From Thermococcus peptonophilus (GTDB lineage Archaea > Methanobacteriota_B > Thermococci > Thermococcales > Thermococcaceae), in the NCBI RefSeq assembly GCF_001592435.1, contig NZ_CP014750.1, positions 1,736,001-1,800,000 of the forward strand: a stretch of 64,000 nt of DNA. Reading direction: 5' to 3'. A program made the position numbers and the translations under genes. The notes beneath the pieces are model-generated. The model did not search any database. It was not told the origin of the DNA and worked only from the letters and a program-made list of their open reading frames with translations. The first letter of the stretch is position 1; each line of letters opens with the position of its first letter. Shown here in pieces: positions 1-64,000 of the stretch.

Positions 1-461
1 AGGGCAACCTGGCAGTTTTAACCATCGGTAAAATCGAGGAGGCCGAGGAGGGCTGTGCCTGCCCATACGGCTTTCTTGCTAGAAAGCTCCTCGAGGGGAT
101 AAAGCTACAGGAGAACGAGGTAATTATTGTTGATACAGAGGCAGGAATAGAGCACTTCGGTAGGGGAGTTGACAAGCACGTTGATGTCGTCGTTGATGTG
201 GCCGAGCCATCACTTGAGTCCATTGAACTGTCGAAGAAAATAGCCGGCCTAAGCGAGAGCCTCGGCCTTAAACACATCCTCGTCCTCAACAAGGCCCTTC
301 CAGGAGTCGAGGAAAAACTGCCGGTTAAGCCCGACGTCATCATACCCTTCGACCAGAGCTTCATCGTTGACAGCCTCAACGGTAAAGAGGTTGAGCCTAT
401 AGACCAGATTGAGACACTCTGGAAGTCAATAGCCGGACGAATTCATTTGTTTTCGCCTTGA
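1..461 (+). CDS. cooC: CooC-type CO dehydrogenase maturation ATPase, 3' end only
   Basis: The window begins inside this gene; the readable frame starts at base 3 and gives about 152 C-terminal residues. The fragment has a Cys-Ala-Cys-Pro segment followed by a basic helix, then VIIVDTEAGIEHFGRG, which matches the CxC nickel-site region and switch II region of CooC, the MinD-like ATPase that loads nickel into CO dehydrogenase. The tail (KHILVLNKA, then VIIPFDQSF) is typical of the nucleotide-base end of this fold. The P-loop lies upstream of the window. The gene implies a CO dehydrogenase cluster immediately to the left, which I cannot see. Confidence 0.82.
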   Translation, partial: GNLAVLTIGKIEEAEEGCACPYGFLARKLLEGIKLQENEVIIVDTEAGIEHFGRGVDKHVDVVVDVAEPSLESIELSKKIAGLSESLGLKHILVLNKALPGVEEKLPVKPDVIIPFDQSFIVDSLNGKEVEPIDQIETLWKSIAGRIHLFSP

Positions 462-587
462 CGCTCTGACATTTTCTTCCAAAATTTTTACATGTAGTTG
501 CCTATTTTGATGCAAACTTCTTCGGATTTTTGGCCTTTCAGGTGCAATAATGGTTCCATCCACTCCTTGTTTCGACAAGTGGCTATT

Positions 588-617
588 TAGCTTTCGCTTT
601 TTGGCTAATTAGCCACT
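588..617. promoter_or_regulatory. Inverted repeat upstream of the acetyl-CoA synthetase gene
   Basis: AGTGGCTA and TAGCCACT are separated by 14 bases, and inside lies a perfect 12-base palindrome GGCTAATTAGCC (603-614). The left arm is also part of a looser copy, GGCTATTTAGC. It lies about 55 bases upstream of a TATA-like CTTTAAGG (671-678). It is in the only non-coding gap between cooC and acs (462-712), in which I otherwise see nothing. It may be an operator or an RNA hairpin ending the upstream transcript. Confidence 0.35.
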
Positions 618-712
618 CCTAACTCTTTTTCGTTTTTTGCCGATTATCACTTTGACGAACGCCGAAAGAACTTTAAGGAATACAACCCTCAAGCGGGAGA
701 GGTGACACACCA

Positions 713-2652
713 GTGCAGGTCGGGGAGGGATTCCTTGAGGAAAAGTACATCCCACTGCAGTCTTTTAGAGAGGAACACCGGAAATCAATCGAGAACCTTG
801 AAGAGTTCTGGGCGGAGCAGGCCAAGGTAATTGACTGGTTCAAGACATGGGATAGGGTCCTAGACGACTCAAACGCCCCCTTCTTCCGCTGGTTCGTCGG
901 GGGCCAGCTCAACGCCAGCTACAACGCCCTCGACAGGCACATCAAAGCCGGAAAGAGGAACAGGGCGGCAATAATCTGGGAGAGCGAGAAGGGAGAAACG
1001 AGGACGCTCACATACTACGAGCTCTACCGCGAGGTGAACCGCTTCGCATCGGTTCTCAAGAACCTCGGCGTTGGGAAGGGCGACAGGGTAGTCATCTACA
1101 TGCCTCTCGTCCCAGAGGTTGTAATAGCGATGTTAGCGAGTGCGAGGATCGGGGCAATCCACAGCGTTGTATTCTCCGGATTCTCCGCTGAGGCATTAGC
1201 CACGAGGATAAACGACGCCAAGGCGAAAGTTGTCATAACCGCCGACTACCTCTACAGGCGTGGAAAGGCCCTGAACCTCAAGGAGATAGTCGACAGGGCT
1301 TTACTGGAAACTCCGAGCGTCGAGAGCGTTGTGGTTCTTAAGCGCTCTGAGAACGATGTCAACATGGTCGAGGGGAGGGACTACTACTGGCAGAACCTCC
1401 TTGAAGGTGCCGAGAGTACGTTGAGCCAGTCCCGGTCGAGAGCAACCACCCGCTCTTTATCCTCTACACGAGCGGAACGACCGGAAAACCGAAGGGTATC
1501 ATTCACTCAACGGGAGGATACCTCGTTTATGTCGCCAAGACGATGCAGTGGGCTTGGGGAATAACGGAGAGCGACCTCTTCTGGAACACGGCCGACGTCG
1601 GCTGGATCACCGGGCATAGCTACCTCGTCTACGGCCCGTTAACTCTTGGCCTGACCGTTATGATGTACGAGGGAGCTTTGAACTACCCCAAGCCCGACAA
1701 GCCCTGGGAGCTGATAGAGAAGCACGGGGTTACGATATTCTACACGGCTCCAACGGCGATAAGGATGCTCATGCGCTACGGAGACGAGTGGGTGAAGAAG
1801 CACGACCTATCATCCCTCCGCCTGCTCGGTTCCGTTGGCGAGCCGATCAACCCTGGGGCCTGGAAGTGGTACTACGAGGTCGTCGGTGGGAGGCGCTGCC
1901 CGATAATAGACACCTGGTGGCAGACCGAAACCGGCGGCTACATGATCTACCCCTCCGCCGGAATACAGCTCCCACCGCTCAAGCCCGGTTCAGCCGCCTT
2001 TCCTGGCCTTGGAGTTGATGCGGATGTTTTCACATCGGAAGGCAAGCCAGCGAAGCCAGGAGAGAGGGGCTACCTCGTCATCAAGAAGCCCTGGCCAGGG
2101 ATGCTCCTCGGTATCTGGGGCAACGATGAGCGCTACATAAGAACCTACTGGAAGCGCTTCAGCAAGCCTGAAGAGGGAGTCTGGATATACTACCCGGCCG
2201 ACTACGCAATGAAAGACGAGGACGGCTACTTCTGGATATTCGGCAGGGCCGACGAGGTCCTCAACGTCTCCGGCCACAGGATTGGAACGGCAGAGATCGA
2301 GCACGCGCTAGTCCTCCACCCGGCGGTTGCGGAGGCGGCTGTGATAGGCAGGCCCGACGAGATAAAGGGCGAGGTTCCGGTGGCCTTCGTCATACTGAAG
2401 GCAAGCTACGCCCCAACCGACAGGCTGAAGAAGGAGCTCATAGACTACGTCAGGGAGGTGCTCGGCCCGATAGCGGCCCCAGCTGAGGTCTTCTTCGTCA
2501 ACAAACTGCCAAAGACGAGGAGCGGAAAGATAATGCGCAGGGTTTTAAAGGCACTTGCAACCGGAAAGGGCCTCGGCGACCTCTCAACCCTCGAAGACGA
2601 GGCAAGTGTGGAAGAGGTAAAGAATACCCTGGAAGGCTTCGAGATGCACTGA
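713..2652 (+). pseudogene. acsA: AMP-forming acetyl-CoA synthetase, interrupted by a one-base frameshift
   Basis: Two overlapping frames together make one acetyl-CoA synthetase of about 646 residues, the usual family length. The first frame starts at GTG 713 after GAGGTGA and holds the N-terminal domain. The second carries the adenylate P-loop [19 protein letters not shown], the hinge region and the C-terminal PKTRSGKIMRR with the catalytic Lys. Homology crosses frames near 1412-1419, where one base appears to be missing between GAG and TAC. There is no obvious slippery sequence, so this is real inactivation or a sequence error rather than clear programmed shifting. The enzyme would make acetyl-CoA from acetate, ATP and CoA; Thermococcales normally rely on the ADP-forming enzyme working in the other direction, so an AMP-forming copy next to a CO dehydrogenase locus is unusual. 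Confidence 0.85.
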
Positions 2653-2687
2653 CTTTTCTGGTCTCTTCTTTGTTTATATAAAAGAAG

Positions 2688-3815
2688 TCAGAAAAGCACG
2701 CCGTACTTATAGAATATCTGGCATGTTCCCTCGTAGGACACCATGCACGGTCCGACTGGGTGCCTCGGTGTGCAGGTCTTTCCAAAGTGCGGGCAGTCCG
2801 TTGGCATCGCCAGGCCCCTCAGCACGGCACCGCAGAGACATCCCTTCTCTAGGTCTGGCAGGTTCTTAGGAACCTCGACCTTGTAGAAGTTCCTTATCTC
2901 GAACTCCCTCCACTCATCTCTAACTTCGAGGCCTGTTCCAGGAAATACTCCGAGGGCGCGCCACTTGGCATCGACGACCTTGAAGTACTTGTTGATCAAC
3001 TGCTGGGCAACGACGTTGCCCTCATACTTGACGGCCCTCTTGTACTCGTTCACGACCCTCGCGTCCCCTTCCTTGTACATCCTAATGAGGAGAAGTATCG
3101 CCATGAGGACGTCGTTCGGCTCGAAGCCAGCAACGACCTGCGGGATTCCGTACTTCTCACTGAGAAACTCCCAGCCCTTCACGCCGATTATCGTCGAGAC
3201 GTGGCCGGCATCGATGAGGGCATCTATCCTGCTCTTCTGCTTTATCAGGACTTCGATTCCCTGTGGGGTGAGCCTGTGAACCGAGTAAATCTTGAAGTTC
3301 TCAAGCCCCTCTTGAGCGACGGCGTTGAGCATCCCGGCCGCCGGGGCCGTAGTCGTCTCAAAACCCGGTGAGAAGTGGACTACCGTCTTGTCCGGGTTCT
3401 CCTTTGCTATTCTGTAGGTGTCAAAGATACCATAGACTATTCTGACGTCAAAGCCCTCGCTCTTTAAATCAGCGAAGCTTCCCATCGGTGTCGGAATCTT
3501 GTACATGTCCCCGAAGGTTGTCAGGATTATCTCCTCGCCTTCTTCCCGGGCTTTCCTCATTATAAGCTGCATCGCCACGATGTCCTCAACGGGCGTTATG
3601 CAGACTGGACAGCCCGGCCCGCTGACTACTTTGACGTTCTCCGGGAGGAGCGATCTAATCCCGTGCCTCGTTATCGTGTCCTCGTGGGTTCCGCAGACGT
3701 GCATTATCCTGATTTCGCCGTCGAGGGTCTTTGCTTCCTCCTTTATCTTCTCGACGAGCTTCTGGGCTATCGCCCTATCCCTGTAAGGGGCAACGACCTT
3801 TTCAACATCGCTCAT
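2688..3815 (-). CDS. hypD: Hydrogenase Fe(CN)2CO assembly scaffold HypD
   Basis: HypD holds the iron atom while CN and CO ligands are built for [NiFe] hydrogenases. The protein (375 residues) shows the family motifs MHVCGTHE, GPGCPVCITP, and a C-terminal Cys cluster (CLCGAVL, CPHFGKTCTP) that binds a 4Fe-4S centre. I chose the ATG at 3815 because GGTGA sits six bases before it; a TTG six bases further upstream is possible. It follows hypC by two bases, consistent with HypC-HypD complex formation. The 3' end faces the acs gene across a short T/A-rich gap. Confidence 0.95.
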   Translation of the reverse strand: MSDVEKVVAPYRDRAIAQKLVEKIKEEAKTLDGEIRIMHVCGTHEDTITRHGIRSLLPENVKVVSGPGCPVCITPVEDIVAMQLIMRKAREEGEEIILTTFGDMYKIPTPMGSFADLKSEGFDVRIVYGIFDTYRIAKENPDKTVVHFSPGFETTTAPAAGMLNAVAQEGLENFKIYSVHRLTPQGIEVLIKQKSRIDALIDAGHVSTIIGVKGWEFLSEKYGIPQVVAGFEPNDVLMAILLLIRMYKEGDARVVNEYKRAVKYEGNVVAQQLINKYFKVVDAKWRALGVFPGTGLEVRDEWREFEIRNFYKVEVPKNLPDLEKGCLCGAVLRGLAMPTDCPHFGKTCTPRHPVGPCMVSYEGTCQIFYKYGVLF

Positions 3816-3817
3816 AT

Positions 3818-4078
3818 TCAATCACCCGGATAGTAGTAGCCGCCCATAGCGTCGGGCTCTACCTTAAAGACCTCTTCCCAGGCGTTCAGTATCTCTTTGG
3901 CGGTTTCTTCGTCAACTCTCTCGATTATGAAGCCCGTATGAATGAGCACGTACTCACCGGGCTTAACGTCCGGCATCAGGTCTATCCTCGCCTCTCTCTT
4001 AACACCGCCGAAGTCCACCCAGGCGGTTCCCTTTGAGGGGTCAACTTCAATTACCTTTGCTATGGTCGCGAGACACAT
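3818..4078 (-). CDS. hypC: Hydrogenase maturation chaperone HypC
   Basis: Small OB-fold chaperone of 86 residues starting MCLATIAKV, with the Cys2 that ligates iron during Fe(CN)2CO assembly with HypD and during transfer to the hydrogenase large subunit. The ATG at 4078 was chosen because it places Cys at position 2 and has GGTGG five bases before it. The middle (PDVKPGEYVLIHTGFIIERVD) is typical of the family. It lies between the Cys-less paralogue upstream and hypD downstream, all in one direction, so the three are probably co-transcribed. Confidence 0.95.
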   Translation of the reverse strand: MCLATIAKVIEVDPSKGTAWVDFGGVKREARIDLMPDVKPGEYVLIHTGFIIERVDEETAKEILNAWEEVFKVEPDAMGGYYYPGD

Positions 4079-4122
4079 CTTTCCCACCGTCCTCAACTTT
4101 GAAAGAAGGTTATTTAGCCTTT

Positions 4123-4377
4123 CTAAAACCTCAGGTTTGAAACCGTGAAGGTGAGCTCAAGCCGGGACGAGCGGTGGTAGGAGCACCTCGCCAGCGTCTC
4201 CTCGGCCTCTTCTCTACTGGTCTTCTCAAGGACTATGCCGTAGTATATCTTCACGTAGTCACCTGGCTTCACGTCCCTGATGAAGTCCAGCTTGGCCTCT
4301 TTCAGCTTGCCCTCAACGTCAACTATGGCCTTTCCGTCCCTTACCTCAACCACTTTCCCCGCCAGCATCAGGGCCAT
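4123..4377 (-). CDS. HypC-like protein with Cys2 replaced by Ala
   Basis: From the ATG at 4377 the protein starts MALMLAGKVVEV, which lines up residue for residue with canonical MCLAIPGKVVEV. The rest (DVKPGDYVKIYYGIVLEKTSREEAEETLA) is plainly HypC/HupF-like. The iron-binding Cys2 is therefore Ala; the later ATG, giving MLAGKV, would also lack it. The last 20 residues (after ARCSYH) do not resemble HypC. It cannot do the normal Cys2 chemistry and may be a dedicated large-subunit chaperone or a regulator of HypC/HypD. It heads the hypC-hypD transcript. Its promoter TATA (4404-4413, read on this strand) is shared back to back with the DUF302 gene, and a SurR-type site covers its expected transcript start. 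Confidence 0.85.
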   Translation of the reverse strand: MALMLAGKVVEVRDGKAIVDVEGKLKEAKLDFIRDVKPGDYVKIYYGIVLEKTSREEAEETLARCSYHRSSRLELTFTVSNLRF

Positions 4378-4378
4378 G

Positions 4379-4395
4379 GTTATCAACCAAAGGTT
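4379..4395. promoter_or_regulatory. Extended SurR-type site between the hypC paralogue and the DUF302 gene
   Basis: GTT-ATC-AAC-CAAAG-GTT matches the extended SurR consensus GTTn3AACn5GTT at all nine fixed positions. It spans the predicted transcription start and ribosome binding site of the HypC-like gene on the minus strand, and sits just upstream of the TATA box of the DUF302 gene on the plus strand. SurR could therefore act differently on the two genes. Confidence 0.65.
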
Positions 4396-4420
4396 GAAGA
4401 AAATTATTTATATTCCTTTT

Positions 4421-4438
4421 CCTGACTGGTCAGTCAGG
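4421..4438. promoter_or_regulatory. Perfect palindrome, probable TetR operator 1
   Basis: CCTGACTGGTCAGTCAGG is an 8+8 inverted repeat with a 2-base centre. Its core TGACTGGTCAGTCA (4423-4436) recurs before tetR and before the oxidoreductase gene. It covers the predicted start of the DUF302 transcript (TATA TTATTTATA at 4404-4412), a place where binding would block transcription. Confidence 0.75.
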
Positions 4439-4446
4439 TGGTTCCC

Positions 4447-4830
4447 ATGGAGGACATGATGAAGCAGATGGTAAAGGGAGTGAAGAGCAAGTACTCCTTT
4501 GAGGAAACTATCAAAAAGATGAAGGAGAAAGTTGAAGGGCTCGGCTGGAAAGTAATTGGGGAATACGACTTCAAGGATAAACTTGGAATAGGATTTGCTG
4601 TTCTTGAGGTATGCAATAAGGATTTCGCAGCGAAGGCAGTGGGCAAACCCGAAAACCGCTGGATTTCTGCGATGATGCCCTGCAGGTTCTCTGTCATCGA
4701 GATGCCCGACGGGATATACGTCTTCGGGATGAACATGGGGCTCTTTTCCCAGATGGTTTCTGGGGAGCTTGGGGAGCTTCTCAAAGAAGTCGCCAAGATA
4801 GACGAGGAAATAATGTCAGCGGTTCTGTAA
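4447..4830 (+). CDS. DUF302 family protein
   Basis: A 127-residue soluble protein of the DUF302 type; the family fold is a small alpha/beta dimer whose biochemical role is not settled. The region GLGWKVIGEYDFKDKLGI, then VLEVCNKDFAAKAV, corresponds to the domain core. The start is uncertain: ATG 4447 has AGGTGG five bases upstream, while ATG 4459 has GGAGG five bases upstream. It is a single gene under a palindrome shared with tetR and the hydrogenase-linked oxidoreductase operon, so its function is probably tied to that enzyme or its inducer. Confidence 0.75.
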   Translation: MEDMMKQMVKGVKSKYSFEETIKKMKEKVEGLGWKVIGEYDFKDKLGIGFAVLEVCNKDFAAKAVGKPENRWISAMMPCRFSVIEMPDGIYVFGMNMGLFSQMVSGELGELLKEVAKIDEEIMSAVL

Positions 4831-4930
4831 TGATCCTCCGTGTTCTCTATATGCCTTCTTCCGTTATGACATTTTCTCAACCTTCAGCGAAAAAGTTTAA
4901 ATTATTAAGACTACACATAAATGGTTAGTA

Positions 4931-4944
4931 TGACTGGATAGTCA
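4931..4944. promoter_or_regulatory. Probable TetR operator 2 (autoregulatory)
   Basis: TGACTGGATAGTCA has the same length and spacing as the copies at 4423 and 5649. It lies between the tetR promoter (BRE about 4888-4895, TATA TTTAAATTA 4896-4904) and the start codon, right at the expected transcription start near 4926-4930. This suggests autorepression. Confidence 0.75.
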
Positions 4945-4956
4945 GAGGTGCGGGCG

Positions 4957-5550
4957 GTGGCAACCAAGTCTCCGGGGAAGACCAGAGAAAAGATAGTCTC
5001 CGCGGCGATGGAGCTGTTCGCGAAGAAGGGCTTCGACAGGACGACTGTAGACGAGATAGTGGCCAAAGCGGGCGTTGCCAAGGGGACGTTCTATCTCTAC
5101 TTTAAGAGCAAGGACGACCTGATAAAGGAGCTTGCCTTTGAGGTAATGCCCATAATGGCCATGCCTTCCCTTAACGACCCGTATATAACCGTTTCCTATC
5201 CAACGCTCGGGGATTACCTTCTCCGGCTTGGAAAGGAGTTCCTCGATTTTTATTCCAAAGAATACCGGGCCGAGATCCTTTTCCATATGCTCTCTGTAAG
5301 AGCAAGGTATAAGTCCATCAATGATATTTACAAACAGTCCTGCTCCGAGCTTTTGAGGGAGGGGGCAAGGCGGGTTACTGCCTACGCTAAAGTTGGTTAC
5401 GAAGATGCCTTAATAGCATTTCAGATGTTTATCGGCTCCCTAATGCACTATCTCCACGCGAGGGACTGCCTGGGGTTTTCTGAAAGCCATTACCTAAAGA
5501 AGGTCGTTGGGGCCGTTCTCAACCACCTGAGACTCTCTGTCAGCGTTTAA
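4957..5550 (+). CDS. TetR family transcriptional regulator
   Basis: The protein (197 residues) has the classic TetR N-terminal helix-turn-helix: TREKIVSAAMELFAKKGF, TTVDEIVAKAGVAKG, then FYLYFKSKDDL. The C-terminal two thirds is helical and would bind a small ligand and dimerise; its specificity cannot be read. I prefer GTG 4957, which has GAGGTG six bases upstream; GTG 4948 in the same frame is an alternative. It is flanked by genes carrying the same palindrome as its own promoter, so it is most likely the local repressor of the DUF302 gene and of the molybdopterin oxidoreductase/hydrogenase operon. Confidence 0.92.
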   Translation: MATKSPGKTREKIVSAAMELFAKKGFDRTTVDEIVAKAGVAKGTFYLYFKSKDDLIKELAFEVMPIMAMPSLNDPYITVSYPTLGDYLLRLGKEFLDFYSKEYRAEILFHMLSVRARYKSINDIYKQSCSELLREGARRVTAYAKVGYEDALIAFQMFIGSLMHYLHARDCLGFSESHYLKKVVGAVLNHLRLSVSV

Positions 5551-5648
5551 TTTAGCTTTTTAACACTTAGGAATAATTTAACCCTTTTGTTTGCCAGATT
5601 TCTCGCCGATTTCAGAAAACTATTTAAGGTTTTGGCGATTAGTGCAAA

Positions 5649-5662
5649 TGACTAGTCAGTCA
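5649..5662. promoter_or_regulatory. Probable TetR operator 3, before the oxidoreductase/hydrogenase operon
   Basis: TGACTAGTCAGTCA is the third copy of the palindrome. The promoter ahead of it has a BRE-like CAGAAAAC (5613-5620) and TATA TATTTAAGG (5621-5629), which predict a start near 5650, inside the operator. Confidence 0.75.
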
Positions 5663-5681
5663 TATATCGGTGGTGATACCT

Positions 5682-7742
5682 ATGGCAGAGAAGTTAGTGC
5701 CTGTTGTGTGCCCGTGGTGTTCAGTGGGGTGCAGGTTCTACGCGGTCAGCGTGAACGGCTACATCAGGAGGATTGAGTTCGACTACGACCATCCAACAAT
5801 AGCAAACAGAGGAAAGCTCTGTCCAAAGGGAGTTGCTTCCTACCAGTTCATTAACAGCCCGAAGAGGCTCAAGAAACCGCTCAAGCGCGTTGGAGAGAAG
5901 GGCGAAGGCAAATTCGAGGAGATAAGCTGGGAAGAAGCCTACAGGATAATAGCCGAGAAAATCAAGGAAATAAAGGAGACCTACGGACCGGAGGCAATAG
6001 CCTTCCTTGGAAGCGAGAAGATAACCCTCGAGGAGAACTACCTCGTCCACAAGCTCTCCAAAGCGATTGGAACCAACCACCTCGACTTCCCTGGAAGATA
6101 CTGCCAGTACTCGAACAGCCCTGCAAGAACGAAGGTCTTTGGAAGCGCCGCTGCCACAAACCCGTTCGAGGACGTAGCCAAGGCAGAGCTGATAGTGATC
6201 TGGGGTCACAACCCAGCCGAGACAGCCCCAGTTCTCTTTGGGCAGTACATTGAAAAGGCCATTCTTGACAACGGTGCTGAAATGATAGTCATTGACCCGC
6301 GCTCAACGAGGGGACACAAGTACGCCTCACTCCATCTCAAGCCCTATCCTGGAACTGATCTCGCGGTTGCACTGGCGCTGCTCAACGTTGTCATAACCGA
6401 GGAGCTCTACGACAAGGAGTTCGTCCAGGAGAGGACCGCAGGCTTCGAGAAGCTTAAGGAGAGCGTCAAGGACTACACTCCGGAGTGGGCCGAGAAGATA
6501 AGCGGCGTCCCCGCTGAGGACATAAGAAAGGCCGCCAGGATGATAGCTAACAAAAGAACTGCCTTCCTCGTCAACGAGGGTGTTAACCAGCACGTTAACG
6601 GATTCAATCTCGCCCTTGCGATAGCCGACCTCATCGCGATAACGGGTAACATCGGGAAGGAAGGCGTCTGGAGCGGCGTATTTCCGGGAGCCCAGTGCGG
6701 CTTCTGTGCCGCCATGAGCGGTATTGCACCCAACAAGCTCCCAACTGGAGGTCTTGTAACCGACGAGGCCGCAAGGGCCGAACTCGAGAGGCTCTGGGGC
6801 TTCAAGATACCCGACTGGGTCGGTCTTGACCTCACCAACATGGTTCGCGAAATAGGGAAGAAGATACGCATGATGTACATCATCGGTGGAAACATCGCCA
6901 AGTCAATGCCCAACAGCGGCTGGGTCAGGGAGCAGCTGAAGAAGCTCGACTTCCTTGTTGTTCAGGACATCTTCCTAACTGAGACTGCTAAGTACGCCGA
7001 TATAGTCCTTCCGGCCGCGGCCTGGTTCGAGAAGACTGGAACCGCTATCAGCGCCGAGAGGCGCGTGCAGAGGACTTACAAGGCCGCCGAAGCCCCAGGA
7101 GAGGCCAAGCCCGACTGGCTCATCATAGTTGAGCTTGCCAAGGAACTCGGCCTCGGCGAGTACTTCAAGTACTCCCACCCGGACGAGATACTGAGGGAGA
7201 TAAACAGCGTCATCCCGCTCTTCAAGGGCGCAACTCCAGAGTACCTCGCCGAGCACCCTGAGGGTTGCTTCCTCCCGTGCAGTGAGCCAGGGGAGGGGAC
7301 TAAGATACTCTTCAAGAAGGGCTTCAAGACACCAGACGGAAAAGCCCAGCTCCAGCCGGTAGAGTGGATGGAGCCTCCCGAGATGCCGGACGAGGAGTAC
7401 CCGCTCTGGCTCACCAACTTCAGGCTCGTTGGCCACTGGCACACCAACACCATGAGCGAGGAGAGCCCGAGCCTCAAGAAGCGCTGGCCAGAGGAATACG
7501 TCATGATACACCCGAAGGACGCCAGGGAGCTTGGAATCAAAACAGGCGACCTCGTAAAGGTCGAGACCAGGCGCGGAAGCATTCTTGTCAGAGCAGAGGT
7601 TACTGAGCACGTCAGGGAAGGCGTGATAGCAATGCCCTGGCACTGGCAGGCCAACTTCCTCACGCTGGACGAGATACACCCGATGACGAAGATGGCCGAG
7701 CTGAAGGCCGTCGCGGCCAGGGTGAAGAAGGTGGAGGAGTGA
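5682..7742 (+). CDS. Mo/W-bisPGD oxidoreductase, formate dehydrogenase-like catalytic subunit
   Basis: A 686-residue member of the DMSO reductase superfamily. An N-terminal 4Fe-4S site (Cys10, 13, 17, 47: CPWCSVGC and KLCPKG) precedes the bis-pterin domains and a C-terminal beta-barrel. Cys141 (GRYCQYSNSP) is in the place of the metal-ligand Sec/Cys of formate dehydrogenases and is encoded by TGC. Two features differ from well-known formate dehydrogenases: the residue after Cys141 is Gln rather than His, and the RGQNNVQGACDMG segment is replaced by FPGAQCGFCAAMSG. The start ATG 5682 has GGTGGTGAT just upstream. It leads an operon with a ferredoxin subunit and a complete membrane [NiFe] hydrogenase, so electrons from its substrate should go to protons. 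Databases would call it fdhA; formate as substrate is an inference that the active site does not clearly support. Confidence 0.85.
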   Translation: MAEKLVPVVCPWCSVGCRFYAVSVNGYIRRIEFDYDHPTIANRGKLCPKGVASYQFINSPKRLKKPLKRVGEKGEGKFEEISWEEAYRIIAEKIKEIKETYGPEAIAFLGSEKITLEENYLVHKLSKAIGTNHLDFPGRYCQYSNSPARTKVFGSAAATNPFEDVAKAELIVIWGHNPAETAPVLFGQYIEKAILDNGAEMIVIDPRSTRGHKYASLHLKPYPGTDLAVALALLNVVITEELYDKEFVQERTAGFEKLKESVKDYTPEWAEKISGVPAEDIRKAARMIANKRTAFLVNEGVNQHVNGFNLALAIADLIAITGNIGKEGVWSGVFPGAQCGFCAAMSGIAPNKLPTGGLVTDEAARAELERLWGFKIPDWVGLDLTNMVREIGKKIRMMYIIGGNIAKSMPNSGWVREQLKKLDFLVVQDIFLTETAKYADIVLPAAAWFEKTGTAISAERRVQRTYKAAEAPGEAKPDWLIIVELAKELGLGEYFKYSHPDEILREINSVIPLFKGATPEYLAEHPEGCFLPCSEPGEGTKILFKKGFKTPDGKAQLQPVEWMEPPEMPDEEYPLWLTNFRLVGHWHTNTMSEESPSLKKRWPEEYVMIHPKDARELGIKTGDLVKVETRRGSILVRAEVTEHVREGVIAMPWHWQANFLTLDEIHPMTKMAELKAVAARVKKVEE

Positions 7743-7752
7743 GGTGGTTGAA

Positions 7753-8250
7753 ATGGCCCACAAGAAGATTTTCCTCGACTATAAGCGCTGCATTGGCTGT
7801 AAGGCCTGTGAAGTTGCCTGTGAAATGACCCACGGCGAGGCCAGGATAAAGGTCTTCGAGTTCCCTGACCTCTTCACAGTTCCCTTCAACTGCCGCCACT
7901 GTGAGAAGGCCCCCTGTCTGAACGTCTGTCCGACCGGAGCCCTCTTCAGGGACGAGGACGGTGCAGTTGCCTTCGACCCGCTCAAGTGTATCGGCTGTCT
8001 CATGTGTGCCGTTGCCTGTCCGTTTGGAGTTCCAAAGCTCGACGAGGAGAACAAGATCATGGACAAGTGCGACCTCTGTGCCGACAGGAGGGCGGAGGGC
8101 CTCCTTCCAGCTTGTGTGTCAGCCTGTCCAACTGAGGCCCTTAAGTACGGCGAGATAGATGAGATACTCTGGGAGAGGGAAGGAAAGGTCGTGGCCAACC
8201 TCAAGAGCGCAGCCGAGAAGGGGGAGGGTGAGCCGGCCCTCCTCCTCTGA
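7753..8250 (+). CDS. Four-cluster ferredoxin-like electron transfer subunit (HycB/FdhB type)
   Basis: This 165-residue protein has four CxxCxxCxxxC-type groups (CIGCKACEVAC, CRHCEKAPCLNVC, CIGCLMCAVAC, CDLCADRR then CVSACP), typical of the beta subunits that pass electrons from molybdopterin enzymes through four 4Fe-4S centres. ATG 7753 is preceded by GAGGTG and lies 10 bases after the catalytic subunit, so the two are translationally close. It should link that subunit to the hydrogenase module downstream, as HycB does in formate hydrogenlyase. Confidence 0.93.
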   Translation: MAHKKIFLDYKRCIGCKACEVACEMTHGEARIKVFEFPDLFTVPFNCRHCEKAPCLNVCPTGALFRDEDGAVAFDPLKCIGCLMCAVACPFGVPKLDEENKIMDKCDLCADRRAEGLLPACVSACPTEALKYGEIDEILWEREGKVVANLKSAAEKGEGEPALLL

Positions 8251-8270
8251 CCATTATTTTTTTGCAGGAA

Positions 8271-8287
8271 AACCAAAGGTTGAAAAC
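8271..8287. promoter_or_regulatory. Extended SurR-type site inside the oxidoreductase/hydrogenase operon
   Basis: AAC-CAAAG-GTT-GAA-AAC is an exact match, in reverse orientation, to GTTn3AACn5GTT. It lies in the only sizeable gap of the operon (8251-8303), after a weak T-rich TATA candidate (TTATTTTTTT) and directly before the GGGGTGAT ribosome binding site of the first membrane subunit. It may give the hydrogenase half its own sulfur-responsive control. Confidence 0.6.
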
Positions 8288-8303
8288 CAAGGGGTGATGG
8301 AAG

Positions 8304-9719
8304 GTGATAGAACTGTTCCTGGCATCGGCGCTCCTGCCCTTCATCCTCGTGCTGGCTTGGAAGACGGAGGGTAAATCAGCGGACACCTTTGCTTCAGTTA
8401 TCCTGGGACTCTCATTCCTCATAAACGCGGCTGGAACTTACGAGTTCTTTGCTGGTGATACCAGCAAGGTTTATCATGCCGCCTACGTCTCCGCCGGAAA
8501 CCTCGGCGAGGTCTTTGGCGCAACGGCCGACGTCGCTTCAGTTCTCATGGGATTCTTCTCAATACTAATAGCGTTCCTTCTGGCGGTTTACTCGGCCCAG
8601 TACTTCAGCCAGAAAAACAGGGCCTTCCCGATGGGTTCAGGAAAGGGCAGGTTCTACGGGCTCCTCGGCCTTCTTACCGGCGCAACTATGGTGTTCATCT
8701 ACGCAACGAACCTCGTCCAGTTCGCAGTTGCCCTCGAGATAATGGCGATAGCGATCCTTTACCTAGTGAACTTCTACGGAAACGCCAAGACGGACGCCCT
8801 CAAGGCCTTCCTCGTCCTGAACCTTGGCGTCCTCCTCATCCTCGGGGCCGTTGCAGTGCTCGGCGGCGGACAGGAGCTCGATAAAATGACCGCGAACAAC
8901 ACGGCATTACTTCTCGTCATGTTCGCCTCCTTTGCCATGAGTTCGCAGCTGCTCTTCTACTCCTGGCTTCCAGATTCAACTGCCTCACCAGTTCCAGCAA
9001 GTGCCTACGTTCACTCCGCCTCGATAGTCCCGCTCGGAAGCTTCATGCTCTTCAGGGTCATACAGTACATGAAGCCCGACGACTCGACCTTCTGGGTTCT
9101 TGGAGGGCTAACCGTTGCACTGATATTCCTGATGATGATATACTACCCGCTCCAGCGCGACGCCAAAAAGCTCGTTGCCTACTCGACCATAGCCCAGACC
9201 GGAGTTTCGTACATAACCCTCGCCTATGCACTCCTCGGGCACACCGTTGGACTGCAGATAGCGCTCTACCAGGTGGTCAACCACGCGGTGGTTAAGGCCC
9301 TCGCATTCGCCTCAGTCGGCGGCCTCGCCTACTCCCTCGGTACGACTAACATGAAACTCATAAGGGGAATGAGAAAAGCCGTTCCTTGGACGAGCATCTC
9401 CTGGTTTGCGGGATTCTTAGGGCTGGCTGGCGTTATGCCTCTCGGCCTCTTCTTCAGTAAGGCATTCACGATCATGAGCACCAGGCACGCCAAGGGAATC
9501 GCTTCATGGCTCTTTCCGGCAACCATTCTCTTCGATGCAGCGATATTCCTTGTGGTTGTCCTGCTGTGGTTCAGGGAGAGCTTTTTCGGAGAACCAAGCG
9601 ACGAAGCTGAGAAGGAACCGGGTCTCATGGTCGCAGTAATGATAGTGCTGATACTCATAGGCATCGTGGCGCCGTGGGTTACGCTTGACATAGTTCAGAA
9701 GATAGCCTTCATGGGGTGA
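8304..9719 (+). CDS. Antiporter-like membrane subunit (NuoN/HyfF type)
   Basis: A 471-residue integral membrane protein with about 14 hydrophobic segments. It has the proton-channel signatures of NuoL/M/N proteins, including a Lys/His-rich middle (YSWLPDSTASPVPASAYVHS; LVAYSTIAQTGVSYI; VNHAVVKALAF). GTG 8304 is the start, with GGGGTGAT six bases before it. Together with the next gene it would form the ion-pumping arm of a group 4 membrane hydrogenase. Confidence 0.9.
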   Translation: MIELFLASALLPFILVLAWKTEGKSADTFASVILGLSFLINAAGTYEFFAGDTSKVYHAAYVSAGNLGEVFGATADVASVLMGFFSILIAFLLAVYSAQYFSQKNRAFPMGSGKGRFYGLLGLLTGATMVFIYATNLVQFAVALEIMAIAILYLVNFYGNAKTDALKAFLVLNLGVLLILGAVAVLGGGQELDKMTANNTALLLVMFASFAMSSQLLFYSWLPDSTASPVPASAYVHSASIVPLGSFMLFRVIQYMKPDDSTFWVLGGLTVALIFLMMIYYPLQRDAKKLVAYSTIAQTGVSYITLAYALLGHTVGLQIALYQVVNHAVVKALAFASVGGLAYSLGTTNMKLIRGMRKAVPWTSISWFAGFLGLAGVMPLGLFFSKAFTIMSTRHAKGIASWLFPATILFDAAIFLVVVLLWFRESFFGEPSDEAEKEPGLMVAVMIVLILIGIVAPWVTLDIVQKIAFMG

Positions 9720-9725
9720 TGTGAG

Positions 9726-11741
9726 ATGATGCTCGAATACGCGCTCGGAGCTTTCATCCTCGGCGGCCTTATAGGGCTTATCCGCGACTATAAAGCCTCC
9801 GTAAAGGCGTCGAGCTTCATGGCGTTCCTCGGCTCACTCGTCCTGCTCTGGCAGAGCTACGATGTTTACAAGAACGGAACGGTCACCGGAGAGCTCTTCA
9901 GAATATCCATAAAGATAGACCCGCTGTCTGCGGTCTTTTTGCTCATAATCGGCATCGTCGGAACCGCGGCTTCGCTCTATGCCATAAGCTACATGGACGT
10001 CTTTGAAAACAAGGGCAAGGGATGGGTCTATGCGATAGCCTACAACACCCTCCTAGCGAGCATGGCCCTTGTTGTCACAGTTGACAGCATGGAGTACTTT
10101 GTCATGAGCTGGGAGCTCATGACCATTAGCTCATTTATACTGGTATTCTTCAGTGAGGAAGCGAGGGACACGATAGCGAGCGTGAAGTACTACATAACCA
10201 TGCACTTCCTCGACACAATACCGCTCTTCCTGGCCCTCGGTACTGCTTACTCCCTTGTTGGAAACTTTGAAGAGCTGACGTTCGAGACCATCTCACAAGC
10301 CCTTGCAACGGCCCCGGAGCACACCAGAATTGTTATGTACGCTCTCCTCACAATTGCCTTCATGACGAAGGCCGGGATAGTTCCCTTCCACTTCTGGGTT
10401 CCAGAGGCTTACAGGGCGGCACCGAGCAGCGTCTCGGCAGTTATGGCCGGCATAATGGAGAAGGTTGCACTCTACGGCCTGATAGCCCTCGTCTGGCGCA
10501 TGATAGGTGCCAACACCGCTCTGGGCCTCTTCGTCGCTGTAATAGGCGCTATAACCCTCACAGTTGGTACTCTCTACGCCCTCAGGGAGACCAACGCGAA
10601 GAGGCTTTTAGCCTACCACAGCATCGGTCAGATGGGCTACATCTGGCTTGGGGTTGGCATCGGCATGGCCCTCATCCCGAAGGGAGGGGCACTTGCAGCT
10701 GTCGGTGCGCTTGGAGCCTTCGCTGGCGTATTCCACGCCCTCAACCACGCCATATTCAAGAGCTCGCTCTTCCTCTCAGCTGGAGCGGTTGAGTATAGAA
10801 CCGGAACGGTTGACCTCGACGTCCTCGGGGGCCTCGGAAAGTACATGAAGTGGACTGCTTTAGCTGCTCTCTTCGCCTCGCTGGCAATAAGCGGCGTTCC
10901 ACCATTCAACGGTTTCATAAGCAAGTGGCTCATCTACGTTGCGGGCTACTACTCCCAGAGCTACATCCTCGCCCTTGGAGCTGTCCTGGCGGCCTTCATA
11001 AGTGCCGCAACGCTCGCCTCTTTCGTCAAGTTCTACGGCTCCCAGTTCGGCGGCGAGATGGGGCGCTACAAGAACGTTAGGGAAGTTCCGGGGGTAATGG
11101 TCGTCGGCCAGTGGATACTCGCGGCTCTGACCCTGATAATAGGCATCGTTCCAGGTACAGTCTCGGACATGCTCAACGAGGGAATAAAAGCGGGTTTCAC
11201 GATGGGAGCACCCATAGAGGATGGCCTCTATAGGATCGGCTTCCAGTCGGTGCTCTTCAGCCCGGTGCTCTTCGTCATTGTCCTCGGTGTTCTGGCCTTT
11301 GGACTCTACCTGACGTTCAAGCCCGAGTACGGCAAGGAGGCCAAGCCATGGGACTGCGGTTCAACGCAGATAGACGAAGACGAGTACAGAGTGAACGCCG
11401 AAGGGCTCTATCTCTGGTACGAGGAGAAAATAGGCTCGTTCTACCGCTTCGGCGACTGGTTCTACCGCGTGGGTGAGGAGGCGATCCACTACATCGTCAG
11501 GGGCTACCTCTGGATGGCGAGCTACTTCACCAAGATCGTTGACACGCCGTACACCAAGGTCGAAACCCTCGACGACCTCAGGGAGCGCGAGATAATGTAC
11601 ATTGATGAAGAAATATTTAGACCTCTCGTCAGGTTCCTCAGGATAGCTAGGGACGTAGTTCCGGGAATAAGGCTTGGAACCTTCGTCGTCATAGCACTGA
11701 TAGTCGTAGGGGCGATAATAGGAATACTTGTCGCACTGTGA
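9726..11741 (+). CDS. Antiporter-like membrane subunit (NuoL/HyfB/HycC type)
   Basis: A 671-residue membrane protein, long like E. coli HyfB. It has the NuoL core (ELMTISSFILVFF, MTKAGIVPFHFWVPEAYRAAPSSVSA, LLAYHSIGQMGY, NHAIFKSSLFLSAGAV) and a long C-terminal amphipathic region ending in a last membrane helix, which in this family runs along the membrane arm. It starts six bases after the previous gene. Two antiporter-like subunits but no MnhB/C/E/F/G or NuoK-like gene make this complex closer to Hyf than to the Mbh or Mfh-Mnh enzymes of Thermococcus. Confidence 0.92.
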   Translation: MMLEYALGAFILGGLIGLIRDYKASVKASSFMAFLGSLVLLWQSYDVYKNGTVTGELFRISIKIDPLSAVFLLIIGIVGTAASLYAISYMDVFENKGKGWVYAIAYNTLLASMALVVTVDSMEYFVMSWELMTISSFILVFFSEEARDTIASVKYYITMHFLDTIPLFLALGTAYSLVGNFEELTFETISQALATAPEHTRIVMYALLTIAFMTKAGIVPFHFWVPEAYRAAPSSVSAVMAGIMEKVALYGLIALVWRMIGANTALGLFVAVIGAITLTVGTLYALRETNAKRLLAYHSIGQMGYIWLGVGIGMALIPKGGALAAVGALGAFAGVFHALNHAIFKSSLFLSAGAVEYRTGTVDLDVLGGLGKYMKWTALAALFASLAISGVPPFNGFISKWLIYVAGYYSQSYILALGAVLAAFISAATLASFVKFYGSQFGGEMGRYKNVREVPGVMVVGQWILAALTLIIGIVPGTVSDMLNEGIKAGFTMGAPIEDGLYRIGFQSVLFSPVLFVIVLGVLAFGLYLTFKPEYGKEAKPWDCGSTQIDEDEYRVNAEGLYLWYEEKIGSFYRFGDWFYRVGEEAIHYIVRGYLWMASYFTKIVDTPYTKVETLDDLREREIMYIDEEIFRPLVRFLRIARDVVPGIRLGTFVVIALIVVGAIIGILVAL

Positions 11742-11751
11742 GGTGATGAAA

Positions 11752-12672
11752 ATGGAGTTCGACGTAACGAGACTCGTGTTTGCCGCCATCGGAATCCTCA
11801 TAATATTCATCCTGCCACCTTACCTCGACGGTATAGCGAGGAGGGTCAAAGCAAGGCTCCAGTACAGGCGCGGACCGCCGCTGGCCCAGACCTGGTACGA
11901 CCTCCTGAAGCTCTTCAACCTCCCATCGGTCAAGCCAACAAGCAGTAAGCTCTTCACATGGGCTCCCTACCTGGCACTCGCATCAGCGATAACCGCCGCC
12001 CTGCTCCTGCCCTACGGCAACGTCGTCCCAGTGGACTTCGGCTTCAACCTGGTGGTGTTCTTTTATGTGATACTGATGGTCAGCGTCTTCCTCATCCTCG
12101 GTGGTCTCACCGTCCAGAACGCCTTCAGCCACATAGGTTCGGCGAGGGAGATGAAGATAGTCCTCACAGTTGAGCCGCTGATAGCCATCCTCTACGGAGT
12201 AATGGCCTACAACGCCGGCTCACTCAACATCGCTGACATCATAGCGAACCTTCACCTCACACCGTCGCTCATACTGACCTACATCCTTCTCGCTTACGCC
12301 CTCTACGTCGAGAGCGGCTTCGTTCCCTTCGACGTGGCAGAGGCCGAGCAGGAAGTCATCGGCGGACCACTTGGGGAATACAGCGGCAGGCTCCTCGGAG
12401 TGTTCTACTACGCAATCCACATCAAGCGCTTCGCCCTGCTGTGGTTCTTCGTCAGCGTCCTCGTCATGCCATGGGTTGGACCGATAAACACAGCAGTCAA
12501 GGCCGCAGAAGTGCTCGCGCTCCAGTTCCTGCTGACGGTGTCGTTCTACCCGATAATAGCGGCGATAGAGGCCACCAACGCAAGGCTTAGGATAGACCAC
12601 GTAGTTAAGATGAACACGAGGATGTTCTTTGCCGGAATTATAATCCTTGCTATGGCTTTCATGGGGTGGTGA
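11752..12672 (+). CDS. Hydrogenase membrane subunit (NuoH/HycD type)
   Basis: This 306-residue protein with about eight membrane segments has the NuoH signatures RVKARLQYRRGPP near the N-terminus and ESGFVPFDVAEAEQEVIGG in the middle, the loop that contacts the peripheral arm and quinone-like cavity. ATG 11752 follows GAGGTGA by five bases and is placed 10 bases after the NuoL-like gene. It anchors the hydrogenase module to the ion-translocating arm. Confidence 0.93.
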   Translation: MEFDVTRLVFAAIGILIIFILPPYLDGIARRVKARLQYRRGPPLAQTWYDLLKLFNLPSVKPTSSKLFTWAPYLALASAITAALLLPYGNVVPVDFGFNLVVFFYVILMVSVFLILGGLTVQNAFSHIGSAREMKIVLTVEPLIAILYGVMAYNAGSLNIADIIANLHLTPSLILTYILLAYALYVESGFVPFDVAEAEQEVIGGPLGEYSGRLLGVFYYAIHIKRFALLWFFVSVLVMPWVGPINTAVKAAEVLALQFLLTVSFYPIIAAIEATNARLRIDHVVKMNTRMFFAGIIILAMAFMGW

Positions 12673-12674
12673 AT

Positions 12675-14474
12675 ATGGTGACGACCAAGGATTTGGAAGC
12701 TAACTTTGAATTCGAATGCAAGGCATGTGAAAACGGCCGTTGCGCGAAGGCCGACGTTGAGAAGATACTATCCGAGAGGGAGGGCCTCAAAGACTTCTAT
12801 GAGGCCTTCAAGGACCACATAAAAGAGTGCAAGAGGATGAGCTACGGCCAGTACATGTTCACAATCGACCGCGAAGTCCTGCCTGAAGCGGTGCTCTGGT
12901 GGCACAACCACCCGAAGTTCAAGGAGACCCACCTCTCAACGGCCGTTGGAACCGACGAGAGGCCGCTCAACGGCCACTTCGTCTACATGCCCTTCCTCAA
13001 CGTCCAGGTTGAGCCATTCAACATGGACAAGAACTACTGGGTCTTCCTCAGGGCATACATGCCCGCCGACGACCCGAGCTTCCCGAGCGTCGCAGCCAAG
13101 CTCCCAGCCGCGCTGTGGATAGAGAGGGAAGTAAAAGACCTCCTTGGATTCAACCCAGTCGGCCATCCCGACCCGAGGAGGCTCATCCTTCCGGAGGACT
13201 GGCCTGAAGGCGTTTACCCGCTCAGGAAGGACATGGACTACAGGCACTCCCCGATGACCGAACCAAAGGTTGAGTTCAAGGAGAAGCCTGAAGGAACGAC
13301 CCTCGTCCCGATGGGTCCGGTTCATGCCGGAATTGAAGAGCCGGCCCACTTCAGGCTCTTCGTCAAGGGTGAGGAGATCGTCGACGTTGACTACCGCGGA
13401 TTCTACTCCCACAGGGGAATAGAGAAGACCGGCGAGGGCAGGCTGACCTACAACCAGGTGCTCTTCCTGGCGGAGAGGATCTGCGGTATCTGTGGCTACC
13501 AGCACTCGGTCAGCTACGCTATGGCCGTCGAGAGGCTTGCTGACGTTGAAATACCGGACAGGGCCCGCTACATCAGAACCCTGCTCCTCGAGCTGGAGAG
13601 GATTCACAACCACCTTCTCTGGGTAGGTATAGCGGCGCACCTCGTTGGTTTCGACACCGGCTTCATGCACGCCTGGCGCATCCGTGAGCCGGTCATGTGG
13701 CTGGTGGAGAGACTAACGGGCAACAGAAAGCAGTACGGTATGAACATCGTCGGCGGCGTCAGGAGGGATCTCCTCGACTACCGCAAAGAGGAAGTCCTCA
13801 AGGTTGTGAAGCAGATACGCGAGGAGACCAAGAAGTTCCTCGATGTAGCACTCAACACCAACACCTTCATCAAGCGTGCAGAGGGCGTCGGAATACTGCC
13901 CTACAAGGTTGCCAAGGCCTACTCCGTCCTCGGACCGACTGCAAGGGCCAGCGGAAGGAAGATCGACGTTAGGAAGGACCAGGCTGTAAAGACCGCCACA
14001 GCCTACAACGAGGTTGACTTCAAGGTTCCGGTGTACAAGGAGGGCGACGTTCTCGCCAGAGTTCTTGTGAGGATGGACGAGCTCTTCGAGAGCATCTGGA
14101 TAGTCGAACAGCTCATCGACCAGATGCCCGGTGGAGATATCTTCACACCGATAGGAAGCCTGCCCGAGTATGAGGAAGCCCTCGGATTCACCGAGGCCCA
14201 CCGCGGTGAGGTCGTCCACTACGTCATGACCGGCGAGAAGAACAAGGTCTACCGCTGGAAGGTCAGGGCACCGACTTACAACAACCTGCCGGCAGTTCCG
14301 GAGATGCTCAAAGGCTACCATGTTGCCGATGCACCGCTCATCATAGCGAGCATTGACCCGTGCTATTCCTGTACGGAAAGGGTCCAGTTCGTGGACGTCA
14401 ACACAGGTAGGGTGAAGGTTCTGACCGAGGCCGAGTTCAACGAGCTCTCTATCAAGTACAAGGGGGTGTTCTGA
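12675..14474 (+). CDS. [NiFe] hydrogenase large subunit, fused NuoC-NuoD type (HycE-like)
   Basis: A 599-residue fusion of an N-terminal NuoC-like domain (to about residue 190) with the catalytic large subunit, as in HycE/HyfG. Nickel is held by the L1 motif RICGICGYQHS (Cys270, Cys273) and the L2 motif DPCYSC (Cys563, Cys566). A 33-residue tail follows the last Cys and should be clipped, probably after DPCYSCTER, by the HycI-type protease encoded at 17306-17779. ATG 12675 begins just after the previous stop and has GGGGTGGTGA upstream. All metal ligands are present, so the enzyme should be a working hydrogenase. Confidence 0.95.
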   Translation: MVTTKDLEANFEFECKACENGRCAKADVEKILSEREGLKDFYEAFKDHIKECKRMSYGQYMFTIDREVLPEAVLWWHNHPKFKETHLSTAVGTDERPLNGHFVYMPFLNVQVEPFNMDKNYWVFLRAYMPADDPSFPSVAAKLPAALWIEREVKDLLGFNPVGHPDPRRLILPEDWPEGVYPLRKDMDYRHSPMTEPKVEFKEKPEGTTLVPMGPVHAGIEEPAHFRLFVKGEEIVDVDYRGFYSHRGIEKTGEGRLTYNQVLFLAERICGICGYQHSVSYAMAVERLADVEIPDRARYIRTLLLELERIHNHLLWVGIAAHLVGFDTGFMHAWRIREPVMWLVERLTGNRKQYGMNIVGGVRRDLLDYRKEEVLKVVKQIREETKKFLDVALNTNTFIKRAEGVGILPYKVAKAYSVLGPTARASGRKIDVRKDQAVKTATAYNEVDFKVPVYKEGDVLARVLVRMDELFESIWIVEQLIDQMPGGDIFTPIGSLPEYEEALGFTEAHRGEVVHYVMTGEKNKVYRWKVRAPTYNNLPAVPEMLKGYHVADAPLIIASIDPCYSCTERVQFVDVNTGRVKVLTEAEFNELSIKYKGVF

Positions 14475-15106
14475 TGGCCGAGAGCGCCCCGTACAGCGAG
14501 AGACTGAAGAAGTGGGACCGCTTCGAGGCCGAGAAGTTCGAAAAGAAGGCCCCCGTCACCACCCCCTATCCTTTTATTGACATCGAGAAGCCGCCGGAAT
14601 TCCGCGGAATTCCGCACATCAACCCCGAAAAGTGCATTGGCTGTGGAGCCTGCGTTAACGCCTGTCCGCCCGATGCCCTCATAATGGAGTGGGACAAGGA
14701 GCATGGAGTGAAGAGGCTCACCTACAACGCCGCCCGCTGTATCCGCTGTGCCCGCTGTATCGAGGTCTGTCCGACGGGTGCCATGGAGCCGACGACTCGG
14801 TTTGAGGTCGCGACTGACAACAAGGAAGACCTCGTCGAGGTGGTTGAGCATAAGTTAGCGTACTGCGAAGAGTGCGGCGAATACCTTGACTTCACCGAGA
14901 GGCAGATAGAGTACGTCAGGAACATCCTGCCGAAGGACGTCTTCGATATGTACGCCCTTGAGGACAGGATAAAGCTGACGCAGGAGGAGAAGATGAGGAG
15001 AACAGTCGTCAAGCTCAGGGAAACAGAGGGCAACGTCTATCCCGCTTTCATGCTCGTGGAGAGAACATCCGAAAAGACCCCCAAGTCGGAAGGGGGTGAG
15101 GAGTGA
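14474..15106 (+). CDS. 8Fe ferredoxin-like hydrogenase subunit (HycF/HyfH type)
   Basis: This 210-residue protein has two CxxCxxCxxxCP groups (CIGCGACVNACP and CIRCARCIEVCP) for two 4Fe-4S clusters. A further CEEC pair near residue 134 may bind zinc or iron. Its ATG overlaps the stop of the large subunit (TGATG), so translation is coupled. It bridges the four-cluster ferredoxin subunit and the NuoB-like subunit. Confidence 0.93.
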   Translation: MAESAPYSERLKKWDRFEAEKFEKKAPVTTPYPFIDIEKPPEFRGIPHINPEKCIGCGACVNACPPDALIMEWDKEHGVKRLTYNAARCIRCARCIEVCPTGAMEPTTRFEVATDNKEDLVEVVEHKLAYCEECGEYLDFTERQIEYVRNILPKDVFDMYALEDRIKLTQEEKMRRTVVKLRETEGNVYPAFMLVERTSEKTPKSEGGEE

Positions 15107-15945
15107 TGGGGAAGCAGAAGCTCAAGTCCGTTTGGGTCTATCACGTTGATGCCGGCTCCTGTAACGGCTGTGATATTGAAGTTCTCGATGTCCTGAGCCC
15201 ATACTACGACCTTGAGAGGCTGGGTGTCAAGGTTGTTCCGAATCCAAGGCACGCGGATGCTCTGTTCATAACTGGCCCGCTGACAAGGCAGACGAGGATA
15301 GCTCTCAAGAAGGCCTACGAAGCGATGCCGCCCAAGCCGAGGATCGTCGTTGCCATCGGAACCTGTGCTTCAAGCGGTGGTATCTTCTACAACAGCTATG
15401 CTCTCTACAACACTTCACCACAGAGGGGACGCGACAGGCTCAGGAGCGGCGGACCTGAGATGATAGTGCCGATAGACATGTACATTCCAGGCTGTCCGCC
15501 TTCACCTGAGGAGATCCTCTACGGGGTAGCCCAGCTCCTCGGTATCAAGGAGAAGAAGATGAAAGGCGAATACTGGATAGCCCTACCACCTGAGGCAGAA
15601 CCATCAAAAGAGAACGAGATAAAGTTCAAAATACCTGAGAGACCGATACCGCTCCGCTACTGGCTGACGCTGAGGGAAGAGCTCAGGAGGGTCGTCGGCT
15701 ACTACGACCGCGACGCAGTCCTCGAGGACTTCATGAAGCTGGTTGACAGGGCATACAAGGAAGCCCCAGACAACCCGAAGGAGAAGCTCCACGACCTCAT
15801 AACCGGCTACGCCCTGAGGGAGAAGGACTCAAGGGTAAACGTGGCAATGCGCTTCCTTGAAAACGAGTTCTGGCGCTTGGTTGACGAGTACCGCGAGTGG
15901 GGAGAGAGCCTGAAGAGGAAGTACTCGGTAACCGCGGGTGTCTAA
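15106..15945 (+). CDS. Hydrogenase small subunit (NuoB/HycG type)
   Basis: A 279-residue protein with the proximal-cluster ligands of group 4 hydrogenases: GSCNGCDIEVLDVLSP, then GTCASSGG and PGCPPSPEEI. The ATG at 15106 overlaps the upstream stop by one base and has GGGGGTGAGG before it. The C-terminal 100 residues are a family extension rich in charged residues. It is the direct electron donor to the NiFe site. Confidence 0.94.
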   Translation: MGKQKLKSVWVYHVDAGSCNGCDIEVLDVLSPYYDLERLGVKVVPNPRHADALFITGPLTRQTRIALKKAYEAMPPKPRIVVAIGTCASSGGIFYNSYALYNTSPQRGRDRLRSGGPEMIVPIDMYIPGCPPSPEEILYGVAQLLGIKEKKMKGEYWIALPPEAEPSKENEIKFKIPERPIPLRYWLTLREELRRVVGYYDRDAVLEDFMKLVDRAYKEAPDNPKEKLHDLITGYALREKDSRVNVAMRFLENEFWRLVDEYREWGESLKRKYSVTAGV

Positions 15946-15946
15946 A

Positions 15947-16264
15947 GTGCCGTGGAAGCTCTACCGCTTCAAGTACGAGGACTACCCGGAGTACTCCGCC
16001 AGGATAACAGGGCACTACGCAGGAGATCTGCTCATCATAGAGGAAGAGGGAGAACTCAGCGAGGAGGCAGTGAGACTCATAAAAGAAGCTCTTGGTATCA
16101 ACGAAAACGCCAGGAAGTTCGACATCGAGGTCAGGGACATCATGAAGATTCCGGTGGAGGATTTGCCAGACAAGGACAGGAAGACCCTCCTCGAAGCGGC
16201 GAGCAAGCTCGACTCGGAGAGCAAGCTCCACGTTGAGTACCGCTACCAGCCGAGCTTCGATTAG
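15947..16264 (+). CDS. Small conserved protein at the end of the hydrogenase operon
   Basis: I do not recognise this 105-residue soluble protein. It begins MPWKLYRFKYEDYPEY and is strongly acidic, with no Cys motif and no membrane segment. GTG 15947 has GCGGGTG upstream; GTG 15938 in the same frame is an alternative that overlaps the NuoB-like gene. Its position and near-zero spacing suggest an accessory or assembly subunit of this hydrogenase. Confidence 0.8.
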   Translation: MPWKLYRFKYEDYPEYSARITGHYAGDLLIIEEEGELSEEAVRLIKEALGINENARKFDIEVRDIMKIPVEDLPDKDRKTLLEAASKLDSESKLHVEYRYQPSFD

Positions 16265-16309
16265 CTTTATATTTCCCTACCTTCCAAAATCTCTTTTGGG
16301 GGTGGAATC

Positions 16310-16747
16310 GTGGGAATAAAGGAGGCAAAAGAGGAGCTTGTGAAGCTCATAAGGGACTTTTACGGGGACAACTTGCTCTCGATAATCTTCTACGGGAGAC
16401 ACCTTAAAGACCCGGACTTTCCCGAGATAGACGTGGTAGTGATAATCGACAGGCCCTACGACCCAGTCAAACTGAACAGAATCGCTGACTTCGTCGAGAA
16501 CATCAGGGATCCAATAGAGGAGAAGTACGGCTACCACGTCTCCTTCGAGCTATACACGAGAGAGGAAGCTGAAAACTTCCACTCCGGCTACCTCGACGTT
16601 GTCGTCAACTACGAGGTGGCCTACGACAGGGAGGACTACTTCCAGAACCTTATGAAGGAGATGCTAGATCCGAAGAAGGCCATGGACTACGTGAAGTACA
16701 TCAGCACGATCGAGTATATTCCCGTGGACAGGGAGGAGAAGGAATGA
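16310..16747 (+). CDS. Nucleotidyltransferase-like protein upstream of mobA
   Basis: A 145-residue protein whose segment [23 protein letters not shown] resembles, loosely, the G-x-DxD part of minimal nucleotidyltransferases. The Ser of the usual GS motif is not present, so activity is uncertain. GTG 16310 has GGGGGTGG at a good distance. A TATA-like GCTTTATATT (16263-16272) suggests that it starts a separate transcript with mobA, whose start overlaps its stop. Confidence 0.65.
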
Positions 16748-17325
16748 TAGGGGCCGTCTTAGCCGGCGGAAGGGGCAGGCGCTTCGGCGGGGATAAACTT
16801 CTCTTCAGGATCAACGGAAAGCCCCTCCTTCTTTACACCCTTGAGAAACTAGAGCGGGCAGAGAAAATAGATGAGATAGTCTTAGTGGCTTCGAAGGAAA
16901 ACGCGGAGAAGCTTGAGGGTTTTGGGTATGAGGTTTTAATTGATGGGCTGATGGTGGGGCCGATGGGTGGTATTTACACCGCTCTGAGCCTCGGCGACGC
17001 CTTTGTCGTTGCTGGAGACATGCCTCTCCTCGTCCCGGAGTTCATAGACTTCATCGTCGAGCGCTTTGAAGAGACCAAAAAACTAGCCTGCGTGCCGAGG
17101 TGGGGCAATGGCTACTTAGAGCCACTCCACGCCGCTTACTCAAGCTCTTTCAGGGGTTTTTTGGAGGAGCGGATAAAATCCGGAAACTACGCGATAAACC
17201 GGGCTATAAGAGAGAGCGACGCCTGCTATATCGAGATTGAAAAACTGCCAGAAAACTGGAGGGAGAGCTTCTTCAACGTGAACACGAGAGAGGATTTAGG
17301 AAGGCTCAGCCCTCTAATATTTTAG
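16744..17325 (+). CDS. mobA: Molybdenum cofactor guanylyltransferase
   Basis: MobA attaches GMP to molybdopterin (or the tungsten form) to make the bis-guanine-dinucleotide cofactor of DMSO reductase-type enzymes. This 193-residue protein has the signature [15 protein letters not shown] at the N-terminus, [10 protein letters not shown] and the metal-binding VVAGDMPLL. It overlaps the preceding stop by four bases and lies close to the molybdopterin oxidoreductase operon, which needs this cofactor. Its 3' end overlaps the convergent protease gene by 20 bases. Confidence 0.93.
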
Positions 17326-17779
17326 CGAGTAACTGGGCCAACCTCTCCGCCCGCTCCCTTATCAGCTCGCTTGGCTCCTCAAAAAGACCCGTCGAACCGG
17401 GCTGACAGCCGATAAGGGCGAAGTCCGCTTTTATGAAATTCTTCATGTACTGGGTCACGAACTTGAGCGGAAGACCGTGGGTCGAGACCGCCTCTCCGAG
17501 AGTCCCCTCTGGATCGGCTATGATGAACTCCCCTACTTCTCCCTTGAAGTCCACGGCATCGACGAAGACGACAAGATCCGGCTCAAAACCCGCTATCTTG
17601 CTCGTGTAGTTCTCGGGCACTTCGCCGCAGTTGATAATGAGAACATCCTGGTTTTTCACCAGCCCCTTCAGCCTCTCAGCAACGAGGACGCCGAAGGCGT
17701 CGTCGCCCCTTATGTCGTTGCCGATACCGCATATCACTATTCTCTTTTTCCCGGAGAAGATTTCCTCAAGGGCGTTCAT
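17306..17779 (-). CDS. hycI: Hydrogenase maturation endopeptidase (HycI type)
   Basis: This 157-residue protease trims the C-terminal tail of a [NiFe] large subunit after nickel insertion. It shows [14 protein letters not shown], with Asp/Glu nickel sensors, NCGEVPENY, and VVFVDAVDF as in the HycI/HyaD family. ATG 17779 is preceded by GGTGAT. The gene lies third after hypA and hypB on one strand. Its likely target is the HycE-like protein in the neighbouring operon, although other hydrogenases outside the window are possible. Confidence 0.92.
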
Positions 17780-17805
17780 TTTAATCACCAAAATAAAAGG
17801 GAAAA

Positions 17806-18537
17806 TCAAAGCTTCCCCGCCAGCTCCCGTATCTTCTCCGCGAACTCCGTCTTCAGGAGCTCATCAACGTTTCCGACCTTCGCGTCGAGGTTGGGATAGA
17901 ACGGTATGCCGACCAGGTATGGAACCTTGAACTCTTCAGCAAGCCTTTCAACGTCCATCTCCTCGTCGAGCTTCATGTTCTCAACGACGCCGATGACCTT
18001 GTGTCCTTCTTCTTTGAGGAGTTCTATCAACTTCCTCACGACGTTCAGGGAAAGCTTTGATGGTGTTGCAACGACGAGGAACTCGCCCCTCTTGAGGAAG
18101 CGGAGGACATCCAAGAGCTGGTCGCCGAGCCCAGGTGGCATATCGATGACGAGGTAGTCCAGCTCGTCCCAGCGGGTTATCGTGAGGAGCTCGATGAGAG
18201 CGTCGCTTATCTCTTTCCCGCGGAGGGGAGTGGGTCGGTCTTCGGTGTAATAAGCTATCGTCATGAACTTTATCCCGTGAACAGTCGGCGGGACAACACC
18301 TTTGTCCTCCTCCGGGAACTCCTTCGGCTCAAAGCCGAGGATGACGTGGTCGCTGGCCCCGTGGAAGTCGAGGTCGAGGAGGCCGACCTTGTAACCCCTT
18401 TCCGCCAGAACAAGCGCAAGGGTCGTTGATACAAGTGACTTTCCAACGCCTCCCTTACCGCTGACAACAGGGATGATGCGCTTAACATTCTCAAGCCTTG
18501 CGTTTATCGCTATCTCTCTCGGGTCTATCGCGTTCAT
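17806..18537 (-). CDS. hypB: ATPase-type HypB (MinD/Mrp family) for nickel insertion
   Basis: A 243-residue deviant Walker A ATPase (VVSGKGGVGKSLVSTTLA; LLDLDFHGASDH; VIDMPPGLGDQ). In Thermococcales the HypB role is filled by this MinD-like ATPase rather than by the GTPase found in bacteria, and it works with HypA to deliver nickel. It starts at an ATGA overlap with hypA, so the pair is translationally coupled. Mrp-type iron-sulfur carrier is the alternative reading, but the hypA linkage favours HypB. Confidence 0.9.
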   Translation of the reverse strand: MNAIDPREIAINARLENVKRIIPVVSGKGGVGKSLVSTTLALVLAERGYKVGLLDLDFHGASDHVILGFEPKEFPEEDKGVVPPTVHGIKFMTIAYYTEDRPTPLRGKEISDALIELLTITRWDELDYLVIDMPPGLGDQLLDVLRFLKRGEFLVVATPSKLSLNVVRKLIELLKEEGHKVIGVVENMKLDEEMDVERLAEEFKVPYLVGIPFYPNLDAKVGNVDELLKTEFAEKIRELAGKL

Positions 18538-18953
18538 GCTCCTCCCTCCTTCTCAATTTTTATGCCTGCTACATACACTCCCCTTCCCTTAACGACCTCG
18601 AAGTCGTGGCTTCCGCACTTCGGACAGGCAAGGAAGGCGTGAACGACCTCGGGAATGAAGTGTATGTCCTCCTTGATCCTCTCGTCGAACTTGTCCTTTA
18701 CCTCCTTGAGCTTCCACTCGTGGCCACAGTTCCTGCACCTGAAGACAGCCTCTTCCTCAACGAACTCTATTTCAGTTCCTTCTGCGATCGTTCCCGCGAA
18801 GAGCTGCTCCATCGCGAACTTCACGATTTCGGCATCCACATCCTGCAGTTCGCCGAGAACGACCCTGACGGCCTTTACTCTGCTCGCCCCTTCTTTCTGG
18901 GCATAATCGAGAACTGTCCTTACTATCGCATCGGCAAGCGCCCACTCGTGCAT
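18534..18953 (-). CDS. hypA: Nickel chaperone HypA
   Basis: HypA brings nickel to the hydrogenase large subunit. The protein has 139 residues, begins MHEWALAD with the nickel ligand His2, and carries a zinc site made of CRNC and CPKC. The region between the Cys pairs has the insertion typical of thermococcal HypA. A TATA box (CCTTTTTAAGG, 18983-18993) and GGTGAT precede the ATG, and a SurR-type site lies directly upstream of the TATA. Confidence 0.95.
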   Translation of the reverse strand: MHEWALADAIVRTVLDYAQKEGASRVKAVRVVLGELQDVDAEIVKFAMEQLFAGTIAEGTEIEFVEEEAVFRCRNCGHEWKLKEVKDKFDERIKEDIHFIPEVVHAFLACPKCGSHDFEVVKGRGVYVAGIKIEKEGGA

Positions 18954-18998
18954 GGTATCACCGAGTTCATATCGGAGTGCTACCTTAAAAAGGATTTA

Positions 18999-19015
18999 GT
19001 TGAGAACTATGGGTT
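18999..19015. promoter_or_regulatory. Extended SurR-type site upstream of hypA
   Basis: GTT-GAG-AAC-TATGG-GTT matches GTTn3AACn5GTT at all nine positions. It begins about six bases upstream of the hypA TATA element, next to the BRE, which is the activating position known for SurR. It could also affect the divergent cation transporter gene. Confidence 0.65.
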
Positions 19016-19068
19016 TAAATCGCAAAAGGCTTTTGAACTGAGATTTAGAAATTGAAAATGGGATAAAA

Positions 19069-19965
19069 ATGGCCCACCGTCATTACCACGAGGAGCTGAA
19101 GGGTAGGATGTTGTTTTCCTTCGCTCTCAACATTGTGATAACCTTAGCCGAGGTTATCGGCGGTATCCTCTCCGGAAGCCTTGCCCTCCTCAGCGACTCC
19201 CTCCACAACTTCAGCGACTCGATGAGCATTCTAGCGAGCTATCTGGCCATAAAGATAGGCGAGCGGGAAAAGAACGAGAAGTACACCTTCGGCTACAAGC
19301 GGGCTGAAATTCTGGTAGCGTTCGTTAATTCCGCCGTTCTGGTTGGTGTTGCGCTCTTCCTTCTCGTTGAAGCATACAGGCGCTTTAAGAACCCGGAGCC
19401 GATAGACGGCCCTCTGATGCTCGGCGTTGCCCTAATCGGCCTCCTTGCCAACTTAGTCTCCGTTCTCCTCCTCCACGAGCACGCCCACGAGAGTATGAAC
19501 GTCCGCTCCGCTTATCTCCACCTCCTGAGCGACACGCTCTCTTCCGTTGCAGTCGTGGTCGGCGGCGTTGCAATAATATGGTGGAGCATCCTCTGGATAG
19601 ATCCCCTCATCACGGTTCTAATCTCGCTGTATATCTTCAAAGAGGGCTACGCGATACTGAAAGAGAGCATTGAGGTGCTCATGGAAGCGGCGCCGGATTT
19701 GGATCTTGAGGAGATAAAGCGTGAAATCGAGAGTATTCCTGGCATCAGGAACGCACACCACTTCCACGTCTGGAGAATTGGGGAGAAGGAAATCCACTTC
19801 GAATGCCACGTTGAGGTTGACGACATGCCGATAAGCGAGGCGCAGAAGTTCATAGACGAGATTGAGGAAAAGCTTAAACGCTTTGGAATAACTCACGTAA
19901 CGGTTCAGCTTGAAGCTGGTCGGTGTGAAGATAAAAACACGATCTGTGGTGAGAAAAGTGATTAG
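19069..19965 (+). CDS. Cation diffusion facilitator (Zn/Cd/Co/Ni exporter, CzcD-like)
   Basis: A 298-residue CDF transporter with six membrane helices and a C-terminal cytoplasmic ferredoxin-like domain. The metal site is formed by SDSLHNFSDS in helix 2 and HLLSDTLSS in helix 5, with a His-rich loop (LLHEHAHESMN) between. The metal cannot be fixed from sequence; HxxxD ligands favour zinc. There is only a weak ribosome binding site. The adjacent NifX-like gene overlaps its end. Confidence 0.93.
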   Translation: MAHRHYHEELKGRMLFSFALNIVITLAEVIGGILSGSLALLSDSLHNFSDSMSILASYLAIKIGEREKNEKYTFGYKRAEILVAFVNSAVLVGVALFLLVEAYRRFKNPEPIDGPLMLGVALIGLLANLVSVLLLHEHAHESMNVRSAYLHLLSDTLSSVAVVVGGVAIIWWSILWIDPLITVLISLYIFKEGYAILKESIEVLMEAAPDLDLEEIKREIESIPGIRNAHHFHVWRIGEKEIHFECHVEVDDMPISEAQKFIDEIEEKLKRFGITHVTVQLEAGRCEDKNTICGEKSD

Positions 19966-20284
19966 GGTAGCAGTCCCAACTTCAGAGGGTGGACTTGAAG
20001 ACAAAGTGCATGAGAGCCTCGTGAGGGCGGAGACTTTCACGCTTGTGGATTTGGAGAGCGGGGAAGTAAAAAACGTGGAGATCGTTGAGAACCCTTACCG
20101 AAAAGAGCCCTACGGAGCTGGTTCCAAGGTGGCCCTGTTTCTGGTCAACCTGGGTGTGAACGTACTGCTGACTCCTATGGACTGCCCGAAGGGAAAGGCG
20201 ATACTCGACGCTGGTGGAGTCAGGATAATCAAAGTTGGGGCAGGAAAAAGAGTAGAGGAAGTCCTCGGGAGCCTTCAAACTTAA
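19958..20284 (+). CDS. NifX/MTH1175-like protein (dinitrogenase cofactor domain)
   Basis: A 108-residue RNase H-like fold protein of the NifX/NifY/VnfX domain family: IRVAVPTSEGG, VHESLVRAETFTLVD, and LLTPMDCPKG. Members bind metal clusters or sense metal; this organism has no nitrogenase in view, so a cofactor-carrier or metallo-regulatory role is inferred. GTG 19958 has GGTGA five bases upstream and overlaps the transporter gene. It converges on a DGC-type protein, an arrangement seen again near 27 kb. Confidence 0.8.
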   Translation: MIRVAVPTSEGGLEDKVHESLVRAETFTLVDLESGEVKNVEIVENPYRKEPYGAGSKVALFLVNLGVNVLLTPMDCPKGKAILDAGGVRIIKVGAGKRVEEVLGSLQT

Positions 20285-20721
20285 GGTTTGCTGTTGACGT
20301 TAAGCTTCATTCCGACCTTTTCGGCTATTGCGAGGGCGACCTTAAGGACATCTTCATCACTTATGTCGAGGGTCGGCTGCTTTGCCATTCCGAAGTCCGT
20401 GACGGTGAAGCTGTAGTCCACTTTTATTCCGGCCTTCTCCATAACCTTGGTGGCGCACTTCATCGGGCATCCGTCTATGACGATCACTCTCCTCGCCCTT
20501 TTTCCTATGTCGAGGTGCATCTCTGAGCCGGCAGCAACCGCGGTGGTACAGCAGAGCCTCGCGTTTTGGCCCGCTTTGGTCAGCAGAACACCAACCTCGT
20601 GGCCTATCTTTCCAACGCTCGCCGCTCCTGAGCAGGTGAATATGATGTCCAGGTTCTCCGCTTCCTTATGGCAGCTCGGAAGGAACTTCGGGAGCTTCTC
20701 CATATCAACGTTCTCGGCCAT
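20281..20721 (-). CDS. DGC-type putative zinc-binding protein
   Basis: A 146-residue protein with the Asp-Gly-Cys motif VIVIDGCPMKCA plus other conserved cysteines (FTCSGAASVG, LCCTTAVAAG). These proteins are thought to bind zinc or another metal but have no firm function. ATG 20721 has GAGGTGAT at the normal distance. It is divergent from sufC with a SurR-type site between them, so a link to sulfur or iron-sulfur metabolism is plausible. Confidence 0.82.
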   Translation of the reverse strand: MAENVDMEKLPKFLPSCHKEAENLDIIFTCSGAASVGKIGHEVGVLLTKAGQNARLCCTTAVAAGSEMHLDIGKRARRVIVIDGCPMKCATKVMEKAGIKVDYSFTVTDFGMAKQPTLDISDEDVLKVALAIAEKVGMKLNVNSKP

Positions 20722-20779
20722 TTCAATCACCTCAATTTATGCAAATCATATTCATTTAAAATCTTTTTCATATGTATTG

Positions 20780-20796
20780 GTTTCCAACCAAGAGTT
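20780..20796. promoter_or_regulatory. Extended SurR-type site between the DGC gene and sufC
   Basis: GTT-TCC-AAC-CAAGA-GTT matches the consensus at all nine positions. It lies about 20 bases upstream of the sufC TATA (TTTTAAATT, 20819-20827) and also upstream of the TATA of the divergent DGC gene (about 20750-20762). Confidence 0.65.
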
Positions 20797-20849
20797 CTGG
20801 GCAGAACTGTCCAGAAAATTTTAAATTTCTTTCATATGAGATTCTCTTG

Positions 20850-21581
20850 ATGCCTATGCTGTGTTTGAGGGATGTAACCTATGAAGTGAACGGCAGGAGG
20901 ATAATAGAGCGAGTTAACATGCGCTTCAAGGAGGATATGACCTATTCAATCCTCGGTCCCAACGGGGCAGGAAAGTCCACTCTCGCTCACATCTTAATGG
21001 GAGTAGTCAAACCCACCGAGGGCAAAGTCCTGCTCGATGAGAGGGACATAACCCAACTGGGCGTGACTGAGAGGGCAAAGCTGGGGATCACATTGCTCTG
21101 GCAGGAGCCGGCGCGCTACGACGGGATAACCGTTAAGGAATATCTTACCCTCGGAGGGAAGATTAAAGCAGATAAAAACGAGATCAGGGAAGTTCTCGAC
21201 CTCGTTGGACTTCCGTACGAGCTTTACGCTCACCGCTTCGTTGATAAGAGCCTGAGCGGCGGCGAGAGAAAGAGAATAGAACTTGCATCCCTGCTCCTTC
21301 TAAAGCCGAGGTATGCAATACTCGACGAGCCTGACTCTGGACTCGACATAACCGCAGGAGAACTTATTGAGGACGTTCTGGAGTACTTCAGAAAGGTGGG
21401 GACTACGGTAATTCTCATCACCCACCACGAGGAAATAGCCGCCAAGACCGACTTCGCGTACTTCGTCTGCGCTGGCGGGCTCCTCAAGAAGGGGTTCTCT
21501 CGTGAGGTTGTTGAGTACTATAAAAAGACCTGCGGAAGATGCTTTCTGACGGGGATGATGGAGGATGGCGATAAAGGTTGA
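20850..21581 (+). CDS. sufC: Iron-sulfur assembly ATPase SufC
   Basis: A 243-residue soluble ABC-type ATPase that powers Fe-S cluster assembly on SufB. Walker A GPNGAGKST, signature LSGGERKRIE and Walker B YAILDEPDSGLD are complete. The C-terminus ends with a CGRC pair not usual for SufC. ATG 20850 is chosen because the TATA at 20819-20827 predicts a transcript starting at or next to it and there is no ribosome binding site; the mRNA is probably leaderless. It overlaps sufB. Confidence 0.93.
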   Translation: MPMLCLRDVTYEVNGRRIIERVNMRFKEDMTYSILGPNGAGKSTLAHILMGVVKPTEGKVLLDERDITQLGVTERAKLGITLLWQEPARYDGITVKEYLTLGGKIKADKNEIREVLDLVGLPYELYAHRFVDKSLSGGERKRIELASLLLLKPRYAILDEPDSGLDITAGELIEDVLEYFRKVGTTVILITHHEEIAAKTDFAYFVCAGGLLKKGFSREVVEYYKKTCGRCFLTGMMEDGDKG

Positions 21582-22515
21582 CCGCGTTAAGGAGTACGAG
21601 GCCCTACTTGAGGTTTATGAAAAGGAAGGCCTCGATACATCTCTCTTCGGTGACAGGATAGCGGCGATAATCATAAGCGGAGACAGGATCATCGGTCTCA
21701 ACAACGTCCCTGGGGTTCAGATAAAGGGAGAGGAGATAGAGAACGGCGTTAAAGCGGATGTCGAGATATCAGACAATGTTGAACTCCCGTTTCCAATACA
21801 CCTCTGCACAGGCTACCTGAGGAGCGAGGGTTATCAGAGGGTTATCTTCAACATCAAGGTTGGCAGGAACTCGAAGGTGAAGTTCACCTCGCACTGCATC
21901 TTTCCCTATGCGAGGGACTTCACCCACGAGGCACTGACGATCATAAAAGCAGACGAGAACTCCCAGGTCTCTTATGAAGATGAACACATTCATGGAGAGG
22001 GCGTGAGGATGATAAGCAAGACCGAGGTCGAGCTCGGTAAGAACGCCCGCTACACCGGAAAGTTCTCCCTCACGAAGCACAGGGCAAGGGAGCTGAAGCT
22101 TGAGATGGTGGCCAGGCTCGGCGAGAGGGCTGTCCTTGAGCTTGAGTCAAAGGTCAAGGCTGTCAAGGATGACTCTGTTGAAGTAAAGGAGGTCGCCTAC
22201 CTTGAGGGAGCACATTCGAGGGCAAACCTCAAGAGCACTGTTATAGCCTTCGATGAAGCGAGGGCGAACGTCGTGAACGAGGCCTACGGCCTCGGGGACT
22301 ACGCGAAGGGACATATAGAGTGCCACGAGATAGTCAAGGGGAACGCCGATGTTCAGACCGTCCCGCTTCTGAGGGTGAAGAACGACAAGGCCGAGCTCAC
22401 CCACGAGGCCTCGATAGGCAGGATAAACGAGGCCCAACTAATGCAACTGATGGCGAAGGGATTAACGGAGGAAGAAGCAGCGGAGCTGATAATAAAGGGA
22501 CTGCTAGGTGGATGA
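21565..22515 (+). CDS. sufB: Iron-sulfur scaffold SufB/SufD family
   Basis: A 316-residue beta-helix scaffold protein, shorter than bacterial SufB (about 450-490). The conserved C-terminal core is present (ECHEIVKGNADVQTVPLL, LTHEASIGRINEAQLMQL). It overlaps sufC by 17 bases with GGAGGATG before the start. No sufD, sufS or sufU follows, so this is the two-gene SufBC (Sms-like) form common in anaerobic archaea. Confidence 0.92.
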   Translation: MAIKVDRVKEYEALLEVYEKEGLDTSLFGDRIAAIIISGDRIIGLNNVPGVQIKGEEIENGVKADVEISDNVELPFPIHLCTGYLRSEGYQRVIFNIKVGRNSKVKFTSHCIFPYARDFTHEALTIIKADENSQVSYEDEHIHGEGVRMISKTEVELGKNARYTGKFSLTKHRARELKLEMVARLGERAVLELESKVKAVKDDSVEVKEVAYLEGAHSRANLKSTVIAFDEARANVVNEAYGLGDYAKGHIECHEIVKGNADVQTVPLLRVKNDKAELTHEASIGRINEAQLMQLMAKGLTEEEAAELIIKGLLGG

Positions 22516-22540
22516 AGGATAACTGAAAAGACAAAGAGAT

Positions 22541-24238
22541 TCAGAGGCGGTAGGCCTTAACTCCCTGACCTGTTGAGACGGAGGAGAGGAGCTTCTCCCC
22601 GGTTACCTCAACGGCCCGGTAGTAGCTCGGTATGTAAAGTGCAGGCCTCCTCAGGACGACGCTCTCATCTACCCAGCTGACCTCGCTGATACCCTTGGGC
22701 TTTCCTTCTTTCACAAGTTGCTCCCACAGGCGCTTGTTGATAATGCATCCTGGGTCATCGCCAAGAAGGTCGAGGGTGTAGTGGTATGCCCTCGCACGGC
22801 AACCGCCGCAGATGTTTCTGTACGGACAATTCCTGCACTGGCCCGTGAAGTTGTCCCTATCCCTCAGCAGGTTGAATATTCTGCTGTTCTCCCAGATGTC
22901 CTTGAAGCTCCTGGTTCTTACGTTCCCAACCGGCAGTGGCAGGAAGACGCATGGGACTACTGTCCCGTCGGGCTCTATTCCCGCGTATATTCTGCCGGCG
23001 CCGCAACCACCGATGAACTCCGCAAGGGTTCTGACGGCGTTGTTCTCGCCGATGTAGAAGTGGGCGGGGGTGACATTCTTTCCTCCGCTCTCGAGGAGCG
23101 TAACCCTTGCGTACTGTGGCGCGGTAGTTAGTATCTCCAGCTTTCTCTTCTTCATCTGGTGGTAGACCTCCTTCATGAACTCCTCGCGCTCTTCGGGTGA
23201 CAGGTCAACCTTCACCATTTCCTCGGCCCTTCCAGTTGGTACAAGGTTGAAGAATATGACGCGCTTTACGCCGATGTTCTCAGCTAAGTCAAGAATGTCG
23301 TCTATCTCCTGGTACGTCTCCTTGTCCATAACCACTGCCATTCCGTGGCTGATCCCCAGCTCAACAGCGTTCTCAAGGGCCTTCACCGCGTGCTCCCAAG
23401 CCCCTGGAATCCCGCGGAACTCGTCGTGCTTCTCCGGCTTTGCAGAATCAACGCTCACCTCAACGTACTTCAGACCGAGGTCGATAGCTTTCTTGAGCTT
23501 CTCCTTGTCCGCGAAAGTCCAGCCATTCGTAGCCACTGAAGTGTGGATGCCTCTATCTGCCAGCTCCTTGACGATGCGGTAGAAGTCAGGGTGGATTGTG
23601 GGTTCTCCGCCGCTGAGGGCAACTGCAGCTACTCCTGCCTTGTCTAGCTGGTCGACAAGGTTCAGCTTCTCCTCCAGCGAGAGCTCGCTCGGAAGGGGTC
23701 TGTCGGCCCTCTGATAGCAGTGCTTGCAGCGGAAGTTGCACATGTTTGTGAAGTTCCAGACTATGAGGAAGGGCCCTGCCAGCTTCTGAGGAACCGTTAC
23801 TCCGTACTTCGCTATGCCCTCGAGGACGACCCAGATGCCGCGCCTTATGTGCGGGTCCCTCAAAAGGGCCTCCTTTACTGCCTCTTCGTCGCCCCTCGCG
23901 AGCTTTATGCCCAGCTTGAGGAGAACCTTGAGGACATCAGCCTGGAAGCGTATCATCATCGGCTCGTTGAGGCTCTCACCAGCGTAGACACTTAGTGCCC
24001 AGTAGAGGGCAGGCAGTTCCCTGCCGTTTATTTCATAGCGTTTGAGCATAGGTCTCAGCAATGCCCTAGAGAGTGGGTTTCCGAGTATCAATTTGAACGC
24101 TGTAAGCGCTGTGCTCAGCTGGTTTCCTTCGCTTTTTTCTGGCTCCTCCACTACCCCTGGGGCGTTCATTGCCTTCGGAAACGGTTCTCTAATGACATCG
24201 GCGACCATTTTCTCTGGAGAGGTTTCATCCTTCCTCAT
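22541..24238 (-). CDS. Radical SAM/SPASM protein with a long N-terminal extension
   Basis: A 565-residue enzyme. The first 165 residues or so are helical and unassigned, then comes the radical SAM core with CNFRCKHC for the 4Fe-4S/SAM site and LSGGEP. The C-terminal SPASM-like region has cysteines around GGCGAG, TVVPCVF, CRNCPYRNICGGCRARAY for extra clusters. The family modifies peptides or tetrapyrroles (PqqE, AhbD-like); the substrate is unknown. ATG 24238 has GGTGGTGA before it. It is divergent from a small membrane protein across a promoter full of TAACATT repeats. Confidence 0.87.
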   Translation of the reverse strand: MRKDETSPEKMVADVIREPFPKAMNAPGVVEEPEKSEGNQLSTALTAFKLILGNPLSRALLRPMLKRYEINGRELPALYWALSVYAGESLNEPMMIRFQADVLKVLLKLGIKLARGDEEAVKEALLRDPHIRRGIWVVLEGIAKYGVTVPQKLAGPFLIVWNFTNMCNFRCKHCYQRADRPLPSELSLEEKLNLVDQLDKAGVAAVALSGGEPTIHPDFYRIVKELADRGIHTSVATNGWTFADKEKLKKAIDLGLKYVEVSVDSAKPEKHDEFRGIPGAWEHAVKALENAVELGISHGMAVVMDKETYQEIDDILDLAENIGVKRVIFFNLVPTGRAEEMVKVDLSPEEREEFMKEVYHQMKKRKLEILTTAPQYARVTLLESGGKNVTPAHFYIGENNAVRTLAEFIGGCGAGRIYAGIEPDGTVVPCVFLPLPVGNVRTRSFKDIWENSRIFNLLRDRDNFTGQCRNCPYRNICGGCRARAYHYTLDLLGDDPGCIINKRLWEQLVKEGKPKGISEVSWVDESVVLRRPALYIPSYYRAVEVTGEKLLSSVSTGQGVKAYRL

Positions 24239-24262
24239 TTTCACCACCCAATAGAAAATCAA

Positions 24263-24321
24263 TAACATTCACGTATAAATTTTTCGTAATGTTAGTTTTT
24301 TCTAACATTTTTGATATGTTA
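24263..24321. promoter_or_regulatory. Cluster of TAACATT/AATGTTA repeats in a divergent promoter
   Basis: Four copies occur in 59 bases: TAACATT 24263, AATGTTA 24288, TAACATT 24303 and ATGTTA 24316. The middle two form an 8-base inverted repeat with a T6 loop (AATGTTAG-T6-CTAACATT). The first two flank the minus-strand TATA box (TTTATACG) of the radical SAM gene. The plus-strand gene has its own TATA (TTTAAATA, about 24336-24343). This looks like binding sites of an unidentified regulator. Confidence 0.5.
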
Positions 24322-24388
24322 AAAATAACCGAAAAATTTAAATATTGAAAGGTGAACCCCACAATGAAAACCCCCGGAGGTGATCAAA

Positions 24389-24706
24389 ATGGCATCCGCG
24401 AAAACTGGCCTCTGGACCGCCCTGCTGGGTGCTTTACTAATACTAATAGACGGTATAGTCGTCCTGGCCAACAAGACCTTCTACGGCTGGCACTACGGAA
24501 GCTACACGACAGTGGGCTGGGTGGAGATAATTCTCAGCCTCCTCATTATGGGTCTGGCAGCATACTACAAGAAGAATAAGTCGGCAGTCGGCTGGGGCAT
24601 CGTCATCCTAGCTCTTATTACGATGCCATTCGATGGCGGCTTCTGGACCATCGGCGCGTGGATTGCTCTGATCGGCGGTGCCATCATAGCCACCGCCAAG
24701 GAGTGA
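24389..24706 (+). CDS. Small membrane protein
   Basis: A 105-residue protein with three or four hydrophobic helices (LLGALLILIDGIVVLA, WVEIILSLLIMGLAAYY, WGIVILALITM, WIALIGGAIIATA). No family recognised beyond a generic small membrane protein. ATG 24389 has a perfect GGAGGTGAT. Its promoter region is shared with the radical SAM gene, hinting at common control. Confidence 0.8.
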   Translation: MASAKTGLWTALLGALLILIDGIVVLANKTFYGWHYGSYTTVGWVEIILSLLIMGLAAYYKKNKSAVGWGIVILALITMPFDGGFWTIGAWIALIGGAIIATAKE

Positions 24707-24796
24707 TTTCTTCGATTTTCGAACTCCTTTCATTTTTCTTTTTGGTAAGGGTTTTATAGGGGATGTTCTAGAATTTTAATCTGTGGGGGGACGAAG

Positions 24797-25279
24797 ATGC
24801 CAGTGAATGCGAGGGATAAAACAAAGTTCATAGAAATAGTTGAGAGGATGCTCACCAGATGGGGCTATGGGTCAACAGAGGCCAGGGTCTATGCTGTTCT
24901 TCTCTTCCACGGAGAGCCTATGACGATTTCCGAACTGGCAAAGGAGACTGGACTCAGCAGGTCCTCAATCTCAATAGCCCTCAGCAAGCTTACGAGGGAG
25001 TATTTTGTCACCTGCAAGAGGAGGGGCAGGATAAAATACTTTACAGCAGTGCCGATATTCCTTGAGAAGTTCCTGAAGATACCCAAGGACACGCTCGAGA
25101 GGGAAATAAAGCCGCTAAAGTCCATTGTGGAAAAGCTCATGGATGAAGCTGATGAAGGACGGAAGCGCCAGCTTGAGGACGTCAAGAAGGAACTCGACGT
25201 TCTCGAGTGCATGCTCAAAAAGATAATAGAGCTGGAAGAGAAAGAGAGTGAGTGCATTAGCTCTTCCCGCTCTTCTTAG
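24797..25279 (+). CDS. GbsR/MarR-like winged-helix regulator
   Basis: A 160-residue protein with an N-terminal winged helix (WGYGSTEARVYAVLLFHGEPMTI then SELAKETGLSRSSISIALSKL) and a long C-terminal coiled coil for dimerisation, as in GbsR or TrmB-like repressors without a sugar domain. GGGGGGACG precedes the ATG. Its 3' end overlaps the convergent exporter gene by 23 bases. It is a candidate to bind the repeats 450 bases upstream, without direct proof. Confidence 0.85.
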   Translation: MPVNARDKTKFIEIVERMLTRWGYGSTEARVYAVLLFHGEPMTISELAKETGLSRSSISIALSKLTREYFVTCKRRGRIKYFTAVPIFLEKFLKIPKDTLEREIKPLKSIVEKLMDEADEGRKRQLEDVKKELDVLECMLKKIIELEEKESECISSSRSS

Positions 25280-26261
25280 GACCGGCCATTTTTATTATAG
25301 TTGCCAGCCAGATTGCCAGAAGTGACCAGAGAAGGAGAAAGCCGAAGAGGGACATGAGCTTCAGTCCAAACGTGTCTCCTAAGTCTTTTGTGGCGTTCAC
25401 GAAGGCTCCCAGGGGAAAGACAAAGGCCCACCACGCACCGCTGTATGGGAGGCTCAAGTTCTTGATGTAGTGGAGGGTCATGGCGGTTGCCATTACCAGC
25501 CACCAGAAGCCGAGCCCCCAGAGGAAGAATGCGAACGCCATGAAAGGTTCTTTTGGTATTGGTATCGTAGAGTTCTCTATCAGAGCGAAGAGAGCTGTTA
25601 TGCTCGCCCCAATGGGGCCGAGGTTCATCCAGATAAGGGGGGCCATCTGGGGAGGCATGAGTTCGTGCCTGATAAAGCGCAGTGTGACAACTGCGTAGAG
25701 CACCAGGTAGAGGAAGAAGCCCGCTCCCCAGCCGAGGTAGTTAACGATGACGGTTAATTCCTGAGTGTATCCCGTCGTCGTTCTCATGAAAGCCGCTCCA
25801 AAGGGGATTATCACCAGGGCGACGGGCGGTATGTACCAGGCGGGGGAGAGATGCCTGAGGTCAACTTCCCCAGCTATGAACACCTCGTAGGACATCCAGA
25901 ACGCGAATATGAACGTCAAAACCAGCCCCCAGATCCACAGATACCATGCAAGTGTCTGGTTTTTCAGTATCGCCAACGCCTGCGCGGAGAGAACTATGGT
26001 GGCAGCCCCGCTTGTACCGTAAAAGTGACCCTTGGAAGGGTGCCTGAGGTCTTCCAGGGCTTCCTTCTGGTAGAGCACCCACCTCAAAAGCCAAGGAATT
26101 AGCAGGACGAAGTACAGGATGAAGTTTAAGTAAGTCAGCCCAATTCCAACTTCCCGCAACCAGCTTAAGTATCCGGCATAATGGTAGGATGCTATGGCCA
26201 CTGCTCCTGTCCCCATGACGCTGGCAAAGGCTGCCGGGTTGAATTCCCTCAGCTTTTCCAT
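25257..26261 (-). CDS. TDT-family anion transporter (TehA/Mae1/Ssu1-like)
   Basis: A 334-residue protein with ten predicted membrane helices. The start FNPAAFASVMGTGAVAIAS and the conserved helix pattern are those of the tellurite resistance/dicarboxylate transporter family, which includes sulfite exporters and SLAC1-type channels. ATG 26261 has GGAGGGA five bases before it. A TauE-type exporter is encoded divergently next to it. Confidence 0.85.
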   Translation of the reverse strand: MEKLREFNPAAFASVMGTGAVAIASYHYAGYLSWLREVGIGLTYLNFILYFVLLIPWLLRWVLYQKEALEDLRHPSKGHFYGTSGAATIVLSAQALAILKNQTLAWYLWIWGLVLTFIFAFWMSYEVFIAGEVDLRHLSPAWYIPPVALVIIPFGAAFMRTTTGYTQELTVIVNYLGWGAGFFLYLVLYAVVTLRFIRHELMPPQMAPLIWMNLGPIGASITALFALIENSTIPIPKEPFMAFAFFLWGLGFWWLVMATAMTLHYIKNLSLPYSGAWWAFVFPLGAFVNATKDLGDTFGLKLMSLFGFLLLWSLLAIWLATIIKMAGPKKSGKS

Positions 26262-26407
26262 GAACTTCCCTCCATTTGTTTTTTCTTTCATCCAGCAGAT
26301 TTTAGGGAGCTTAAAAAAGTTACCCCACAAAGACAATTTCATATTTCAAAAACTTTTTAAATGAGCATCAGTTCATTCGGCATGACAACAAAAATGAGGT
26401 GGGCCTA

Positions 26408-27142
26408 ATGGACTACATAACAATCGGCATCATAGCGTTCATCCTGAGCGTTGTGTTCTCGATCGGCGGAGTCGGAAGCGCGATAGCTATAGTCCCGACT
26501 ATGACGTGGCTCGGAATATCGCTCATGGTGGCGAAGCCCACTGGCCTTTTCATAAACACCCTCTCGATGCTCTCGGCAACGATTAAGAACATCAAGCACG
26601 GCAAGCTCGACCACCGCTTTGGCCTGCCTATACTGGTCATGGCAACGGTTTTTGCCCCACTCGGAGCCTACTCCGGGAAGTTCATGCCCAAAGAGTACGT
26701 TCTCTGGGTCTTCATAGCATTCCTCCTGTACTCCGGCACGATGATGATCTTCTTCAGACCGAGACCGAGGGACGGGAGTGGAAACCACATCGTTGAGGGC
26801 TCGCTCATCGGAGGTCTGGCGGGGTTCCTTGGCGGACTTCTCGGCGTCGGCGGTGGGGGTATAATAAGCCCTACCCTCATAATGCTAGGATACGAGCCCA
26901 AGAAGGTTGCAGCTACAACAGCTTTGGTTGTCTTTTTCTCATCGCTGAGCGGCTTCCTCACGTACTGGGGTATGGGTGCTCTCGACTGGAAGCTCCTCGG
27001 AGTTGTTTCCATCTCGGCGATAGCGGGCGGCTGGCTCGGAACACACCTAATGCACTTCAAGATGAGCTCGGAGCAAGTGAAGAAAATAATCGGCGTGATC
27101 CTCTACCTGATAGCGCTGAAGATGATTTTCAAGGTTCTTTGA
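26408..27142 (+). CDS. TauE/SafE family membrane exporter
   Basis: A 244-residue protein with seven to eight membrane helices and the two glycine-rich repeats of the family (IGGVGSAIAIVPTMTWLG and LLGVGGGGIISPTLIMLGY). Members export sulfite, sulfoacetate or related small anions. ATG 26408 follows GAGGTGG. A TATA-like CTTTTTAAATG lies about 50 bases upstream. Its neighbour is another possible sulfite exporter, so the pair may deal with sulfur oxyanions. Confidence 0.87.
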   Translation: MDYITIGIIAFILSVVFSIGGVGSAIAIVPTMTWLGISLMVAKPTGLFINTLSMLSATIKNIKHGKLDHRFGLPILVMATVFAPLGAYSGKFMPKEYVLWVFIAFLLYSGTMMIFFRPRPRDGSGNHIVEGSLIGGLAGFLGGLLGVGGGGIISPTLIMLGYEPKKVAATTALVVFFSSLSGFLTYWGMGALDWKLLGVVSISAIAGGWLGTHLMHFKMSSEQVKKIIGVILYLIALKMIFKVL

Positions 27143-27161
27143 GTTCCTAAAGATGGAAAAG

Positions 27162-27551
27162 TCAATGCTTGCAGTGCCCTTTCTCCTCTTTTTCGCTCTT
27201 TATCTTCTCCTTCCAGTAGGGATCAACTTCGAGAACCTGCTCGATGAAGGCCCTAACCACATCTCCGACCTTTCCGTAGGCGCCTGTCACTACCGTTATT
27301 CCAAACTGGTTGAAATACTCCATCGCCTTTCTCCCCATTCCGTAGACAATGACAACTTCTGCACCGTGCCCCTTTATGAAGTTTGGTAAATCGCCGGGAC
27401 CGTGCTCCTCGAAGGGAACCGGAACTACCTCAACGCCCTTTATCTCGTTGTCTTCCACGTCCACAAATGCGAAGTACCTAGCCCTTCCAAAGTGTCCGCT
27501 CATCGGGCTTTCCAATCCAAGGTCTTCATCAACCGGAAGTGCGATCCTCAT
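27162..27551 (-). CDS. NifX/MTH1175-like protein with a His/Cys tail
   Basis: A 129-residue NifX-domain protein (MRIALPVDEDLG, SGHFGRARYFAFVD, VVIVYGMGRKAMEYF). Its charged tail ends CKH, a possible metal ligand. ATG 27551 is preceded by GGTGG. It has its own TATA (ATTTATAT, about 27577-27585) with a perfect palindrome just upstream. It is a paralogue of the gene at 19958 and, like it, stays close to a DGC-like gene. Confidence 0.85.
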   Translation of the reverse strand: MRIALPVDEDLGLESPMSGHFGRARYFAFVDVEDNEIKGVEVVPVPFEEHGPGDLPNFIKGHGAEVVIVYGMGRKAMEYFNQFGITVVTGAYGKVGDVVRAFIEQVLEVDPYWKEKIKSEKEEKGHCKH

Positions 27552-27902
27552 GGTACCACCATATTTATGAAAGTTTCTTCAGATATAAATCTTGTGCATA
27601 TGCACGCAGTCACTCCCTTGAATATCTCCCCTGTTACGAGGTCTATCCCAATTCTCCTGACTTTCAGCTTCCAGAGCTTCTCAGGTGCTCTTCCACCTTC
27701 TTCTCCATAACGTTCCATCTCGATCATTTCCGCGTTCTCAAGGGCCGAAAGGTGGTAGTAAAGCGTTGAGAGGGGGCATGTTCAAACCCCTCTCCGAGAG
27801 TGCTTGATAGATTTCGTTCGTTCCATTAACGCATTCACTCAGGCTTTTGATGATACTCCTCGTCAGGCTCTTCGCCTGGATAAAGGCAAAGACATATACA
27901 GG
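27548..27902 (-). pseudogene. Broken ArsR-like winged-helix regulator
   Basis: Reading the minus strand in two frames gives a regulator: AKSLTRSIIKSLSECVNG, IYQALSERGLNMPP, then after a one-base insertion near 27770, STLYYHLSALENAEMIEMER and a wing-like tail ending near TGEIFKGVTAC. This is the HTH of ArsR-type proteins. No start codon is present after the upstream in-frame stop at 27903-27905, so the 5' end is also damaged. The second frame runs on to 27548, overlapping the start of the NifX-like gene, though the real end was probably earlier because a promoter lies inside. It is divergent from the DGC-like gene and may once have controlled both. Confidence 0.65.
27594..27605. promoter_or_regulatory. 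Perfect 12-base palindrome before the NifX-like gene promoter
   Basis: GTGCATATGCAC lies immediately upstream of the TATA element of the minus-strand NifX-like gene. Its place next to a broken regulator suggests an operator, possibly of that regulator or of a homologue elsewhere. Confidence 0.45.
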
Positions 27903-27936
27903 TTAAAGTAGATGAGAACATTGCAGGTGAATGACG

Positions 27937-28311
27937 ATGGGGACTTCCAAATTGTGTATAATTGTCTGTGCCAACTCCCTTTCGGAATTGGTCGTCAGGG
28001 AGGCCCTTAAGGAGCTTGGTAATGATGTTGCGCTCTGTCCCCTGAGCATGGATGCCACCGGAGTTGAGAACGTCAAAGATGCCATTACCAAGGCTAAGTA
28101 CGTGATGGTGGTGGACTCCTGCTCGGATGAGTGCGGCAAAAAACGTGCTGAAGCCCTCAGAATACACTATGATGAACACCTCAACCTCGAAGAGGAGCTT
28201 GGCATTAAAATGCCCTGCTATAGAAACCCTGCCATTGAAGTCGTGGACGATGTTGGGCTGGCCGCGGCCCACCTGGTAGAGAGGGTTAAAGAGGTTCTTG
28301 AGAAGCTCTAA
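27937..28311 (+). CDS. DGC-like putative metal-binding protein
   Basis: A 124-residue protein related to the DGC-type protein at 20281: it starts with CIIVCANSLSELVVREA, and the VVIDGCPMKC motif is represented by MVVDSCSDECGKKRAEAL. A further Cys lies in MPCYRNPAIEVVDD. The start at 27937 has GGTGA six bases upstream; ATG 27931 is closer to the ribosome binding site than normal. The pairing with a NifX-like gene repeats the arrangement at 20 kb. Confidence 0.75.
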   Translation: MGTSKLCIIVCANSLSELVVREALKELGNDVALCPLSMDATGVENVKDAITKAKYVMVVDSCSDECGKKRAEALRIHYDEHLNLEEELGIKMPCYRNPAIEVVDDVGLAAAHLVERVKEVLEKL

Positions 28312-28417
28312 TCTCATCTTTTACCCAATTCTGTCCAGCAATGCTTTTAAATGATTAGGCCACCCTAAAATATGAAATTGAATTAAAATGAAAAACTTGC
28401 CAAATGAGGTGATACTC

Positions 28418-28906
28418 ATGTTCCGGAAGGTGTTGTTCCCAACGGACTTCAGTGAAGGTGCAGAAGAAGCCGCCAAGAGGTTCGAAAGGGTTAATGAAAT
28501 GCCAGTAGGGGAAGTCATCCTGCTCCACGTCATAGACGAAGGAGCCATTGAAGACCTAATGAACGGCTACTCCCTTCTCTACGAGAACGAGGAGCTTGAG
28601 CTGAAGGAGGTCGAGGAGAAGCTGAAGATGAAGGCCATGGAAAGGCTCCAGTCCAAGGTGGAGGACGTTAAAAGGATCTTCAAGACGGAGAAGGTCAAGC
28701 CCGTTGTTAGGTTCGGAATCCCGTGGGAGGAGATAGTTAGAGTTGCCGAGGAGGAGGACGTCTCGCTCATACTTCTTCCAACCCATGGAAAGCTCGGCTT
28801 CTCAAAGGAGCTCCTCGGCTCCACCGCAATGCGCGTTGTCAAAAAGACCCTCAGACCGGTTCTGCTCCTAAAGCCAAAGTGCAAATTAGGAGGTGAGGAA
28901 GAATGA
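28418..28906 (+). CDS. Universal stress protein (UspA family)
   Basis: A 162-residue UspA-fold protein: MFRKVLFPTDFSEGA at the start, and LILLPTHGKLGFSKELLGSTA near the end, which contains the G-2x-G-9x-G-S/T-like ATP loop. ATG 28418 has GAGGTGAT upstream. Its stop overlaps the start of an ACR3-type transporter (ATGA), so it is probably a regulatory partner of that transporter, as UspA domains often are. Confidence 0.9.
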   Translation: MFRKVLFPTDFSEGAEEAAKRFERVNEMPVGEVILLHVIDEGAIEDLMNGYSLLYENEELELKEVEEKLKMKAMERLQSKVEDVKRIFKTEKVKPVVRFGIPWEEIVRVAEEEDVSLILLPTHGKLGFSKELLGSTAMRVVKKTLRPVLLLKPKCKLGGEEE

Positions 28907-29928
28907 ACTGGTTAAAACTTAAGAACCACCTCGACAAGTACCTCCCCGTTTACGTTACGCTTGCCATGATAGCGGGCTTTTACGTCGGAACGCACGCGGA
29001 CGTTGAGAAGTACAAAAGCACGCTCAAGACGCTCAACATGCTCGTCGTTATTAGCATGATCTACCCGATGATGATAAACCTGCGCCTTGGAGAACTGAAG
29101 AACAGCGCGAAGCTCGGAAAGCAACTGACCATAGCTCTCACGATGGGTCTCATTATCTCTCCGCTCATCATGTATGGTGCAATATGGCTCACGGAGCTGT
29201 TCCACCCCCTTAACCACCAGCTGGCCCTCGGTCTTCTCCTGGCTGTGGTAGTCCCCTGCTCCTCGATGAGCATAGCCTACACCGGCTTCACAAAGGGCAA
29301 CATAGAGCTCGCAACGATCGTCGTCGCCCTCAGCTTCACGCTGGCTATAGTCACTGTCCCAGGATGGCTCAAGATATTCGCCTCAAGCTACCACGTCAGC
29401 ATCTCAGTCTGGCTCCTAATCAAGACAATCATAATAGTCGTCATAACCCCTATGATACTCGGCGTCCTGACGAGGTGGTACCTCATCAAAAAGCTCGGAA
29501 CGGAGGGCTTCCTTAGGATAAAGCCTGCCTTTCCAGCGATCTCACTTCTCGGCATGTACACAATAGTCTTCCTCATCTTCATGGAGAAGGCCAAGCTCAT
29601 AGCCAGCAAACCTAGCATAGTTGGATTGGCCCTCATCCCTCTGGTAATCTACTACACCACGGCGCTCCTCTTCATGACTCTCGTTGACAGGGCCGCTGGG
29701 ATACCCTACAGGGACCACATGGCGATAACCTTCACATCAGTCGGAAAGAACGAGGGGACTGCAATGGCAATAGCACTCGCCGCTGGCACTGGGCTTATGG
29801 CAATAGCCCCAGCGGTCACTCCAATCGTCCAGATACCCTTCTTGGTTGGCTACGTCAAGATGTGGAGAAAGATAGCCAGCCTCTGGAACTGCAAAGTCCT
29901 TCATGAGGAAGCCGAGCCCGTCCCATGA
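28903..29928 (+). CDS. ACR3/BASS superfamily transporter, possible arsenite exporter
   Basis: A 341-residue membrane protein with ten helices. The segment [21 protein letters not shown] matches helix 4 of ACR3 arsenite exporters with its functional Cys, and [15 protein letters not shown] matches the second crossover motif. Bile acid/sodium symporters belong to the same superfamily and are the alternative. Translationally coupled to a UspA protein. Confidence 0.82.
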
Positions 29929-29986
29929 GTTTCTTTCCAAATCTTTTTACTCCCTCAGTGAAATGTTTGACAGGGGATGGATAAAA

Positions 29987-30918
29987 ATGGAAAATGCTAT
30001 CGAGGTTGTTGGCCTCACCAAATACTACGGTTCCTTTCTCGCCGTTGACGGTGTTAGCTTTTCTGTCAAGACTAACGAGATCTTCGGCTTCCTCGGGCCC
30101 AACGGGGCGGGAAAAACCACAACGATAAGGATGCTCACGGGGTTTTAAAGCCCAGCGGGGGTAGCGTTAGAGTTCTCGACTACAACATACTGAACGAGGG
30201 CGAGAAGATAAAGGCGAGGGAGAGAATAGGGATAGTGCCCGAGACTGCCAACCCGTACGTGGATTTGACGGCCATGCAAAACCTAAGGCTCATGGGCGAG
30301 CTCTACGGGATGTCCAAAAGAGAGATAGAGAAGCGCTCGGTTAAACTCCTTAAGCTCTTTGACCTCTACGAGAAAAGAAACATCAAGGTGCGGGGCTTTT
30401 CAAAGGGGATGAGACAGCGGCTCATATTAGCAATGGCAATGATAGCCGATCCCGAACTATACTTCCTCGATGAGCCGACGAGCGGGCTCGACGTTATCAG
30501 TGCTAGGATGATAAAGGAGATAATTAGGGCGGAAAAGAAGAACGGGAAGACTGTCTTCATCACGAGCCACAACATGGCAGATGTCAACGAGCTCTGTGAT
30601 AGGGTGGCGATAATAAGAAGGGGAAAGCTGATAGCGATAGACACGCCGGAGAGGCTCAAAACCCTGAGCAAAAAGCACGTCTCAGTCGAGATCAGCTTTG
30701 ACCCGATGCCCAAAGAGATCTCAGTTTCCAGTGCATCAAGGGTCGAGAGAAAGGGCGACAAGCTGAGAATACATACAGATGATCCGGACGCGACGATAAA
30801 GGAACTCGTCCGCTACGCTGAGGAAAAGGGACTGAGGATAGTGAGCCTGAAAACGTTCACCCCTTCCCTTGAGGACGTTTTCGTGGAGCTGGTAGGTGGT
30901 AAGGATGAACGCGATTGA
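29987..30918 (+). pseudogene. ABC exporter ATP-binding protein, frameshifted
   Basis: Together the two frames encode a normal 310-residue ABC-2 type ATPase. The first part (from ATG 29987, GGGGATGG upstream) carries Walker [10 protein letters not shown]. The second carries the signature FSKGMRQR, Walker B LYFLDEPTSGLD and the His switch. The frame is lost in GGGGTTTT at 30139-30146, where one base is missing and a TAA follows. Homopolymer position makes a sequence error as likely as real loss. The permease gene downstream is intact and overlaps its end. Confidence 0.85.
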
Positions 30919-31651
30919 CCAGTTCAGGCGCTCCTTCGCTATAGCAAAGAAGGACATGCTCATATTCTACCTCAAGGGGCCGGTCGTGATAATGGGGCTT
31001 CTCTTCCCGTTCTTCCTGTTCCTTGCATTTCTCATCGGAAGGAACCTGGGCGGGGAGACGCTCTTCGCTGGCCTGGTCGGAATGACCGTCTTCTTCACCT
31101 CAACTGCAGTCGGACCAACAATAGTCCCCTGGGAGTGCAGGGGGAGAACCTTTGAGAGGCTAATAACCGCCCCGGTCTCTCTAACCACCGTCCTCCTAGG
31201 TGACTTTCAGGCTTCGTTCTACTTCGGGCTCGGCGTTTCTCTGGCCGTCTCAGTACCGACGATGCTCTACCTCGGGATACACCCGGGGTTTGCCCTCTTC
31301 CTTGGGAGCACCCTCCTCGCTTTAGCCTGTTTCTCCGCGATGGCCATCCTGATGTCCTCTTACCCGCCGACGGATGTTCCGGCGGATGTCATGATGCTCT
31401 CCTCTCTCGTCAAGTTCTCGCTCCTCTTCATAAGCGGGATCTTCGTCCCCCTAGATAAGCTGCCAGCCTACGGAAGAGCAATCTCCTTGGTGTCACCGCT
31501 CACCTACTACGTTGATGCTGTGAAGCACTCCCTCGGTGAGGGCTACCTTCCGGTCTGGATTGATCTGATGATGCTGGCCATCTTTGCGGTGGCCTTCTTC
31601 CTGAGCGGCTCGTGGGTGCACAACAGGGTGCTTGAGAGGAGGTTCACGTGA
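30905..31651 (+). CDS. ABC-2 type transporter permease
   Basis: A 248-residue membrane protein with six helices and the ABC-2 layout: PTIVPWECRGRTFERLITAPVS for the loop that meets the ATPase, and SGIFVPLDKLPAYGRAI before the last helices. ATG 30905 has GGTGGTAAGG before it and overlaps the ATPase gene by 14 bases. Substrate unknown; the family exports drugs or lipids. Confidence 0.9.
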   Translation: MNAIDQFRRSFAIAKKDMLIFYLKGPVVIMGLLFPFFLFLAFLIGRNLGGETLFAGLVGMTVFFTSTAVGPTIVPWECRGRTFERLITAPVSLTTVLLGDFQASFYFGLGVSLAVSVPTMLYLGIHPGFALFLGSTLLALACFSAMAILMSSYPPTDVPADVMMLSSLVKFSLLFISGIFVPLDKLPAYGRAISLVSPLTYYVDAVKHSLGEGYLPVWIDLMMLAIFAVAFFLSGSWVHNRVLERRFT

Positions 31652-31664
31652 AGCGCTTCATTTT

Positions 31665-32861
31665 TTATGCTGTTGCCTTCACCTTTTCCCACACCTCCCT
31701 TATGAAGGACTTCGTGTCACTCATTGACTCTATCTTAACCGGCCTCCTGCTCCTGACGAGGTACTCTACGGCTCCAGCGTACTGGAGGGCGTACTTCCCG
31801 ACGAGCTGTGCCCCGTTAAGCCTGCCGTTTTCTATGAAGAGCTTCGCTATGTGTGAGCCGTGCCATATCTCCTTTCTCGCCCCGGTGAAAGTCCCAATTG
31901 AGGCGAAGACCTTGTCGAAGATCGTTATGACGTTCATGTTTATCGATCCACGGTAGTGCTTCTCGATTCCCATCATGTTGTAGCCGGCAACCCTGCCCTG
32001 TTCCCTCGCGAGGGGCCAGATGGCGAAGATACCGTAGTTCCCTGTTATTAGATCCCTCGTCTCCGCGCAGTCCCCGGCGGCGTAAACATCTTTGACGTTG
32101 GTCTCCATCCTCTCGTTGGTCAGAATCCCGCCGTGCTCTCCGAGCTTGATCCTACCGTCGAGGAAGCTCATGTTGGGCCTGACGCCGAGGGCGGCAACTA
32201 TAAGGTCGGCGTAGACAACCCCACATGGCGCCTTTATGCCCTCCGCGGGGTCCCCTATGAGCTCTATGCTCTTCTCGAAGAGAACCTTGACTCCGTTGAG
32301 TATCATGACGTCCCTTATGATGTCGGAGATGTCCTCGTCGAAGAGCCTCCTTAGAATCCTTGAGCGGCAGATGATTATCGGATCAGCCCCGATTCTCTTC
32401 AGTGCTATTGCGGTTTCAACGGCTACTGGGCCGGCCCCGATTATGATGACCCTCCCCCTGACCTTCCTCAGCCTGTCTGCGTCTTCTATGCTCCTCACTC
32501 CGATAACGTTTCCCCTCCTAAACTGTGGGATTATTTTCGGCTCAGCTCCTGTTGAGATCAAAAGCCTGTCGTACTCTATCTCCTCACCGTTGTCGAGGAC
32601 GACCTTCTTCCTCTCTGTGTCAACCTTCACGACCTCCCTCCCCATGAGGTACTCTATCCCGCTGGAGCGGATGAAGTGCCAGTTCCAGATAAACAGCTCG
32701 TTCCTATTCACGGTCCCCTCGATGTAGTACGGCAAAGCCGCTGGCGAATAGGGGAGAACCTTCTCGCGGTTTATCACTATCACTTCATCCTCAGAGTTAG
32801 CGCTTATCGTCTCAGCCGCGGCGGTTCCAGCACCGCCGGCACCTATAATGACGTGCCTCAT
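31665..32861 (-). CDS. FAD/NAD(P) oxidoreductase of the tungsten enzyme operon (AorC-like)
   Basis: A 398-residue two-dinucleotide-domain flavoprotein: FAD motif HVIIGAGGAGTAAAE at the N-terminus, NAD motif VIIIGAGPVAVETA near residue 145, and VYAAGDCAE. The region where NADH oxidases and CoA-disulfide reductases have a redox Cys before LPYY reads SPAALPYYIEG, so the Cys is Ala. It is therefore more likely an electron-transfer flavoprotein between ferredoxin-type clusters and NAD(P). It overlaps the preceding oxidoreductase gene by four bases (ATGA), which ties it to that enzyme. Confidence 0.87.
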   Translation of the reverse strand: MRHVIIGAGGAGTAAAETISANSEDEVIVINREKVLPYSPAALPYYIEGTVNRNELFIWNWHFIRSSGIEYLMGREVVKVDTERKKVVLDNGEEIEYDRLLISTGAEPKIIPQFRRGNVIGVRSIEDADRLRKVRGRVIIIGAGPVAVETAIALKRIGADPIIICRSRILRRLFDEDISDIIRDVMILNGVKVLFEKSIELIGDPAEGIKAPCGVVYADLIVAALGVRPNMSFLDGRIKLGEHGGILTNERMETNVKDVYAAGDCAETRDLITGNYGIFAIWPLAREQGRVAGYNMMGIEKHYRGSINMNVITIFDKVFASIGTFTGARKEIWHGSHIAKLFIENGRLNGAQLVGKYALQYAGAVEYLVRSRRPVKIESMSDTKSFIREVWEKVKATA

Positions 32862-34603
32862 ACCAGATCACCCAATCCAAGTTTTTCAATCGTTTCAGGC
32901 TTGGGAACGCCATTCTCGTCCCAGCCCCTCAGGGAGTAATAAACCCGCTTCATCCCCTCCAGCTTCTCCCTGTCCAGCTTCGGCTCGTCCCTGAAGAGCC
33001 TTGGAGAGAGGTCGTCCTTTCTGTCTCCGTGTTTGAGGGTAAAGAGCCTTTCAAGGGTTCTCGTCCTCTCCGCCACAGTCATGAGCTCCTGCTCGGTTAT
33101 CTTCTCCCCGGTTACCGCCTCGTAGGCCTTTGCCCACAGCTTCAGCGGTGTGGTGAGGAGCGCTATCACGCAGACGCCGAGAGAATCGGCTATGATGTGG
33201 AGGTTCTCCCAGAGGACTGCAAAGCGGACTTTGCTCTCCGAGTAGCTCCATGGGTAGGCTGCCTCAACGTCTCCAACGAACCTGGTCGCCATCATCTCGG
33301 CCTGCTCCTTCTTTATATAATAGTAGAACTCTGGGAAGCCGTAGAGAGCGCGGTTGACGCTTCCTGAATCGGCCACAGCCGAGATGAGCGCGGAACCAAC
33401 GAAGGGCCTTACGTCGCTGCTCCAGGACTCCATTCCTCCTTTAACGTAAACGGCAGGAACGCCGAAGTGCTCGCTGGCCCTCTTGATGCCTTCAGCTAAG
33501 ATATCACCCTCTCCCTGTCTAGTTACTATTTTCTCTATCATCTCAAGGACTTCCTCAGTTCCTAGCTCCACGAGACCAAGGCGCGAGGCGTAGGCAACGA
33601 CCGCGACGGTGCTCATCATGTCAAGCCCCTCGCTCTGGCACTTCCTGTAAATCCGCCAGGCGAGCTCAGGATCCTCCGTTTTAAGCGTGAACGTTGCCGC
33701 TGGAAAAGTCCCCTGGCAGAGGTTTATCGGCAGGGTTTCCCCGTCGTACTTCACCAGTCCCCAGCACCGTAGCGGGCAGGAGAAGCAACTTGCCCTGCCA
33801 ACCGTGTGCTCCTCAAACCACTCCCTGGCCTTCATAGCGGCCTCTTCCGCCTTCTCCCATTCCCTCTCGTAGTCCCCGAAGTAGGGCATCCTCAGCTTCA
33901 GTATCGTCGGGATGAAGTTCACGTGCCAGTCCTTGAAGCGGAGGAACTCGCCACTGCTTATTATGCTCTCCTGAATCTCCTCAAAGACGGACATCAGCTC
34001 AACGGGGTTGTAGGGTTTAGTCCCCTCCGTTCCGTGGACGAGGATGGCCTTGAGCTTTTTGGCACCCATGACGGTGCCGAGACCTCCCCTCGAGGCGAGG
34101 TTCCTGTGGGAGAAAGAAATCCCTGCGAACTTCACCCCGTTTTCACCGGCCCTGCCTATGCATGCAACCCTAAGGTCAGGGTGGCCGTGAGTGAGGGCCT
34201 CTATCGTGTCAAAAACGTTGAGCCCCCAGAGCTCTTCGGCGCTCTCTATCGAGACCTCCCCGTTCTCTATCCTTAGGTAAACAGGCTTCTCGCTCTTTCC
34301 GGTTATCACGATTCCGTCGTAGCCCGCAAACTTCAGGGCAGAGGGGAACTCTCCACCTGTACTGCTTCCCCCTATCAGTCCCGTTACGGGAGAAACTGCC
34401 ACCACGTCCATCCTTGAGCCCGAGGGCACGAACGAGGTCAGCGGCCCGGTCATGAAGACCAGCGCATCGGGGTTTTCGTAAAGTATCCTTGTGGCAATCC
34501 CCCTGCCGCCGAGGAAGTCCTTGGCGTACTTCTCGGTCGGCTCCGTTCTGAGAGTCTTCGAGCCTAAATCAACGAAGAGGATTTTTCCAGTGTATCCGAA
34601 CAT
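32858..34603 (-). CDS. Aldehyde ferredoxin oxidoreductase family tungsten enzyme, copy 2
   Basis: A 581-residue AOR-family protein. It starts MFGYTGKILFVDL, has the cluster ligands CFSCPLRCWG (about residue 280) and the distal Cys in DSLGVC. Tungsto-bispterin contact regions (ASRGGLGTVMGAKKLKAI) are present. It follows its paralogue with a TGATGG overlap-type junction; ATG 34603 is preferred with GGTGA five bases before. Substrate is unknown; it resembles the WOR5/AOR branch more than FOR. Confidence 0.92.
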   Translation of the reverse strand: MFGYTGKILFVDLGSKTLRTEPTEKYAKDFLGGRGIATRILYENPDALVFMTGPLTSFVPSGSRMDVVAVSPVTGLIGGSSTGGEFPSALKFAGYDGIVITGKSEKPVYLRIENGEVSIESAEELWGLNVFDTIEALTHGHPDLRVACIGRAGENGVKFAGISFSHRNLASRGGLGTVMGAKKLKAILVHGTEGTKPYNPVELMSVFEEIQESIISSGEFLRFKDWHVNFIPTILKLRMPYFGDYEREWEKAEEAAMKAREWFEEHTVGRASCFSCPLRCWGLVKYDGETLPINLCQGTFPAATFTLKTEDPELAWRIYRKCQSEGLDMMSTVAVVAYASRLGLVELGTEEVLEMIEKIVTRQGEGDILAEGIKRASEHFGVPAVYVKGGMESWSSDVRPFVGSALISAVADSGSVNRALYGFPEFYYYIKKEQAEMMATRFVGDVEAAYPWSYSESKVRFAVLWENLHIIADSLGVCVIALLTTPLKLWAKAYEAVTGEKITEQELMTVAERTRTLERLFTLKHGDRKDDLSPRLFRDEPKLDREKLEGMKRVYYSLRGWDENGVPKPETIEKLGLGDLV

Positions 34604-34608
34604 AACCA

Positions 34609-36414
34609 TCACCACTCAAGTTCATACTTTCTCAGTGTCTCCTCAGTTGGAATACCTCTCTCGTCCCAGCCCCTCAGCTTATAGTATTCGTCCTTCATCC
34701 TCTCGAACTTCTCCCGGTCGAGTTTGACCCCCTTCCATGGGCCAGAGCGGATTACACTCTCAAAGAGCCTGGGTGAGAGGGTGTCCTCCTCCCTGTTAAC
34801 GCCCCTCCTGACGTTGAACATCCTCTCAAGAGTCCTTATCTTCTCGGCGTAGAAGTGGAGCTTCTCGGGGCTCATTTCTATCCCCGTTGCCGCTGTGAAG
34901 GCTTCGGCCCACAGTTCAAGGGGGATTGAGAGCATCGGCGTGTCGCAGACACCGAGGGAGTCAGCTATGATGTGCTCGTTCTCGAAGTAGGCGACCAGTT
35001 TTGCCTTCCCCTTATAGTTGGTTGGCTCTGCGGCGCTTTCATCACCAACTATCTCCCTCGCCACTTTCTTGGCCTTCTCGGGTTTTGTGTAGTAGGATGA
35101 AGCTGGGAAGCCGTGTATTGCCCTGCTTATACTCCCGCTCTCCGAGACCGCTCCAGCTAAGGCTACTCCGCGGAACGGCCTTACGTCGCTGCTCCAGGAC
35201 TCCATCCCACCTTTGACGTAAACGGCTGGAACGCCAAAGTGCTCGCTTGCCCTCTTCACACCTTCCGCGAGCACGTTCCCTGGACCCTCGCGGTTCACTA
35301 TCTCATCTATAAGCCAAAGTATATCTTCAGTTCCGAGCTTCACGAGACCAAGGCGGGAAGCGTAGGCTATCACAGCCGCTGTACCCATTATATCCATCCC
35401 TTCCCTCTGGAGCCTCAGGTAGACCTTCCAGGCGAGTTCTGGATCCTTTATCTTGAGGATGAAGAGTATAGCCGGAAAAGTGCCCTGGCAGGCCACCATT
35501 GGAGCCTCTTCGTCCTTGTACTCGACCCAGGCCCAGCACCTCAGCGGGCAGGAGAAGCAGCTGTTTGGCCTTAGCGTGGCCATCTCTTCGAAGAACCTCT
35601 TAGCGTTCCTGACGGCTTCTTCTGCTTCTTCCCAGTAGTCCTCCTCGTAGTCGCCGAAATAGGGCCTCCTCGCTTTCAGCAGGGAGAGCGCGATGTTTGC
35701 GTGCCAGTTCTCGTACTTCTTGAAGGCCGGGCTCTCCCTTATCCTCTTCTGGATTTCGAAGTTAACTTCCATGAGCCTCTTCGTGTCCCTCACTTTAACC
35801 CCCTTCGTCCCCGCGACTGCTATCGCCTTGAGGTTCTTGCTCCCCATTACTGCCCCAAGTCCGCCTCTAGCCGCTAAATTGCGCTTCGAGAAGCTTATCC
35901 CCGCTGTTTTAACGAGATTGGCGCCCGCCTTTCCGATGCACGCGACCTGGACGTCCTCCCTTCCGAGCTTCTTTACGCAGTCAACGGTATCGTATACGTC
36001 GTACTCCCAGCAGGCCTCTGCATCGTGGAAGGTAACTTCGTCGTCTATGATGCGTATGCACGTTGGCTCCTTGCTCCTCCCGGTTATAACGATCCCATCG
36101 TAGCCGGCAAACTTGAGGGCCGCGCCGAAATCTCCTCCTGCACTGCTCCCACCGAGCAGGTTAGTCACGGGCGAGAGCGATACGATGTCTATCCTAGAAC
36201 TTGACGGGGCAACACCAGTGAGCGGGCCGGTCATCATCACCAGTACGTTCTCGGGGTCAAGGGCGTCTGCATCCGGTGGAATTAGGTCGTAGGCAATCTT
36301 GGTGGCTATCCCCCTGCCCCCCAAGAAGTCAGCTGCATACTTGTCAGTGGGGATCGTCTTGATGAGGCGGGTACTCAAGTCCACAAAGAGGATTTTTCCA
36401 GCGTAGCCGAACAT
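34609..36414 (-). CDS. Aldehyde ferredoxin oxidoreductase family tungsten enzyme, copy 1
   Basis: A 601-residue paralogue of the gene downstream, starting MFGYAGKILFVDL, with the cluster ligands CFSCPLRCWAW, the distal DSLGVC and [17 protein letters not shown]. The two differ across most of the chain, so the duplication is old or came in by transfer, not a recent tandem copy. It starts one base after the polyferredoxin gene. Both catalytic copies keep all cluster Cys, so both should be active, possibly on different aldehydes or acids. Confidence 0.92.
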   Translation of the reverse strand: MFGYAGKILFVDLSTRLIKTIPTDKYAADFLGGRGIATKIAYDLIPPDADALDPENVLVMMTGPLTGVAPSSSRIDIVSLSPVTNLLGGSSAGGDFGAALKFAGYDGIVITGRSKEPTCIRIIDDEVTFHDAEACWEYDVYDTVDCVKKLGREDVQVACIGKAGANLVKTAGISFSKRNLAARGGLGAVMGSKNLKAIAVAGTKGVKVRDTKRLMEVNFEIQKRIRESPAFKKYENWHANIALSLLKARRPYFGDYEEDYWEEAEEAVRNAKRFFEEMATLRPNSCFSCPLRCWAWVEYKDEEAPMVACQGTFPAILFILKIKDPELAWKVYLRLQREGMDIMGTAAVIAYASRLGLVKLGTEDILWLIDEIVNREGPGNVLAEGVKRASEHFGVPAVYVKGGMESWSSDVRPFRGVALAGAVSESGSISRAIHGFPASSYYTKPEKAKKVAREIVGDESAAEPTNYKGKAKLVAYFENEHIIADSLGVCDTPMLSIPLELWAEAFTAATGIEMSPEKLHFYAEKIRTLERMFNVRRGVNREEDTLSPRLFESVIRSGPWKGVKLDREKFERMKDEYYKLRGWDERGIPTEETLRKYELEW

Positions 36415-36415
36415 T

Positions 36416-36868
36416 TCAATCCGCCTCCCCGTAGAGGATTCTAACCCCCCTCTTCCTCGCCTCGGGGACGGCGTCGTCCGGAACGAGCTCTATGACGTTC
36501 ATTGGACAGTATTTGACGCACTGGGGGTCTCCGCCGCAGAGGTCGCAGCGTATCATCTGGTGGTTGATGTAGTCGTAGAGAACTCCTCCTATGGGACATA
36601 CGAGGGTGCACATCTTGCAGCGGATGCACTTCTCGTCGTCAACTATCCTGATGCCCCCCTGCATGTGGATTGCTTCCATCGGGCAGACTAGTTCGCAGGG
36701 AGCGTCCTCGCACTGGAGGCACATTATCGGAAACTTCTCTCCCTTGTAGCCGAGCACGTGAATCCTCGAGAGATCGGGGTTTACAACTCCCTCGTGGCTG
36801 AGAGAACAGACCATCTCGCAGGTGCGGCACCCTATGCACTTGTCCTCATGAACTATCAGGTATGGCAA
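36416..36868 (-). CDS. Four-cluster ferredoxin subunit of the tungsten enzyme (WorS/AorA-like)
   Basis: A 150-residue protein with four CxxC-type groups (CIGCRTCEMVC, CLQCEDAPCELVC, CIRCKMCTLVC, CDLCGGDPQCVKYC), as in the small subunit of WOR5 and the AorA subunit of bacterial AOR complexes. The start is TTG at 36868, preceded by GGTGAT; no in-frame ATG is available. It is the first gene of the operon, with TATA CTTTTATATG (36901-36910) upstream. Confidence 0.92.
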   Translation of the reverse strand: MPYLIVHEDKCIGCRTCEMVCSLSHEGVVNPDLSRIHVLGYKGEKFPIMCLQCEDAPCELVCPMEAIHMQGGIRIVDDEKCIRCKMCTLVCPIGGVLYDYINHQMIRCDLCGGDPQCVKYCPMNVIELVPDDAVPEARKRGVRILYGEAD

Positions 36869-36924
36869 CTCTCATCACCGATATTATTTTAAAAAAATTT
36901 CATATAAAAGACTTTTCAAACATA

Positions 36925-36941
36925 AACCTGAGGTTGTGGAC
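36925..36941. promoter_or_regulatory. One-mismatch SurR-type site before the tungsten enzyme operon
   Basis: AAC-CTGAG-GTT-GTG-GAC matches eight of nine fixed positions of AACn5GTTn3AAC. It sits about 15 bases upstream of the operon's TATA, the same position as the exact sites before hypA and the Ni/Co transporter. Confidence 0.4.
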
Positions 36942-36954
36942 AAAAGTGGGAAGT

Positions 36955-38069
36955 CTAAAACTCGAACCGCTCTCTGAGGGGCCTTATTAGCGCCTCAGCC
37001 ATGAAGAGAGCGCTCACAACGAGAACTGCGGCAATTATAAAAGTCCTCCTAACGCCAACGAGTTCTATGGAAAGGCTCCCAAGGAGGGGGGCATAGAGCC
37101 CTCTTATCCCGCAGGTCGTCAGGTGGAGCGCCGAGAGATCCTCTGTCCTGTAGTCAGGGATTCCCATCGAGAAGGCCTGCCAGCCTATTGAGATGGCTGA
37201 ACCTCCAATGGCACAGAGGGCACTCGCGAGGTAAACGTACCAGGCTGAAGTGCTCGCGAAGTAGACCATTGCCATGGCACCAATGGCAATGAAGCCAAGC
37301 TGAAAGACCCTTATGACGTGGGAAGGCCGAGTGATAACCCTTCCCCACAGCTCGGAGAAGAGTACGTACGTAAGGCTGTTTATCGCCATGGCGATTCCGA
37401 TTACAGTGTTGGAGAGGTTAAGGACTCTAACCTCGAGGATTGGAATCGCAGGAATCATCATCAGCATTCCGGTTCCTGCTATCATAAACATCGCTACCAT
37501 GCCCAGAATCAGCTTATCCCTGTAGGGTAGCTCGCTCTCCTCCTCTACCTCTCCCCTAAGGTCCGGAAAGGGGAGCCTTGAGAGTGCCGCAATAAGAAGC
37601 AGGCCTGCAGCTAAGATGAAGGCGAGCCTGTGGCTCTCCACGTCCATTATGTAGCCCGCGACTCCAACGGCTATGGTATAGACTATTGTATAGGTTGCCT
37701 CGGCGTGACCCAGAACCCTGATGTCCATATAGACTCGCTCGACTATTAGAGGGTAGAGAACTGGAAGACAAAGAGAAAGAATGTTAAAGCGCTCTGGGAG
37801 AACGCGGACAGCAGAAGGAAGATGGAAGCCAAGAGCAGGGAAGTTACTATGAGCCTTTTTGCACCGGTTTTTCGCGAGGCTCTGGCCCATAGGGGGGAGA
37901 AGAGATTCGAGACGTAGGCGCTGCTCCCGAGGAGGCCCACCATGAACGGAGAGGCACCCATTCTTGTGATTATCACCTCGAAGAAGGCTTCGGCAAGTCC
38001 TTCGGCACCTCCGAGAGATCCCTGGCTGAGGAACTCGAACTTAAGGAGCTTCCTTGCCTCGTCGTTCAT
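36955..38069 (-). pseudogene. Major facilitator superfamily transporter, frameshifted
   Basis: The two frames join into a 371-residue MFS protein with about 11-12 helices. The first frame (from 38069) ends soon after FFLFVFQ; homology continues as VLYPLIVERVYMDIRVLG in another frame. One base is missing near 37755-37770. The N-terminal part (MVGLLGSSAYVSNLFSPLWA) and the rest are otherwise intact, so this is a very recent loss or a sequence error. Its start overlaps the stop of the small gene upstream (ATGA). Substrate unknown. Confidence 0.82.
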
Positions 38070-38341
38070 AGACCTTCCCTCAGCAGTAAACTGCCGGCGA
38101 ACCTTCCCCTCCAGCTAAGCTCTACTTTAGTCCCAAAGGGGCCCCTCCAGACGCTCTCGACCTCAAGCTCATCAACCGGTGCCATGAACTTGAGCTTTCC
38201 GACCTTCTTTCCGTCCACGAAGACAACGACTTTTCCTCCCCTCTCGACGAGCTCTGCCCTGCTTAGAAGCTCTTTAACTTTCTCCCGCACTTCCGGGGTG
38301 ACCTCCTCCCTCGCTTTTTTACCGCAGCCCATCCTGAGCAT
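38066..38341 (-). CDS. Small conserved hypothetical protein
   Basis: A 91-residue basic/acidic protein starting MLRMGCGKKAREEV, with a beta-rich second half (GGKVVVFVDGKKVGKLKF, VELSWRGRFAGSLL). No family recognised. The start could also be GTG 38356. It is coupled to the transporter downstream. The gap 38342-38492 beyond it is A/T-rich and holds no gene I can see. Confidence 0.65.
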   Translation of the reverse strand: MLRMGCGKKAREEVTPEVREKVKELLSRAELVERGGKVVVFVDGKKVGKLKFMAPVDELEVESVWRGPFGTKVELSWRGRFAGSLLLREGL

Positions 38342-38492
38342 TTTGGTCACTGACACTAATTATTCACTGCTCATAATTAACTTTTTCCAATTAACAACTC
38401 TTAGACGGCAATAACTGATACCAAAAAGTGTAGAATGTTGTGATGTAACTTACTTATTTCCTCTGCTGGATTCTCAAATCTTCTAACCAACT

Positions 38493-38906
38493 TCACTCAA
38501 GCCTGACTATCTCCACCTCTCCCCTTATCTTCTCCGCCCCAACGGTGTTGAAGACCGTCCCGTACTTCTCGGCCAGTTCCTTCACGCGCATGATCTTCTT
38601 CTCGTCCTCGTTAGTGAAGACTGTGATCTTGTAGGTTATCTCCTTCAGCTGAGGTTCGTCAAGTCCGCGCCAGCCCTTGACCTCGACCTCAAAGCCTTTC
38701 ACGTCGAGGCGCATCTTCTTGATCAGCCTGCCCCAGTTGACGGTTAAACAGCCGCCGATCGCAGCTAAGAGGTACTCCGTCGGGTTAGGGCCTTTGTTGT
38801 AGCCGTCCGTGTTCGTGTCTATGTAAAAGGTAAACTCCCTCACCTTCGCTTCACTTCCGACGTTGCCGTCCCACTTCAGGTGTGCCGAGTACTCAAGGCG
38901 CTCCAT
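38493..38906 (-). CDS. OsmC/Ohr-like protein
   Basis: A 137-residue OsmC-fold protein. GPNPTEYLLAAIGGCLTVNWG contains the conserved redox Cys; a second Cys at the usual place is missing, so peroxide reduction of the Ohr type is doubtful. ATG 38906 follows GGGGG; ATG 38912, which overlaps the preceding stop, is possible. It is downstream of moaD and the formaldehyde oxidoreductase gene, probably in one transcript, and may act in aldehyde or peroxide stress. Confidence 0.85.
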   Translation of the reverse strand: MERLEYSAHLKWDGNVGSEAKVREFTFYIDTNTDGYNKGPNPTEYLLAAIGGCLTVNWGRLIKKMRLDVKGFEVEVKGWRGLDEPQLKEITYKITVFTNEDEKKIMRVKELAEKYGTVFNTVGAEKIRGEVEIVRLE

Positions 38907-38908
38907 TC

Positions 38909-39139
38909 TCATCCCCCGCTGAGAACCGGCATGAGCTTTACCTCGTCGGTATCTTCAACCTCAGCGTCCCCCCTCGCCGGCTTTCCGTTTATCATTATGA
39001 TTTTGTCTTTGAACTCGTCGTACCTCGGAATAAGCTCCCTGAGAAGCTCATCCACCTTTTTCTTTCCATCAAGCTTTACCTCAAGCTCCCTCGCGCCGGC
39101 AAGGTGAGCAAAGGCTCCCATCAGCTTTATACGCACCAT
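38909..39139 (-). CDS. MoaD/ThiS-family sulfur carrier
   Basis: A 76-residue ubiquitin-like protein ending in the Gly-Gly needed for thiocarboxylate formation (KLMPVLSGG). Such carriers supply the dithiolene sulfur of molybdopterin/tungstopterin. ATG 39139 has GGTGA five bases before. It follows the tungsten enzyme FOR by about 70 bases, which supports a role in its cofactor. Confidence 0.88.
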   Translation of the reverse strand: MVRIKLMGAFAHLAGARELEVKLDGKKKVDELLRELIPRYDEFKDKIIMINGKPARGDAEVEDTDEVKLMPVLSGG

Positions 39140-39208
39140 TTCCATCACCACCAAGAGTTAGGCCCAGAACGATAAAAATTTGTCGAAGGTAAAGGAAAGA
39201 AAAGGAGA

Positions 39209-41068
39209 TCACTCGAGCTTGGTAACCTTCTCCAGCTCCGGAATGACCTCTTCGAGGCCGAGCTTTTGGAGGGTCTCCTTCTTCGGGATTCCGCGCTCGT
39301 CCCAGCCCCTGAGCCTGTAGTACTCGCTGAGAAGTTCATCGTACTTCTTCTCGTCGAGGTGCTGGCCCTTGTACGGGCCGCTCTTGAGGCCCTCGATGAA
39401 CCATCTTCTCGGCGGGTAGTCCATCTTCCTGTCCCAGTTGCCGTTGAACTCCCTGACCCAGTAGGCCCTTATGAGTGCGTAGAGCCTGTCGGCAGCGGCG
39501 TAGAGATCGTCCCAGGTGTACTTGACGCCGGTGATGGCCTCGAGGAGCTTCGGATAATAGTTGATGTCGAGACCGACCTCGACCCACGGAAGTCTGCACG
39601 CGGTGAGCATCTCAAAGAGGCCACCCCTGAGGCGCTGGAGCTCTATCACCTTAGCAGCCTTCTCCGGAGTGTAAGTTATCTTATACTCGACCTTCTTGGC
39701 CTTCTCGCCCTCTATTGGAGCGGTTCCGATCTCCCAGGCTATGACCCAGGCCTCCTTGTGGTGGGCACCTATTGAGCTGGTTCCATAAGCGAGTGCCATC
39801 GCCGGGTAGATGAAGCAGTTGTAACCGCTTACCTCAAGGCCCTTCACGTGCATGGCGAAGTCGTGGGTGCCGAGCTTCTCGGCCATGGCCTTAACGCCCT
39901 CTGCCGCGAGGTTTCCAAGCTCTCCCCTGCGGTAAGCGATGTCGAGGGCGAGCTGCTTGGCACCCTTGAAGTCGCCGAAGGTCGGACCGTCCTTGAGGAT
40001 GCCCTTCTCAACGGCCTCCATTACATGGGCTATTGAGCCGCCGAGGCTGATGGTGTCCATACCCATGTCGTCCGCTATCCTGTTGAGGACCGAGACCTCA
40101 TTGAGCTTTCCGAGCCCCAGGTTAGAACCGAGCAGTGCAACGTTCTCGTAGTCGAGCTCGCTCTCCTGACCTTCAGCGTCGAGCACGACGTTTCCACAGG
40201 GCATGTTACAGTAGGGGCAGCCACGCTGCTTGACCTTCATTCCCTCCATTGTGTAGCCGTCTATTGAGCGGGCGAACTCAAAGCTTCCATCGCTGAAGTT
40301 CCTGGTTGGAAGGGCTGAGTTCTCGTTCGTCCACTCGACGGCCGCCATCGTACCCTGTCTCTTCCAGAAGGGATAGCCCGGCGAGTTCAGGATTGCGTTG
40401 TATGCTTCCTGACTCAGCTCCCTGAGCTTCTCCTTGTCAGCGACGGGTATCTCTTTGGTTCCCTTTATGACGACGGCCTTGAGGTTCTTGCTTCCCATGA
40501 CTGCACCCATACCGGGCCTTCCGGCGGCCCTGCCCTCCTGAGAGATCACAACGGCGTACTTGACGAGGTTTTCTCCGGCAGGGCCGATGCTGAGGACACC
40601 GACGTTCTTGCCGTGTATCTTCTTAAGCTCCCTCTCGGTCTCGAAGGTCCCCTTGCCCCAGAGGCCCTCAGCGCTCAGGATGCTCACGTTGTCGTCCTCG
40701 ATGTAGATGTAGACCGGCTTCTTGGCCTTGCCCTCGACGACTAGGGCATCATATCCGGCTTTCCTGAGGTGAACGGTCGCCATGGTTCCAAGGTTTCCGT
40801 CACCGTAGCCACCGGTGAGCGGGCTCTTGGCAGCGACAACCATCTTACCTCCGCTCGGTGTTGGGAGACCGTTGAACGGGCCAGATGCAAAAACGAGCTT
40901 GTTCTCGGGCCCAAGTGGATCAACGTTCTTGGCCTCGTTCCAGAGAATCCATGCGGCCAGACCCCTGCCGCCAATGAACTTCTTCGCGACTTCCTTTGGG
41001 TACTCCTGCACTTGGACCTTGTTGTTGGTAAGATCAACCCTGAGGATTCTTCCCCACCATCCTTTCAT
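39209..41068 (-). CDS. for: Tungsten formaldehyde:ferredoxin oxidoreductase
   Basis: FOR oxidises formaldehyde and short aldehydes to acids and reduces ferredoxin. The 619-residue length equals that of the characterised Pyrococcus enzyme, and the start [18 protein letters not shown] is the same. Cluster Cys are in CPYCNMPC and near [22 protein letters not shown] and pterin-binding GRGLAAWIL are also present. ATG 41068 has GGTGGTT upstream, and a TATA-like CTTTTATAGG lies about 40 bases before it. Confidence 0.97.
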
Positions 41069-41415
41069 AGAAACCACCACATTAGATCAAGACGCCATCC
41101 TATAAAAGCTTTGAGTTTCCTAAAGGCCTTAACAGCCCCGTTGCCCGAAAATGGGTGGGTTTAACACGGAGGCCTTAATTATACCCCCGAATATGCTCGG
41201 TTTTTTTCGAAAATTTTGAGTGCTTTTTGGGCTTTTGCTGCATAATTTATGGCACTGAAGTACGTCCAATGGCCTATGTTTAGAAATGTTCGAGAATTCT
41301 CAACTGAATACGCCTCTCATGCTCGTTTGTATAAATCTAATGTGCTAGGGGAGGCAAGAATGCACTCCTGGGACCAAGTAGCTGGAAGAAGTAAATAAGG
41401 GAAAACAGCAGATGT
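41069..41415. other. Non-coding gap between for and the TPR protein gene
   Basis: This 347-base stretch has the for promoter at its left end. The rest is A/T-rich. One short frame (ATG 41276 to TAA 41398, plus strand) would give 40 residues starting MFRNVREFSTEY, with a TATA-like CATAATTTAT about 30 bases upstream but no ribosome binding site. I cannot tell whether it is a gene, a remnant or chance. Confidence 0.4.
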
Positions 41416-42375
41416 TCATAGCTCGGCTTCACCGAGCAGTTCGAGCATCTCGAGGAGACGCGGGTCCTTCACTTTCTCAATGGCTTTCTTAACTTCCTCT
41501 TCCTCAATCTTACCGTCCTTGAAGAGTGCCAGGGCTTTGACAGCCTCAAAGAAGTCTCTCCACTCCGGGAACGCCTCTATGAAGATGTCTACGTTCAGGT
41601 AAACAGTCTCGAAGTCGTCATCGAGGAAGAGCTGCCAGAGAACATCCATAAGCGCCCCGAAGGCTATGTCCTCGTAGTCAGTACCCCTGCCATAAACCAG
41701 GGCGTACAGGCACTCTTGAAGTGCCGCCTCGTAATCTTCGTACTCCTCGAAGATCTCCTCAAAGCTTAGGTGGGCCTCGACGAGGAGCTCCCTCTCCTCG
41801 AGTATCTTCGGCAGGACACCTGCGATTATGGCTTTACCCCTGTACGTGTCCCCGGCCTCGAAGGTTACGTAACCCCTGTATATTCTGAGCCTGAGGAGCT
41901 CCCTTTCGTCTCCCATCTTCTCGTAAAGTTCCTCCGCCTTCTCGATGAGTTCCAGGGCCTTTTCATACTCCTGAATCTCCTCGTGTATCATGGCCATGCT
42001 GTAGTATATTCTCGCGGCGTGCTCGATGTTGCCCTTGGCAACCTCCTCCTCAAGAAGCCCCCTGAACAGCTCCAGACTCTTTTCAAGCTCTCCTATGAGG
42101 TAGTACAGGTCAGCAAGGTGGAATTTAAGCTCGAATTCATCCTTCTCCTTTGCGAGCTTCTCGAACTCGCTTATCTTATCGATTCCCAGTATCTCGTGGT
42201 AGTAGTAGAGCACCAGCTTGTATAGCTCCCAGTCCTTGCACTCCTTGGCGATCTCCTCGGCCTTTTCAAGGACTTCTTTGAGCTGTTCATCGCTCAGGTC
42301 GTCCACCCTGTAGTAGAGAACCCTCTTGAGTTCCCCACAGTTTTTTTCCTGGATGGCTTTCATCAGCTCTTCCAT
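41416..42375 (-). CDS. TPR-repeat protein
   Basis: A 319-residue, highly acidic helical protein. At least four tetratricopeptide-like units can be seen, the clearest being LADLYYLIGELEKSLELFRG and AMIHEEIQEYEKALELIEKA. Such proteins are protein-binding scaffolds; no partner is evident. ATG 42375 has GGTGA five bases before it. It is divergent from the RNase Z gene. Confidence 0.87.
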   Translation of the reverse strand: MEELMKAIQEKNCGELKRVLYYRVDDLSDEQLKEVLEKAEEIAKECKDWELYKLVLYYYHEILGIDKISEFEKLAKEKDEFELKFHLADLYYLIGELEKSLELFRGLLEEEVAKGNIEHAARIYYSMAMIHEEIQEYEKALELIEKAEELYEKMGDERELLRLRIYRGYVTFEAGDTYRGKAIIAGVLPKILEERELLVEAHLSFEEIFEEYEDYEAALQECLYALVYGRGTDYEDIAFGALMDVLWQLFLDDDFETVYLNVDIFIEAFPEWRDFFEAVKALALFKDGKIEEEEVKKAIEKVKDPRLLEMLELLGEAEL

Positions 42376-42456
42376 GTTTTTCACCATATCTGGTTAGCCC
42401 TCAGAATATTTAACGCTTTGGCTTAGGTTTTTAACCCTTGGCCGAAACTATAGACC

Positions 42457-43401
42457 ATGCTTGAGGTCTTCTTCCTCGGTACAGGCGGCATAATGCCAAC
42501 TCGCGAAAGGAACGTCCCCGCTATAGCCCTACGTTACAGGGGCGGGATAATACTCTTCGACGCTGGAGAAGGCACGATAAGACAGATGAACACGGCGAAG
42601 CTCAGTCCGATGAAAGTGGACAAGATTTTTATCACCCACTTTCATGGAGATCACTACCTTGGAATTCCCGCGCTGATCCAGACCATGAACCTATGGGACA
42701 GGCGGAAGCCGCTCCATATCTACGGGCCTAAGTACACCTTCCAGTTTGTCCAGAACCTTCTGAACAGCGGCTTTTTCAGGCCGGGCTTTGATATCCACGT
42801 CCACGAGCTTGGGGAGACGAGGCTGAAGTTCGGAGACTATGAGGTGTGGAGCTTCAAGGTCGAGCACGGCATCCCTGCCCTCGGATACGTCTTCAAGGAG
42901 AAAGACAGAAGGGGGAAGTTCTTGAAGGAGAAACTGAGGGAGTACGGGCTTGAAGAGGGGCCGATACTTGGGAAGCTTGAGAGAGAGGGTAAAATCCAAT
43001 GGAACGGCCGGATAATCCGGCTTGAAGACGTTACAGGCCCAAGAAGGAAAGGTTTAAAGGTCGTTTACACTGGGGACACAGAGCCATGCGAGAGGGTGAA
43101 ACTCTTCTCAGAGCGGGCTGACCTCCTTATCCATGAGGCGACTTATCTGAATCCTGGAGACAGGGGTGAGAGCTACCACTCTACCGTTGAGGAGGCCTGC
43201 GACACGGCAAGGAGAGCTAAGGTGAAGCTACTTGCACTATTCCACAGGGCCTTCCGCTACAGTTATGAAGACTACGTCAAAGAAGCCCTCAAAATATGCG
43301 AAAGCCTCGGGGTTAGCGCTGTGGTTCCGAAGGACTTCGACGTAATAACCTTCAAATCGGGCACGTGGGAGCTTAGAAACCTTCTGGAGGAGAGAGGATG
43401 A
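42457..43401 (+). CDS. rnz: Ribonuclease Z (tRNA 3' endonuclease)
   Basis: A 314-residue metallo-beta-lactamase that trims tRNA 3' trailers. The zinc motif THFHGDHYLGIP, the downstream HEATY and the late LFHRAFRY with His are in place, and the exosite arm region (LREYGLEEGPILGKL) is of the short archaeal type. A TATA-like GTTTTTAACC lies about 25 bases upstream of the ATG and there is no ribosome binding site, so the mRNA is probably leaderless. Confidence 0.95.
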   Translation: MLEVFFLGTGGIMPTRERNVPAIALRYRGGIILFDAGEGTIRQMNTAKLSPMKVDKIFITHFHGDHYLGIPALIQTMNLWDRRKPLHIYGPKYTFQFVQNLLNSGFFRPGFDIHVHELGETRLKFGDYEVWSFKVEHGIPALGYVFKEKDRRGKFLKEKLREYGLEEGPILGKLEREGKIQWNGRIIRLEDVTGPRRKGLKVVYTGDTEPCERVKLFSERADLLIHEATYLNPGDRGESYHSTVEEACDTARRAKVKLLALFHRAFRYSYEDYVKEALKICESLGVSAVVPKDFDVITFKSGTWELRNLLEERG

Positions 43402-44060
43402 ACTATCTGCGCTACGTTAAAATAATAGGGACGATGCACGTTTCACCAAAGAGCAGGGACGAGGTTTTCAGGACGATATTAGCGGAAAGACCGCACGCCG
43501 TTGCCGTCGAGCTTGACCGGACACGGTTTATCGGAATGCAGCAGAAAATCGAAATGACCCTTTCTGACTCCCTCAGACTAGGAAGAAAGGGCATGATAAA
43601 CTACGTCCTTGCCAGGGTCGAGGAGAAGCTCGGCGAGACCTTTGGAATGGCTCCGGGCGAGGAGATGAAGGCAGCTATAGAGGCCGCCCGAGCCATCGGG
43701 GTACCTCTCTACCTCATAGACGAGGACATAGGCCTTATTCTCGCCAAGATATCCCGTGCACCGGCGAGGGAGAAGTTCCTCATGGGGCTGGAATCCCTGG
43801 GGGTTTTCCTTCCCATCAAGGCGGCTGACATCGGCGACCCTTTTGAGGAATACCGGTGGATGATGCTGGAGTTCAGGAGGAGGTATCCATACCTCTACCG
43901 CGTCCTAGTGGAGGAGCGGAACGAGGTGATGGCCAGAAACCTTATGATGATCGTCGATTCACTGCTCGCTGGGGGAGTAAAACGTCCGAAGGTTGTGGCG
44001 GTGGTGGGTCTAGGACACAAGCCCGGGATAGAACGCATTCTGAACAGGGGAAAGTCTTAA
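43398..44060 (+). CDS. TraB/PrgY family protein
   Basis: A 220-residue protein with the TraB-family motifs IIGTMHVSPKS, AVAVELDRTRF and VVGLGHKPGI. Family members (pheromone shutdown protein TraB) are probably metalloproteases related to the erythromycin esterase/Tiki fold, with His and Glu ligands. The membrane domain found in longer members is absent. It overlaps the RNase Z stop by four bases. Confidence 0.85.
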   Translation: MNYLRYVKIIGTMHVSPKSRDEVFRTILAERPHAVAVELDRTRFIGMQQKIEMTLSDSLRLGRKGMINYVLARVEEKLGETFGMAPGEEMKAAIEAARAIGVPLYLIDEDIGLILAKISRAPAREKFLMGLESLGVFLPIKAADIGDPFEEYRWMMLEFRRRYPYLYRVLVEERNEVMARNLMMIVDSLLAGGVKRPKVVAVVGLGHKPGIERILNRGKS

Positions 44061-44109
44061 CCCGTTACTTTTATATTCTGAAACGTCAAGAACCTTTGGA
44101 GGGCCAGCC

Positions 44110-44292
44110 ATGAAGGAGAGGCTTGAGAAGATGCTCAACGTTGAGATAATCAGAATCGAAGAGGCCGGCGACAAGATAGTTGTCTATGTTCCCGCTGATA
44201 AGGTCAGGATTGCCGTCGGGAGCGGCGGTGCCGCTGTAAAGGCCGCCGAGCTCGTCATCGGCAAGAAGATCGAGGTCAAGCCTGCAGAGTGA
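44110..44292 (+). CDS. Single KH-domain protein (60 residues)
   Basis: A tiny protein made of one KH-like RNA-binding unit: VEIIRIEEAGDKIVVYVP, then KVRIAVGSGGAAVKAAELVIG, in which the GSGG loop contacts RNA. GGAGGG precedes the ATG and a TATA-like CTTTTATATTC lies about 40 bases upstream, so it is a real gene. It resembles one KH unit of NusA. Confidence 0.85.
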   Translation: MKERLEKMLNVEIIRIEEAGDKIVVYVPADKVRIAVGSGGAAVKAAELVIGKKIEVKPAE

Positions 44293-44359
44293 TATCACTC
44301 AGGGTGATAAAGAGGCTAAAGGTTAAATACCCACACTCCCTTTTTTTAGCGGTGATACC

Positions 44360-46340
<1,981 letters not shown>

Positions 46341-46392
46341 TCCAAAACATTTATGCTCTGTTGAACAGACCATACCTGTGGAGGGACTACCT

Positions 46393-47763
46393 ATGGGAAA
46401 GCTCTTTGGAACGTTTGGCGTTAGAGGGATAGCGAACGAGGAGATAACGCCAGAGTTCGCCCTTAAAATCGGCATGGCCTTCGGGACGCTCCTCAAGAGG
46501 GAAGGCAGAGAACGGCCACTAGTCGTTGTCGGCAGGGATACGAGAGTAAGCGGGGAGATGCTCAAGGACGCCCTCATCAGCGGGCTTTTGAGCACCGGCT
46601 GTGACGTCATAGACGTCGGAATAGCCCCGACCCCGGCAATCCAGTGGGCTACTAATCACTTCAATGCCGACGGTGGAGCGGTCATAACCGCCTCTCACAA
46701 CCCGCCCGAGTACAACGGCATAAAGCTCCTCGAACCGAACGGCATGGGGTTGAAGAAGGAAAGGGAAGCCATCGTTGAGGAACTGTTCTTCAAGGAGGAC
46801 TTCCACAGGGCCAAGTGGGACGAGATAGGTGAACTGAGGAAGGAGGACATAATCAAGCCCTACATCGAGGCGATAAAGAACAGGGTAGATGTGGAGGCGA
46901 TAAAGAAGAGGCGACCCTTCGTCGTCGTTGACACCTCCAACGGCGCTGGCAGTCTAACCCTGCCCTATCTATTGAGAGAGCTCGGCTGTAAGGTTGTTTC
47001 CGTTAACGCTCATCCAGACGGCCACTTCCCTGCTAGGAATCCCGAACCGAACGAGGAGAACCTCAAGGGTTTCATGGAGATCGTTAAAGCTCTTGGAGCT
47101 GACTTCGGCGTTGCCCAGGATGGAGACGCTGACAGGGCGGTTTTCATCGACGAGAACGGCCGCTTCATCCAGGGCGATAAGACCTTTGCACTCGTTGCCG
47201 ACGCAGTCCTTAGGGAGAAGGGCGGTGGACTGCTTGTGACAACAATAGCGACTTCTAACCTCCTCGACGACATAGCGAAGAGGAACGGCGCGAAGGTCAT
47301 GCGCACTAAGGTGGGAGACCTCATAGTTGCCAGAGCTCTTCTCGAAAACAACGGCACCATAGGCGGCGAGGAGAACGGCGGCGTTATCTTTCCTGACTTC
47401 GTGCTCGGCAGGGACGGGGCGATGACCACAGCGAAGATAGTCGAGATATTCGCCAAAAGCGGCAAGAAGTTCAGCGAGCTGATAGACGAGCTGCCAAAGT
47501 ACTACCAGTTCAAGACGAAGAGGCACGTTGAGGGTGACAGGAAGGCTATAGTTGCCAAAGTGGCAGAGCTTGCAGAGAAGAAAGGCTACAAGATAGACAC
47601 CACCGACGGGACTAAGATAATCTTCGACGACGGCTGGGTTCTCGTGAGGGCAAGCGGGACAGAGCCAATAATCAGGATCTTCAGCGAGGCCAAGAGCGAG
47701 GAAAAGGCAAAGGAGTACCTTGAGCTTGGGATTAGGTTGCTTGAAGAAGCGCTTAAGGGTTAA
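46393..47763 (+). CDS. Phosphoglucomutase/phosphomannomutase
   Basis: A 456-residue alpha-D-phosphohexomutase with the phosphoserine loop TASHNPPEYNG, the metal loop DGDADR, the sugar loop GGEENGG and the phosphate loop RASGTEPIIRI. It interconverts sugar 1- and 6-phosphates for glycans and glycogen-like stores. ATG 46393 follows GTGGAGGGA. It shares the strand and theme of the two upstream sugar genes. Confidence 0.95.
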   Translation: MGKLFGTFGVRGIANEEITPEFALKIGMAFGTLLKREGRERPLVVVGRDTRVSGEMLKDALISGLLSTGCDVIDVGIAPTPAIQWATNHFNADGGAVITASHNPPEYNGIKLLEPNGMGLKKEREAIVEELFFKEDFHRAKWDEIGELRKEDIIKPYIEAIKNRVDVEAIKKRRPFVVVDTSNGAGSLTLPYLLRELGCKVVSVNAHPDGHFPARNPEPNEENLKGFMEIVKALGADFGVAQDGDADRAVFIDENGRFIQGDKTFALVADAVLREKGGGLLVTTIATSNLLDDIAKRNGAKVMRTKVGDLIVARALLENNGTIGGEENGGVIFPDFVLGRDGAMTTAKIVEIFAKSGKKFSELIDELPKYYQFKTKRHVEGDRKAIVAKVAELAEKKGYKIDTTDGTKIIFDDGWVLVRASGTEPIIRIFSEAKSEEKAKEYLELGIRLLEEALKG

Positions 47764-48568
47764 ATCTCTTCCACCTTTTTATTATATCAGCGGCCTCTTC
47801 CACGCTCATCGGGATTTCATCTATTTCCAAGAGATGAAAGAGCCTTACTATCTCGGGCACGTCGAGGTTGGCCCGCTCTATCAGTTCAGGCCTTGAAAAC
47901 AGTTCTTTCGGTGTCCCTTCGAAGAGGAGGGACTTATCGAGCACGTATACTCTGTCCGCTAGTCTTATAAGCCTCAGATCATGAGTAACGACGACTACTG
48001 TTTTTCCCTCAGCCTTCCACCCTCGTATCATGTCGATGACAAAGTTCCTGTTCTTTAGGTCAAGGTCGCGCGTCGGCTCATCGAGAAGGAGAACCTCTGG
48101 ATCCATGCTCAGAACCGCCGCTATTGAGGCCTTCTTTTTCTCCCCTCCGCTCAGGCTGTAGGGGTGCCTGCCGGAAAGGTGCTCTATGCCGAGCAGTTTC
48201 AGTGCCCCAACTGCCCTCTCTATTCCTTCTCTTCTGCCCCAGAGGTGAATAGGCCCAAATGCAACATCGTCCAGGACGGTTGCACTGAAGAGCATAACAT
48301 CTGGGCTCTGGAAGAGAAAGCCGACTTTCCTCCGGAATTCCCTGTCAGTCATTGTCTTCTCCCTTATCGGTTTGCCCTCGAAAAGAACTTCCCCTTCGGT
48401 TGGCATGATAAGCGCGTCCATTATCTTCAGGAGCGTTGTCTTTCCGGCCCCGTTGGGGCCTACGATAGCCAGCGTCTCCCCCCTTTTGACTTCCATGTTT
48501 ATTCCCTTTAATGCCCATTCGCCGGTAGGATAGCGGTATGAGACATTTCTAAGCTCGTAAACCCTCAT
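47753..48568 (-). CDS. cbiO: Ni/Co ECF transporter ATPase
   Basis: A 271-residue ABC ATPase of the energy-coupling-factor class. Walker [11 protein letters not shown]-loop LFQSPDVMLFSATVLDDVAFGP (typical of CbiO/EcfA), signature LSGGEKKK and Walker B VLLLDEPTRDLD are complete. It is the last of four genes (M, N, Q, O order) on the minus strand, with an ATGA overlap to the Q gene. Its end overlaps the convergent mutase gene. Confidence 0.92.
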   Translation of the reverse strand: MRVYELRNVSYRYPTGEWALKGINMEVKRGETLAIVGPNGAGKTTLLKIMDALIMPTEGEVLFEGKPIREKTMTDREFRRKVGFLFQSPDVMLFSATVLDDVAFGPIHLWGRREGIERAVGALKLLGIEHLSGRHPYSLSGGEKKKASIAAVLSMDPEVLLLDEPTRDLDLKNRNFVIDMIRGWKAEGKTVVVVTHDLRLIRLADRVYVLDKSLLFEGTPKELFSRPELIERANLDVPEIVRLFHLLEIDEIPMSVEEAADIIKRWKRFNP

Positions 48569-49386
48569 GGTAGGCCCACCTTGGTAGCTATCACCCCAAA
48601 GAGCAGTAAAAACGCTGTGAGGGATATGATCAGGTAGTCCACGGCCTCTATCTTAAAGCCCTCGACCGGCGGAACCTCGTTTTTATAGCCCCTTGAGAGC
48701 ATCGCGTAGTACACCTCCTCCCCAAGGGCGCTGGCCTTTATGAAGGTTGCTCCTATGTGCTTTCCGGCCTCCTTCCAGCTCTCAACCATACCTAGGTCTC
48801 CTGCGAGCCTGGCTCTCCTCGCGTGCATGGAATCCAGGAGGAGCTTTGAGAGGAGGAAAGTGTAGCGATAGGCGAGTGTCGCTATGGTTATCACCATTCC
48901 GGGAACCTTGAAGCTCGAGAGTGCCGAGAGAACCTCATTCCACCTGCTCGTCATCGTAAAAAGGACTGCATAGGACACCGCCGTTGCAACCCTGAGCGTG
49001 AATAGAACCGCCCATCTGAGTCCTTCCCATGTAAGAGTTATGTCAGTATGGGGAATTGTTAGAAGCGGCTTCCCTGGTACCATAAACATAGAGGGAGCTG
49101 CAATTATCCCCGTGAAAATCGGTACGAAGACCCAAACGCGCTTGACGAAGTCCCCAAGTTTCACCTTGGAAAAGTATGAAAGAAGAAGAGGAACAGTATA
49201 GAAAACCAAGAGGGCTGTGAAAGACCTGAGGAAGACCACCGTCGAGACCAAAACAAAGAGAGAAAAGAACCTCACCCTCGGATCGGCTTTCTGCAAAAGA
49301 CCGTCTTCCCTGGCGTATCTCTCTGAGAACACTGCCTCCGTCGTGAACTGGAGCACTTCCTTTGCCGTCTCCTCGAGGAGCCCCAT
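48565..49386 (-). CDS. cbiQ: Ni/Co ECF transporter transmembrane coupling protein
   Basis: A 273-residue EcfT/CbiQ protein with about five membrane helices and the two Ala-Arg-Gly-like coupling motifs represented by SMHARRARLAGD and YYAMLSRGYKN, which contact the ATPase. It is linked to the ATPase gene by a four-base overlap. Confidence 0.93.
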   Translation of the reverse strand: MGLLEETAKEVLQFTTEAVFSERYAREDGLLQKADPRVRFFSLFVLVSTVVFLRSFTALLVFYTVPLLLSYFSKVKLGDFVKRVWVFVPIFTGIIAAPSMFMVPGKPLLTIPHTDITLTWEGLRWAVLFTLRVATAVSYAVLFTMTSRWNEVLSALSSFKVPGMVITIATLAYRYTFLLSKLLLDSMHARRARLAGDLGMVESWKEAGKHIGATFIKASALGEEVYYAMLSRGYKNEVPPVEGFKIEAVDYLIISLTAFLLLFGVIATKVGLP

Positions 49387-49409
49387 AAGCGATCACCGAA
49401 TATTAAAAA

Positions 49410-49745
49410 TCAAGAGGCTAAGCCTTTTCCAGCCACGAACTTGACGAGTATGTAGTAGAACCCCAGTACAAGGGCTACGCCGACGACCGCCGAGAGTATG
49501 TATCCCATAGACGCGTGTAGCTTGTCCTCCCATCCAGGGACGTTGTAGTCGGGAAGTATGGCGTGGTTCCACGCGTCTGCAAGCTTTTCCATTCCCGGGA
49601 GCTTCTGACCAACCATGTGCTCTACTCTTGCTACGTCCCACTCGCCCCAGGCATCGTCGTAGTTCCAGACTAGGAGTATCCCTACTGGGGAGAGGATTAT
49701 CAAAACGGCCACCAAGCTCAGAAACGCCTTGGTAACCCTGTCCAT
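49410..49745 (-). CDS. PDGLE-type small subunit of the Ni/Co transporter
   Basis: A 111-residue protein with one membrane helix at each end and an extracytoplasmic middle. ILPDYNVPGWEDKLHAS resembles the FPDY-x-VPG segment of PDGLE/NikN proteins, partners of the M component. ATG 49745 has GAGGTGATGG before it. Confidence 0.8.
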   Translation of the reverse strand: MDRVTKAFLSLVAVLIILSPVGILLVWNYDDAWGEWDVARVEHMVGQKLPGMEKLADAWNHAILPDYNVPGWEDKLHASMGYILSAVVGVALVLGFYYILVKFVAGKGLAS

Positions 49746-49750
49746 TTCCA

Positions 49751-50410
49751 TCACCTCGTCCCAGCGATCGCCCGCATACCAAAGAGGTCGGGTCTGCTCC
49801 TCTTAACGTACCACACGACCGCAGCAGTTACCACGGCAGCCGCTGGTCCTGCAGTTACAAGGTGGGCTATCGCCATAGCTGGGACGGAGACACTCAGAGG
49901 ATATGGGGAGTAACCGGGCTGAAGAAGGGGCTGAACACCAAGCTCGATTCCGGCTGCTATAGCGGCTGCTACTATGCCAACGTAAGCCCCTATACCCGCT
50001 GAAAGCACCTCGCTTATTCCTGCCTTTGTCAGGGCCTTGTAAGTGTAGTAGCCGACGAAGGGAAGGACAACTCCCATGTTGAAGACGTTGGCGGCGTAGC
50101 TTGTTATTCCACCATCGCCAAAGAAGAGGGCCTGTATAAGGAGGACTATCGTTAAGGCCACAGTTGCCGCCCATGGGTCAATGAGTATTGCTATTATTGT
50201 GCCTCCTACGATGTGTGCCGTTGTTCCCCCAGGAACCGGCAGGTTGTACATCATTACCAGAAATGCCAAGGCCGTTAAGACTCCCAACAGCGGCACCTGC
50301 GCAGGTTTTAGTTTCTTCAGCCACTTAAAGGCTTTGTACCATATTGGAACCATCACAGCGTAGAAAAACGCACAGGTGTATGGGCCCAGGTATCCATCGG
50401 GGATGTGCAA
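49751..50410 (-). CDS. cbiM: Ni/Co ECF transporter substrate-binding membrane subunit
   Basis: A 219-residue CbiM/NikM protein. I chose the TTG at 50410 because it gives the canonical N-terminus MHIPDGYLGP, whose amino group, His2 and a later His bind the metal, and because GGGAGGTG lies seven bases before it; a GTG nine bases further upstream would bury the metal-binding terminus. The family motif GGTTAHIVGG carries another metal ligand. Nickel is more likely than cobalt given the SurR-type site upstream and the nearby hydrogenase maturation genes. Confidence 0.9.
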   Translation of the reverse strand: MHIPDGYLGPYTCAFFYAVMVPIWYKAFKWLKKLKPAQVPLLGVLTALAFLVMMYNLPVPGGTTAHIVGGTIIAILIDPWAATVALTIVLLIQALFFGDGGITSYAANVFNMGVVLPFVGYYTYKALTKAGISEVLSAGIGAYVGIVAAAIAAGIELGVQPLLQPGYSPYPLSVSVPAMAIAHLVTAGPAAAVVTAAVVWYVKRSRPDLFGMRAIAGTR

Positions 50411-50502
50411 TGCCAACACCTCCCAATTATTGGTGTATTATGTATCATCAATTTCTAAGATAGTGTTACCATATAAAAGTCTTTTCCAAAGATGTTGATA
50501 CA

Positions 50503-50519
50503 AACAAAAGGTTTAGAAC
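50503..50519. promoter_or_regulatory. Extended SurR-type site upstream of the Ni/Co transporter operon
   Basis: AAC-AAAAG-GTT-TAG-AAC is an exact match (reverse orientation). It lies about 22 bases upstream of the operon TATA (CTTTTATAT at 50471-50480, read on the minus strand), an activating position. The long leader between TATA and cbiM also has loosely matching TGGTGTAT and TGTTACCA arms, which I do not rate. Confidence 0.6.
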
Positions 50520-50566
50520 CCAAGTATGGGGGATTGGTATTAGAAGAAACAAAAACAAAAATTACA

Positions 50567-51370
50567 TCAGAGGTAGCCCCTATCTTCCTCTTCCTGTGTT
50601 GACTGGGGCATTCCCTGCTCCAGCATCGCCCTCTGCATCTCCTGGACTTTCTGAAGTATCTCCTCGGTCTCCTTGGCACGCTCTTCGAGTGCGGTCATGT
50701 CGACCTCGATGCCGAGGATTTTAGTGACGGCGCTCAGGACTGCCTTAGCTGCCTTCGGGTCGACGATGTAGCCGAGGCTCTCACCTAGGAGACTTATGCC
50801 GTACATCGAGCGGAGCTTGCCCATGCCAAGGAGCAGGCCCGCGGCACCAACAATGGCTCCGCCCTCGTCCTCCCTCCAGATTACCTCAACTGAGCAACCC
50901 TCAAGCTTCTTTTTGTAGTATTCTACTAGCTCCTCGTGGGTTACAGCGGCGAGAACTCTCGGCTCGCCCTTCAGCTCCGGCACCTGGTAGCCGCCCATGG
51001 TTATTATCTCCCTAACGCCGAGCTCCTGGACGAGGTCTAGCATCTTTCCAACGACTTCGTAGTGGCCGGGACTGTCTGTTGGTGGAACCTGCTGGTCGCC
51101 GGTTATTATGATGAGGTCTCTGCCGTCCTCGTCGGGGTTAACCCAGTAGTAGAACTCGTTCTTCATTAGCTCGACTATCGAGCCCTTCTTGATGAGAACC
51201 TGGTGCATGAAGTGGGGGGAGTATAGCTCGGCGAACTTGACTGCTCCAAGCTCCTGAATGAGGTGGTCAGCCGCGAGCTTTCCAACGAGGCCTATCCCAG
51301 GAAGGCCTTCGATGAATACCGGGTCCCTCAGCTGGGGCCTCTCAAGCAGGTAAATCATCGTTTCCTTCAT
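50567..51370 (-). CDS. PAC2 family protein (proteasome assembly chaperone-like)
   Basis: A 267-residue member of the PAC2 family (FIEGLPGIGLVGKLAADHLI; ITGDQQVPP; GGYQVPELKGEPRVLAA; LLLGMGKLRSM), related to archaeal PbaB, which helps proteasome alpha/beta complexes. A Gln/Glu-rich tail ends the protein. ATG 51370 lies after AGGAGGTC. It is the last gene of an operon with Nop10 and aIF2alpha. Confidence 0.9.
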   Translation of the reverse strand: MKETMIYLLERPQLRDPVFIEGLPGIGLVGKLAADHLIQELGAVKFAELYSPHFMHQVLIKKGSIVELMKNEFYYWVNPDEDGRDLIIITGDQQVPPTDSPGHYEVVGKMLDLVQELGVREIITMGGYQVPELKGEPRVLAAVTHEELVEYYKKKLEGCSVEVIWREDEGGAIVGAAGLLLGMGKLRSMYGISLLGESLGYIVDPKAAKAVLSAVTKILGIEVDMTALEERAKETEEILQKVQEMQRAMLEQGMPQSTQEEEDRGYL

Positions 51371-51372
51371 CT

Positions 51373-51552
51373 TCAAGACCTCCTACTAATACCAAGGAGT
51401 TCACGCTTAAGCCTCCGCCTGTACTCGCCGTACGGGTCTTCCGGCGAGAAGCGCGGGGGGTGAGCTACCTTGGTCTCGCTCCCGCAGACCGGGCAGACTT
51501 CCTTCAGCGTGTACCTCCCGCAGTTGGGGCACTTCCTTATCCTGAAGTGCAT
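51373..51552 (-). CDS. nop10: rRNA pseudouridylation protein Nop10
   Basis: A 59-residue protein, a structural part of box H/ACA ribonucleoproteins with Cbf5. Sequence: starts MHFRIRKCPNCGRYTL, continues with a second pair VCPVCG to complete the zinc ribbon, then HPPRFSPEDPYGEYRRRLKR, the conserved helix that binds Cbf5. Its ATG overlaps the aIF2alpha stop by one base. Confidence 0.95.
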   Translation of the reverse strand: MHFRIRKCPNCGRYTLKEVCPVCGSETKVAHPPRFSPEDPYGEYRRRLKRELLGISRRS

Positions 51553-52379
51553 CAGGAACCCCTCTTCTTAACTTTCTTAATCCTCTTCTCCTTCCTTATC
51601 AGCGTCGCCTCTCCGCCCGCTTCCTTGATGACGCGGAGAATCTCCTCGGCTATGTCTTCCAGGACCTCTTCGGCCTTGTAGTAGTCTGGAGCGGTGATGT
51701 CGATCCTGTAGCGCGGCGCTCCCTGGTAGGAGAACTTGACCTCGATGTCCTTCTCCTTGTTTGCCCTGTCGCGGGCCTTTATGAGCGCCTCCTTGATTAT
51801 CTCGATGCCGTTGGGCTTCGGAACGGTTATCTCAAACTCTGCATCTATAGTGACCGTCGGAATCTCGACGTAGGCCTCGATTATCGGCTTTAAAGCCTCA
51901 ATCCACTCGTCGCTGATGAGTCCCTTAAGGACGTCCATCCCGTTCTGGGCCGCGTCCTCAAAGGCAGCATAAACCTCGCCGTACTCTTCCTCAAGCGGAA
52001 CCCAGACCTCTCTCCAGGCCGTTTCGAAGTCCTTTCCGAGCTTTTCGGCAGCCATTTTAAGCAGGTTCTCTGCCTTCTGAGCCCTCTTGTACTCCTGGAG
52101 CTTTGCCTTCCTCTGCTGCTGGTTAACCCTCTTTAGGCTCAGGTCGATGTGTCCTTTCTCAGGGTCAACGCGGATGACCTTGGCGACTATCTTCTGTCCC
52201 TCTTTGAGGTAGTCCCTTATGTTCTTGACCCATGTGGGGGCTACCTCGCTTATGTGCATGAAGCCCTCCTTTCCGGGATACTCGTCAAGGGTGAGAAAGG
52301 CTCCGTAAGGGTGAATGTTCTTAACGGTTGCAACCACAAACTCTCCTTCCTCTGGGTACTCTTTAGCCTTCCTTGGCAT
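51552..52379 (-). CDS. eif2a: Translation initiation factor aIF2 alpha subunit
   Basis: A 275-residue protein: S1-type OB domain at the N-terminus (EFVVATVKNIHPYGAFLTL; EGFMHISEVA), helical middle, then the alpha/beta C-terminal domain that binds the gamma subunit. It stabilises initiator tRNA binding. ATG 52379 has GAGGTGATTG before it. Confidence 0.96.
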   Translation of the reverse strand: MPRKAKEYPEEGEFVVATVKNIHPYGAFLTLDEYPGKEGFMHISEVAPTWVKNIRDYLKEGQKIVAKVIRVDPEKGHIDLSLKRVNQQQRKAKLQEYKRAQKAENLLKMAAEKLGKDFETAWREVWVPLEEEYGEVYAAFEDAAQNGMDVLKGLISDEWIEALKPIIEAYVEIPTVTIDAEFEITVPKPNGIEIIKEALIKARDRANKEKDIEVKFSYQGAPRYRIDITAPDYYKAEEVLEDIAEEILRVIKEAGGEATLIRKEKRIKKVKKRGS

Positions 52380-52455
52380 TTCAATCACCTCAAAGTTTTC
52401 TCTCCGAGAAGATTAACGAGAAGAGGTTTTAAAAGTTTGGTGAAAAGGAAAGGAA

Positions 52456-52653
52456 TCACTCAAGAACCTCAAGCACCTTAGCCTTGATGATGCCCTTTCC
52501 GCCGGTCGGTTCGACGAGAGTGGCGCCGCAGACCAGGCACCTGACGGGAGTGGCCGGGTGGCTGAAGACTATCTGCTCGTTGCCGCAGTCAATGCACTTA
52601 ACGCGGAGGAACCTGCTCCTCGGCATCGGAATGAGGTTCTTCGGGAGGGCCAT
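52456..52653 (-). CDS. rps27e: Ribosomal protein S27e
   Basis: A 65-residue zinc-ribbon ribosomal protein. [16 protein letters not shown] and VRCLVCG provide the four Cys. It lies between L44e and aIF2alpha, a conserved archaeal order. GGAGGTG precedes the ATG. Confidence 0.97.
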
Positions 52654-52657
52654 CGCA

Positions 52658-52942
52658 TCACACCTCCACCAGCTCGAACTTCTTCACACGGAAGCCCTGT
52701 CCCCTGGTGTGGGCCTTTCCGCAGACGGTGCAGCGGAACCTGAGGTCGAGCTTCTTGACCGGCTTTTCCCTTCCAGCCGGGTTCGGCCTCGGGAAACCTG
52801 TGTAACCCTTGAGCTTTCTCCTGAACCTCCTCTGGCCCGCGCTCAGCTCGCTCCTCGGCCTCTTCTTAACCTTCTCGACCTTGTGAATGGTGTGTCTCTT
52901 ACAAAACGGGCAGTACGTCCTTATCTGCTTCGGGTACTTCAT
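52658..52942 (-). CDS. rpl44e: Ribosomal protein L44e
   Basis: A 94-residue ribosomal protein starting [18 protein letters not shown], with a second Cys pair in [16 protein letters not shown], and basic throughout. ATG 52942 has GGAGGTGAG before it; this start gives the usual length. Confidence 0.97.
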
Positions 52943-53050
52943 TCCTCTCACCTCCGAGAGAGGCCCGGTGGGTTCCTACTTGCCTTCGGATACCCCCGAG
53001 CCATGAGGCATGATCGCCTGCAGGCATCGGTATGGGAAAGGCTTTAAAAA
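52943..53050 (-). other. Possible structured leader of the L44e operon
   Basis: The minus-strand TATA candidate (TTTTTTAAAGCC, about 53042-53052) predicts a leader of some 75 bases before L44e, long for this organism. It contains a stem TCGG-GGGTA-TCCGA style hairpin and a palindromic CCTGCAGG, and lacks any open frame. It could be a leader target for ribosomal protein feedback; this is only a suggestion. Confidence 0.3.
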
Positions 53051-53123
53051 AGTTTTTCCACGGGGAAAAGTTTAAATACAAAATGTTATTAAAATCTCCT
53101 GGAGAGCCGGAGGAGGTGAGACC

Positions 53124-53723
53124 ATGAAGCTTGCCGAGGCAGTCACAAACGTGAAAGAAGTCGAAAAGAAGGCCGAAAAGGAATACAAGGCCCTTCTCAA
53201 AACCCTGAAGAGCCCGGAGTACGCTGACCTCAGAGTCCTCCTTCTGAGGATGACCGTTGACACCATTCTCCACAGGAGGCTTGCAGAGGCACTCGAGAAG
53301 GCCTACAAAGAGGCCATAGAGCTGATCGAAGAGTTCGGATACGTTGACGTGCCTGAGACGCCCGAAACTGCCCCGAGGAACCAGGTGTCCAGCGGTCTCG
53401 TCCTGATACCGGGAATTCCGGCCGTTCATGTTGCCCCCTACGGGCTCCTTGGAAGCAGAATCCCGCCTGAGGATGCCCTCGAAGAGTTGCTCAAGAACCT
53501 TCCGGATAACGTGGCCATCCCACCCGAGAAGCTCAAGGAAATAAAGAGCAAGCTCGAAAAGCTCAGGGCCCTCTGCGAGAAAATGAGTGAGAACTACAGA
53601 ATTCTTGAGCAGAACGCGGTTCACCCGGTCGTACAGGCCTTTGCGGAGAGCGCGAGGAAGAACGAGGAGCAGCACAAAGTTGTTGTTGACGGGCTGTTAA
53701 AGAGGTATTCGGAGGAGAAATGA
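53124..53723 (+). CDS. Helical protein, possibly ferritin-like
   Basis: A 199-residue mostly helical protein with a Pro-rich, hydrophobic loop in the middle (SSGLVLIPGIPAVHVAPYG). Helices near both ends carry Glu/His patterns (KEYKALLKTL, DTILHRRLAEALEKAY, and NEEQHKVVVDGLLKRY, which has an ExxH). That pattern is like ferritin/rubrerythrin-type diiron helices, but I cannot assign a family. GGAGGTGAG precedes the ATG and TATA GTTTAAATAC lies about 50 bases upstream. Confidence 0.75.
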   Translation: MKLAEAVTNVKEVEKKAEKEYKALLKTLKSPEYADLRVLLLRMTVDTILHRRLAEALEKAYKEAIELIEEFGYVDVPETPETAPRNQVSSGLVLIPGIPAVHVAPYGLLGSRIPPEDALEELLKNLPDNVAIPPEKLKEIKSKLEKLRALCEKMSENYRILEQNAVHPVVQAFAESARKNEEQHKVVVDGLLKRYSEEK

Positions 53724-53726
53724 GCT

Positions 53727-54308
53727 TCAGAGGCTCAGGATAAACGACACCACGAACGGAACTACCGCCGTAAGGATGAAGCCGTGGGCAAAGGCAACTA
53801 AAGTGGTTTTCCTTCCCCCGAATTTTGTTATTATCGGCAGGGTTGTGTCCATGGTCGTTGCCCCGCCCATGACTACTGCCTTCTCTGGCGGTATCCATTT
53901 TATGAGAATCGGATACAAGATTATAGTCAGGATTTCCCTAAGTAGGTTGCTCAAAAATCCTATGGCACCGTAGATTGCCGAGTACTGGGCTATCAGCGGA
54001 CCAGTTATTGAGTACCACCCACACCCTGCACCTATTGCGAGTCCCCATTTCACGTTTATTCCGAGCATTAACGCCCCGACCGCCCCTCCAAGGAGAGATC
54101 CCAAAAGTGTCTCCGTCGGCAGGATGAGGGACTTCTTTCCGAGTTTTTTCAGCTCCTCTGCGTTGAGGCTCATACCCAGATCGACCCCTATGAGGAGTAT
54201 AAGGAGATCGAGCATAATCTCGTAGGCGTTTCCAAAATCCAGGCCTAGGAAATGTCCAGTGAGCAGTCCAAGGACGAGAGAACCGAGCACAAGGTAGAGG
54301 AACCTCAA
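53727..54308 (-). CDS. LysO-type exporter, C-terminal domain as a separate protein
   Basis: A 193-residue membrane protein corresponding to the C-terminal two thirds of LysO (YbjE) lysine exporters: LLILLIGVDLGMSLN, AIGAGCGWYSITGPLIAQY, GGATTMDTTLPIITK, AHGFILTAVVPFVV. The start is TTG 54308, overlapping the stop of the upstream gene (TTGA) with GGGGGTGA before it. In E. coli the two parts are one 299-residue chain; here they are two genes with coupled translation. Confidence 0.82.
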   Translation of the reverse strand: MRFLYLVLGSLVLGLLTGHFLGLDFGNAYEIMLDLLILLIGVDLGMSLNAEELKKLGKKSLILPTETLLGSLLGGAVGALMLGINVKWGLAIGAGCGWYSITGPLIAQYSAIYGAIGFLSNLLREILTIILYPILIKWIPPEKAVVMGGATTMDTTLPIITKFGGRKTTLVAFAHGFILTAVVPFVVSFILSL

Positions 54309-54544
54309 GTTTTCACCCCCAGAGCCAGCACCAGGCTCCCGAGAATCGTTAGAACCGCGAATACGAGGGAAGAAGCAAGGAGCCACAGGGCACTGACTTC
54401 AACGGTTCCAGTTTTTACGCCCAGGAAGAATATCATCAGGAGGAGAGCAACGCTTATGGCCGCGTCAACTTTCACTCTTTTTCCTGCTCTCCTCAGGAGG
54501 TAGCCAATTAACAGGCCTCCAAGCAGAAATACAAAGATGTTCAT
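54305..54544 (-). CDS. LysO-type exporter, N-terminal domain as a separate protein
   Basis: A 79-residue protein with three membrane helices (FVFLLGGLLIGYLL, AAISVALLLMIFFLGV, LWLLASSLVFAVLTILG), equal to the first domain of LysO. No ribosome binding site is seen; the TATA TTTATTAA about 26 bases upstream suggests a leaderless start at 54544. No frameshift is needed to explain the split, as each part has good start and stop signals. Confidence 0.8.
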   Translation of the reverse strand: MNIFVFLLGGLLIGYLLRRAGKRVKVDAAISVALLLMIFFLGVKTGTVEVSALWLLASSLVFAVLTILGSLVLALGVKT

Positions 54545-54759
54545 GGTCTTGAGAAACCGACTGCCATTAATAAAATTATCGAAGGGCTCGGAGGGTGTTC
54601 ACGTCATCATCCTTCCTCAGAATGCTTGCTACTCGTCATTGCCCATGAAAAGTGCAGCCCATACTTTAAAACCCTTCCTGAAAAACGTTCGGTTTTGGAG
54701 TACTCAAAATCGTGCCAAGGTTTTTATGATGGATGTCTTAATGGTGGGTGGTGATTCAC

Positions 54760-55959
54760 ATGATCAAACCTTCCGAAAGGGCGATGGGCGTTGAGTACGC
54801 CATAAGGGATGTCGTCCTCCCGGCGAGAGAGCTTGAGAAAAAGGGCATTGAGGTAATCAGGCTCAACATAGGTGACCCCGGGAAGTACGACTTCCAGCCG
54901 CCGGAACACATGAAGGAGGCATACTGTAGGGCCATAAAAGAGGGTCACAACTACTACGGGCCGAGTGAGGGTTTACCTGAGATGAGGGAAGCTGTAGTTC
55001 AGCGCGAGAAGAGGAAGAACGGCGTGGACATCACCCCCGATGACGTCCGCGTCACAACTGCCGTCACCGAGGCACTTCAGCTCCTCTTTGGGGCACTTCT
55101 CGACCCGGGAGACAACATCTTGGTTCCAAGTCCGAGCTATCCCCCTTACACCGGTCTTGTCAAGTTCTACGGTGGAATTCCAAATGAGTACGAGACAATA
55201 GAGGAGAACGGCTGGCAGCCGGATATAGATGATATGAGAAAGCGCATAAACGAGAGGACTAAGGCGATAGCCGTTATCAACCCCAATAACCCCACAGGAG
55301 CGCTCTACGAGAAGAAGACCGTGAAAGAAATCCTCGAGCTGGCAGGTGAATACGACCTTCCCGTTATCAGCGACGAGATATACGACCTCATGACCTACGA
55401 GGGCAAGCACGTTTCACCGGGCTCGCTCACAAAGGACGTTCCTGTTATAGTTATGAACGGCCTCTCCAAGGTCTACTTCGCCACCGGCTGGCGCCTGGGC
55501 TACTTCTACTACATTGACCCCGAAAACAAGCTCGCTGAGGTCAGGGAGGCCGTTGACAAGCTTATGCGCATAAGAATATGCCCGAGCACCCCGGCACAGT
55601 TCGCGGCCATAGCCGGCCTAACGGGCCCGATGGACTACCTGGAAGAGTACATGAAGAAACTCAAGGAGAGGAGGGACTACATCTACAAGCGCCTCACCGA
55701 GATACCGGGAGTTAGCACCCAGAAGCCGCAGGGAGCGTTCTACATCTTCCCGAGGATAGAGGAGCGCTCCAAGTGGAAGAGCGACAAGGAGTTCGTCCTC
55801 GATGTCCTCCACGAGGCCCACGTTCTCTTCGTCCACGGCTCGGGCTTCGGAAGGGCAGGAAACTGGCACTTCCGCATAGTCTTCCTGCCGCCGGTTGAGA
55901 TACTGGAGAAGGCAATGGACAGGTTCGAAGAGTTCATGAGAAAGAGGATGGCAGAGTGA
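54760..55959 (+). CDS. alaT: Alanine aminotransferase
   Basis: A 399-residue class I PLP aminotransferase. The PLP Lys is in NGLSKVYFATGWRLGY; NPNNPTGALY and the cofactor Arg region follow the family. The start EYAIRDVVLPARELEKKGI is as in the characterised Pyrococcus alanine aminotransferase, which makes alanine from pyruvate as a sink for reductant. GGTGGTGAT precedes the ATG. Confidence 0.94.
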   Translation: MIKPSERAMGVEYAIRDVVLPARELEKKGIEVIRLNIGDPGKYDFQPPEHMKEAYCRAIKEGHNYYGPSEGLPEMREAVVQREKRKNGVDITPDDVRVTTAVTEALQLLFGALLDPGDNILVPSPSYPPYTGLVKFYGGIPNEYETIEENGWQPDIDDMRKRINERTKAIAVINPNNPTGALYEKKTVKEILELAGEYDLPVISDEIYDLMTYEGKHVSPGSLTKDVPVIVMNGLSKVYFATGWRLGYFYYIDPENKLAEVREAVDKLMRIRICPSTPAQFAAIAGLTGPMDYLEEYMKKLKERRDYIYKRLTEIPGVSTQKPQGAFYIFPRIEERSKWKSDKEFVLDVLHEAHVLFVHGSGFGRAGNWHFRIVFLPPVEILEKAMDRFEEFMRKRMAE

Positions 55960-55974
55960 TTTTTCTCTCCCTTT

Positions 55975-56178
55975 TCATCCGCCAGAGACGACGGGGATTA
56001 CCTCGACGTAAGCGCCGTCCTCTACTTTTTCTTCCTCTAGGGCGACCTTTCCATTCACCCTCGCTATGGCGCTCTCGGTGTTGAAGCCAACTTCTCTCAG
56101 GATGTCTGCTACGGTAACGCCCTTCTGCCACTCTATCTCCTTTTCTATTCCCCTTCCGAGGACCTTGACTTTTATCAT
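55975..56178 (-). CDS. ThiS/MoaD-like sulfur carrier
   Basis: A 67-residue ubiquitin-like protein ending EVIPVVSGG, with the C-terminal Gly-Gly for thiocarboxylate formation. IEWQKGVTVADILREVGF is typical of ThiS-like carriers. ATG 56178 has GGTGG five bases before it. It is one of two such carriers in the window. Confidence 0.87.
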   Translation of the reverse strand: MIKVKVLGRGIEKEIEWQKGVTVADILREVGFNTESAIARVNGKVALEEEKVEDGAYVEVIPVVSGG

Positions 56179-56222
56179 CCCCACCACCGGTTCTTGGTTT
56201 GGAGATCACAATAAAAGCGTTT

Positions 56223-57140
56223 CTAGTGGAAAAGAACCGTCCTCTTGAAAACGTCCCTATGGTTTCCAAAGGCCTCGAACATCGCCCCTGAGTAGCTTTC
56301 CACCGCCATGTCGAGGAGCCTGTTCAGGTTCGAGTTTATCTCGTCGCTCATGGGCATGTAGAGCGGGGCCGGCTCGTAGTAGTCCATTCCTTTAAGGAGA
56401 GACGTTGAGAAGTACCAGAGGGTCTTTTTGATCTTCCTACCCCTCACTGGAGAAAAGCTCGCGTCTCCACCGCCAAAAGCCGCGTGGAGGATGATTATCT
56501 TCTCGATTTCTACGCCCCTTCTAAGGGCAATCCTCCTCTCGGAGCTCGATATGTCTACGATCCTGTACCCGCTCCTCGTGGTGTCCTGGTATTCCACCTT
56601 TATCCCGTAGATCTCCTCTATCTTCGGGTCGTATACCAGGACGTCGGTGCCCCCTATGACGAAAATCCTTCCGTCCCTTACGTCCACAACGGTGTTCTCT
56701 GTGCTCAGGACGGGCAGACCCTCAGAAAGGGCCAAGGCGGAAATCGTGCTCTTTCCGGTGTGAGGATACCCAACAAAGAGAACGGCTTTTCCGTTTTCGT
56801 TTATAACGCTGACAGAATCCGTGATGAAAATCCTGCCTTTCCTTGCACCAGCCCTCGCGGTTGCTTGGAGGAGGAAGAACACTGGGGCCTCGTTTTTGTA
56901 CGCCTGCGGAACTGCGGATTCGAGCTTGTAGTAGTCTTTTGAATTGACATCGTAGAGGGAACTGAAGACCCTGAACTTCTCGCCCTTGAAGCGCTCGATG
57001 ATTACGTTTGGGCGGGCATCACCACGCAGAACATCTGGAAGATAGCGCCTGGCAAAGGTTGTTTGAAAACCGTCCTCAAAACCGTCGTCAAGCTCCCCCT
57101 CGAAGAGTACTCCAACGCCCCCGACGCTGATCATCGCCAT
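56223..57140 (-). CDS. HPr kinase-like P-loop protein
   Basis: A 305-residue protein. VLFVGYPHTGKSTISALALS is a P-loop of the HprK/PEPCK type, following an N-terminal domain of about 115 residues. LPVLSTENTVVDVRDGRIFV resembles the segment after it in HprK-like proteins. Its substrate is unknown since archaea lack the PTS. TATA TTTATAA about 26 bases upstream and no good ribosome binding site suggest a leaderless start at 57140; ATG 57134 is an alternative. Confidence 0.75.
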   Translation of the reverse strand: MAMISVGGVGVLFEGELDDGFEDGFQTTFARRYLPDVLRGDARPNVIIERFKGEKFRVFSSLYDVNSKDYYKLESAVPQAYKNEAPVFFLLQATARAGARKGRIFITDSVSVINENGKAVLFVGYPHTGKSTISALALSEGLPVLSTENTVVDVRDGRIFVIGGTDVLVYDPKIEEIYGIKVEYQDTTRSGYRIVDISSSERRIALRRGVEIEKIIILHAAFGGGDASFSPVRGRKIKKTLWYFSTSLLKGMDYYEPAPLYMPMSDEINSNLNRLLDMAVESYSGAMFEAFGNHRDVFKRTVLFH

Positions 57141-57217
57141 CGTTCATCATCTAGGGTGCGGGGTTATAAATCATTCGGAGAATTTTTATACCTCACGGCT
57201 AACTTCCTGAGAGGCCT

Positions 57218-59380
57218 ATGGTTACGCTCATCATCGCTGAAAAGCCCAATGTCGCTAGAAAGATAGCCTACGCTTTAGCTGAAGGCAAGCCCGTGAGGAA
57301 GACAATCGGCAAGGTTAGCTATTATGAGTTCACGCGGGACGGAAAGAAGGTTATAGTCGCCCCGGCCGTTGGGCATCTCTTCTCCCTTGCTCCAAAAACC
57401 AAGACCTACGGCTACCCTGTTTTCGACATCGAGTGGGTTCCCGTCTATGTTGCTGAAAAGGGGAAGAGCTACGCGAAGGACTACATTAAAGCCCTTGCAA
57501 CCCTCGCCAAGAGGGCTGATGAGTTCGTGGTTGCTTGCGACTACGACACTGAAGGAGAGGTGATAGGTTACACAGCCCTGAAGTACGCCTGCGGCGTTGA
57601 TCCCTCAAAGGCCAAGCGCATGAAGTTCTCTGCCTTGACCAAGAAGGATCTCCTCAAGGCATGGTACAACATGGAACCGACGATAAACTTCGGGATGGCA
57701 GATGCAGGAATAGCCCGCCACGTTCTAGACTGGTACTGGGGCGTGAACCTTTCGAGGGCTTTGACATCTGCCATAAAGCGCGCGAGCGGGAAGTGGATGG
57801 TTCTCTCGACCGGTAGGGTTCAGGGGCCTACTCTTAAGTTCCTGGTTGAGAGGGAGAAGGAGATACAGAACTTCGAGCCTAAGCCCTACTGGGTCATAAA
57901 GATGCTCCTTGAAAAGAACGGGGAGCAGTACACGGCCGTCTATGAGAAAGAGAAAGTTTGGGACGAGGAAGAGGCCAAAAAGGTAGTGGCGGAGGCCAAG
58001 AAGGGACCTGCATTCGTTGAGAAAGTTGAAGTAAAACAGCAGAGGAGAAACCCGCCTGTCCCTTTCGACCTTGGAACCCTCCAGAGGGAGGCCTACTCGG
58101 CCTTCGGCTATTCTCCAAAGAAGACTTTAGACATCGCGCAGAAGCTTTATGAGCGCGGGATCTGCTCGTATCCACGCACAAGCTCCCAAAAGCTCCCCAA
58201 GAACCTGAACTTCCGCTCGATAATACAGAACTTAGCCAAACTGCCGGAGTACAAGCCCTTCGCCCACGAGCTTTTGGGCAAGGAAAACCTCAAGCCGGTA
58301 GAGGGAAAGAAGGACGATCCAGCTCACCCGGCTATATACCCAACGGGCGAGCTTCCAAAGCCAGGTGAGCTGACGAAGGACGAGCAGAACATCTATGACC
58401 TTGTCGTCAGGCGCTTTTTGGCGCTCTTCATGGAGCCAGCTGTGAGGGAGAGCATGAAGGTGATAATAAATTCCAACAACCACCGCTTCATCCTGGGCGG
58501 TGCGAGGACGCTCAAGGAGGGCTGGCTGAAGGTTTACGGGAAGTACGTCAAGTTTGACGAGGTTATTCTCCCGGCCTTTAAGGAGGGTGAAGCCGTAAAG
58601 GTCATCCAGATAAAGCGCGAGAAAAAGAAGACTAAGCCACCGGCTCGCTATTCTCCAGCGGCGGTCATAAAGAAGATGGAAGACCTCGGCATAGGCACAA
58701 AGGCCACTCGCGCTCAAATTCTTGAGACCCTTTACAGCAGAGGCTACATCGAGGGCAAGAAGAAGATCAAGGTAACTCCCCTCGGAATGCGTGTTGTTGA
58801 GGCCCTCGAAAAGAACGTTCCGGATATAGTCAGCGTTGAACTAACGAGGGCCTTCGAAGAGAAGATGGAGGAAATAATGGCAGGAAAGGCGAACAAAGAC
58901 CAAGTCATCGAGGAGAGCAAGGAACAGCTGATAAAGATACTCCAGGTCTTCAAAGAAAAGGAGCTGGATATCGGCAAAATGCTCCTTGAGAGCACTGGAA
59001 CCGGCGTAACGACGAGCAAAGAGGCCGCGAAGAAAGCGGGGGCGGTTAAAGATACCAACGACGAGGAAAAATCCGACGGCAAGGCTGGTGGGGGAACTAC
59101 TCAAAAAGCCGAGAGGAAGCCCCTCGTCGTGGGTAAGTGCCCGAAGTGCGGCGGCGATCTCGTCATCCGCTACAACAGGAAGACAGGGAAGAGGTTTGTC
59201 GGCTGTTCAAACTGGCCGAAGTGTGATGTTACCTATCCAATCCTTCAGCGCGGGCAGGTTATCCCAACTGGAAAGACCTGCTGCAACGGTGCGCCCGTCG
59301 TAAAGATACGGGAGAAGGGCAGGGAATACGAGATATGCCTCGACATGAACTGCAAGGACTGGAAAAAGAAAGTGAACTAA
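57218..59380 (+). CDS. topA: DNA topoisomerase type IA
   Basis: A 720-residue enzyme that relaxes negative supercoils. TOPRIM motifs ([27 protein letters not shown]), the active-site Tyr in [12 protein letters not shown], and [14 protein letters not shown] are present. The C-terminal quarter has a charged linker and a zinc ribbon (CPKCGGDL then CSNWPKC) followed by CCNGAP and CLDMNC. TATA TTTTTATACC is about 30 bases before the ATG with no ribosome binding site, so the mRNA is probably leaderless. Confidence 0.96.
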
Positions 59381-59745
59381 AGCGCCGCCATCATGGATAT
59401 CCCGAGAAGCAACCTGAAGAACCACAGCACTATGAACTCAACGGCTATTGCAATTAGGAAAGCTAGGGTAGCCTTGAACCAGTTGGTATCGAACACTACC
59501 TTTATCACCCAGATGTAGGCTATTATGCCAAGTATCCATCCGAGCAGTGGGATCATGAACAGGATTCCTGCCAGAATTCCGCCGCCAACGACGGCCACTA
59601 TTGACTTCCCAAGGCTCGCTTTTTTAATCCCGGCCAACTCTGCACCAAGGTACAGAACAAAGCCCGCTATAACCAGTGCAATGAGTATGGCAGTTAGACC
59701 CACTACTCCCATTGTGAACATTCCAAGACCCATTGGCCCGTGCAT
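59377..59745 (-). CDS. Small integral membrane protein
   Basis: A 122-residue protein with four hydrophobic helices ([74 protein letters not shown]). The N-terminus [12 protein letters not shown] is Met/His-rich. No family recognised. ATG 59745 has GGTGG before it. Its stop overlaps the topA stop. Confidence 0.78.
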
Positions 59746-59844
59746 GATACCACCCAATATTGTTTGGAGTTCGAGGCCTTAAACCTTTGCTAGATTAGTG
59801 CAGTCTAAGGAAAACATTTATCTGGGGAGGCATTACTTCCAAAT

Positions 59845-60648
59845 ATGCTGGACGCCGAACGCACGGTTAGGACATTGCTGGCAAACTCCGAGAGTGTTTT
59901 AAATGAACTCAGAAAACGGATTGCCGAGAACAACGTTACACTTGCTTTTCTCCTGGACATTCAGTCCCTCTTCGTCCTTGGCCTTGGAGATGCCAGTCTG
60001 TACGCTTTCGCATTAAACATGGACGACGTCGTTGAGGAATCCTACAAGTTCTTTCGCGAAGGATACTCTCTGATGAAGAAGAACGGCCTCTTAGTGAGCA
60101 ACCCTGATCTTGACCTCCAGCTTGGTGTGTTGAAAAATTTAGATATAAAACGTGGTTTTTCACTTGACAGACGGCTTTCAATGCTCGGAAGCCCAAAGGA
60201 AATACAGGTGTGGGTGAACAGAATAATTAAGCTTCGCAATGCCCTTCATGGTGTTTTTCCGCGTGACCCTCTTAGGGAGCTTGGCTACGGAATGTCGAAG
60301 GATGACCGGAAGTTTCCGCTCCTCTTGAAAGCCGTCAGGAGGATTTATGGGATGAACCCTCCCACCGTTGAGGCTCTATCGAGACTGTTATACCTTGAGA
60401 TGAAGCTGGGGCTTAAGCCTTCTAAACTGCCCTGTAAAGATGGTCTCTGTGAGGAGATCGCCTCGGTTGGGGACGTTGGGAACTTTGAAGTGGTGAGTTC
60501 GGGCGATGTTGAGCTCTACTACCGCTTCAAAGATAAGAAACACCTGGACGCCCCCTGGGGCCGGCTAACGATGGGGGAACCTGTTGAGGTAATCGTTTTC
60601 TCAAAGGAAAAGAAGAAGGGGTTCAGGCTGGTTAAAGAAGCTCCTTGA
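59845..60648 (+). CDS. Hypothetical protein, alpha-helical
   Basis: A 267-residue protein of unknown function. It is helical and soluble, with a CKDGLC pair near residue 195 and a beta-rich C-terminus. TATA CATTTATC about 28 bases upstream and no ribosome binding site suggest a leaderless start. It overlaps the convergent reductase gene by 17 bases. Confidence 0.7.
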
Positions 60649-61819
60649 GGAGGTTGAGCCTCCTCTTGCTCATCAGAACCTTCGGGTGCTTCAGGAGGGT
60701 TTTTATGACTTCAACGTAGTCACCAGCAGCTATCTTCTCCGCGTCGGCGCCGCTGAGTAACTGGATGAACAGATCGAGGTCTTCATCAGTAAGCTTCTCC
60801 GTAACGCGCCTGACCTTGAGGACTTTTTCAAGTCTCTTTCCATCGGTCTCCCACCACTCCCTGGTGTAGTTCTGGAGGAGGGAGATGTTTTCCTCTTCGA
60901 GGGCCTTGACGATCCACTTGCTAGCTATCGTTCCTGCTTCCATTGCCTCGGCCATTCCACCGCCGTGCATCGGGTTTACCTGTCTGGCTGCGTCCCCAAC
61001 GACGAGAACGTTGTCCTTGACGAGCTCCTTGACGAAGCCCCCAACGGGAACAACGCCGACATTCACCTCGAGGAGCTTCTTTGCGGGAATATTGTTCTCC
61101 TTCAGCCACTTGTCGAGGTAGTACTTGGCGGTCTTTGGATTGTCGGAGTTTATGCCTATGCCGACGTTGGCCCTGTCCTCGTCCTTCGGGAAGACCCAGA
61201 CGTAACCCCTCGGGGCAATCTCGTTGCCGAACCAGAGATGGATTAAATCCGGGTCAAAGCCCTCTATGAGCATCTCGTACTCGTAGCTTGAGTCGAATTC
61301 GTGAGGTGGAGCGTAGGTGTTTATTCCGGCTTTCCTCGCTATGGTGCTCTCAACGCCGTCAGCCGCTACGATAATGTCAGCGTGAATCTCAACAGGCTCA
61401 TCCTCGTGCTTGGCCTTGATTCCGACTATCTTGCCGTCCTTTTTTATGACGTCAAGGGCCTCAGTCCTCGCGAGGACGTCCGCACCGGCCTTAGCGGCGT
61501 AGTAAGCGAGCATCTTGTCAAAGACCTTCCTCTCAAGGATGACCCCACTGACTTCCTTGTAGCGCATTTCAAGCTCGTAGCCGCTGGGGGAGTAGAGCTT
61601 GGCTCCGTAGATCTCGCGGTTGATAAATCTCTTGTCGTAGGGGATGTCGTACTTATCAAAGACCTTAATGCTTATTCCCTCGGCGCACTGCTTGGGAGTG
61701 CCTATCGCCCACTTCTTGTCGATGAGAAGGACTGAGAAGCCAGCTTTAGCGACGTTTCTCGCAACTATGGGGCCAGCGATACCAGAACCGACCACAACAA
61801 CGTCGTACTTCCAGGTCAT
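60632..61819 (-). CDS. Geranylgeranyl reductase (archaeal lipid saturation)
   Basis: A 395-residue FAD enzyme that saturates the geranylgeranyl chains of archaeal ether lipids. FAD-binding [18 protein letters not shown], the PXXYXWXFP-like [12 protein letters not shown] and [14 protein letters not shown] are the family motifs. It overlaps the ferredoxin gene before it by four bases, so that ferredoxin is likely its electron donor. Confidence 0.93.
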
Positions 61820-62019
61820 TCGCTCACCTCCAGGGGTTCAGCGCTTAAAGCTCCAACGGGGCAGGCATTGATGCATATCCTGCAGCTTATGCACTTGTCC
61901 TGGATGAACTCCCAGCCGGTTGAATGCACCTCTATCGCGAGTGTCGGGCAGACGCCGGCACAACCGCCGCAGAGATAGCATTTATCTTCGTTCACAACCA
62001 CTTTAATCTTCTCCGGCAT
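61816..62019 (-). CDS. Ferredoxin, two 4Fe-4S clusters
   Basis: A 67-residue ferredoxin with [12 protein letters not shown] and [15 protein letters not shown] 62019 has GGCGGTGA before it. It is translationally coupled to the geranylgeranyl reductase and its start overlaps the end of surR, so surR, ferredoxin and reductase may share a transcript. Confidence 0.93.
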
Positions 62020-62713
62020 CGGTTTCACCGCCCAGCTTCGCCTTCAGTCTTTCCTCATCAACCTCAATTACGCTGTCTTTTATTCTTAACGGTACGAATC
62101 TGTCCAGCTCCTCGGCCTTCTGCAGGACTTCCCTCTCCTTCAGGTTAAGCCTGTCTGAGAGCTCGTCAACTGTTGCCCTTCCGTTCAGGAGAACGTAGTG
62201 GAGAATTGCCAGCTGGGTCATGTCGCCGATCTCTTTGAGGTACGTGTCCTTTATTGATTTCATAAGCCTGTCCCTTCTGCTTTCGATAGCTCTAAGGGCT
62301 TCAAGAACTTTCTCAAGCTCTTTAGTAGCTCTCATGAACAGGTCTATCATCTCAAGGAGGTTTTCGGGGCTCTCCTTCAGCAGATCGAGGTTTATCTCTA
62401 TCTCCCCACCATGTTCATCGCCTAGGTCAAGGCCGCGGTACCAGAAGATGTTTGGTGTTATCGTGGCGACGTACGTTTTTGAAATGTCGATGTTGTAGTA
62501 CTTTCTCGCCGGGCCGATGAACGGGCCCTCTCTTTCGTAAGACTTCAAAATTCCCTCACGTTCCATGATTTTAAGGTGCTTTGCGACTGCCGTCGAGGAA
62601 ACGCTCACCTTGCTGCTAAGAAAGCTGAAGTAGCACTCAGTACAGGTGAGGTGGCTTAGTAAATCTCTCCTAACTTTGTTCCCGAGTATGTAAAAGATGT
62701 CCGGTTCAGACAT
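62003..62713 (-). CDS. surR: Sulfur response regulator SurR
   Basis: SurR is the redox switch of Thermococcales: with its Cys pair reduced it activates hydrogenase genes and represses sulfur genes, and oxidation by elemental sulfur releases it from DNA. This 236-residue protein starts MSEPDIFYILGNKVRRDLLS and keeps the CTEC switch (Cys24/Cys27) within a winged helix (VSSTAVAKHLKIMEREG), plus a second winged helix near the C-terminus. ATG 62713 has AGGTG before it. The matching DNA site lies in its own promoter, and the pdo gene is divergent. Confidence 0.97.
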   Translation of the reverse strand: MSEPDIFYILGNKVRRDLLSHLTCTECYFSFLSSKVSVSSTAVAKHLKIMEREGILKSYEREGPFIGPARKYYNIDISKTYVATITPNIFWYRGLDLGDEHGGEIEINLDLLKESPENLLEMIDLFMRATKELEKVLEALRAIESRRDRLMKSIKDTYLKEIGDMTQLAILHYVLLNGRATVDELSDRLNLKEREVLQKAEELDRFVPLRIKDSVIEVDEERLKAKLGGETDAGED

Positions 62714-62763
62714 GCCCAACACCTGCCCAAATCTGTGACGTAAGGTTTATATAGTGAACATTC

Positions 62764-62780
62764 AACCTTAGGTTGCAAAC
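62764..62780. promoter_or_regulatory. Extended SurR-type site in the surR-pdo intergenic region
   Basis: AAC-CTTAG-GTT-GCA-AAC matches the consensus exactly and lies about 10 bases upstream of the surR TATA (62744-62755, read on the minus strand). A second core GTTn3AAC (GTTATAAAC, 62818-62826) covers the pdo TATA; its extended arm has one mismatch. This arrangement at the known SurR-PDO locus supports the reading of the other sites in the window. Confidence 0.8.
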
Positions 62781-62847
62781 CTGGGGATTCCAGGCTGAAG
62801 ATGACTTCACACGGTTGGTTATAAACCTTTAGATGGAGGTGTTTGAT

Positions 62848-63528
62848 ATGGGACTCATTAGCGATGCCGACAAGAAGGTAATTAAGGAGGAGTTCTTCTC
62901 AAAGATGACTAACCCGGTTAAGCTCATCGTTTTCGTCGGGAAGGAGCACTGCCAGTACTGCGACCAGCTCAAGCAGCTCGTCCAGGAGCTTTCCGAGCTG
63001 AGCGACAAGCTGAGCTACGAGGTCGTTGACTTCGACACGGAGGAAGGCAAGAAGCTGGCCGAGCAGTACAGGATAGACCGTGCTCCAGCCACCACCATAA
63101 CCCAGGACGGCAGGGATATGGGTGTTCGCTTCTTTGGCCTTCCAGCCGGCCATGAGTTCGGCGCCTTCCTTGAGGACATCGTTGATGTCAGCAACGGCAC
63201 GACCGACCTCGCACCCGACACCAAGGAGGCAATTCACGGCGTTGATAAGGACGTCAGGATACTCGTCTTCGTCACACCCACCTGCCCGTACTGCCCTCTC
63301 GCCGTCAGGATGGCCCACAAGTTCGCCATCGAGAACACCCTGGCTGGAAAGGGCAAGATACTCGGCGATATGGTCGAGGCAATCGAGTACCCCGAGTGGG
63401 CCGATCAGTACAGCGTCATGGCAGTTCCGAAGATAGTCATCCAGGTGGACGGCGAGGACAAGATCCAGTTCGAGGGCGCTTATCCAGAAAAGATGTTCCT
63501 CGAGAAGCTCCTCGCTGCCCTCGAATGA
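62848..63528 (+). CDS. pdo: Protein disulfide oxidoreductase (two thioredoxin folds)
   Basis: A 226-residue protein of two thioredoxin folds, the same length as the characterised Pyrococcus PDO. Each has a CxxC: CQYC (Cys35/38) and CPYC (near residue 146). With a thioredoxin reductase-like partner it reduces disulfides and SurR. ATG 62848 has GGAGGTG upstream, although the TATA at about 62818-62827 would put the transcript start very close to the ATG. Confidence 0.96.
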   Translation: MGLISDADKKVIKEEFFSKMTNPVKLIVFVGKEHCQYCDQLKQLVQELSELSDKLSYEVVDFDTEEGKKLAEQYRIDRAPATTITQDGRDMGVRFFGLPAGHEFGAFLEDIVDVSNGTTDLAPDTKEAIHGVDKDVRILVFVTPTCPYCPLAVRMAHKFAIENTLAGKGKILGDMVEAIEYPEWADQYSVMAVPKIVIQVDGEDKIQFEGAYPEKMFLEKLLAALE

Positions 63529-63647
63529 TTTTCCTATTTTTCTACTATGTATATTTTAGTCCATCATGGGACTCAAAACGGCCTCACAAGGGTTCTTAAA
63601 CTTTACGCAACCGATATAAACCTTTTTCCTCCAGATACCACTCGAAA

Positions 63648-63662
63648 AGCTTATATATGGGA
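63648..63662 (+). promoter_or_regulatory. Promoter of rpoH
   Basis: BRE-like CGAAAAG followed by TATA CTTATATATG predicts a start near 63685. It is the clearest BRE/TATA pair in the gap 63529-63720, which otherwise shows no gene. Confidence 0.55.
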
Positions 63663-63720
63663 AGCATCAGGTGGTGGGTAGTGAATCGTTCTGTAAAAAA
63701 CGTTAAGGGGGCAATTCTCG

Positions 63721-63969
63721 GTGGCGGCGAAAAAAGAGTTTAACATATTCGATCACGTGTTAGTTCCTGAGCATAGAGTCCTCAGCGAAGAGGAAAAAGA
63801 GGAGCTTCTCAGGAGGTACAGGATAAGGATATCCCAGCTTCCACAGATAAAAGCCTCTGATCCTGCCGTCGTTGCTCTCGGCGCAAAGCCAGGTGACGTT
63901 ATCGAGATCAAAAGAAAGAGTCCCACGGCGGGCTATTACTACTACTACCGCCTTGTTGTGGAGGACTGA
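63721..63969 (+). CDS. rpoH: RNA polymerase subunit H (Rpb5)
   Basis: An 82-residue archaeal Rpb5 C-terminal domain: [39 protein letters not shown], and [10 protein letters not shown] at the end. GTG 63721 follows GGGGGCA by seven bases. In Thermococcales it heads the rpoH-B-A' operon. Confidence 0.97.
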
Positions 63970-63986
63970 TTTTGGGGTGAGACGTT

Positions 63987-64000
63987 ATGAGCAGGGGAGT
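63987..64000 (+). CDS. rpoB: First codons of a gene after rpoH, probably rpoB
   Basis: ATG at 63987 has GGGGTGA at the right distance and reads MSRG before the window ends. Position directly after rpoH is the only reason to call it RNA polymerase subunit B. Confidence 0.5.

Follow-up and report, generated by a model that had tools for sequence, protein, structure and literature searches.

Predicted SurR sites at hydrogenase, maturation, nickel-uptake and Fe-S genes of Thermococcus peptonophilus, with a conserved site inside a formate hydrogenlyase operon

Introduction

Whether hydrogenase, maturation, nickel-uptake and Fe-S genes that lie near one another answer to a single regulator, and with what sign, is the question raised by a 64,000-nucleotide stretch of the Thermococcus peptonophilus genome, the whole of which was analyzed here and is termed the window. 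An earlier note had read six exact copies of GTTn3AACn5GTT in the window as extended sites of SurR that tie these genes into one regulon. In Pyrococcus furiosus and its relatives, reduced SurR binds DNA in the absence of sulfur, while sulfur oxidizes its CxxC motif and SurR lets go. SurR sites upstream of the TATA box activate and those downstream repress (PMC12162507). The SurR regulon, including hydrogenase-maturation genes, is long published (PMC12162507; PMC4463584), maturation genes having been reported among the SurR targets of P. furiosus, and HycI, the neighboring ATPase, HypE and HypF falling on sulfur in T. onnurineus (PMC4463584). The regulation of the formate hydrogenlyase (fhl) operons of Thermococci, one of which lies in the window, has been stated as an open question (PMC10025317).

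Results

A motif scan of the window found seven exact matches to GTTn3AACn5GTT (Table 1). All six positions given previously (4379, 8271, 18999, 20780, 50503 and 62764) were recovered as exact, the total of six being one short of the count through the site ahead of hypC. The accompanying chance estimate of about 0.5 per 64 kb is arithmetically correct, and dinucleotide shuffling gives an expectation of 0.25, with a maximum of 2 in 100 shuffles. The genome-wide scan with a background control that the earlier note had proposed yielded 51 matches in 1.90 Mb, mostly in promoters, vs 5 for the pattern read backwards; the totals for 11 genomes of the genus were 444 and 81. The 51 matches form 35 clusters, 7 of them within the window; were its 64 kb only as dense in clusters as the remainder of the genome, 0.98 would be expected (Poisson P = 7e-5, calculated post hoc). 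Of the 28 clusters beyond the window, only 4 are placed well within a gene, so coding DNA is not rich in the motif, and the possibility of a coding-sequence artifact was rejected.

Many of the genome-wide matches fall at classic SurR targets. Among the targets that NCBIfam names in the genome are the beta subunits of sulfhydrogenases I and II, HypF, glutamate dehydrogenase, two Nfn-type reductase subunits, CoA-disulfide reductase (Nsr type) and, for two membrane complexes, a first gene of MrpE type.

Table 1. Features of the window considered here (positions count from its first letter; those with a sign are relative to the start codon named).
Feature	Position	Strand	Evidence or context
hypD	2688..3815	-	PF01924 E=5e-135
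hypC (MCLA...)	3818..4078	-	TIGR00074 79.5 bits, cutoff 48
HypC paralogue without Cys2 (MALMLAG...; conserved C-terminal CSY)	4123..4377	-	PF01455 E=6e-14
Predicted SurR site	4127..4143	-	exact; -65 to -49 of hypC ATG, directly 5' of TATA-like ctaaataa
Predicted SurR site	4379..4395	+	exact; divergent HypC-paralogue/DUF302 promoter
Candidate TetR-type palindrome TGACTGGTCAGTCA	4423..4436		between DUF302 TATA and start
DUF302 protein gene	4447..4830	+	PF03625 23.6 bits, cutoff 23
Candidate TetR-type palindrome	4931..4944		tetR promoter
TetR/AcrR-family regulator	4948..5550	+	PF00440 E=1e-20
Candidate TetR-type palindrome TGACTAGTCAGTCA	5649..5662		fdhA promoter, 3' of TATA-like ctatttaagg
fdhA, formate dehydrogenase alpha	5670..7742	+	TIGR01591 672.8 bits, cutoff 666
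fdhB-like 4Fe-4S electron-transfer subunit	7744..8250	+	
Predicted SurR site	8271..8287	-	exact; inside fhl operon, gap between fdhB-like and first membrane hydrogenase gene
Membrane [NiFe] hydrogenase genes	8304..16264	+	antiporter-like, HycC/D-like, large subunit, ferredoxin-like, small subunit, small ORF
Hydrogenase large subunit	12666-14474	+	
Hydrogenase small subunit	15103-15945	+	
Small ORF at end of hydrogenase genes	15938-16264	+	
hypA, Mrp/MinD-type hypB, hycI	17306..18953	-	
Predicted SurR site	18999..19015	+	exact; -62 to -46 of hypA, beside TATA-like ctttttaagg
DGC-domain gene	20281..20718	-	PF08859
Predicted SurR site	20780..20796	+	exact; between divergent DGC gene and sufC, 5' of both TATA-like elements
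Accessory sufC and short sufB/D-like gene	20850..22515	+	
cbiM (TTG start, LHIPDG), PDGLE, cbiQ, cbiO	47753..50407	-	nickel/cobalt ECF transporter
Predicted SurR site	50503..50519	-	exact; 5' of BRE/TATA of cbiM-PDGLE-cbiQ-cbiO operon
surR (PF0095-like)	62003..62713	-	PF22315 (Pfam) E=5e-22, translation
Predicted SurR site	62764..62780	-	exact; surR-pdo divergent promoter, surR -67 to -51, 5' of tatataaa
Short SurR palindrome GTTATAAAC	62818..62826	+	overlaps pdo TATA box
pdo, protein disulfide oxidoreductase, two thioredoxin folds	62833..63528	+	

The regulator itself is encoded in the window, as had been claimed, and the site in its own promoter is exact in all 30 surR genes of the family Thermococcaceae. 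Its matches to PF22315 and to HTH profiles, together with a CxxC (C-T-E-C) near the N-terminus, within the N-terminal domain, and a PF0095-like C-terminal domain, are those of an ArsR-type winged helix-turn-helix protein with a redox CxxC.

The sites also recur in relatives. The hypC site is found at the same position, with at most one mismatch, in 22 of 27 hypC genes of the family, and is exact at -65/-66 in 21 of the 24 genus loci that have the paralogue, while site 4379 is kept in place, with no more than one mismatch, in 19 of 24 genus loci. The DGC orthologues, most of them in other genera, have the site in 7 of 8 cases (5 exact) at the same tolerance. The pattern GTTn3AAC(n5GTT) is above chance in target promoters and kept upstream of orthologues, hypA reaching only 21/30 at up to one mismatch across genera (14 exact), with a recognizable site missing in about a third of the relatives scanned. 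Fixed-position conservation also extends to hydrogenase genes, and orthologue sites hold their positions in up to six genera, the triplets being retained while the spacer bases vary freely. Site recurrence at fixed positions upstream of orthologues therefore makes the observation real and equates it with the published SurR regulon.

It is very improbable that the sites owe their presence to chance or to the base composition of AT-rich promoters and bind nothing. Such a reading would fit the AT-rich genera (g3 and g5), where the motif is no commoner than the reversed control, and the surR-pdo region, where the reversed control also matched in 7 of 30 promoters; AT-rich promoters therefore inflate the counts. 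The tenfold excess over the control in T. peptonophilus argues against it, as does triplet conservation even where the cbiM proteins are only 34–39% identical, and the reversed control matched none of the hypA, hypC, DGC and cbiM promoters of the orthologues.

The identities of some proposed targets require revision. Site 18999 lies upstream of hypA in the hypA-hypB-hycI group, as the earlier note held, and also, at -70 to -54, ahead of a divergent gene for a CDF cation transporter, but the "HypB" is an Mrp/MinD-type ATPase and not the GTPase HypB. Taking the first ATG (20772) as the start would put site 20780 within an ORF; the better-supported sufC start at about 20850 places it upstream of sufC. 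The proposed Fe-S target thus has its site, but the DGC-sufCB genes are an accessory cassette and not the main Fe-S assembly genes, a housekeeping SUF role being rejected because two other distant SufB homologues exist elsewhere in the genome. The nickel/cobalt transporter was correctly named, 28 of 29 cbiM promoters having the site within one mismatch (8 exact).

The gene adjoining hypC-hypD encodes a protein that is of the HypC/HybG family by profile, but scores 46.2 against the TIGR00074 cutoff of 48. Cys2 is absent from all 24 aligned homologues of the paralogue, so it is HypC-like and not a proven HypC. It co-occurs with the TetR-linked fhl operon in 25 of 26 genomes. Site 4127–4143 is within the last codons of its ORF and encodes its final residues (V-S-N-L-R-F). 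Site 4379 lies between its TATA box and ATG (-18 to -2) and, relative to DUF302, upstream of the TATA box at -68 to -52. The divergent pair was rightly listed among the site-bearing genes, although with a difference in sign, repression being predicted for the paralogue.

The fdhA promoter has no SurR site by the motif scan. Site 8271 is instead internal to the operon, about 9 bp 3' of a T-tract. Of the 27 loci in the genus with this type of operon, 24 have the site exact, two have it with one mismatch and one lacks it. The hydrogenase membrane genes thus have a site, as claimed, and it is conserved, though not at the promoter of the operon. An RNA hairpin at this place was rejected because the spacer bases vary but the three triplets do not, the pattern of a site read by a protein. 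The palindrome at 4423 occurs within two mismatches in all 24 genus loci, and two relatives have exactly TGACTGGTCAGTCA at the equivalent place in the fdhA promoter. By position, in the promoters of the regulator itself and of neighboring targets, the palindromes are candidate TetR operators, and the adjacent TetR-family protein probably controls the fdhA promoter through the three of them.

Discussion

The seven extended sites very likely belong to the SurR regulon of this Thermococcus, with sulfur-dependent release and the TATA position setting the sign. Without sulfur, reduced SurR would be bound at the seven sites, and with sulfur its CxxC would be oxidized and SurR released. A site just 5' of BRE/TATA would most likely mean activation (hypCD, hypA-hypB-hycI, cbiM-PDGLE-cbiQ-cbiO, DGC, sufC, DUF302 and surR), and a site on or after the TATA box repression (pdo and the HypC paralogue). 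The predicted activation of hypCD, hypA-hypB-hycI, cbiM and surR is such that cofactor assembly, nickel uptake and SurR itself would rise when hydrogenases are needed. In Palaeococcus the reverse of this prediction was seen, sulfur raising the genes for Ni/Co transport and maturation (PMC6981617). The proposal of one regulon is borne out by the genome-wide excess, the identity of the other targets and the conserved positions, and from sequence SurR is a well-supported link between these genes; some gene identities and the number of sites did not survive, and the window's sites are predicted to be mixed in sign by the published rules.

The sign is least certain at site 8271, which may be a point of repression or a roadblock separating the hydrogenase half from fdhAB. 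Tentatively, in Thermococcus species with the TetR-linked fhl operon, SurR at the internal T-tract and site would set hydrogenase output apart from formate dehydrogenase and also repress a dedicated HypC-like protein that lacks Cys2, while TetR controls the entry promoter; if so, sulfur would switch on the HypC variant and change the ratio of formate dehydrogenase to hydrogenase. There is close to an even chance that the sites are real but that the local TetR-family repressor is the main control of operon 5670–16264, with the internal SurR site doing no more than tune it. The three palindromes are the only ones in the window within two mismatches and recur beside the homologous cluster in other genomes, and a survey of Thermococci describes the promoters of Group 4 fhl operons as having a TetR gene and lacking a SurR site (PMC10025317); however, three matches per window are not above chance alone (mean 2.2), and the conservation of the internal site argues for its importance. 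Activation through site 8271 of an internal promoter serving the hydrogenase genes is unlikely. SurR does activate hydrogenase genes elsewhere, and in T. litoralis sulfur lowers the fdh-mhy operon (PMC2432063), but the 16 bp from the site to the start codon contain no TATA-like element, and the T-tract is upstream of the site. For the question of fhl regulation (PMC10025317), the candidate TetR operators at the entry and the SurR site in mid-operon are precise test sites.

In the literature searched, which left most subscription papers (among them the primary SurR papers) outside its scope, there was nothing fitting on a Cys2-less HypC in Thermococcus or on SurR control of CbiM, and no earlier report of a conserved SurR site inside a formate-hydrogen operon. 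The HypC paralogue differs from HypC/HybG chaperones in lacking the N-terminal Cys2, in its conserved C-terminal CSY and in occurring almost only alongside the fhl operon; tied to one hydrogenase type, it could test the need for that cysteine.

The operon is of the same kind as fdhAB-mhyCDEFGH of T. litoralis, with two fdh genes placed ahead of six hydrogenase genes, which is a single transcript with no sign of internal promoters and for which the part of the report available describes no SurR or TetR sites (PMC2432063). Group 4 fhl operons are marked by an upstream TetR gene, fdhAB and hydrogenase genes, and the lack of a formate transporter. The present operon shares fdhAB, the membrane [NiFe] hydrogenase and a tetR gene just upstream on the same strand, a likeness of tetR and gene order drawn by description and not gene list by gene list; it differs in its internal SurR site and in the TetR operator candidates identified here, and the first possible fdhA start comes 119 bp after the end of tetR, where the survey gives about 350 nt (PMC10025317). 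The surR-pdo divergent region combines a long site with a short palindrome, which is the layout published for the SurR system. The regulator with its CxxC and the motif are likewise those of the Thermococcales (P. furiosus PF0095, T. kodakarensis, T. onnurineus, T. barophilus and T. piezophilus), whose common core targets are hydrogenases, membrane complexes, Nsr, Nfn and maturation genes. In contrast to the known regulons as described in the literature searched, seven sites are tightly clustered here, one of them inside an operon, and the set includes nickel/cobalt ECF uptake and the DGC-SufCB cassette; cofactor assembly and nickel uptake, the latter with a cbiM site kept family-wide, would thereby share one sulfur switch with the enzymes that depend on them.

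Extended SurR sites in the window and the genome

An earlier note proposed that six copies of the extended site of SurR, the sulfur-sensing redox regulator of Thermococcales (GTTn3AACn5GTT, at 4379, 8271, 18999, 20780, 50503 and 62764), unite genes of the window in one regulon. All six are exact, and an additional site at 4127-4143 (-) brings the total to seven, compared with a mean of 0.25 and a maximum of 2 in 100 shuffles. For the short palindrome GTTn3AAC there are 26 matches where 11 are expected, so that the short form by itself is weak evidence. In the genome (1.90 Mb in two contigs, 99.9% complete) there are 51 long matches versus 5 for the reversed pattern; merging of overlaps leaves 35 clusters, 28 of them outside the window, a density that predicts 0.98 clusters per 64 kb versus the 7 seen (P = 7e-5, which is post hoc because the window was chosen for these sites). 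The motif is not common in coding DNA: only 4 of the 28 outside clusters lie well within genes, approximately the number predicted by the reversed control. Overlapping triple sites, which may indicate cooperative SurR binding, occur at genome positions 313684, 978654 and 1343188. The earlier observation thus holds and gains one more site; surR itself also lies in the window, identified by the features listed in the table.

Features of the window and the basis of their assignment
Feature	Position	Basis or location
HypC paralogue	4123-4377 (-)	PF01455 match
TetR-type palindrome, candidate operator	4423-4436	DUF302 promoter
TetR-type palindrome, candidate operator	4931-4944	tetR promoter
TetR-type palindrome, candidate operator	5649-5662	fdhA promoter
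fdhA, 4Fe-4S subunit and membrane [NiFe] hydrogenase genes (fhl operon)	5670-16264	fdhA, TIGR01591 above cut-off
surR	62003-62713	PF0095-like C-terminal domain, CTEC motif; divergent from pdo

Conservation upstream of orthologues

The scan for conserved sites covered 41 family genomes and took in the upstream regions of those orthologues whose loci were retrieved. The surR site is exact in 30/30 at about -70; since the reversed control also matches at surR-pdo in 7/30, this figure is best weighed by its exact fixed position. That control gave no matches upstream of hypA, hypC, DGC or cbiM orthologues, where the site is exact in 14/30 (21/30 at ≤1 mismatch, mostly -61 to -67), 9/27 (22/27, about -65 to -69), 5/8 (7/8) and 8/29 (28/29, about -80 to -107), respectively. 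The hypC site is absent from the earlier note. The cbiM site is kept even upstream of genes whose proteins share only 34-39% identity. In AT-rich genera the motif is genome-wide no commoner than the reversed control. In the literature searched, which consisted of papers other than the primary SurR ones, no mention was found of a family-wide cbiM site, nor of the internal fhl site, candidate TetR operators and Cys2-less HypC described below.

Predicted direction of control

By the published rule, SurR activates from sites upstream of the TATA element and represses from sites downstream (PMC12162507). With TATA-like elements assigned by eye, the site is upstream at hypC, hypA, cbiM, DGC, sufC, DUF302 and surR, and at pdo a short palindrome overlaps the TATA. 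In the HypC paralogue promoter the site spans -18 to -2, between TATA and start codon, and the gene should therefore be repressed without sulfur, opposite to the adjoining hypC, whose own site lies in the last codons of the paralogue (V-S-N-L-R-F). A CDF cation-efflux transporter gene (19069-19965) is divergent from hypA across site 18999 and is a possible further target.

The fhl operon and its neighbors

As in the Group 4 fhl promoters of a published survey (PMC10025317), no SurR site was seen in the fdhA promoter, but one lies inside the operon, downstream of fdhB and ahead of the hydrogenase genes, preceded by a T-tract (e.g. TTATTTTTT) immediately after the fdhB stop codon. Among 27 genus loci of this type, 24 have the site exactly, 2 with one mismatch and 1 lacks it; this search required the T-tract, making the T-tract count conditional. 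A search without that requirement gave 20/24 exact and 22/24 at ≤1 mismatch; of the two loci without a match, one had been scanned in the wrong orientation. By eye, no TATA-like element separates the site from the hydrogenase start codon. Repression or a roadblock there is the favored reading, although it is only about as likely as all alternatives combined.

The HypC paralogue lacks Cys2 in all 24 aligned homologues, most having Ala, and its C-terminal CSY is conserved. Of 61 genomes of the genus, 26 carry the paralogue and 27 the fhl operon; because they co-occur in 25 (Fisher P = 1e-13, indicative as the genomes are related), the paralogue is probably dedicated to the fhl hydrogenase, perhaps as a specialized chaperone or as an inhibitor.

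The palindrome TGACTGNNCAGTCA has three matches in the window at ≤2 mismatches, not above chance (shuffle mean 2.2), so the case for candidate TetR operators is one of placement and conservation, not number. All fall in a 1.3-kb stretch that includes the TetR-family gene (4948-5550), downstream of TATA-like elements, an arrangement that would suit a repressor. Two relatives have an exact copy in their fdhA promoter, three further genomes have the palindrome close to the homologous cluster, and it is found at ≤2 mismatches in 24/24 HypC-paralogue/DUF302 promoters.

Other genes of the window

Two of the proposed targets are redefined: hypB encodes an Mrp/MinD-type ATPase (PF10609), as known from T. 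kodakarensis, and DGC-sufCB (20281-22515) is an accessory cassette, since the genome holds two further distant SufB homologues. Its DGC and SufB proteins are mostly 80-94% identical to other-genus copies, above the surR and hypA level; the excess of DGC identity (85-94%) over that of surR (60-70%) suggests lateral transfer together with a SurR-controlled promoter. Separately, the AMP-forming acetyl-CoA synthetase at 713-2652 is split between two ORFs that overlap but are read in different frames: 713-1564 holds the N-terminal part and 1543-2652 the remainder, reflecting either a frameshifted gene or a sequencing error.

Comparison with known systems

The fhl operon has the gene layout of T. 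litoralis fdhAB-mhyCDEFGH (PMC2432063). Directly upstream of the window (contig 1727194-1734496) lies another gene cluster for a membrane complex, whose antiporter-like genes are ∼33% identical to 8304-9719; no long SurR site occurs within 1720000-1737000. Genes beside the outside sites, named by NCBIfam, encode sulfhydrogenase I and II beta, MrpE-type first genes of two membrane complexes, CoA-disulfide reductase (above the curated cut-off), two sulfide/dihydroorotate dehydrogenase-like (Nfn-type) subunits, HypF and archaeal glutamate dehydrogenase, in agreement with the published SurR regulon. That regulon is already known; the window adds a new example with good support.

Follow-up and report, generated by a model that had tools for sequence, protein, structure and literature searches.

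The tungsten oxidoreductases (WORs) that oxidize aldehydes share a conserved second shell consisting of Thr243, Glu313, Tyr427, and His448 (2025 review, PMC12096430; PMC13328260). According to the same review, only BamB and YdhV combine a protein cysteine ligand to tungsten with loss of this second shell, and neither is known to act on aldehydes (PMC12096430). A clade 41 WOR exhibited no activity on 46 aldehydes, and GmBCR is presented as the sole WOR for which a non-aldehyde reaction is known (PMC13328260). YdhV itself has no known reaction. In terms of gene organization, the AorABC system of Aromatoleum aromaticum (AaAOR, a class III WOR; PDB 8c0z) is encoded in the order S-L-N, namely, a four-cluster small subunit (AorA), a WOR large subunit, and a CoADR-like FAD subunit without the redox cysteine (AorC), whose Arg41 and Met42 are in contact with both FAD and the Fe-S relay (PMC10413684). 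Within the Thermococcales, WOR5/ASOR of Pyrococcus furiosus (class II WOR; PDB 6x1o, 6x6u) unites a four-cluster small subunit with a WOR large subunit.

The locus considered here lies on the minus strand of the window, that is, the whole 64,000-nucleotide stretch of Thermococcus peptonophilus DNA that was analyzed, and comprises four genes, listed in the order of their transcription.

36416..36868 (minus strand): Fd, AorA/WorS-like ferredoxin; 150 aa from a TTG start; four 4Fe-4S motifs holding 16 Cys; C-terminal tail PEARKRGVRILYGEAD conserved
34609..36414 (minus strand): L1, AOR/WOR large subunit; 601 aa
32858..34615 (minus strand): L2, second AOR/WOR large subunit; 585 aa, translation probably beginning at the Met at 34603
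31665..32861 (minus strand): N, AorC/WorN-like FAD/NAD(P) flavoprotein; 398 aa, without redox Cys

A check of the open reading frames returned the four genes at these coordinates as a tight operon, in which Fd and L1 are separated by 1 nt, L1 and L2 overlap by 7 nt, and L2 and N by 4 nt. Pfam assigns AFOR_N plus AFOR_C to both L1 and L2, Pyr_redox_2 to N, and several Fer4 models to Fd. Coordinates, domains, and packing thus bear out the sequence-only reading of a polyferredoxin, two tandem tungsten oxidoreductases, and an FAD oxidoreductase in one operon; its description of the two large subunits as divergent is equally apt, as these paralogues are 56-58% identical. WorL, WorS, and WorN, the gene set of a class III WOR, occur together in one operon with a second WorL in addition. 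The WOR large-subunit family has seven members in the T. peptonophilus genome (1.90 Mb, two contigs); five are known in Pyrococcus furiosus. A literature search, with subscription journals and supplements outside its reach, found no paper describing the Fd-L1-L2-N operon.

Among 94 Thermococcaceae genomes, L2 is present in eight and L1 in seven, including one locus cut by a contig end (G016). The complete order Fd-L1-L2-N is found in five Thermococcaceae species, represented by the T. peptonophilus window, G106, G060, G027, and G030, the last with N cut by a contig end. Variants include Fd-L1-L2 up to a contig end with N on another contig (G017), Fd-L2-N without L1 (G002), and L2 alone, accompanied by a different, ~40% identical ferredoxin and no N (G009). 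The whole operon recurs in a DHVE2-class genome of another phylum (G350), at identities of 79% for Fd, 71% for L1, 68% for L2, and 73% for N, and a second DHVE2 contig (L032) carries Fd-L1-L2 as far as its end. Across a wide scan covering 80 WOR loci, together with the loci retrieved from relatives, S-L-L-N is confined to the L1/L2 clade, and S-L-N occurs at two loci outside it. All four genes are under strong purifying selection (dN/dS 0.015-0.094), which rules out decaying genes; this selection, and the recurrence of the order in several other genomes, place the operon beyond chance. In a phylogenetic tree, L1 and L2 form two supported groups and the DHVE2 L1 falls inside the L1 group, so that the duplication predates the spread between phyla. 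Since L2 is present in every locus with a complete region, and L1 is absent from some, L2 looks like the core catalyst. Further afield, shortened close homologues of N (83-86%) occur in G020, a genome without L1/L2 (G020:C32:65814-66818), and as a second copy in G002 (G002:C57:36145-37221), as either relics or genes in independent use. At a Desulfonema locus (L037), multiple WOR large-subunit genes stand side by side with a single small-subunit gene among them (L-S-L-L-L).

The large subunits are bona fide members of the AOR/WOR family in domain content, cluster ligands (CxxCxxxC...C), and metallopterin motifs. AF2 models L1 with high confidence (mean pLDDT 93.1) in the AOR/WOR fold; the significant structure matches of the model are all AOR/WOR proteins, namely, AmWOR1, Clostridium autoethanogenum AOR, PfAOR, BamB, FOR, AaAOR, and WOR5. 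The Fe-S ligands of L1 are intact (C286, C289, C293, and C490), and its metallopterin motifs G-[LM]-D and DSLGVC are conserved; L2 is without a 10-residue loop present in L1. The second shell is another matter. At the positions of Thr243, Glu313, Tyr427, and His448, L1 has A/A/S/S and L2 has V/L/S/N, and these replacements are identical in all orthologues save for one further substitution in the L2 of G030. Neither subunit nor any orthologue is thus an AOR sensu stricto, in which all four residues are present; most sampled homologues retain them.

Downstream of the Fe-S motif, L1, L2, and all orthologues feature the sequence CQGTF, with an invariant cysteine whose codons in the window are as follows.

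35488..35490 (minus strand): L1 Cys309 codon (CQGTF motif), predicted W ligand, pairing with BamB Cys322
33716..33718 (minus strand): L2 Cys300 codon, equivalent of L1 Cys309

The tungsten ligand of BamB, Cys322, follows the last Cys of CxxCxxxC by 16 residues; the cysteines of L1 and L2 follow it by exactly 16 as well, and by 15 in one DHVE2 L2. In hhalign comparisons of the L1/L2 family profile with four BamB sequences, Cys309 pairs with Cys322 ungapped in all four settings. Plain MAFFT instead places the L1/L2 cysteine in a different column, up to 8 columns from the BamB/YdhV cysteine, owing to gap placement. No Cys occurs between +14 and +18 in any of the ~78 homologues that carry a Glu313-type motif, a number reached from 81 by leaving out the rows of YdhV and two BamB proteins, which a loose pattern had caught. 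An AF2 model of an ordinary WOR (L036) served as a control and has the same hairpin-then-helix topology, with its Glu located about three residues beyond the L1 Cys. Together, these features point to C309 of L1 and C300 of L2 as probable metal ligands; judged from sequence, L1 and L2 belong with BamB and YdhV in active-site type and not with the aldehyde enzymes. As a cysteine ligand with a lost second shell is the mark of BamB and YdhV, the L1/L2 clade appears to be a further cysteine-type WOR group. Two bacterial large subunits, from Desulfuromonadales and Desulfococcus (L034:99-2210 and L074:7408-9255), likewise have Cys at +16 and no Glu313, and possibly represent further groups of this type; L034 starts with a twin-arginine-like signal.

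These substitutions bear directly on what the enzyme does. The sequence-only reading had proposed an aldehyde or carboxylic acid enzyme, a proposal at odds with the replacement of every AOR second-shell residue in both large subunits and with the BamB-type cysteine. With the aldehyde acid-base residues gone and a cysteine ligand predicted, the reaction is probably not aldehyde oxidation. An NAD(P)-linked aldehyde/carboxylic-acid oxidoreductase of class III, similar to AaAOR but with a drifted site and other acid-base residues, would account for the AorABC gene order, the AorABC relatives nearest to Fd and N, and the best structural match of L1, which is an aldehyde enzyme; an invariant W237-H238 pair adjoining the Thr243 position could then serve in acid-base catalysis. 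Given how uniformly the four residues are replaced across the orthologues while most homologues keep them, and given the cysteine, we regard this alternative as unlikely.

A different set of residues speaks to a second alternative, in which the operon encodes a BamB-like reductase of aromatic or unsaturated acyl-CoA driven by ferredoxin or NADPH. The cysteine occupies the Cys322-type ligand position, and an OYE/BaiCD-type ene-reductase gene lies beside the operon, before x96 and the MFS gene (see below), in G060, G027, and G009. However, Glu251, His255, Glu257, and His260 of BamB, which make up its Zn/proton relay, have no counterpart in L1/L2, although this segment is aligned with less certainty than the cysteine; judged by these relay residues, the operon does not encode a benzoyl-CoA reductase. 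The bifurcating Bam subunits are also absent from the operon, and a quick tree does not join L1/L2 to BamB, with long branches that make the placement unsure. Nor does the T. peptonophilus genome contain any OYE-family gene, which rules out OYE as a subunit of the complex. An acyl-CoA reductase of this kind is accordingly very unlikely.

The two remaining subunits inform the electron path. Similarity to AorABC, as proposed from sequence, holds for the S-L-L-N gene order and for N, whose best solved relative is AorC (8c0z_E, E 6.6e-43); for Fd, AorA and the S subunit of AmWOR1, a bifurcating enzyme, are the best solved relatives. Fd has a conserved C-terminal tail, compared by length with the C-terminal helix that drives filament formation in AorA and similar to it in this respect. 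Stacking of Fd into wires is possible. Fd begins directly with the ferredoxin fold and has no leader, and is thus not a Tat/membrane small subunit of the YdhV type. The redox Cys of CoA-disulfide reductases is missing from N (PYSPA, within PYSPAALPY), as had been remarked before; the loss does not set N apart, as AorC has lost it too (PYSRM) and its absence is what an AorC-type subunit would be expected to display. At the positions of AorC Arg41 and Met42, N has Pro and Ala, and its electron path may therefore differ from that of AorC. Strand 2 of the nucleotide fold of N ends in CRSR, where NAD-specific proteins usually have an acidic residue, which suggests NADP(H) as the cofactor; with a nucleotide fold present, NAD(P) linkage of the complex is plausible.

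Taken together, we favor, with moderate confidence, an NAD(P)H-linked, Cys-ligated tungsten (or molybdenum) enzyme of AorABC-like build that catalyzes a non-aldehyde, probably reductive reaction. In such a soluble complex, N would exchange hydride with NAD(P)H and Fd would pass electrons across its four [4Fe-4S] clusters to L1 and L2, interchangeable or paired catalysts that would each hold a bis-metallopterin tungsten (or molybdenum) near one [4Fe-4S] cluster, the metal probably bound by C309 or C300 as in BamB and YdhV. The reaction would be of low potential, probably in the reductive direction, on a small molecule. Several observations run counter to this reading: the plain MAFFT column of the cysteine, the quick tree, the absent BamB relay residues, and the Pro/Ala of N, all described above; the nearest structure by overall score is an aldehyde enzyme, AmWOR1; and G009 keeps L2 without N. 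A bolder reading would have L1/L2 constitute a further archaeal Cys-ligated tungsten group with a new reaction, in which L1 and L2 on one ferredoxin wire would couple two half-reactions, for example with one tungsten site oxidizing and the other reducing, and NAD(P)H balancing the two; we hold this to be decidedly doubtful.

The promoter region offers a hint of when the operon may be expressed. Two elements precede Fd.

36925..36941 (minus strand): SurR-like box GTCCACAACCTCAGGTT, one mismatch to GTTn3AACn5GTT, position conserved in Thermococcaceae loci
36901..36910 (minus strand): predicted TATA element CTTTTATATG of the Fd-L1-L2-N unit, from the conserved upstream alignment

Eight of nine Thermococcaceae loci have a SurR-like box with at most one mismatch directly upstream of the TATA element; in G009 the box precedes the different ferredoxin, and G030 has a weaker form. 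The upstream alignment reveals no such box in DHVE2. SurR acts, when sulfur is absent, as an activator of hydrogen genes and a repressor of sulfur genes (PMC12162507), and the putative box therefore suggests sulfur- or redox-dependent expression of the operon. The 64-kb window as a whole contains 22 SurR-like boxes with at most one mismatch, versus 9.4 expected and 17 in the largest shuffle; exact boxes are located at 4127, 4379, 8271, 18999, 20780, 50503, and 62764.

The neighboring genes are varied, and none of them fixes the substrate. Upstream of Fd are an MFS transporter gene (36955-38069, minus strand), broken in the window by a 28-nt deletion with frameshift and intact in orthologues of 378-381 aa, and x96 (38066-38356, minus strand), which encodes 96 aa of no Pfam family and in related loci always lies just before the MFS gene; in both G106 and G060, x96-like small genes also adjoin a further ACR3-like transporter. 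Farther upstream on the same strand are a FOR-like gene (39209-41080, minus strand) with the DYEN motif of FOR, then a ThiS-like, WorX-type gene (38909-39154, minus strand) and OsmC. An ABC transporter ATPase gene (29903-30918, plus strand) exhibits a 1-nt frameshift in a G run relative to its relatives, either a sequencing error or real. Genes for an ACR3-like transporter, of the arsenite-efflux family, and for Usp, OsmC, and ABC-2 proteins recur near the operon, the first and Usp and OsmC in DHVE2 as well. Such neighbors, together with the SurR-like box, could imply that the substrate is a sulfur or metalloid compound encountered under redox stress, whose product the neighboring transporters export. 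The evidence for this scenario is one of gene neighborhood, and the ACR3-like gene scores 113 bits against a family cut-off of 283, lies on the opposite strand in T. peptonophilus, and is not seen near the G106 copy of the operon; we deem the scenario highly improbable.

The preferred reading, a Cys-ligated enzyme with a non-aldehyde reaction, carries practical implications. A compact, probably thermostable four-gene WOR would provide a tractable model of the cysteine active-site type, and as the Thermococcales are an order with genetic tools, the role of Cys-ligated WORs would become open to direct tests. With its two large subunits for a single ferredoxin, the operon would also allow a test of how WOR wires share catalysts.

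How, then, does this operon relate to the described systems? It resembles AaAOR in gene order and subunit types, and AaAOR is among the best solved relatives of Fd and N; in contrast to AaAOR, it has two large subunits in which the second shell is lost and a cysteine gained, and N does not keep Arg41/Met42. Fd is alignable with the WOR5 small subunit, whereas WOR5 has one large subunit and no flavoprotein, and L1 and L2 match it worst among solved WORs. AmWOR1 of Acetomicrobium (bifurcating class IV WOR; PDB 9mqx) is the best solved match of Fd, L1, and L2 by sequence and of L1 by fold, yet the class IV WorABC subunits are absent here and L1/L2 have lost the aldehyde residues. YdhV of E. coli (class V WOR, clade 41) resembles L1/L2 in having a Cys after the Fe-S motif and no Glu313; its Cys, however, is at +22 rather than +16, its His column is still H, and its operon includes a cytochrome and other subunits, unlike Fd-L1-L2-N. 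BamB, of class II benzoyl-CoA reductase (PDB 4z3w), differs in its relay residues and its BamC-I type partners, and shares with L1 and L2 both the missing AOR second shell and the position and spacing of the tungsten-ligand cysteine.
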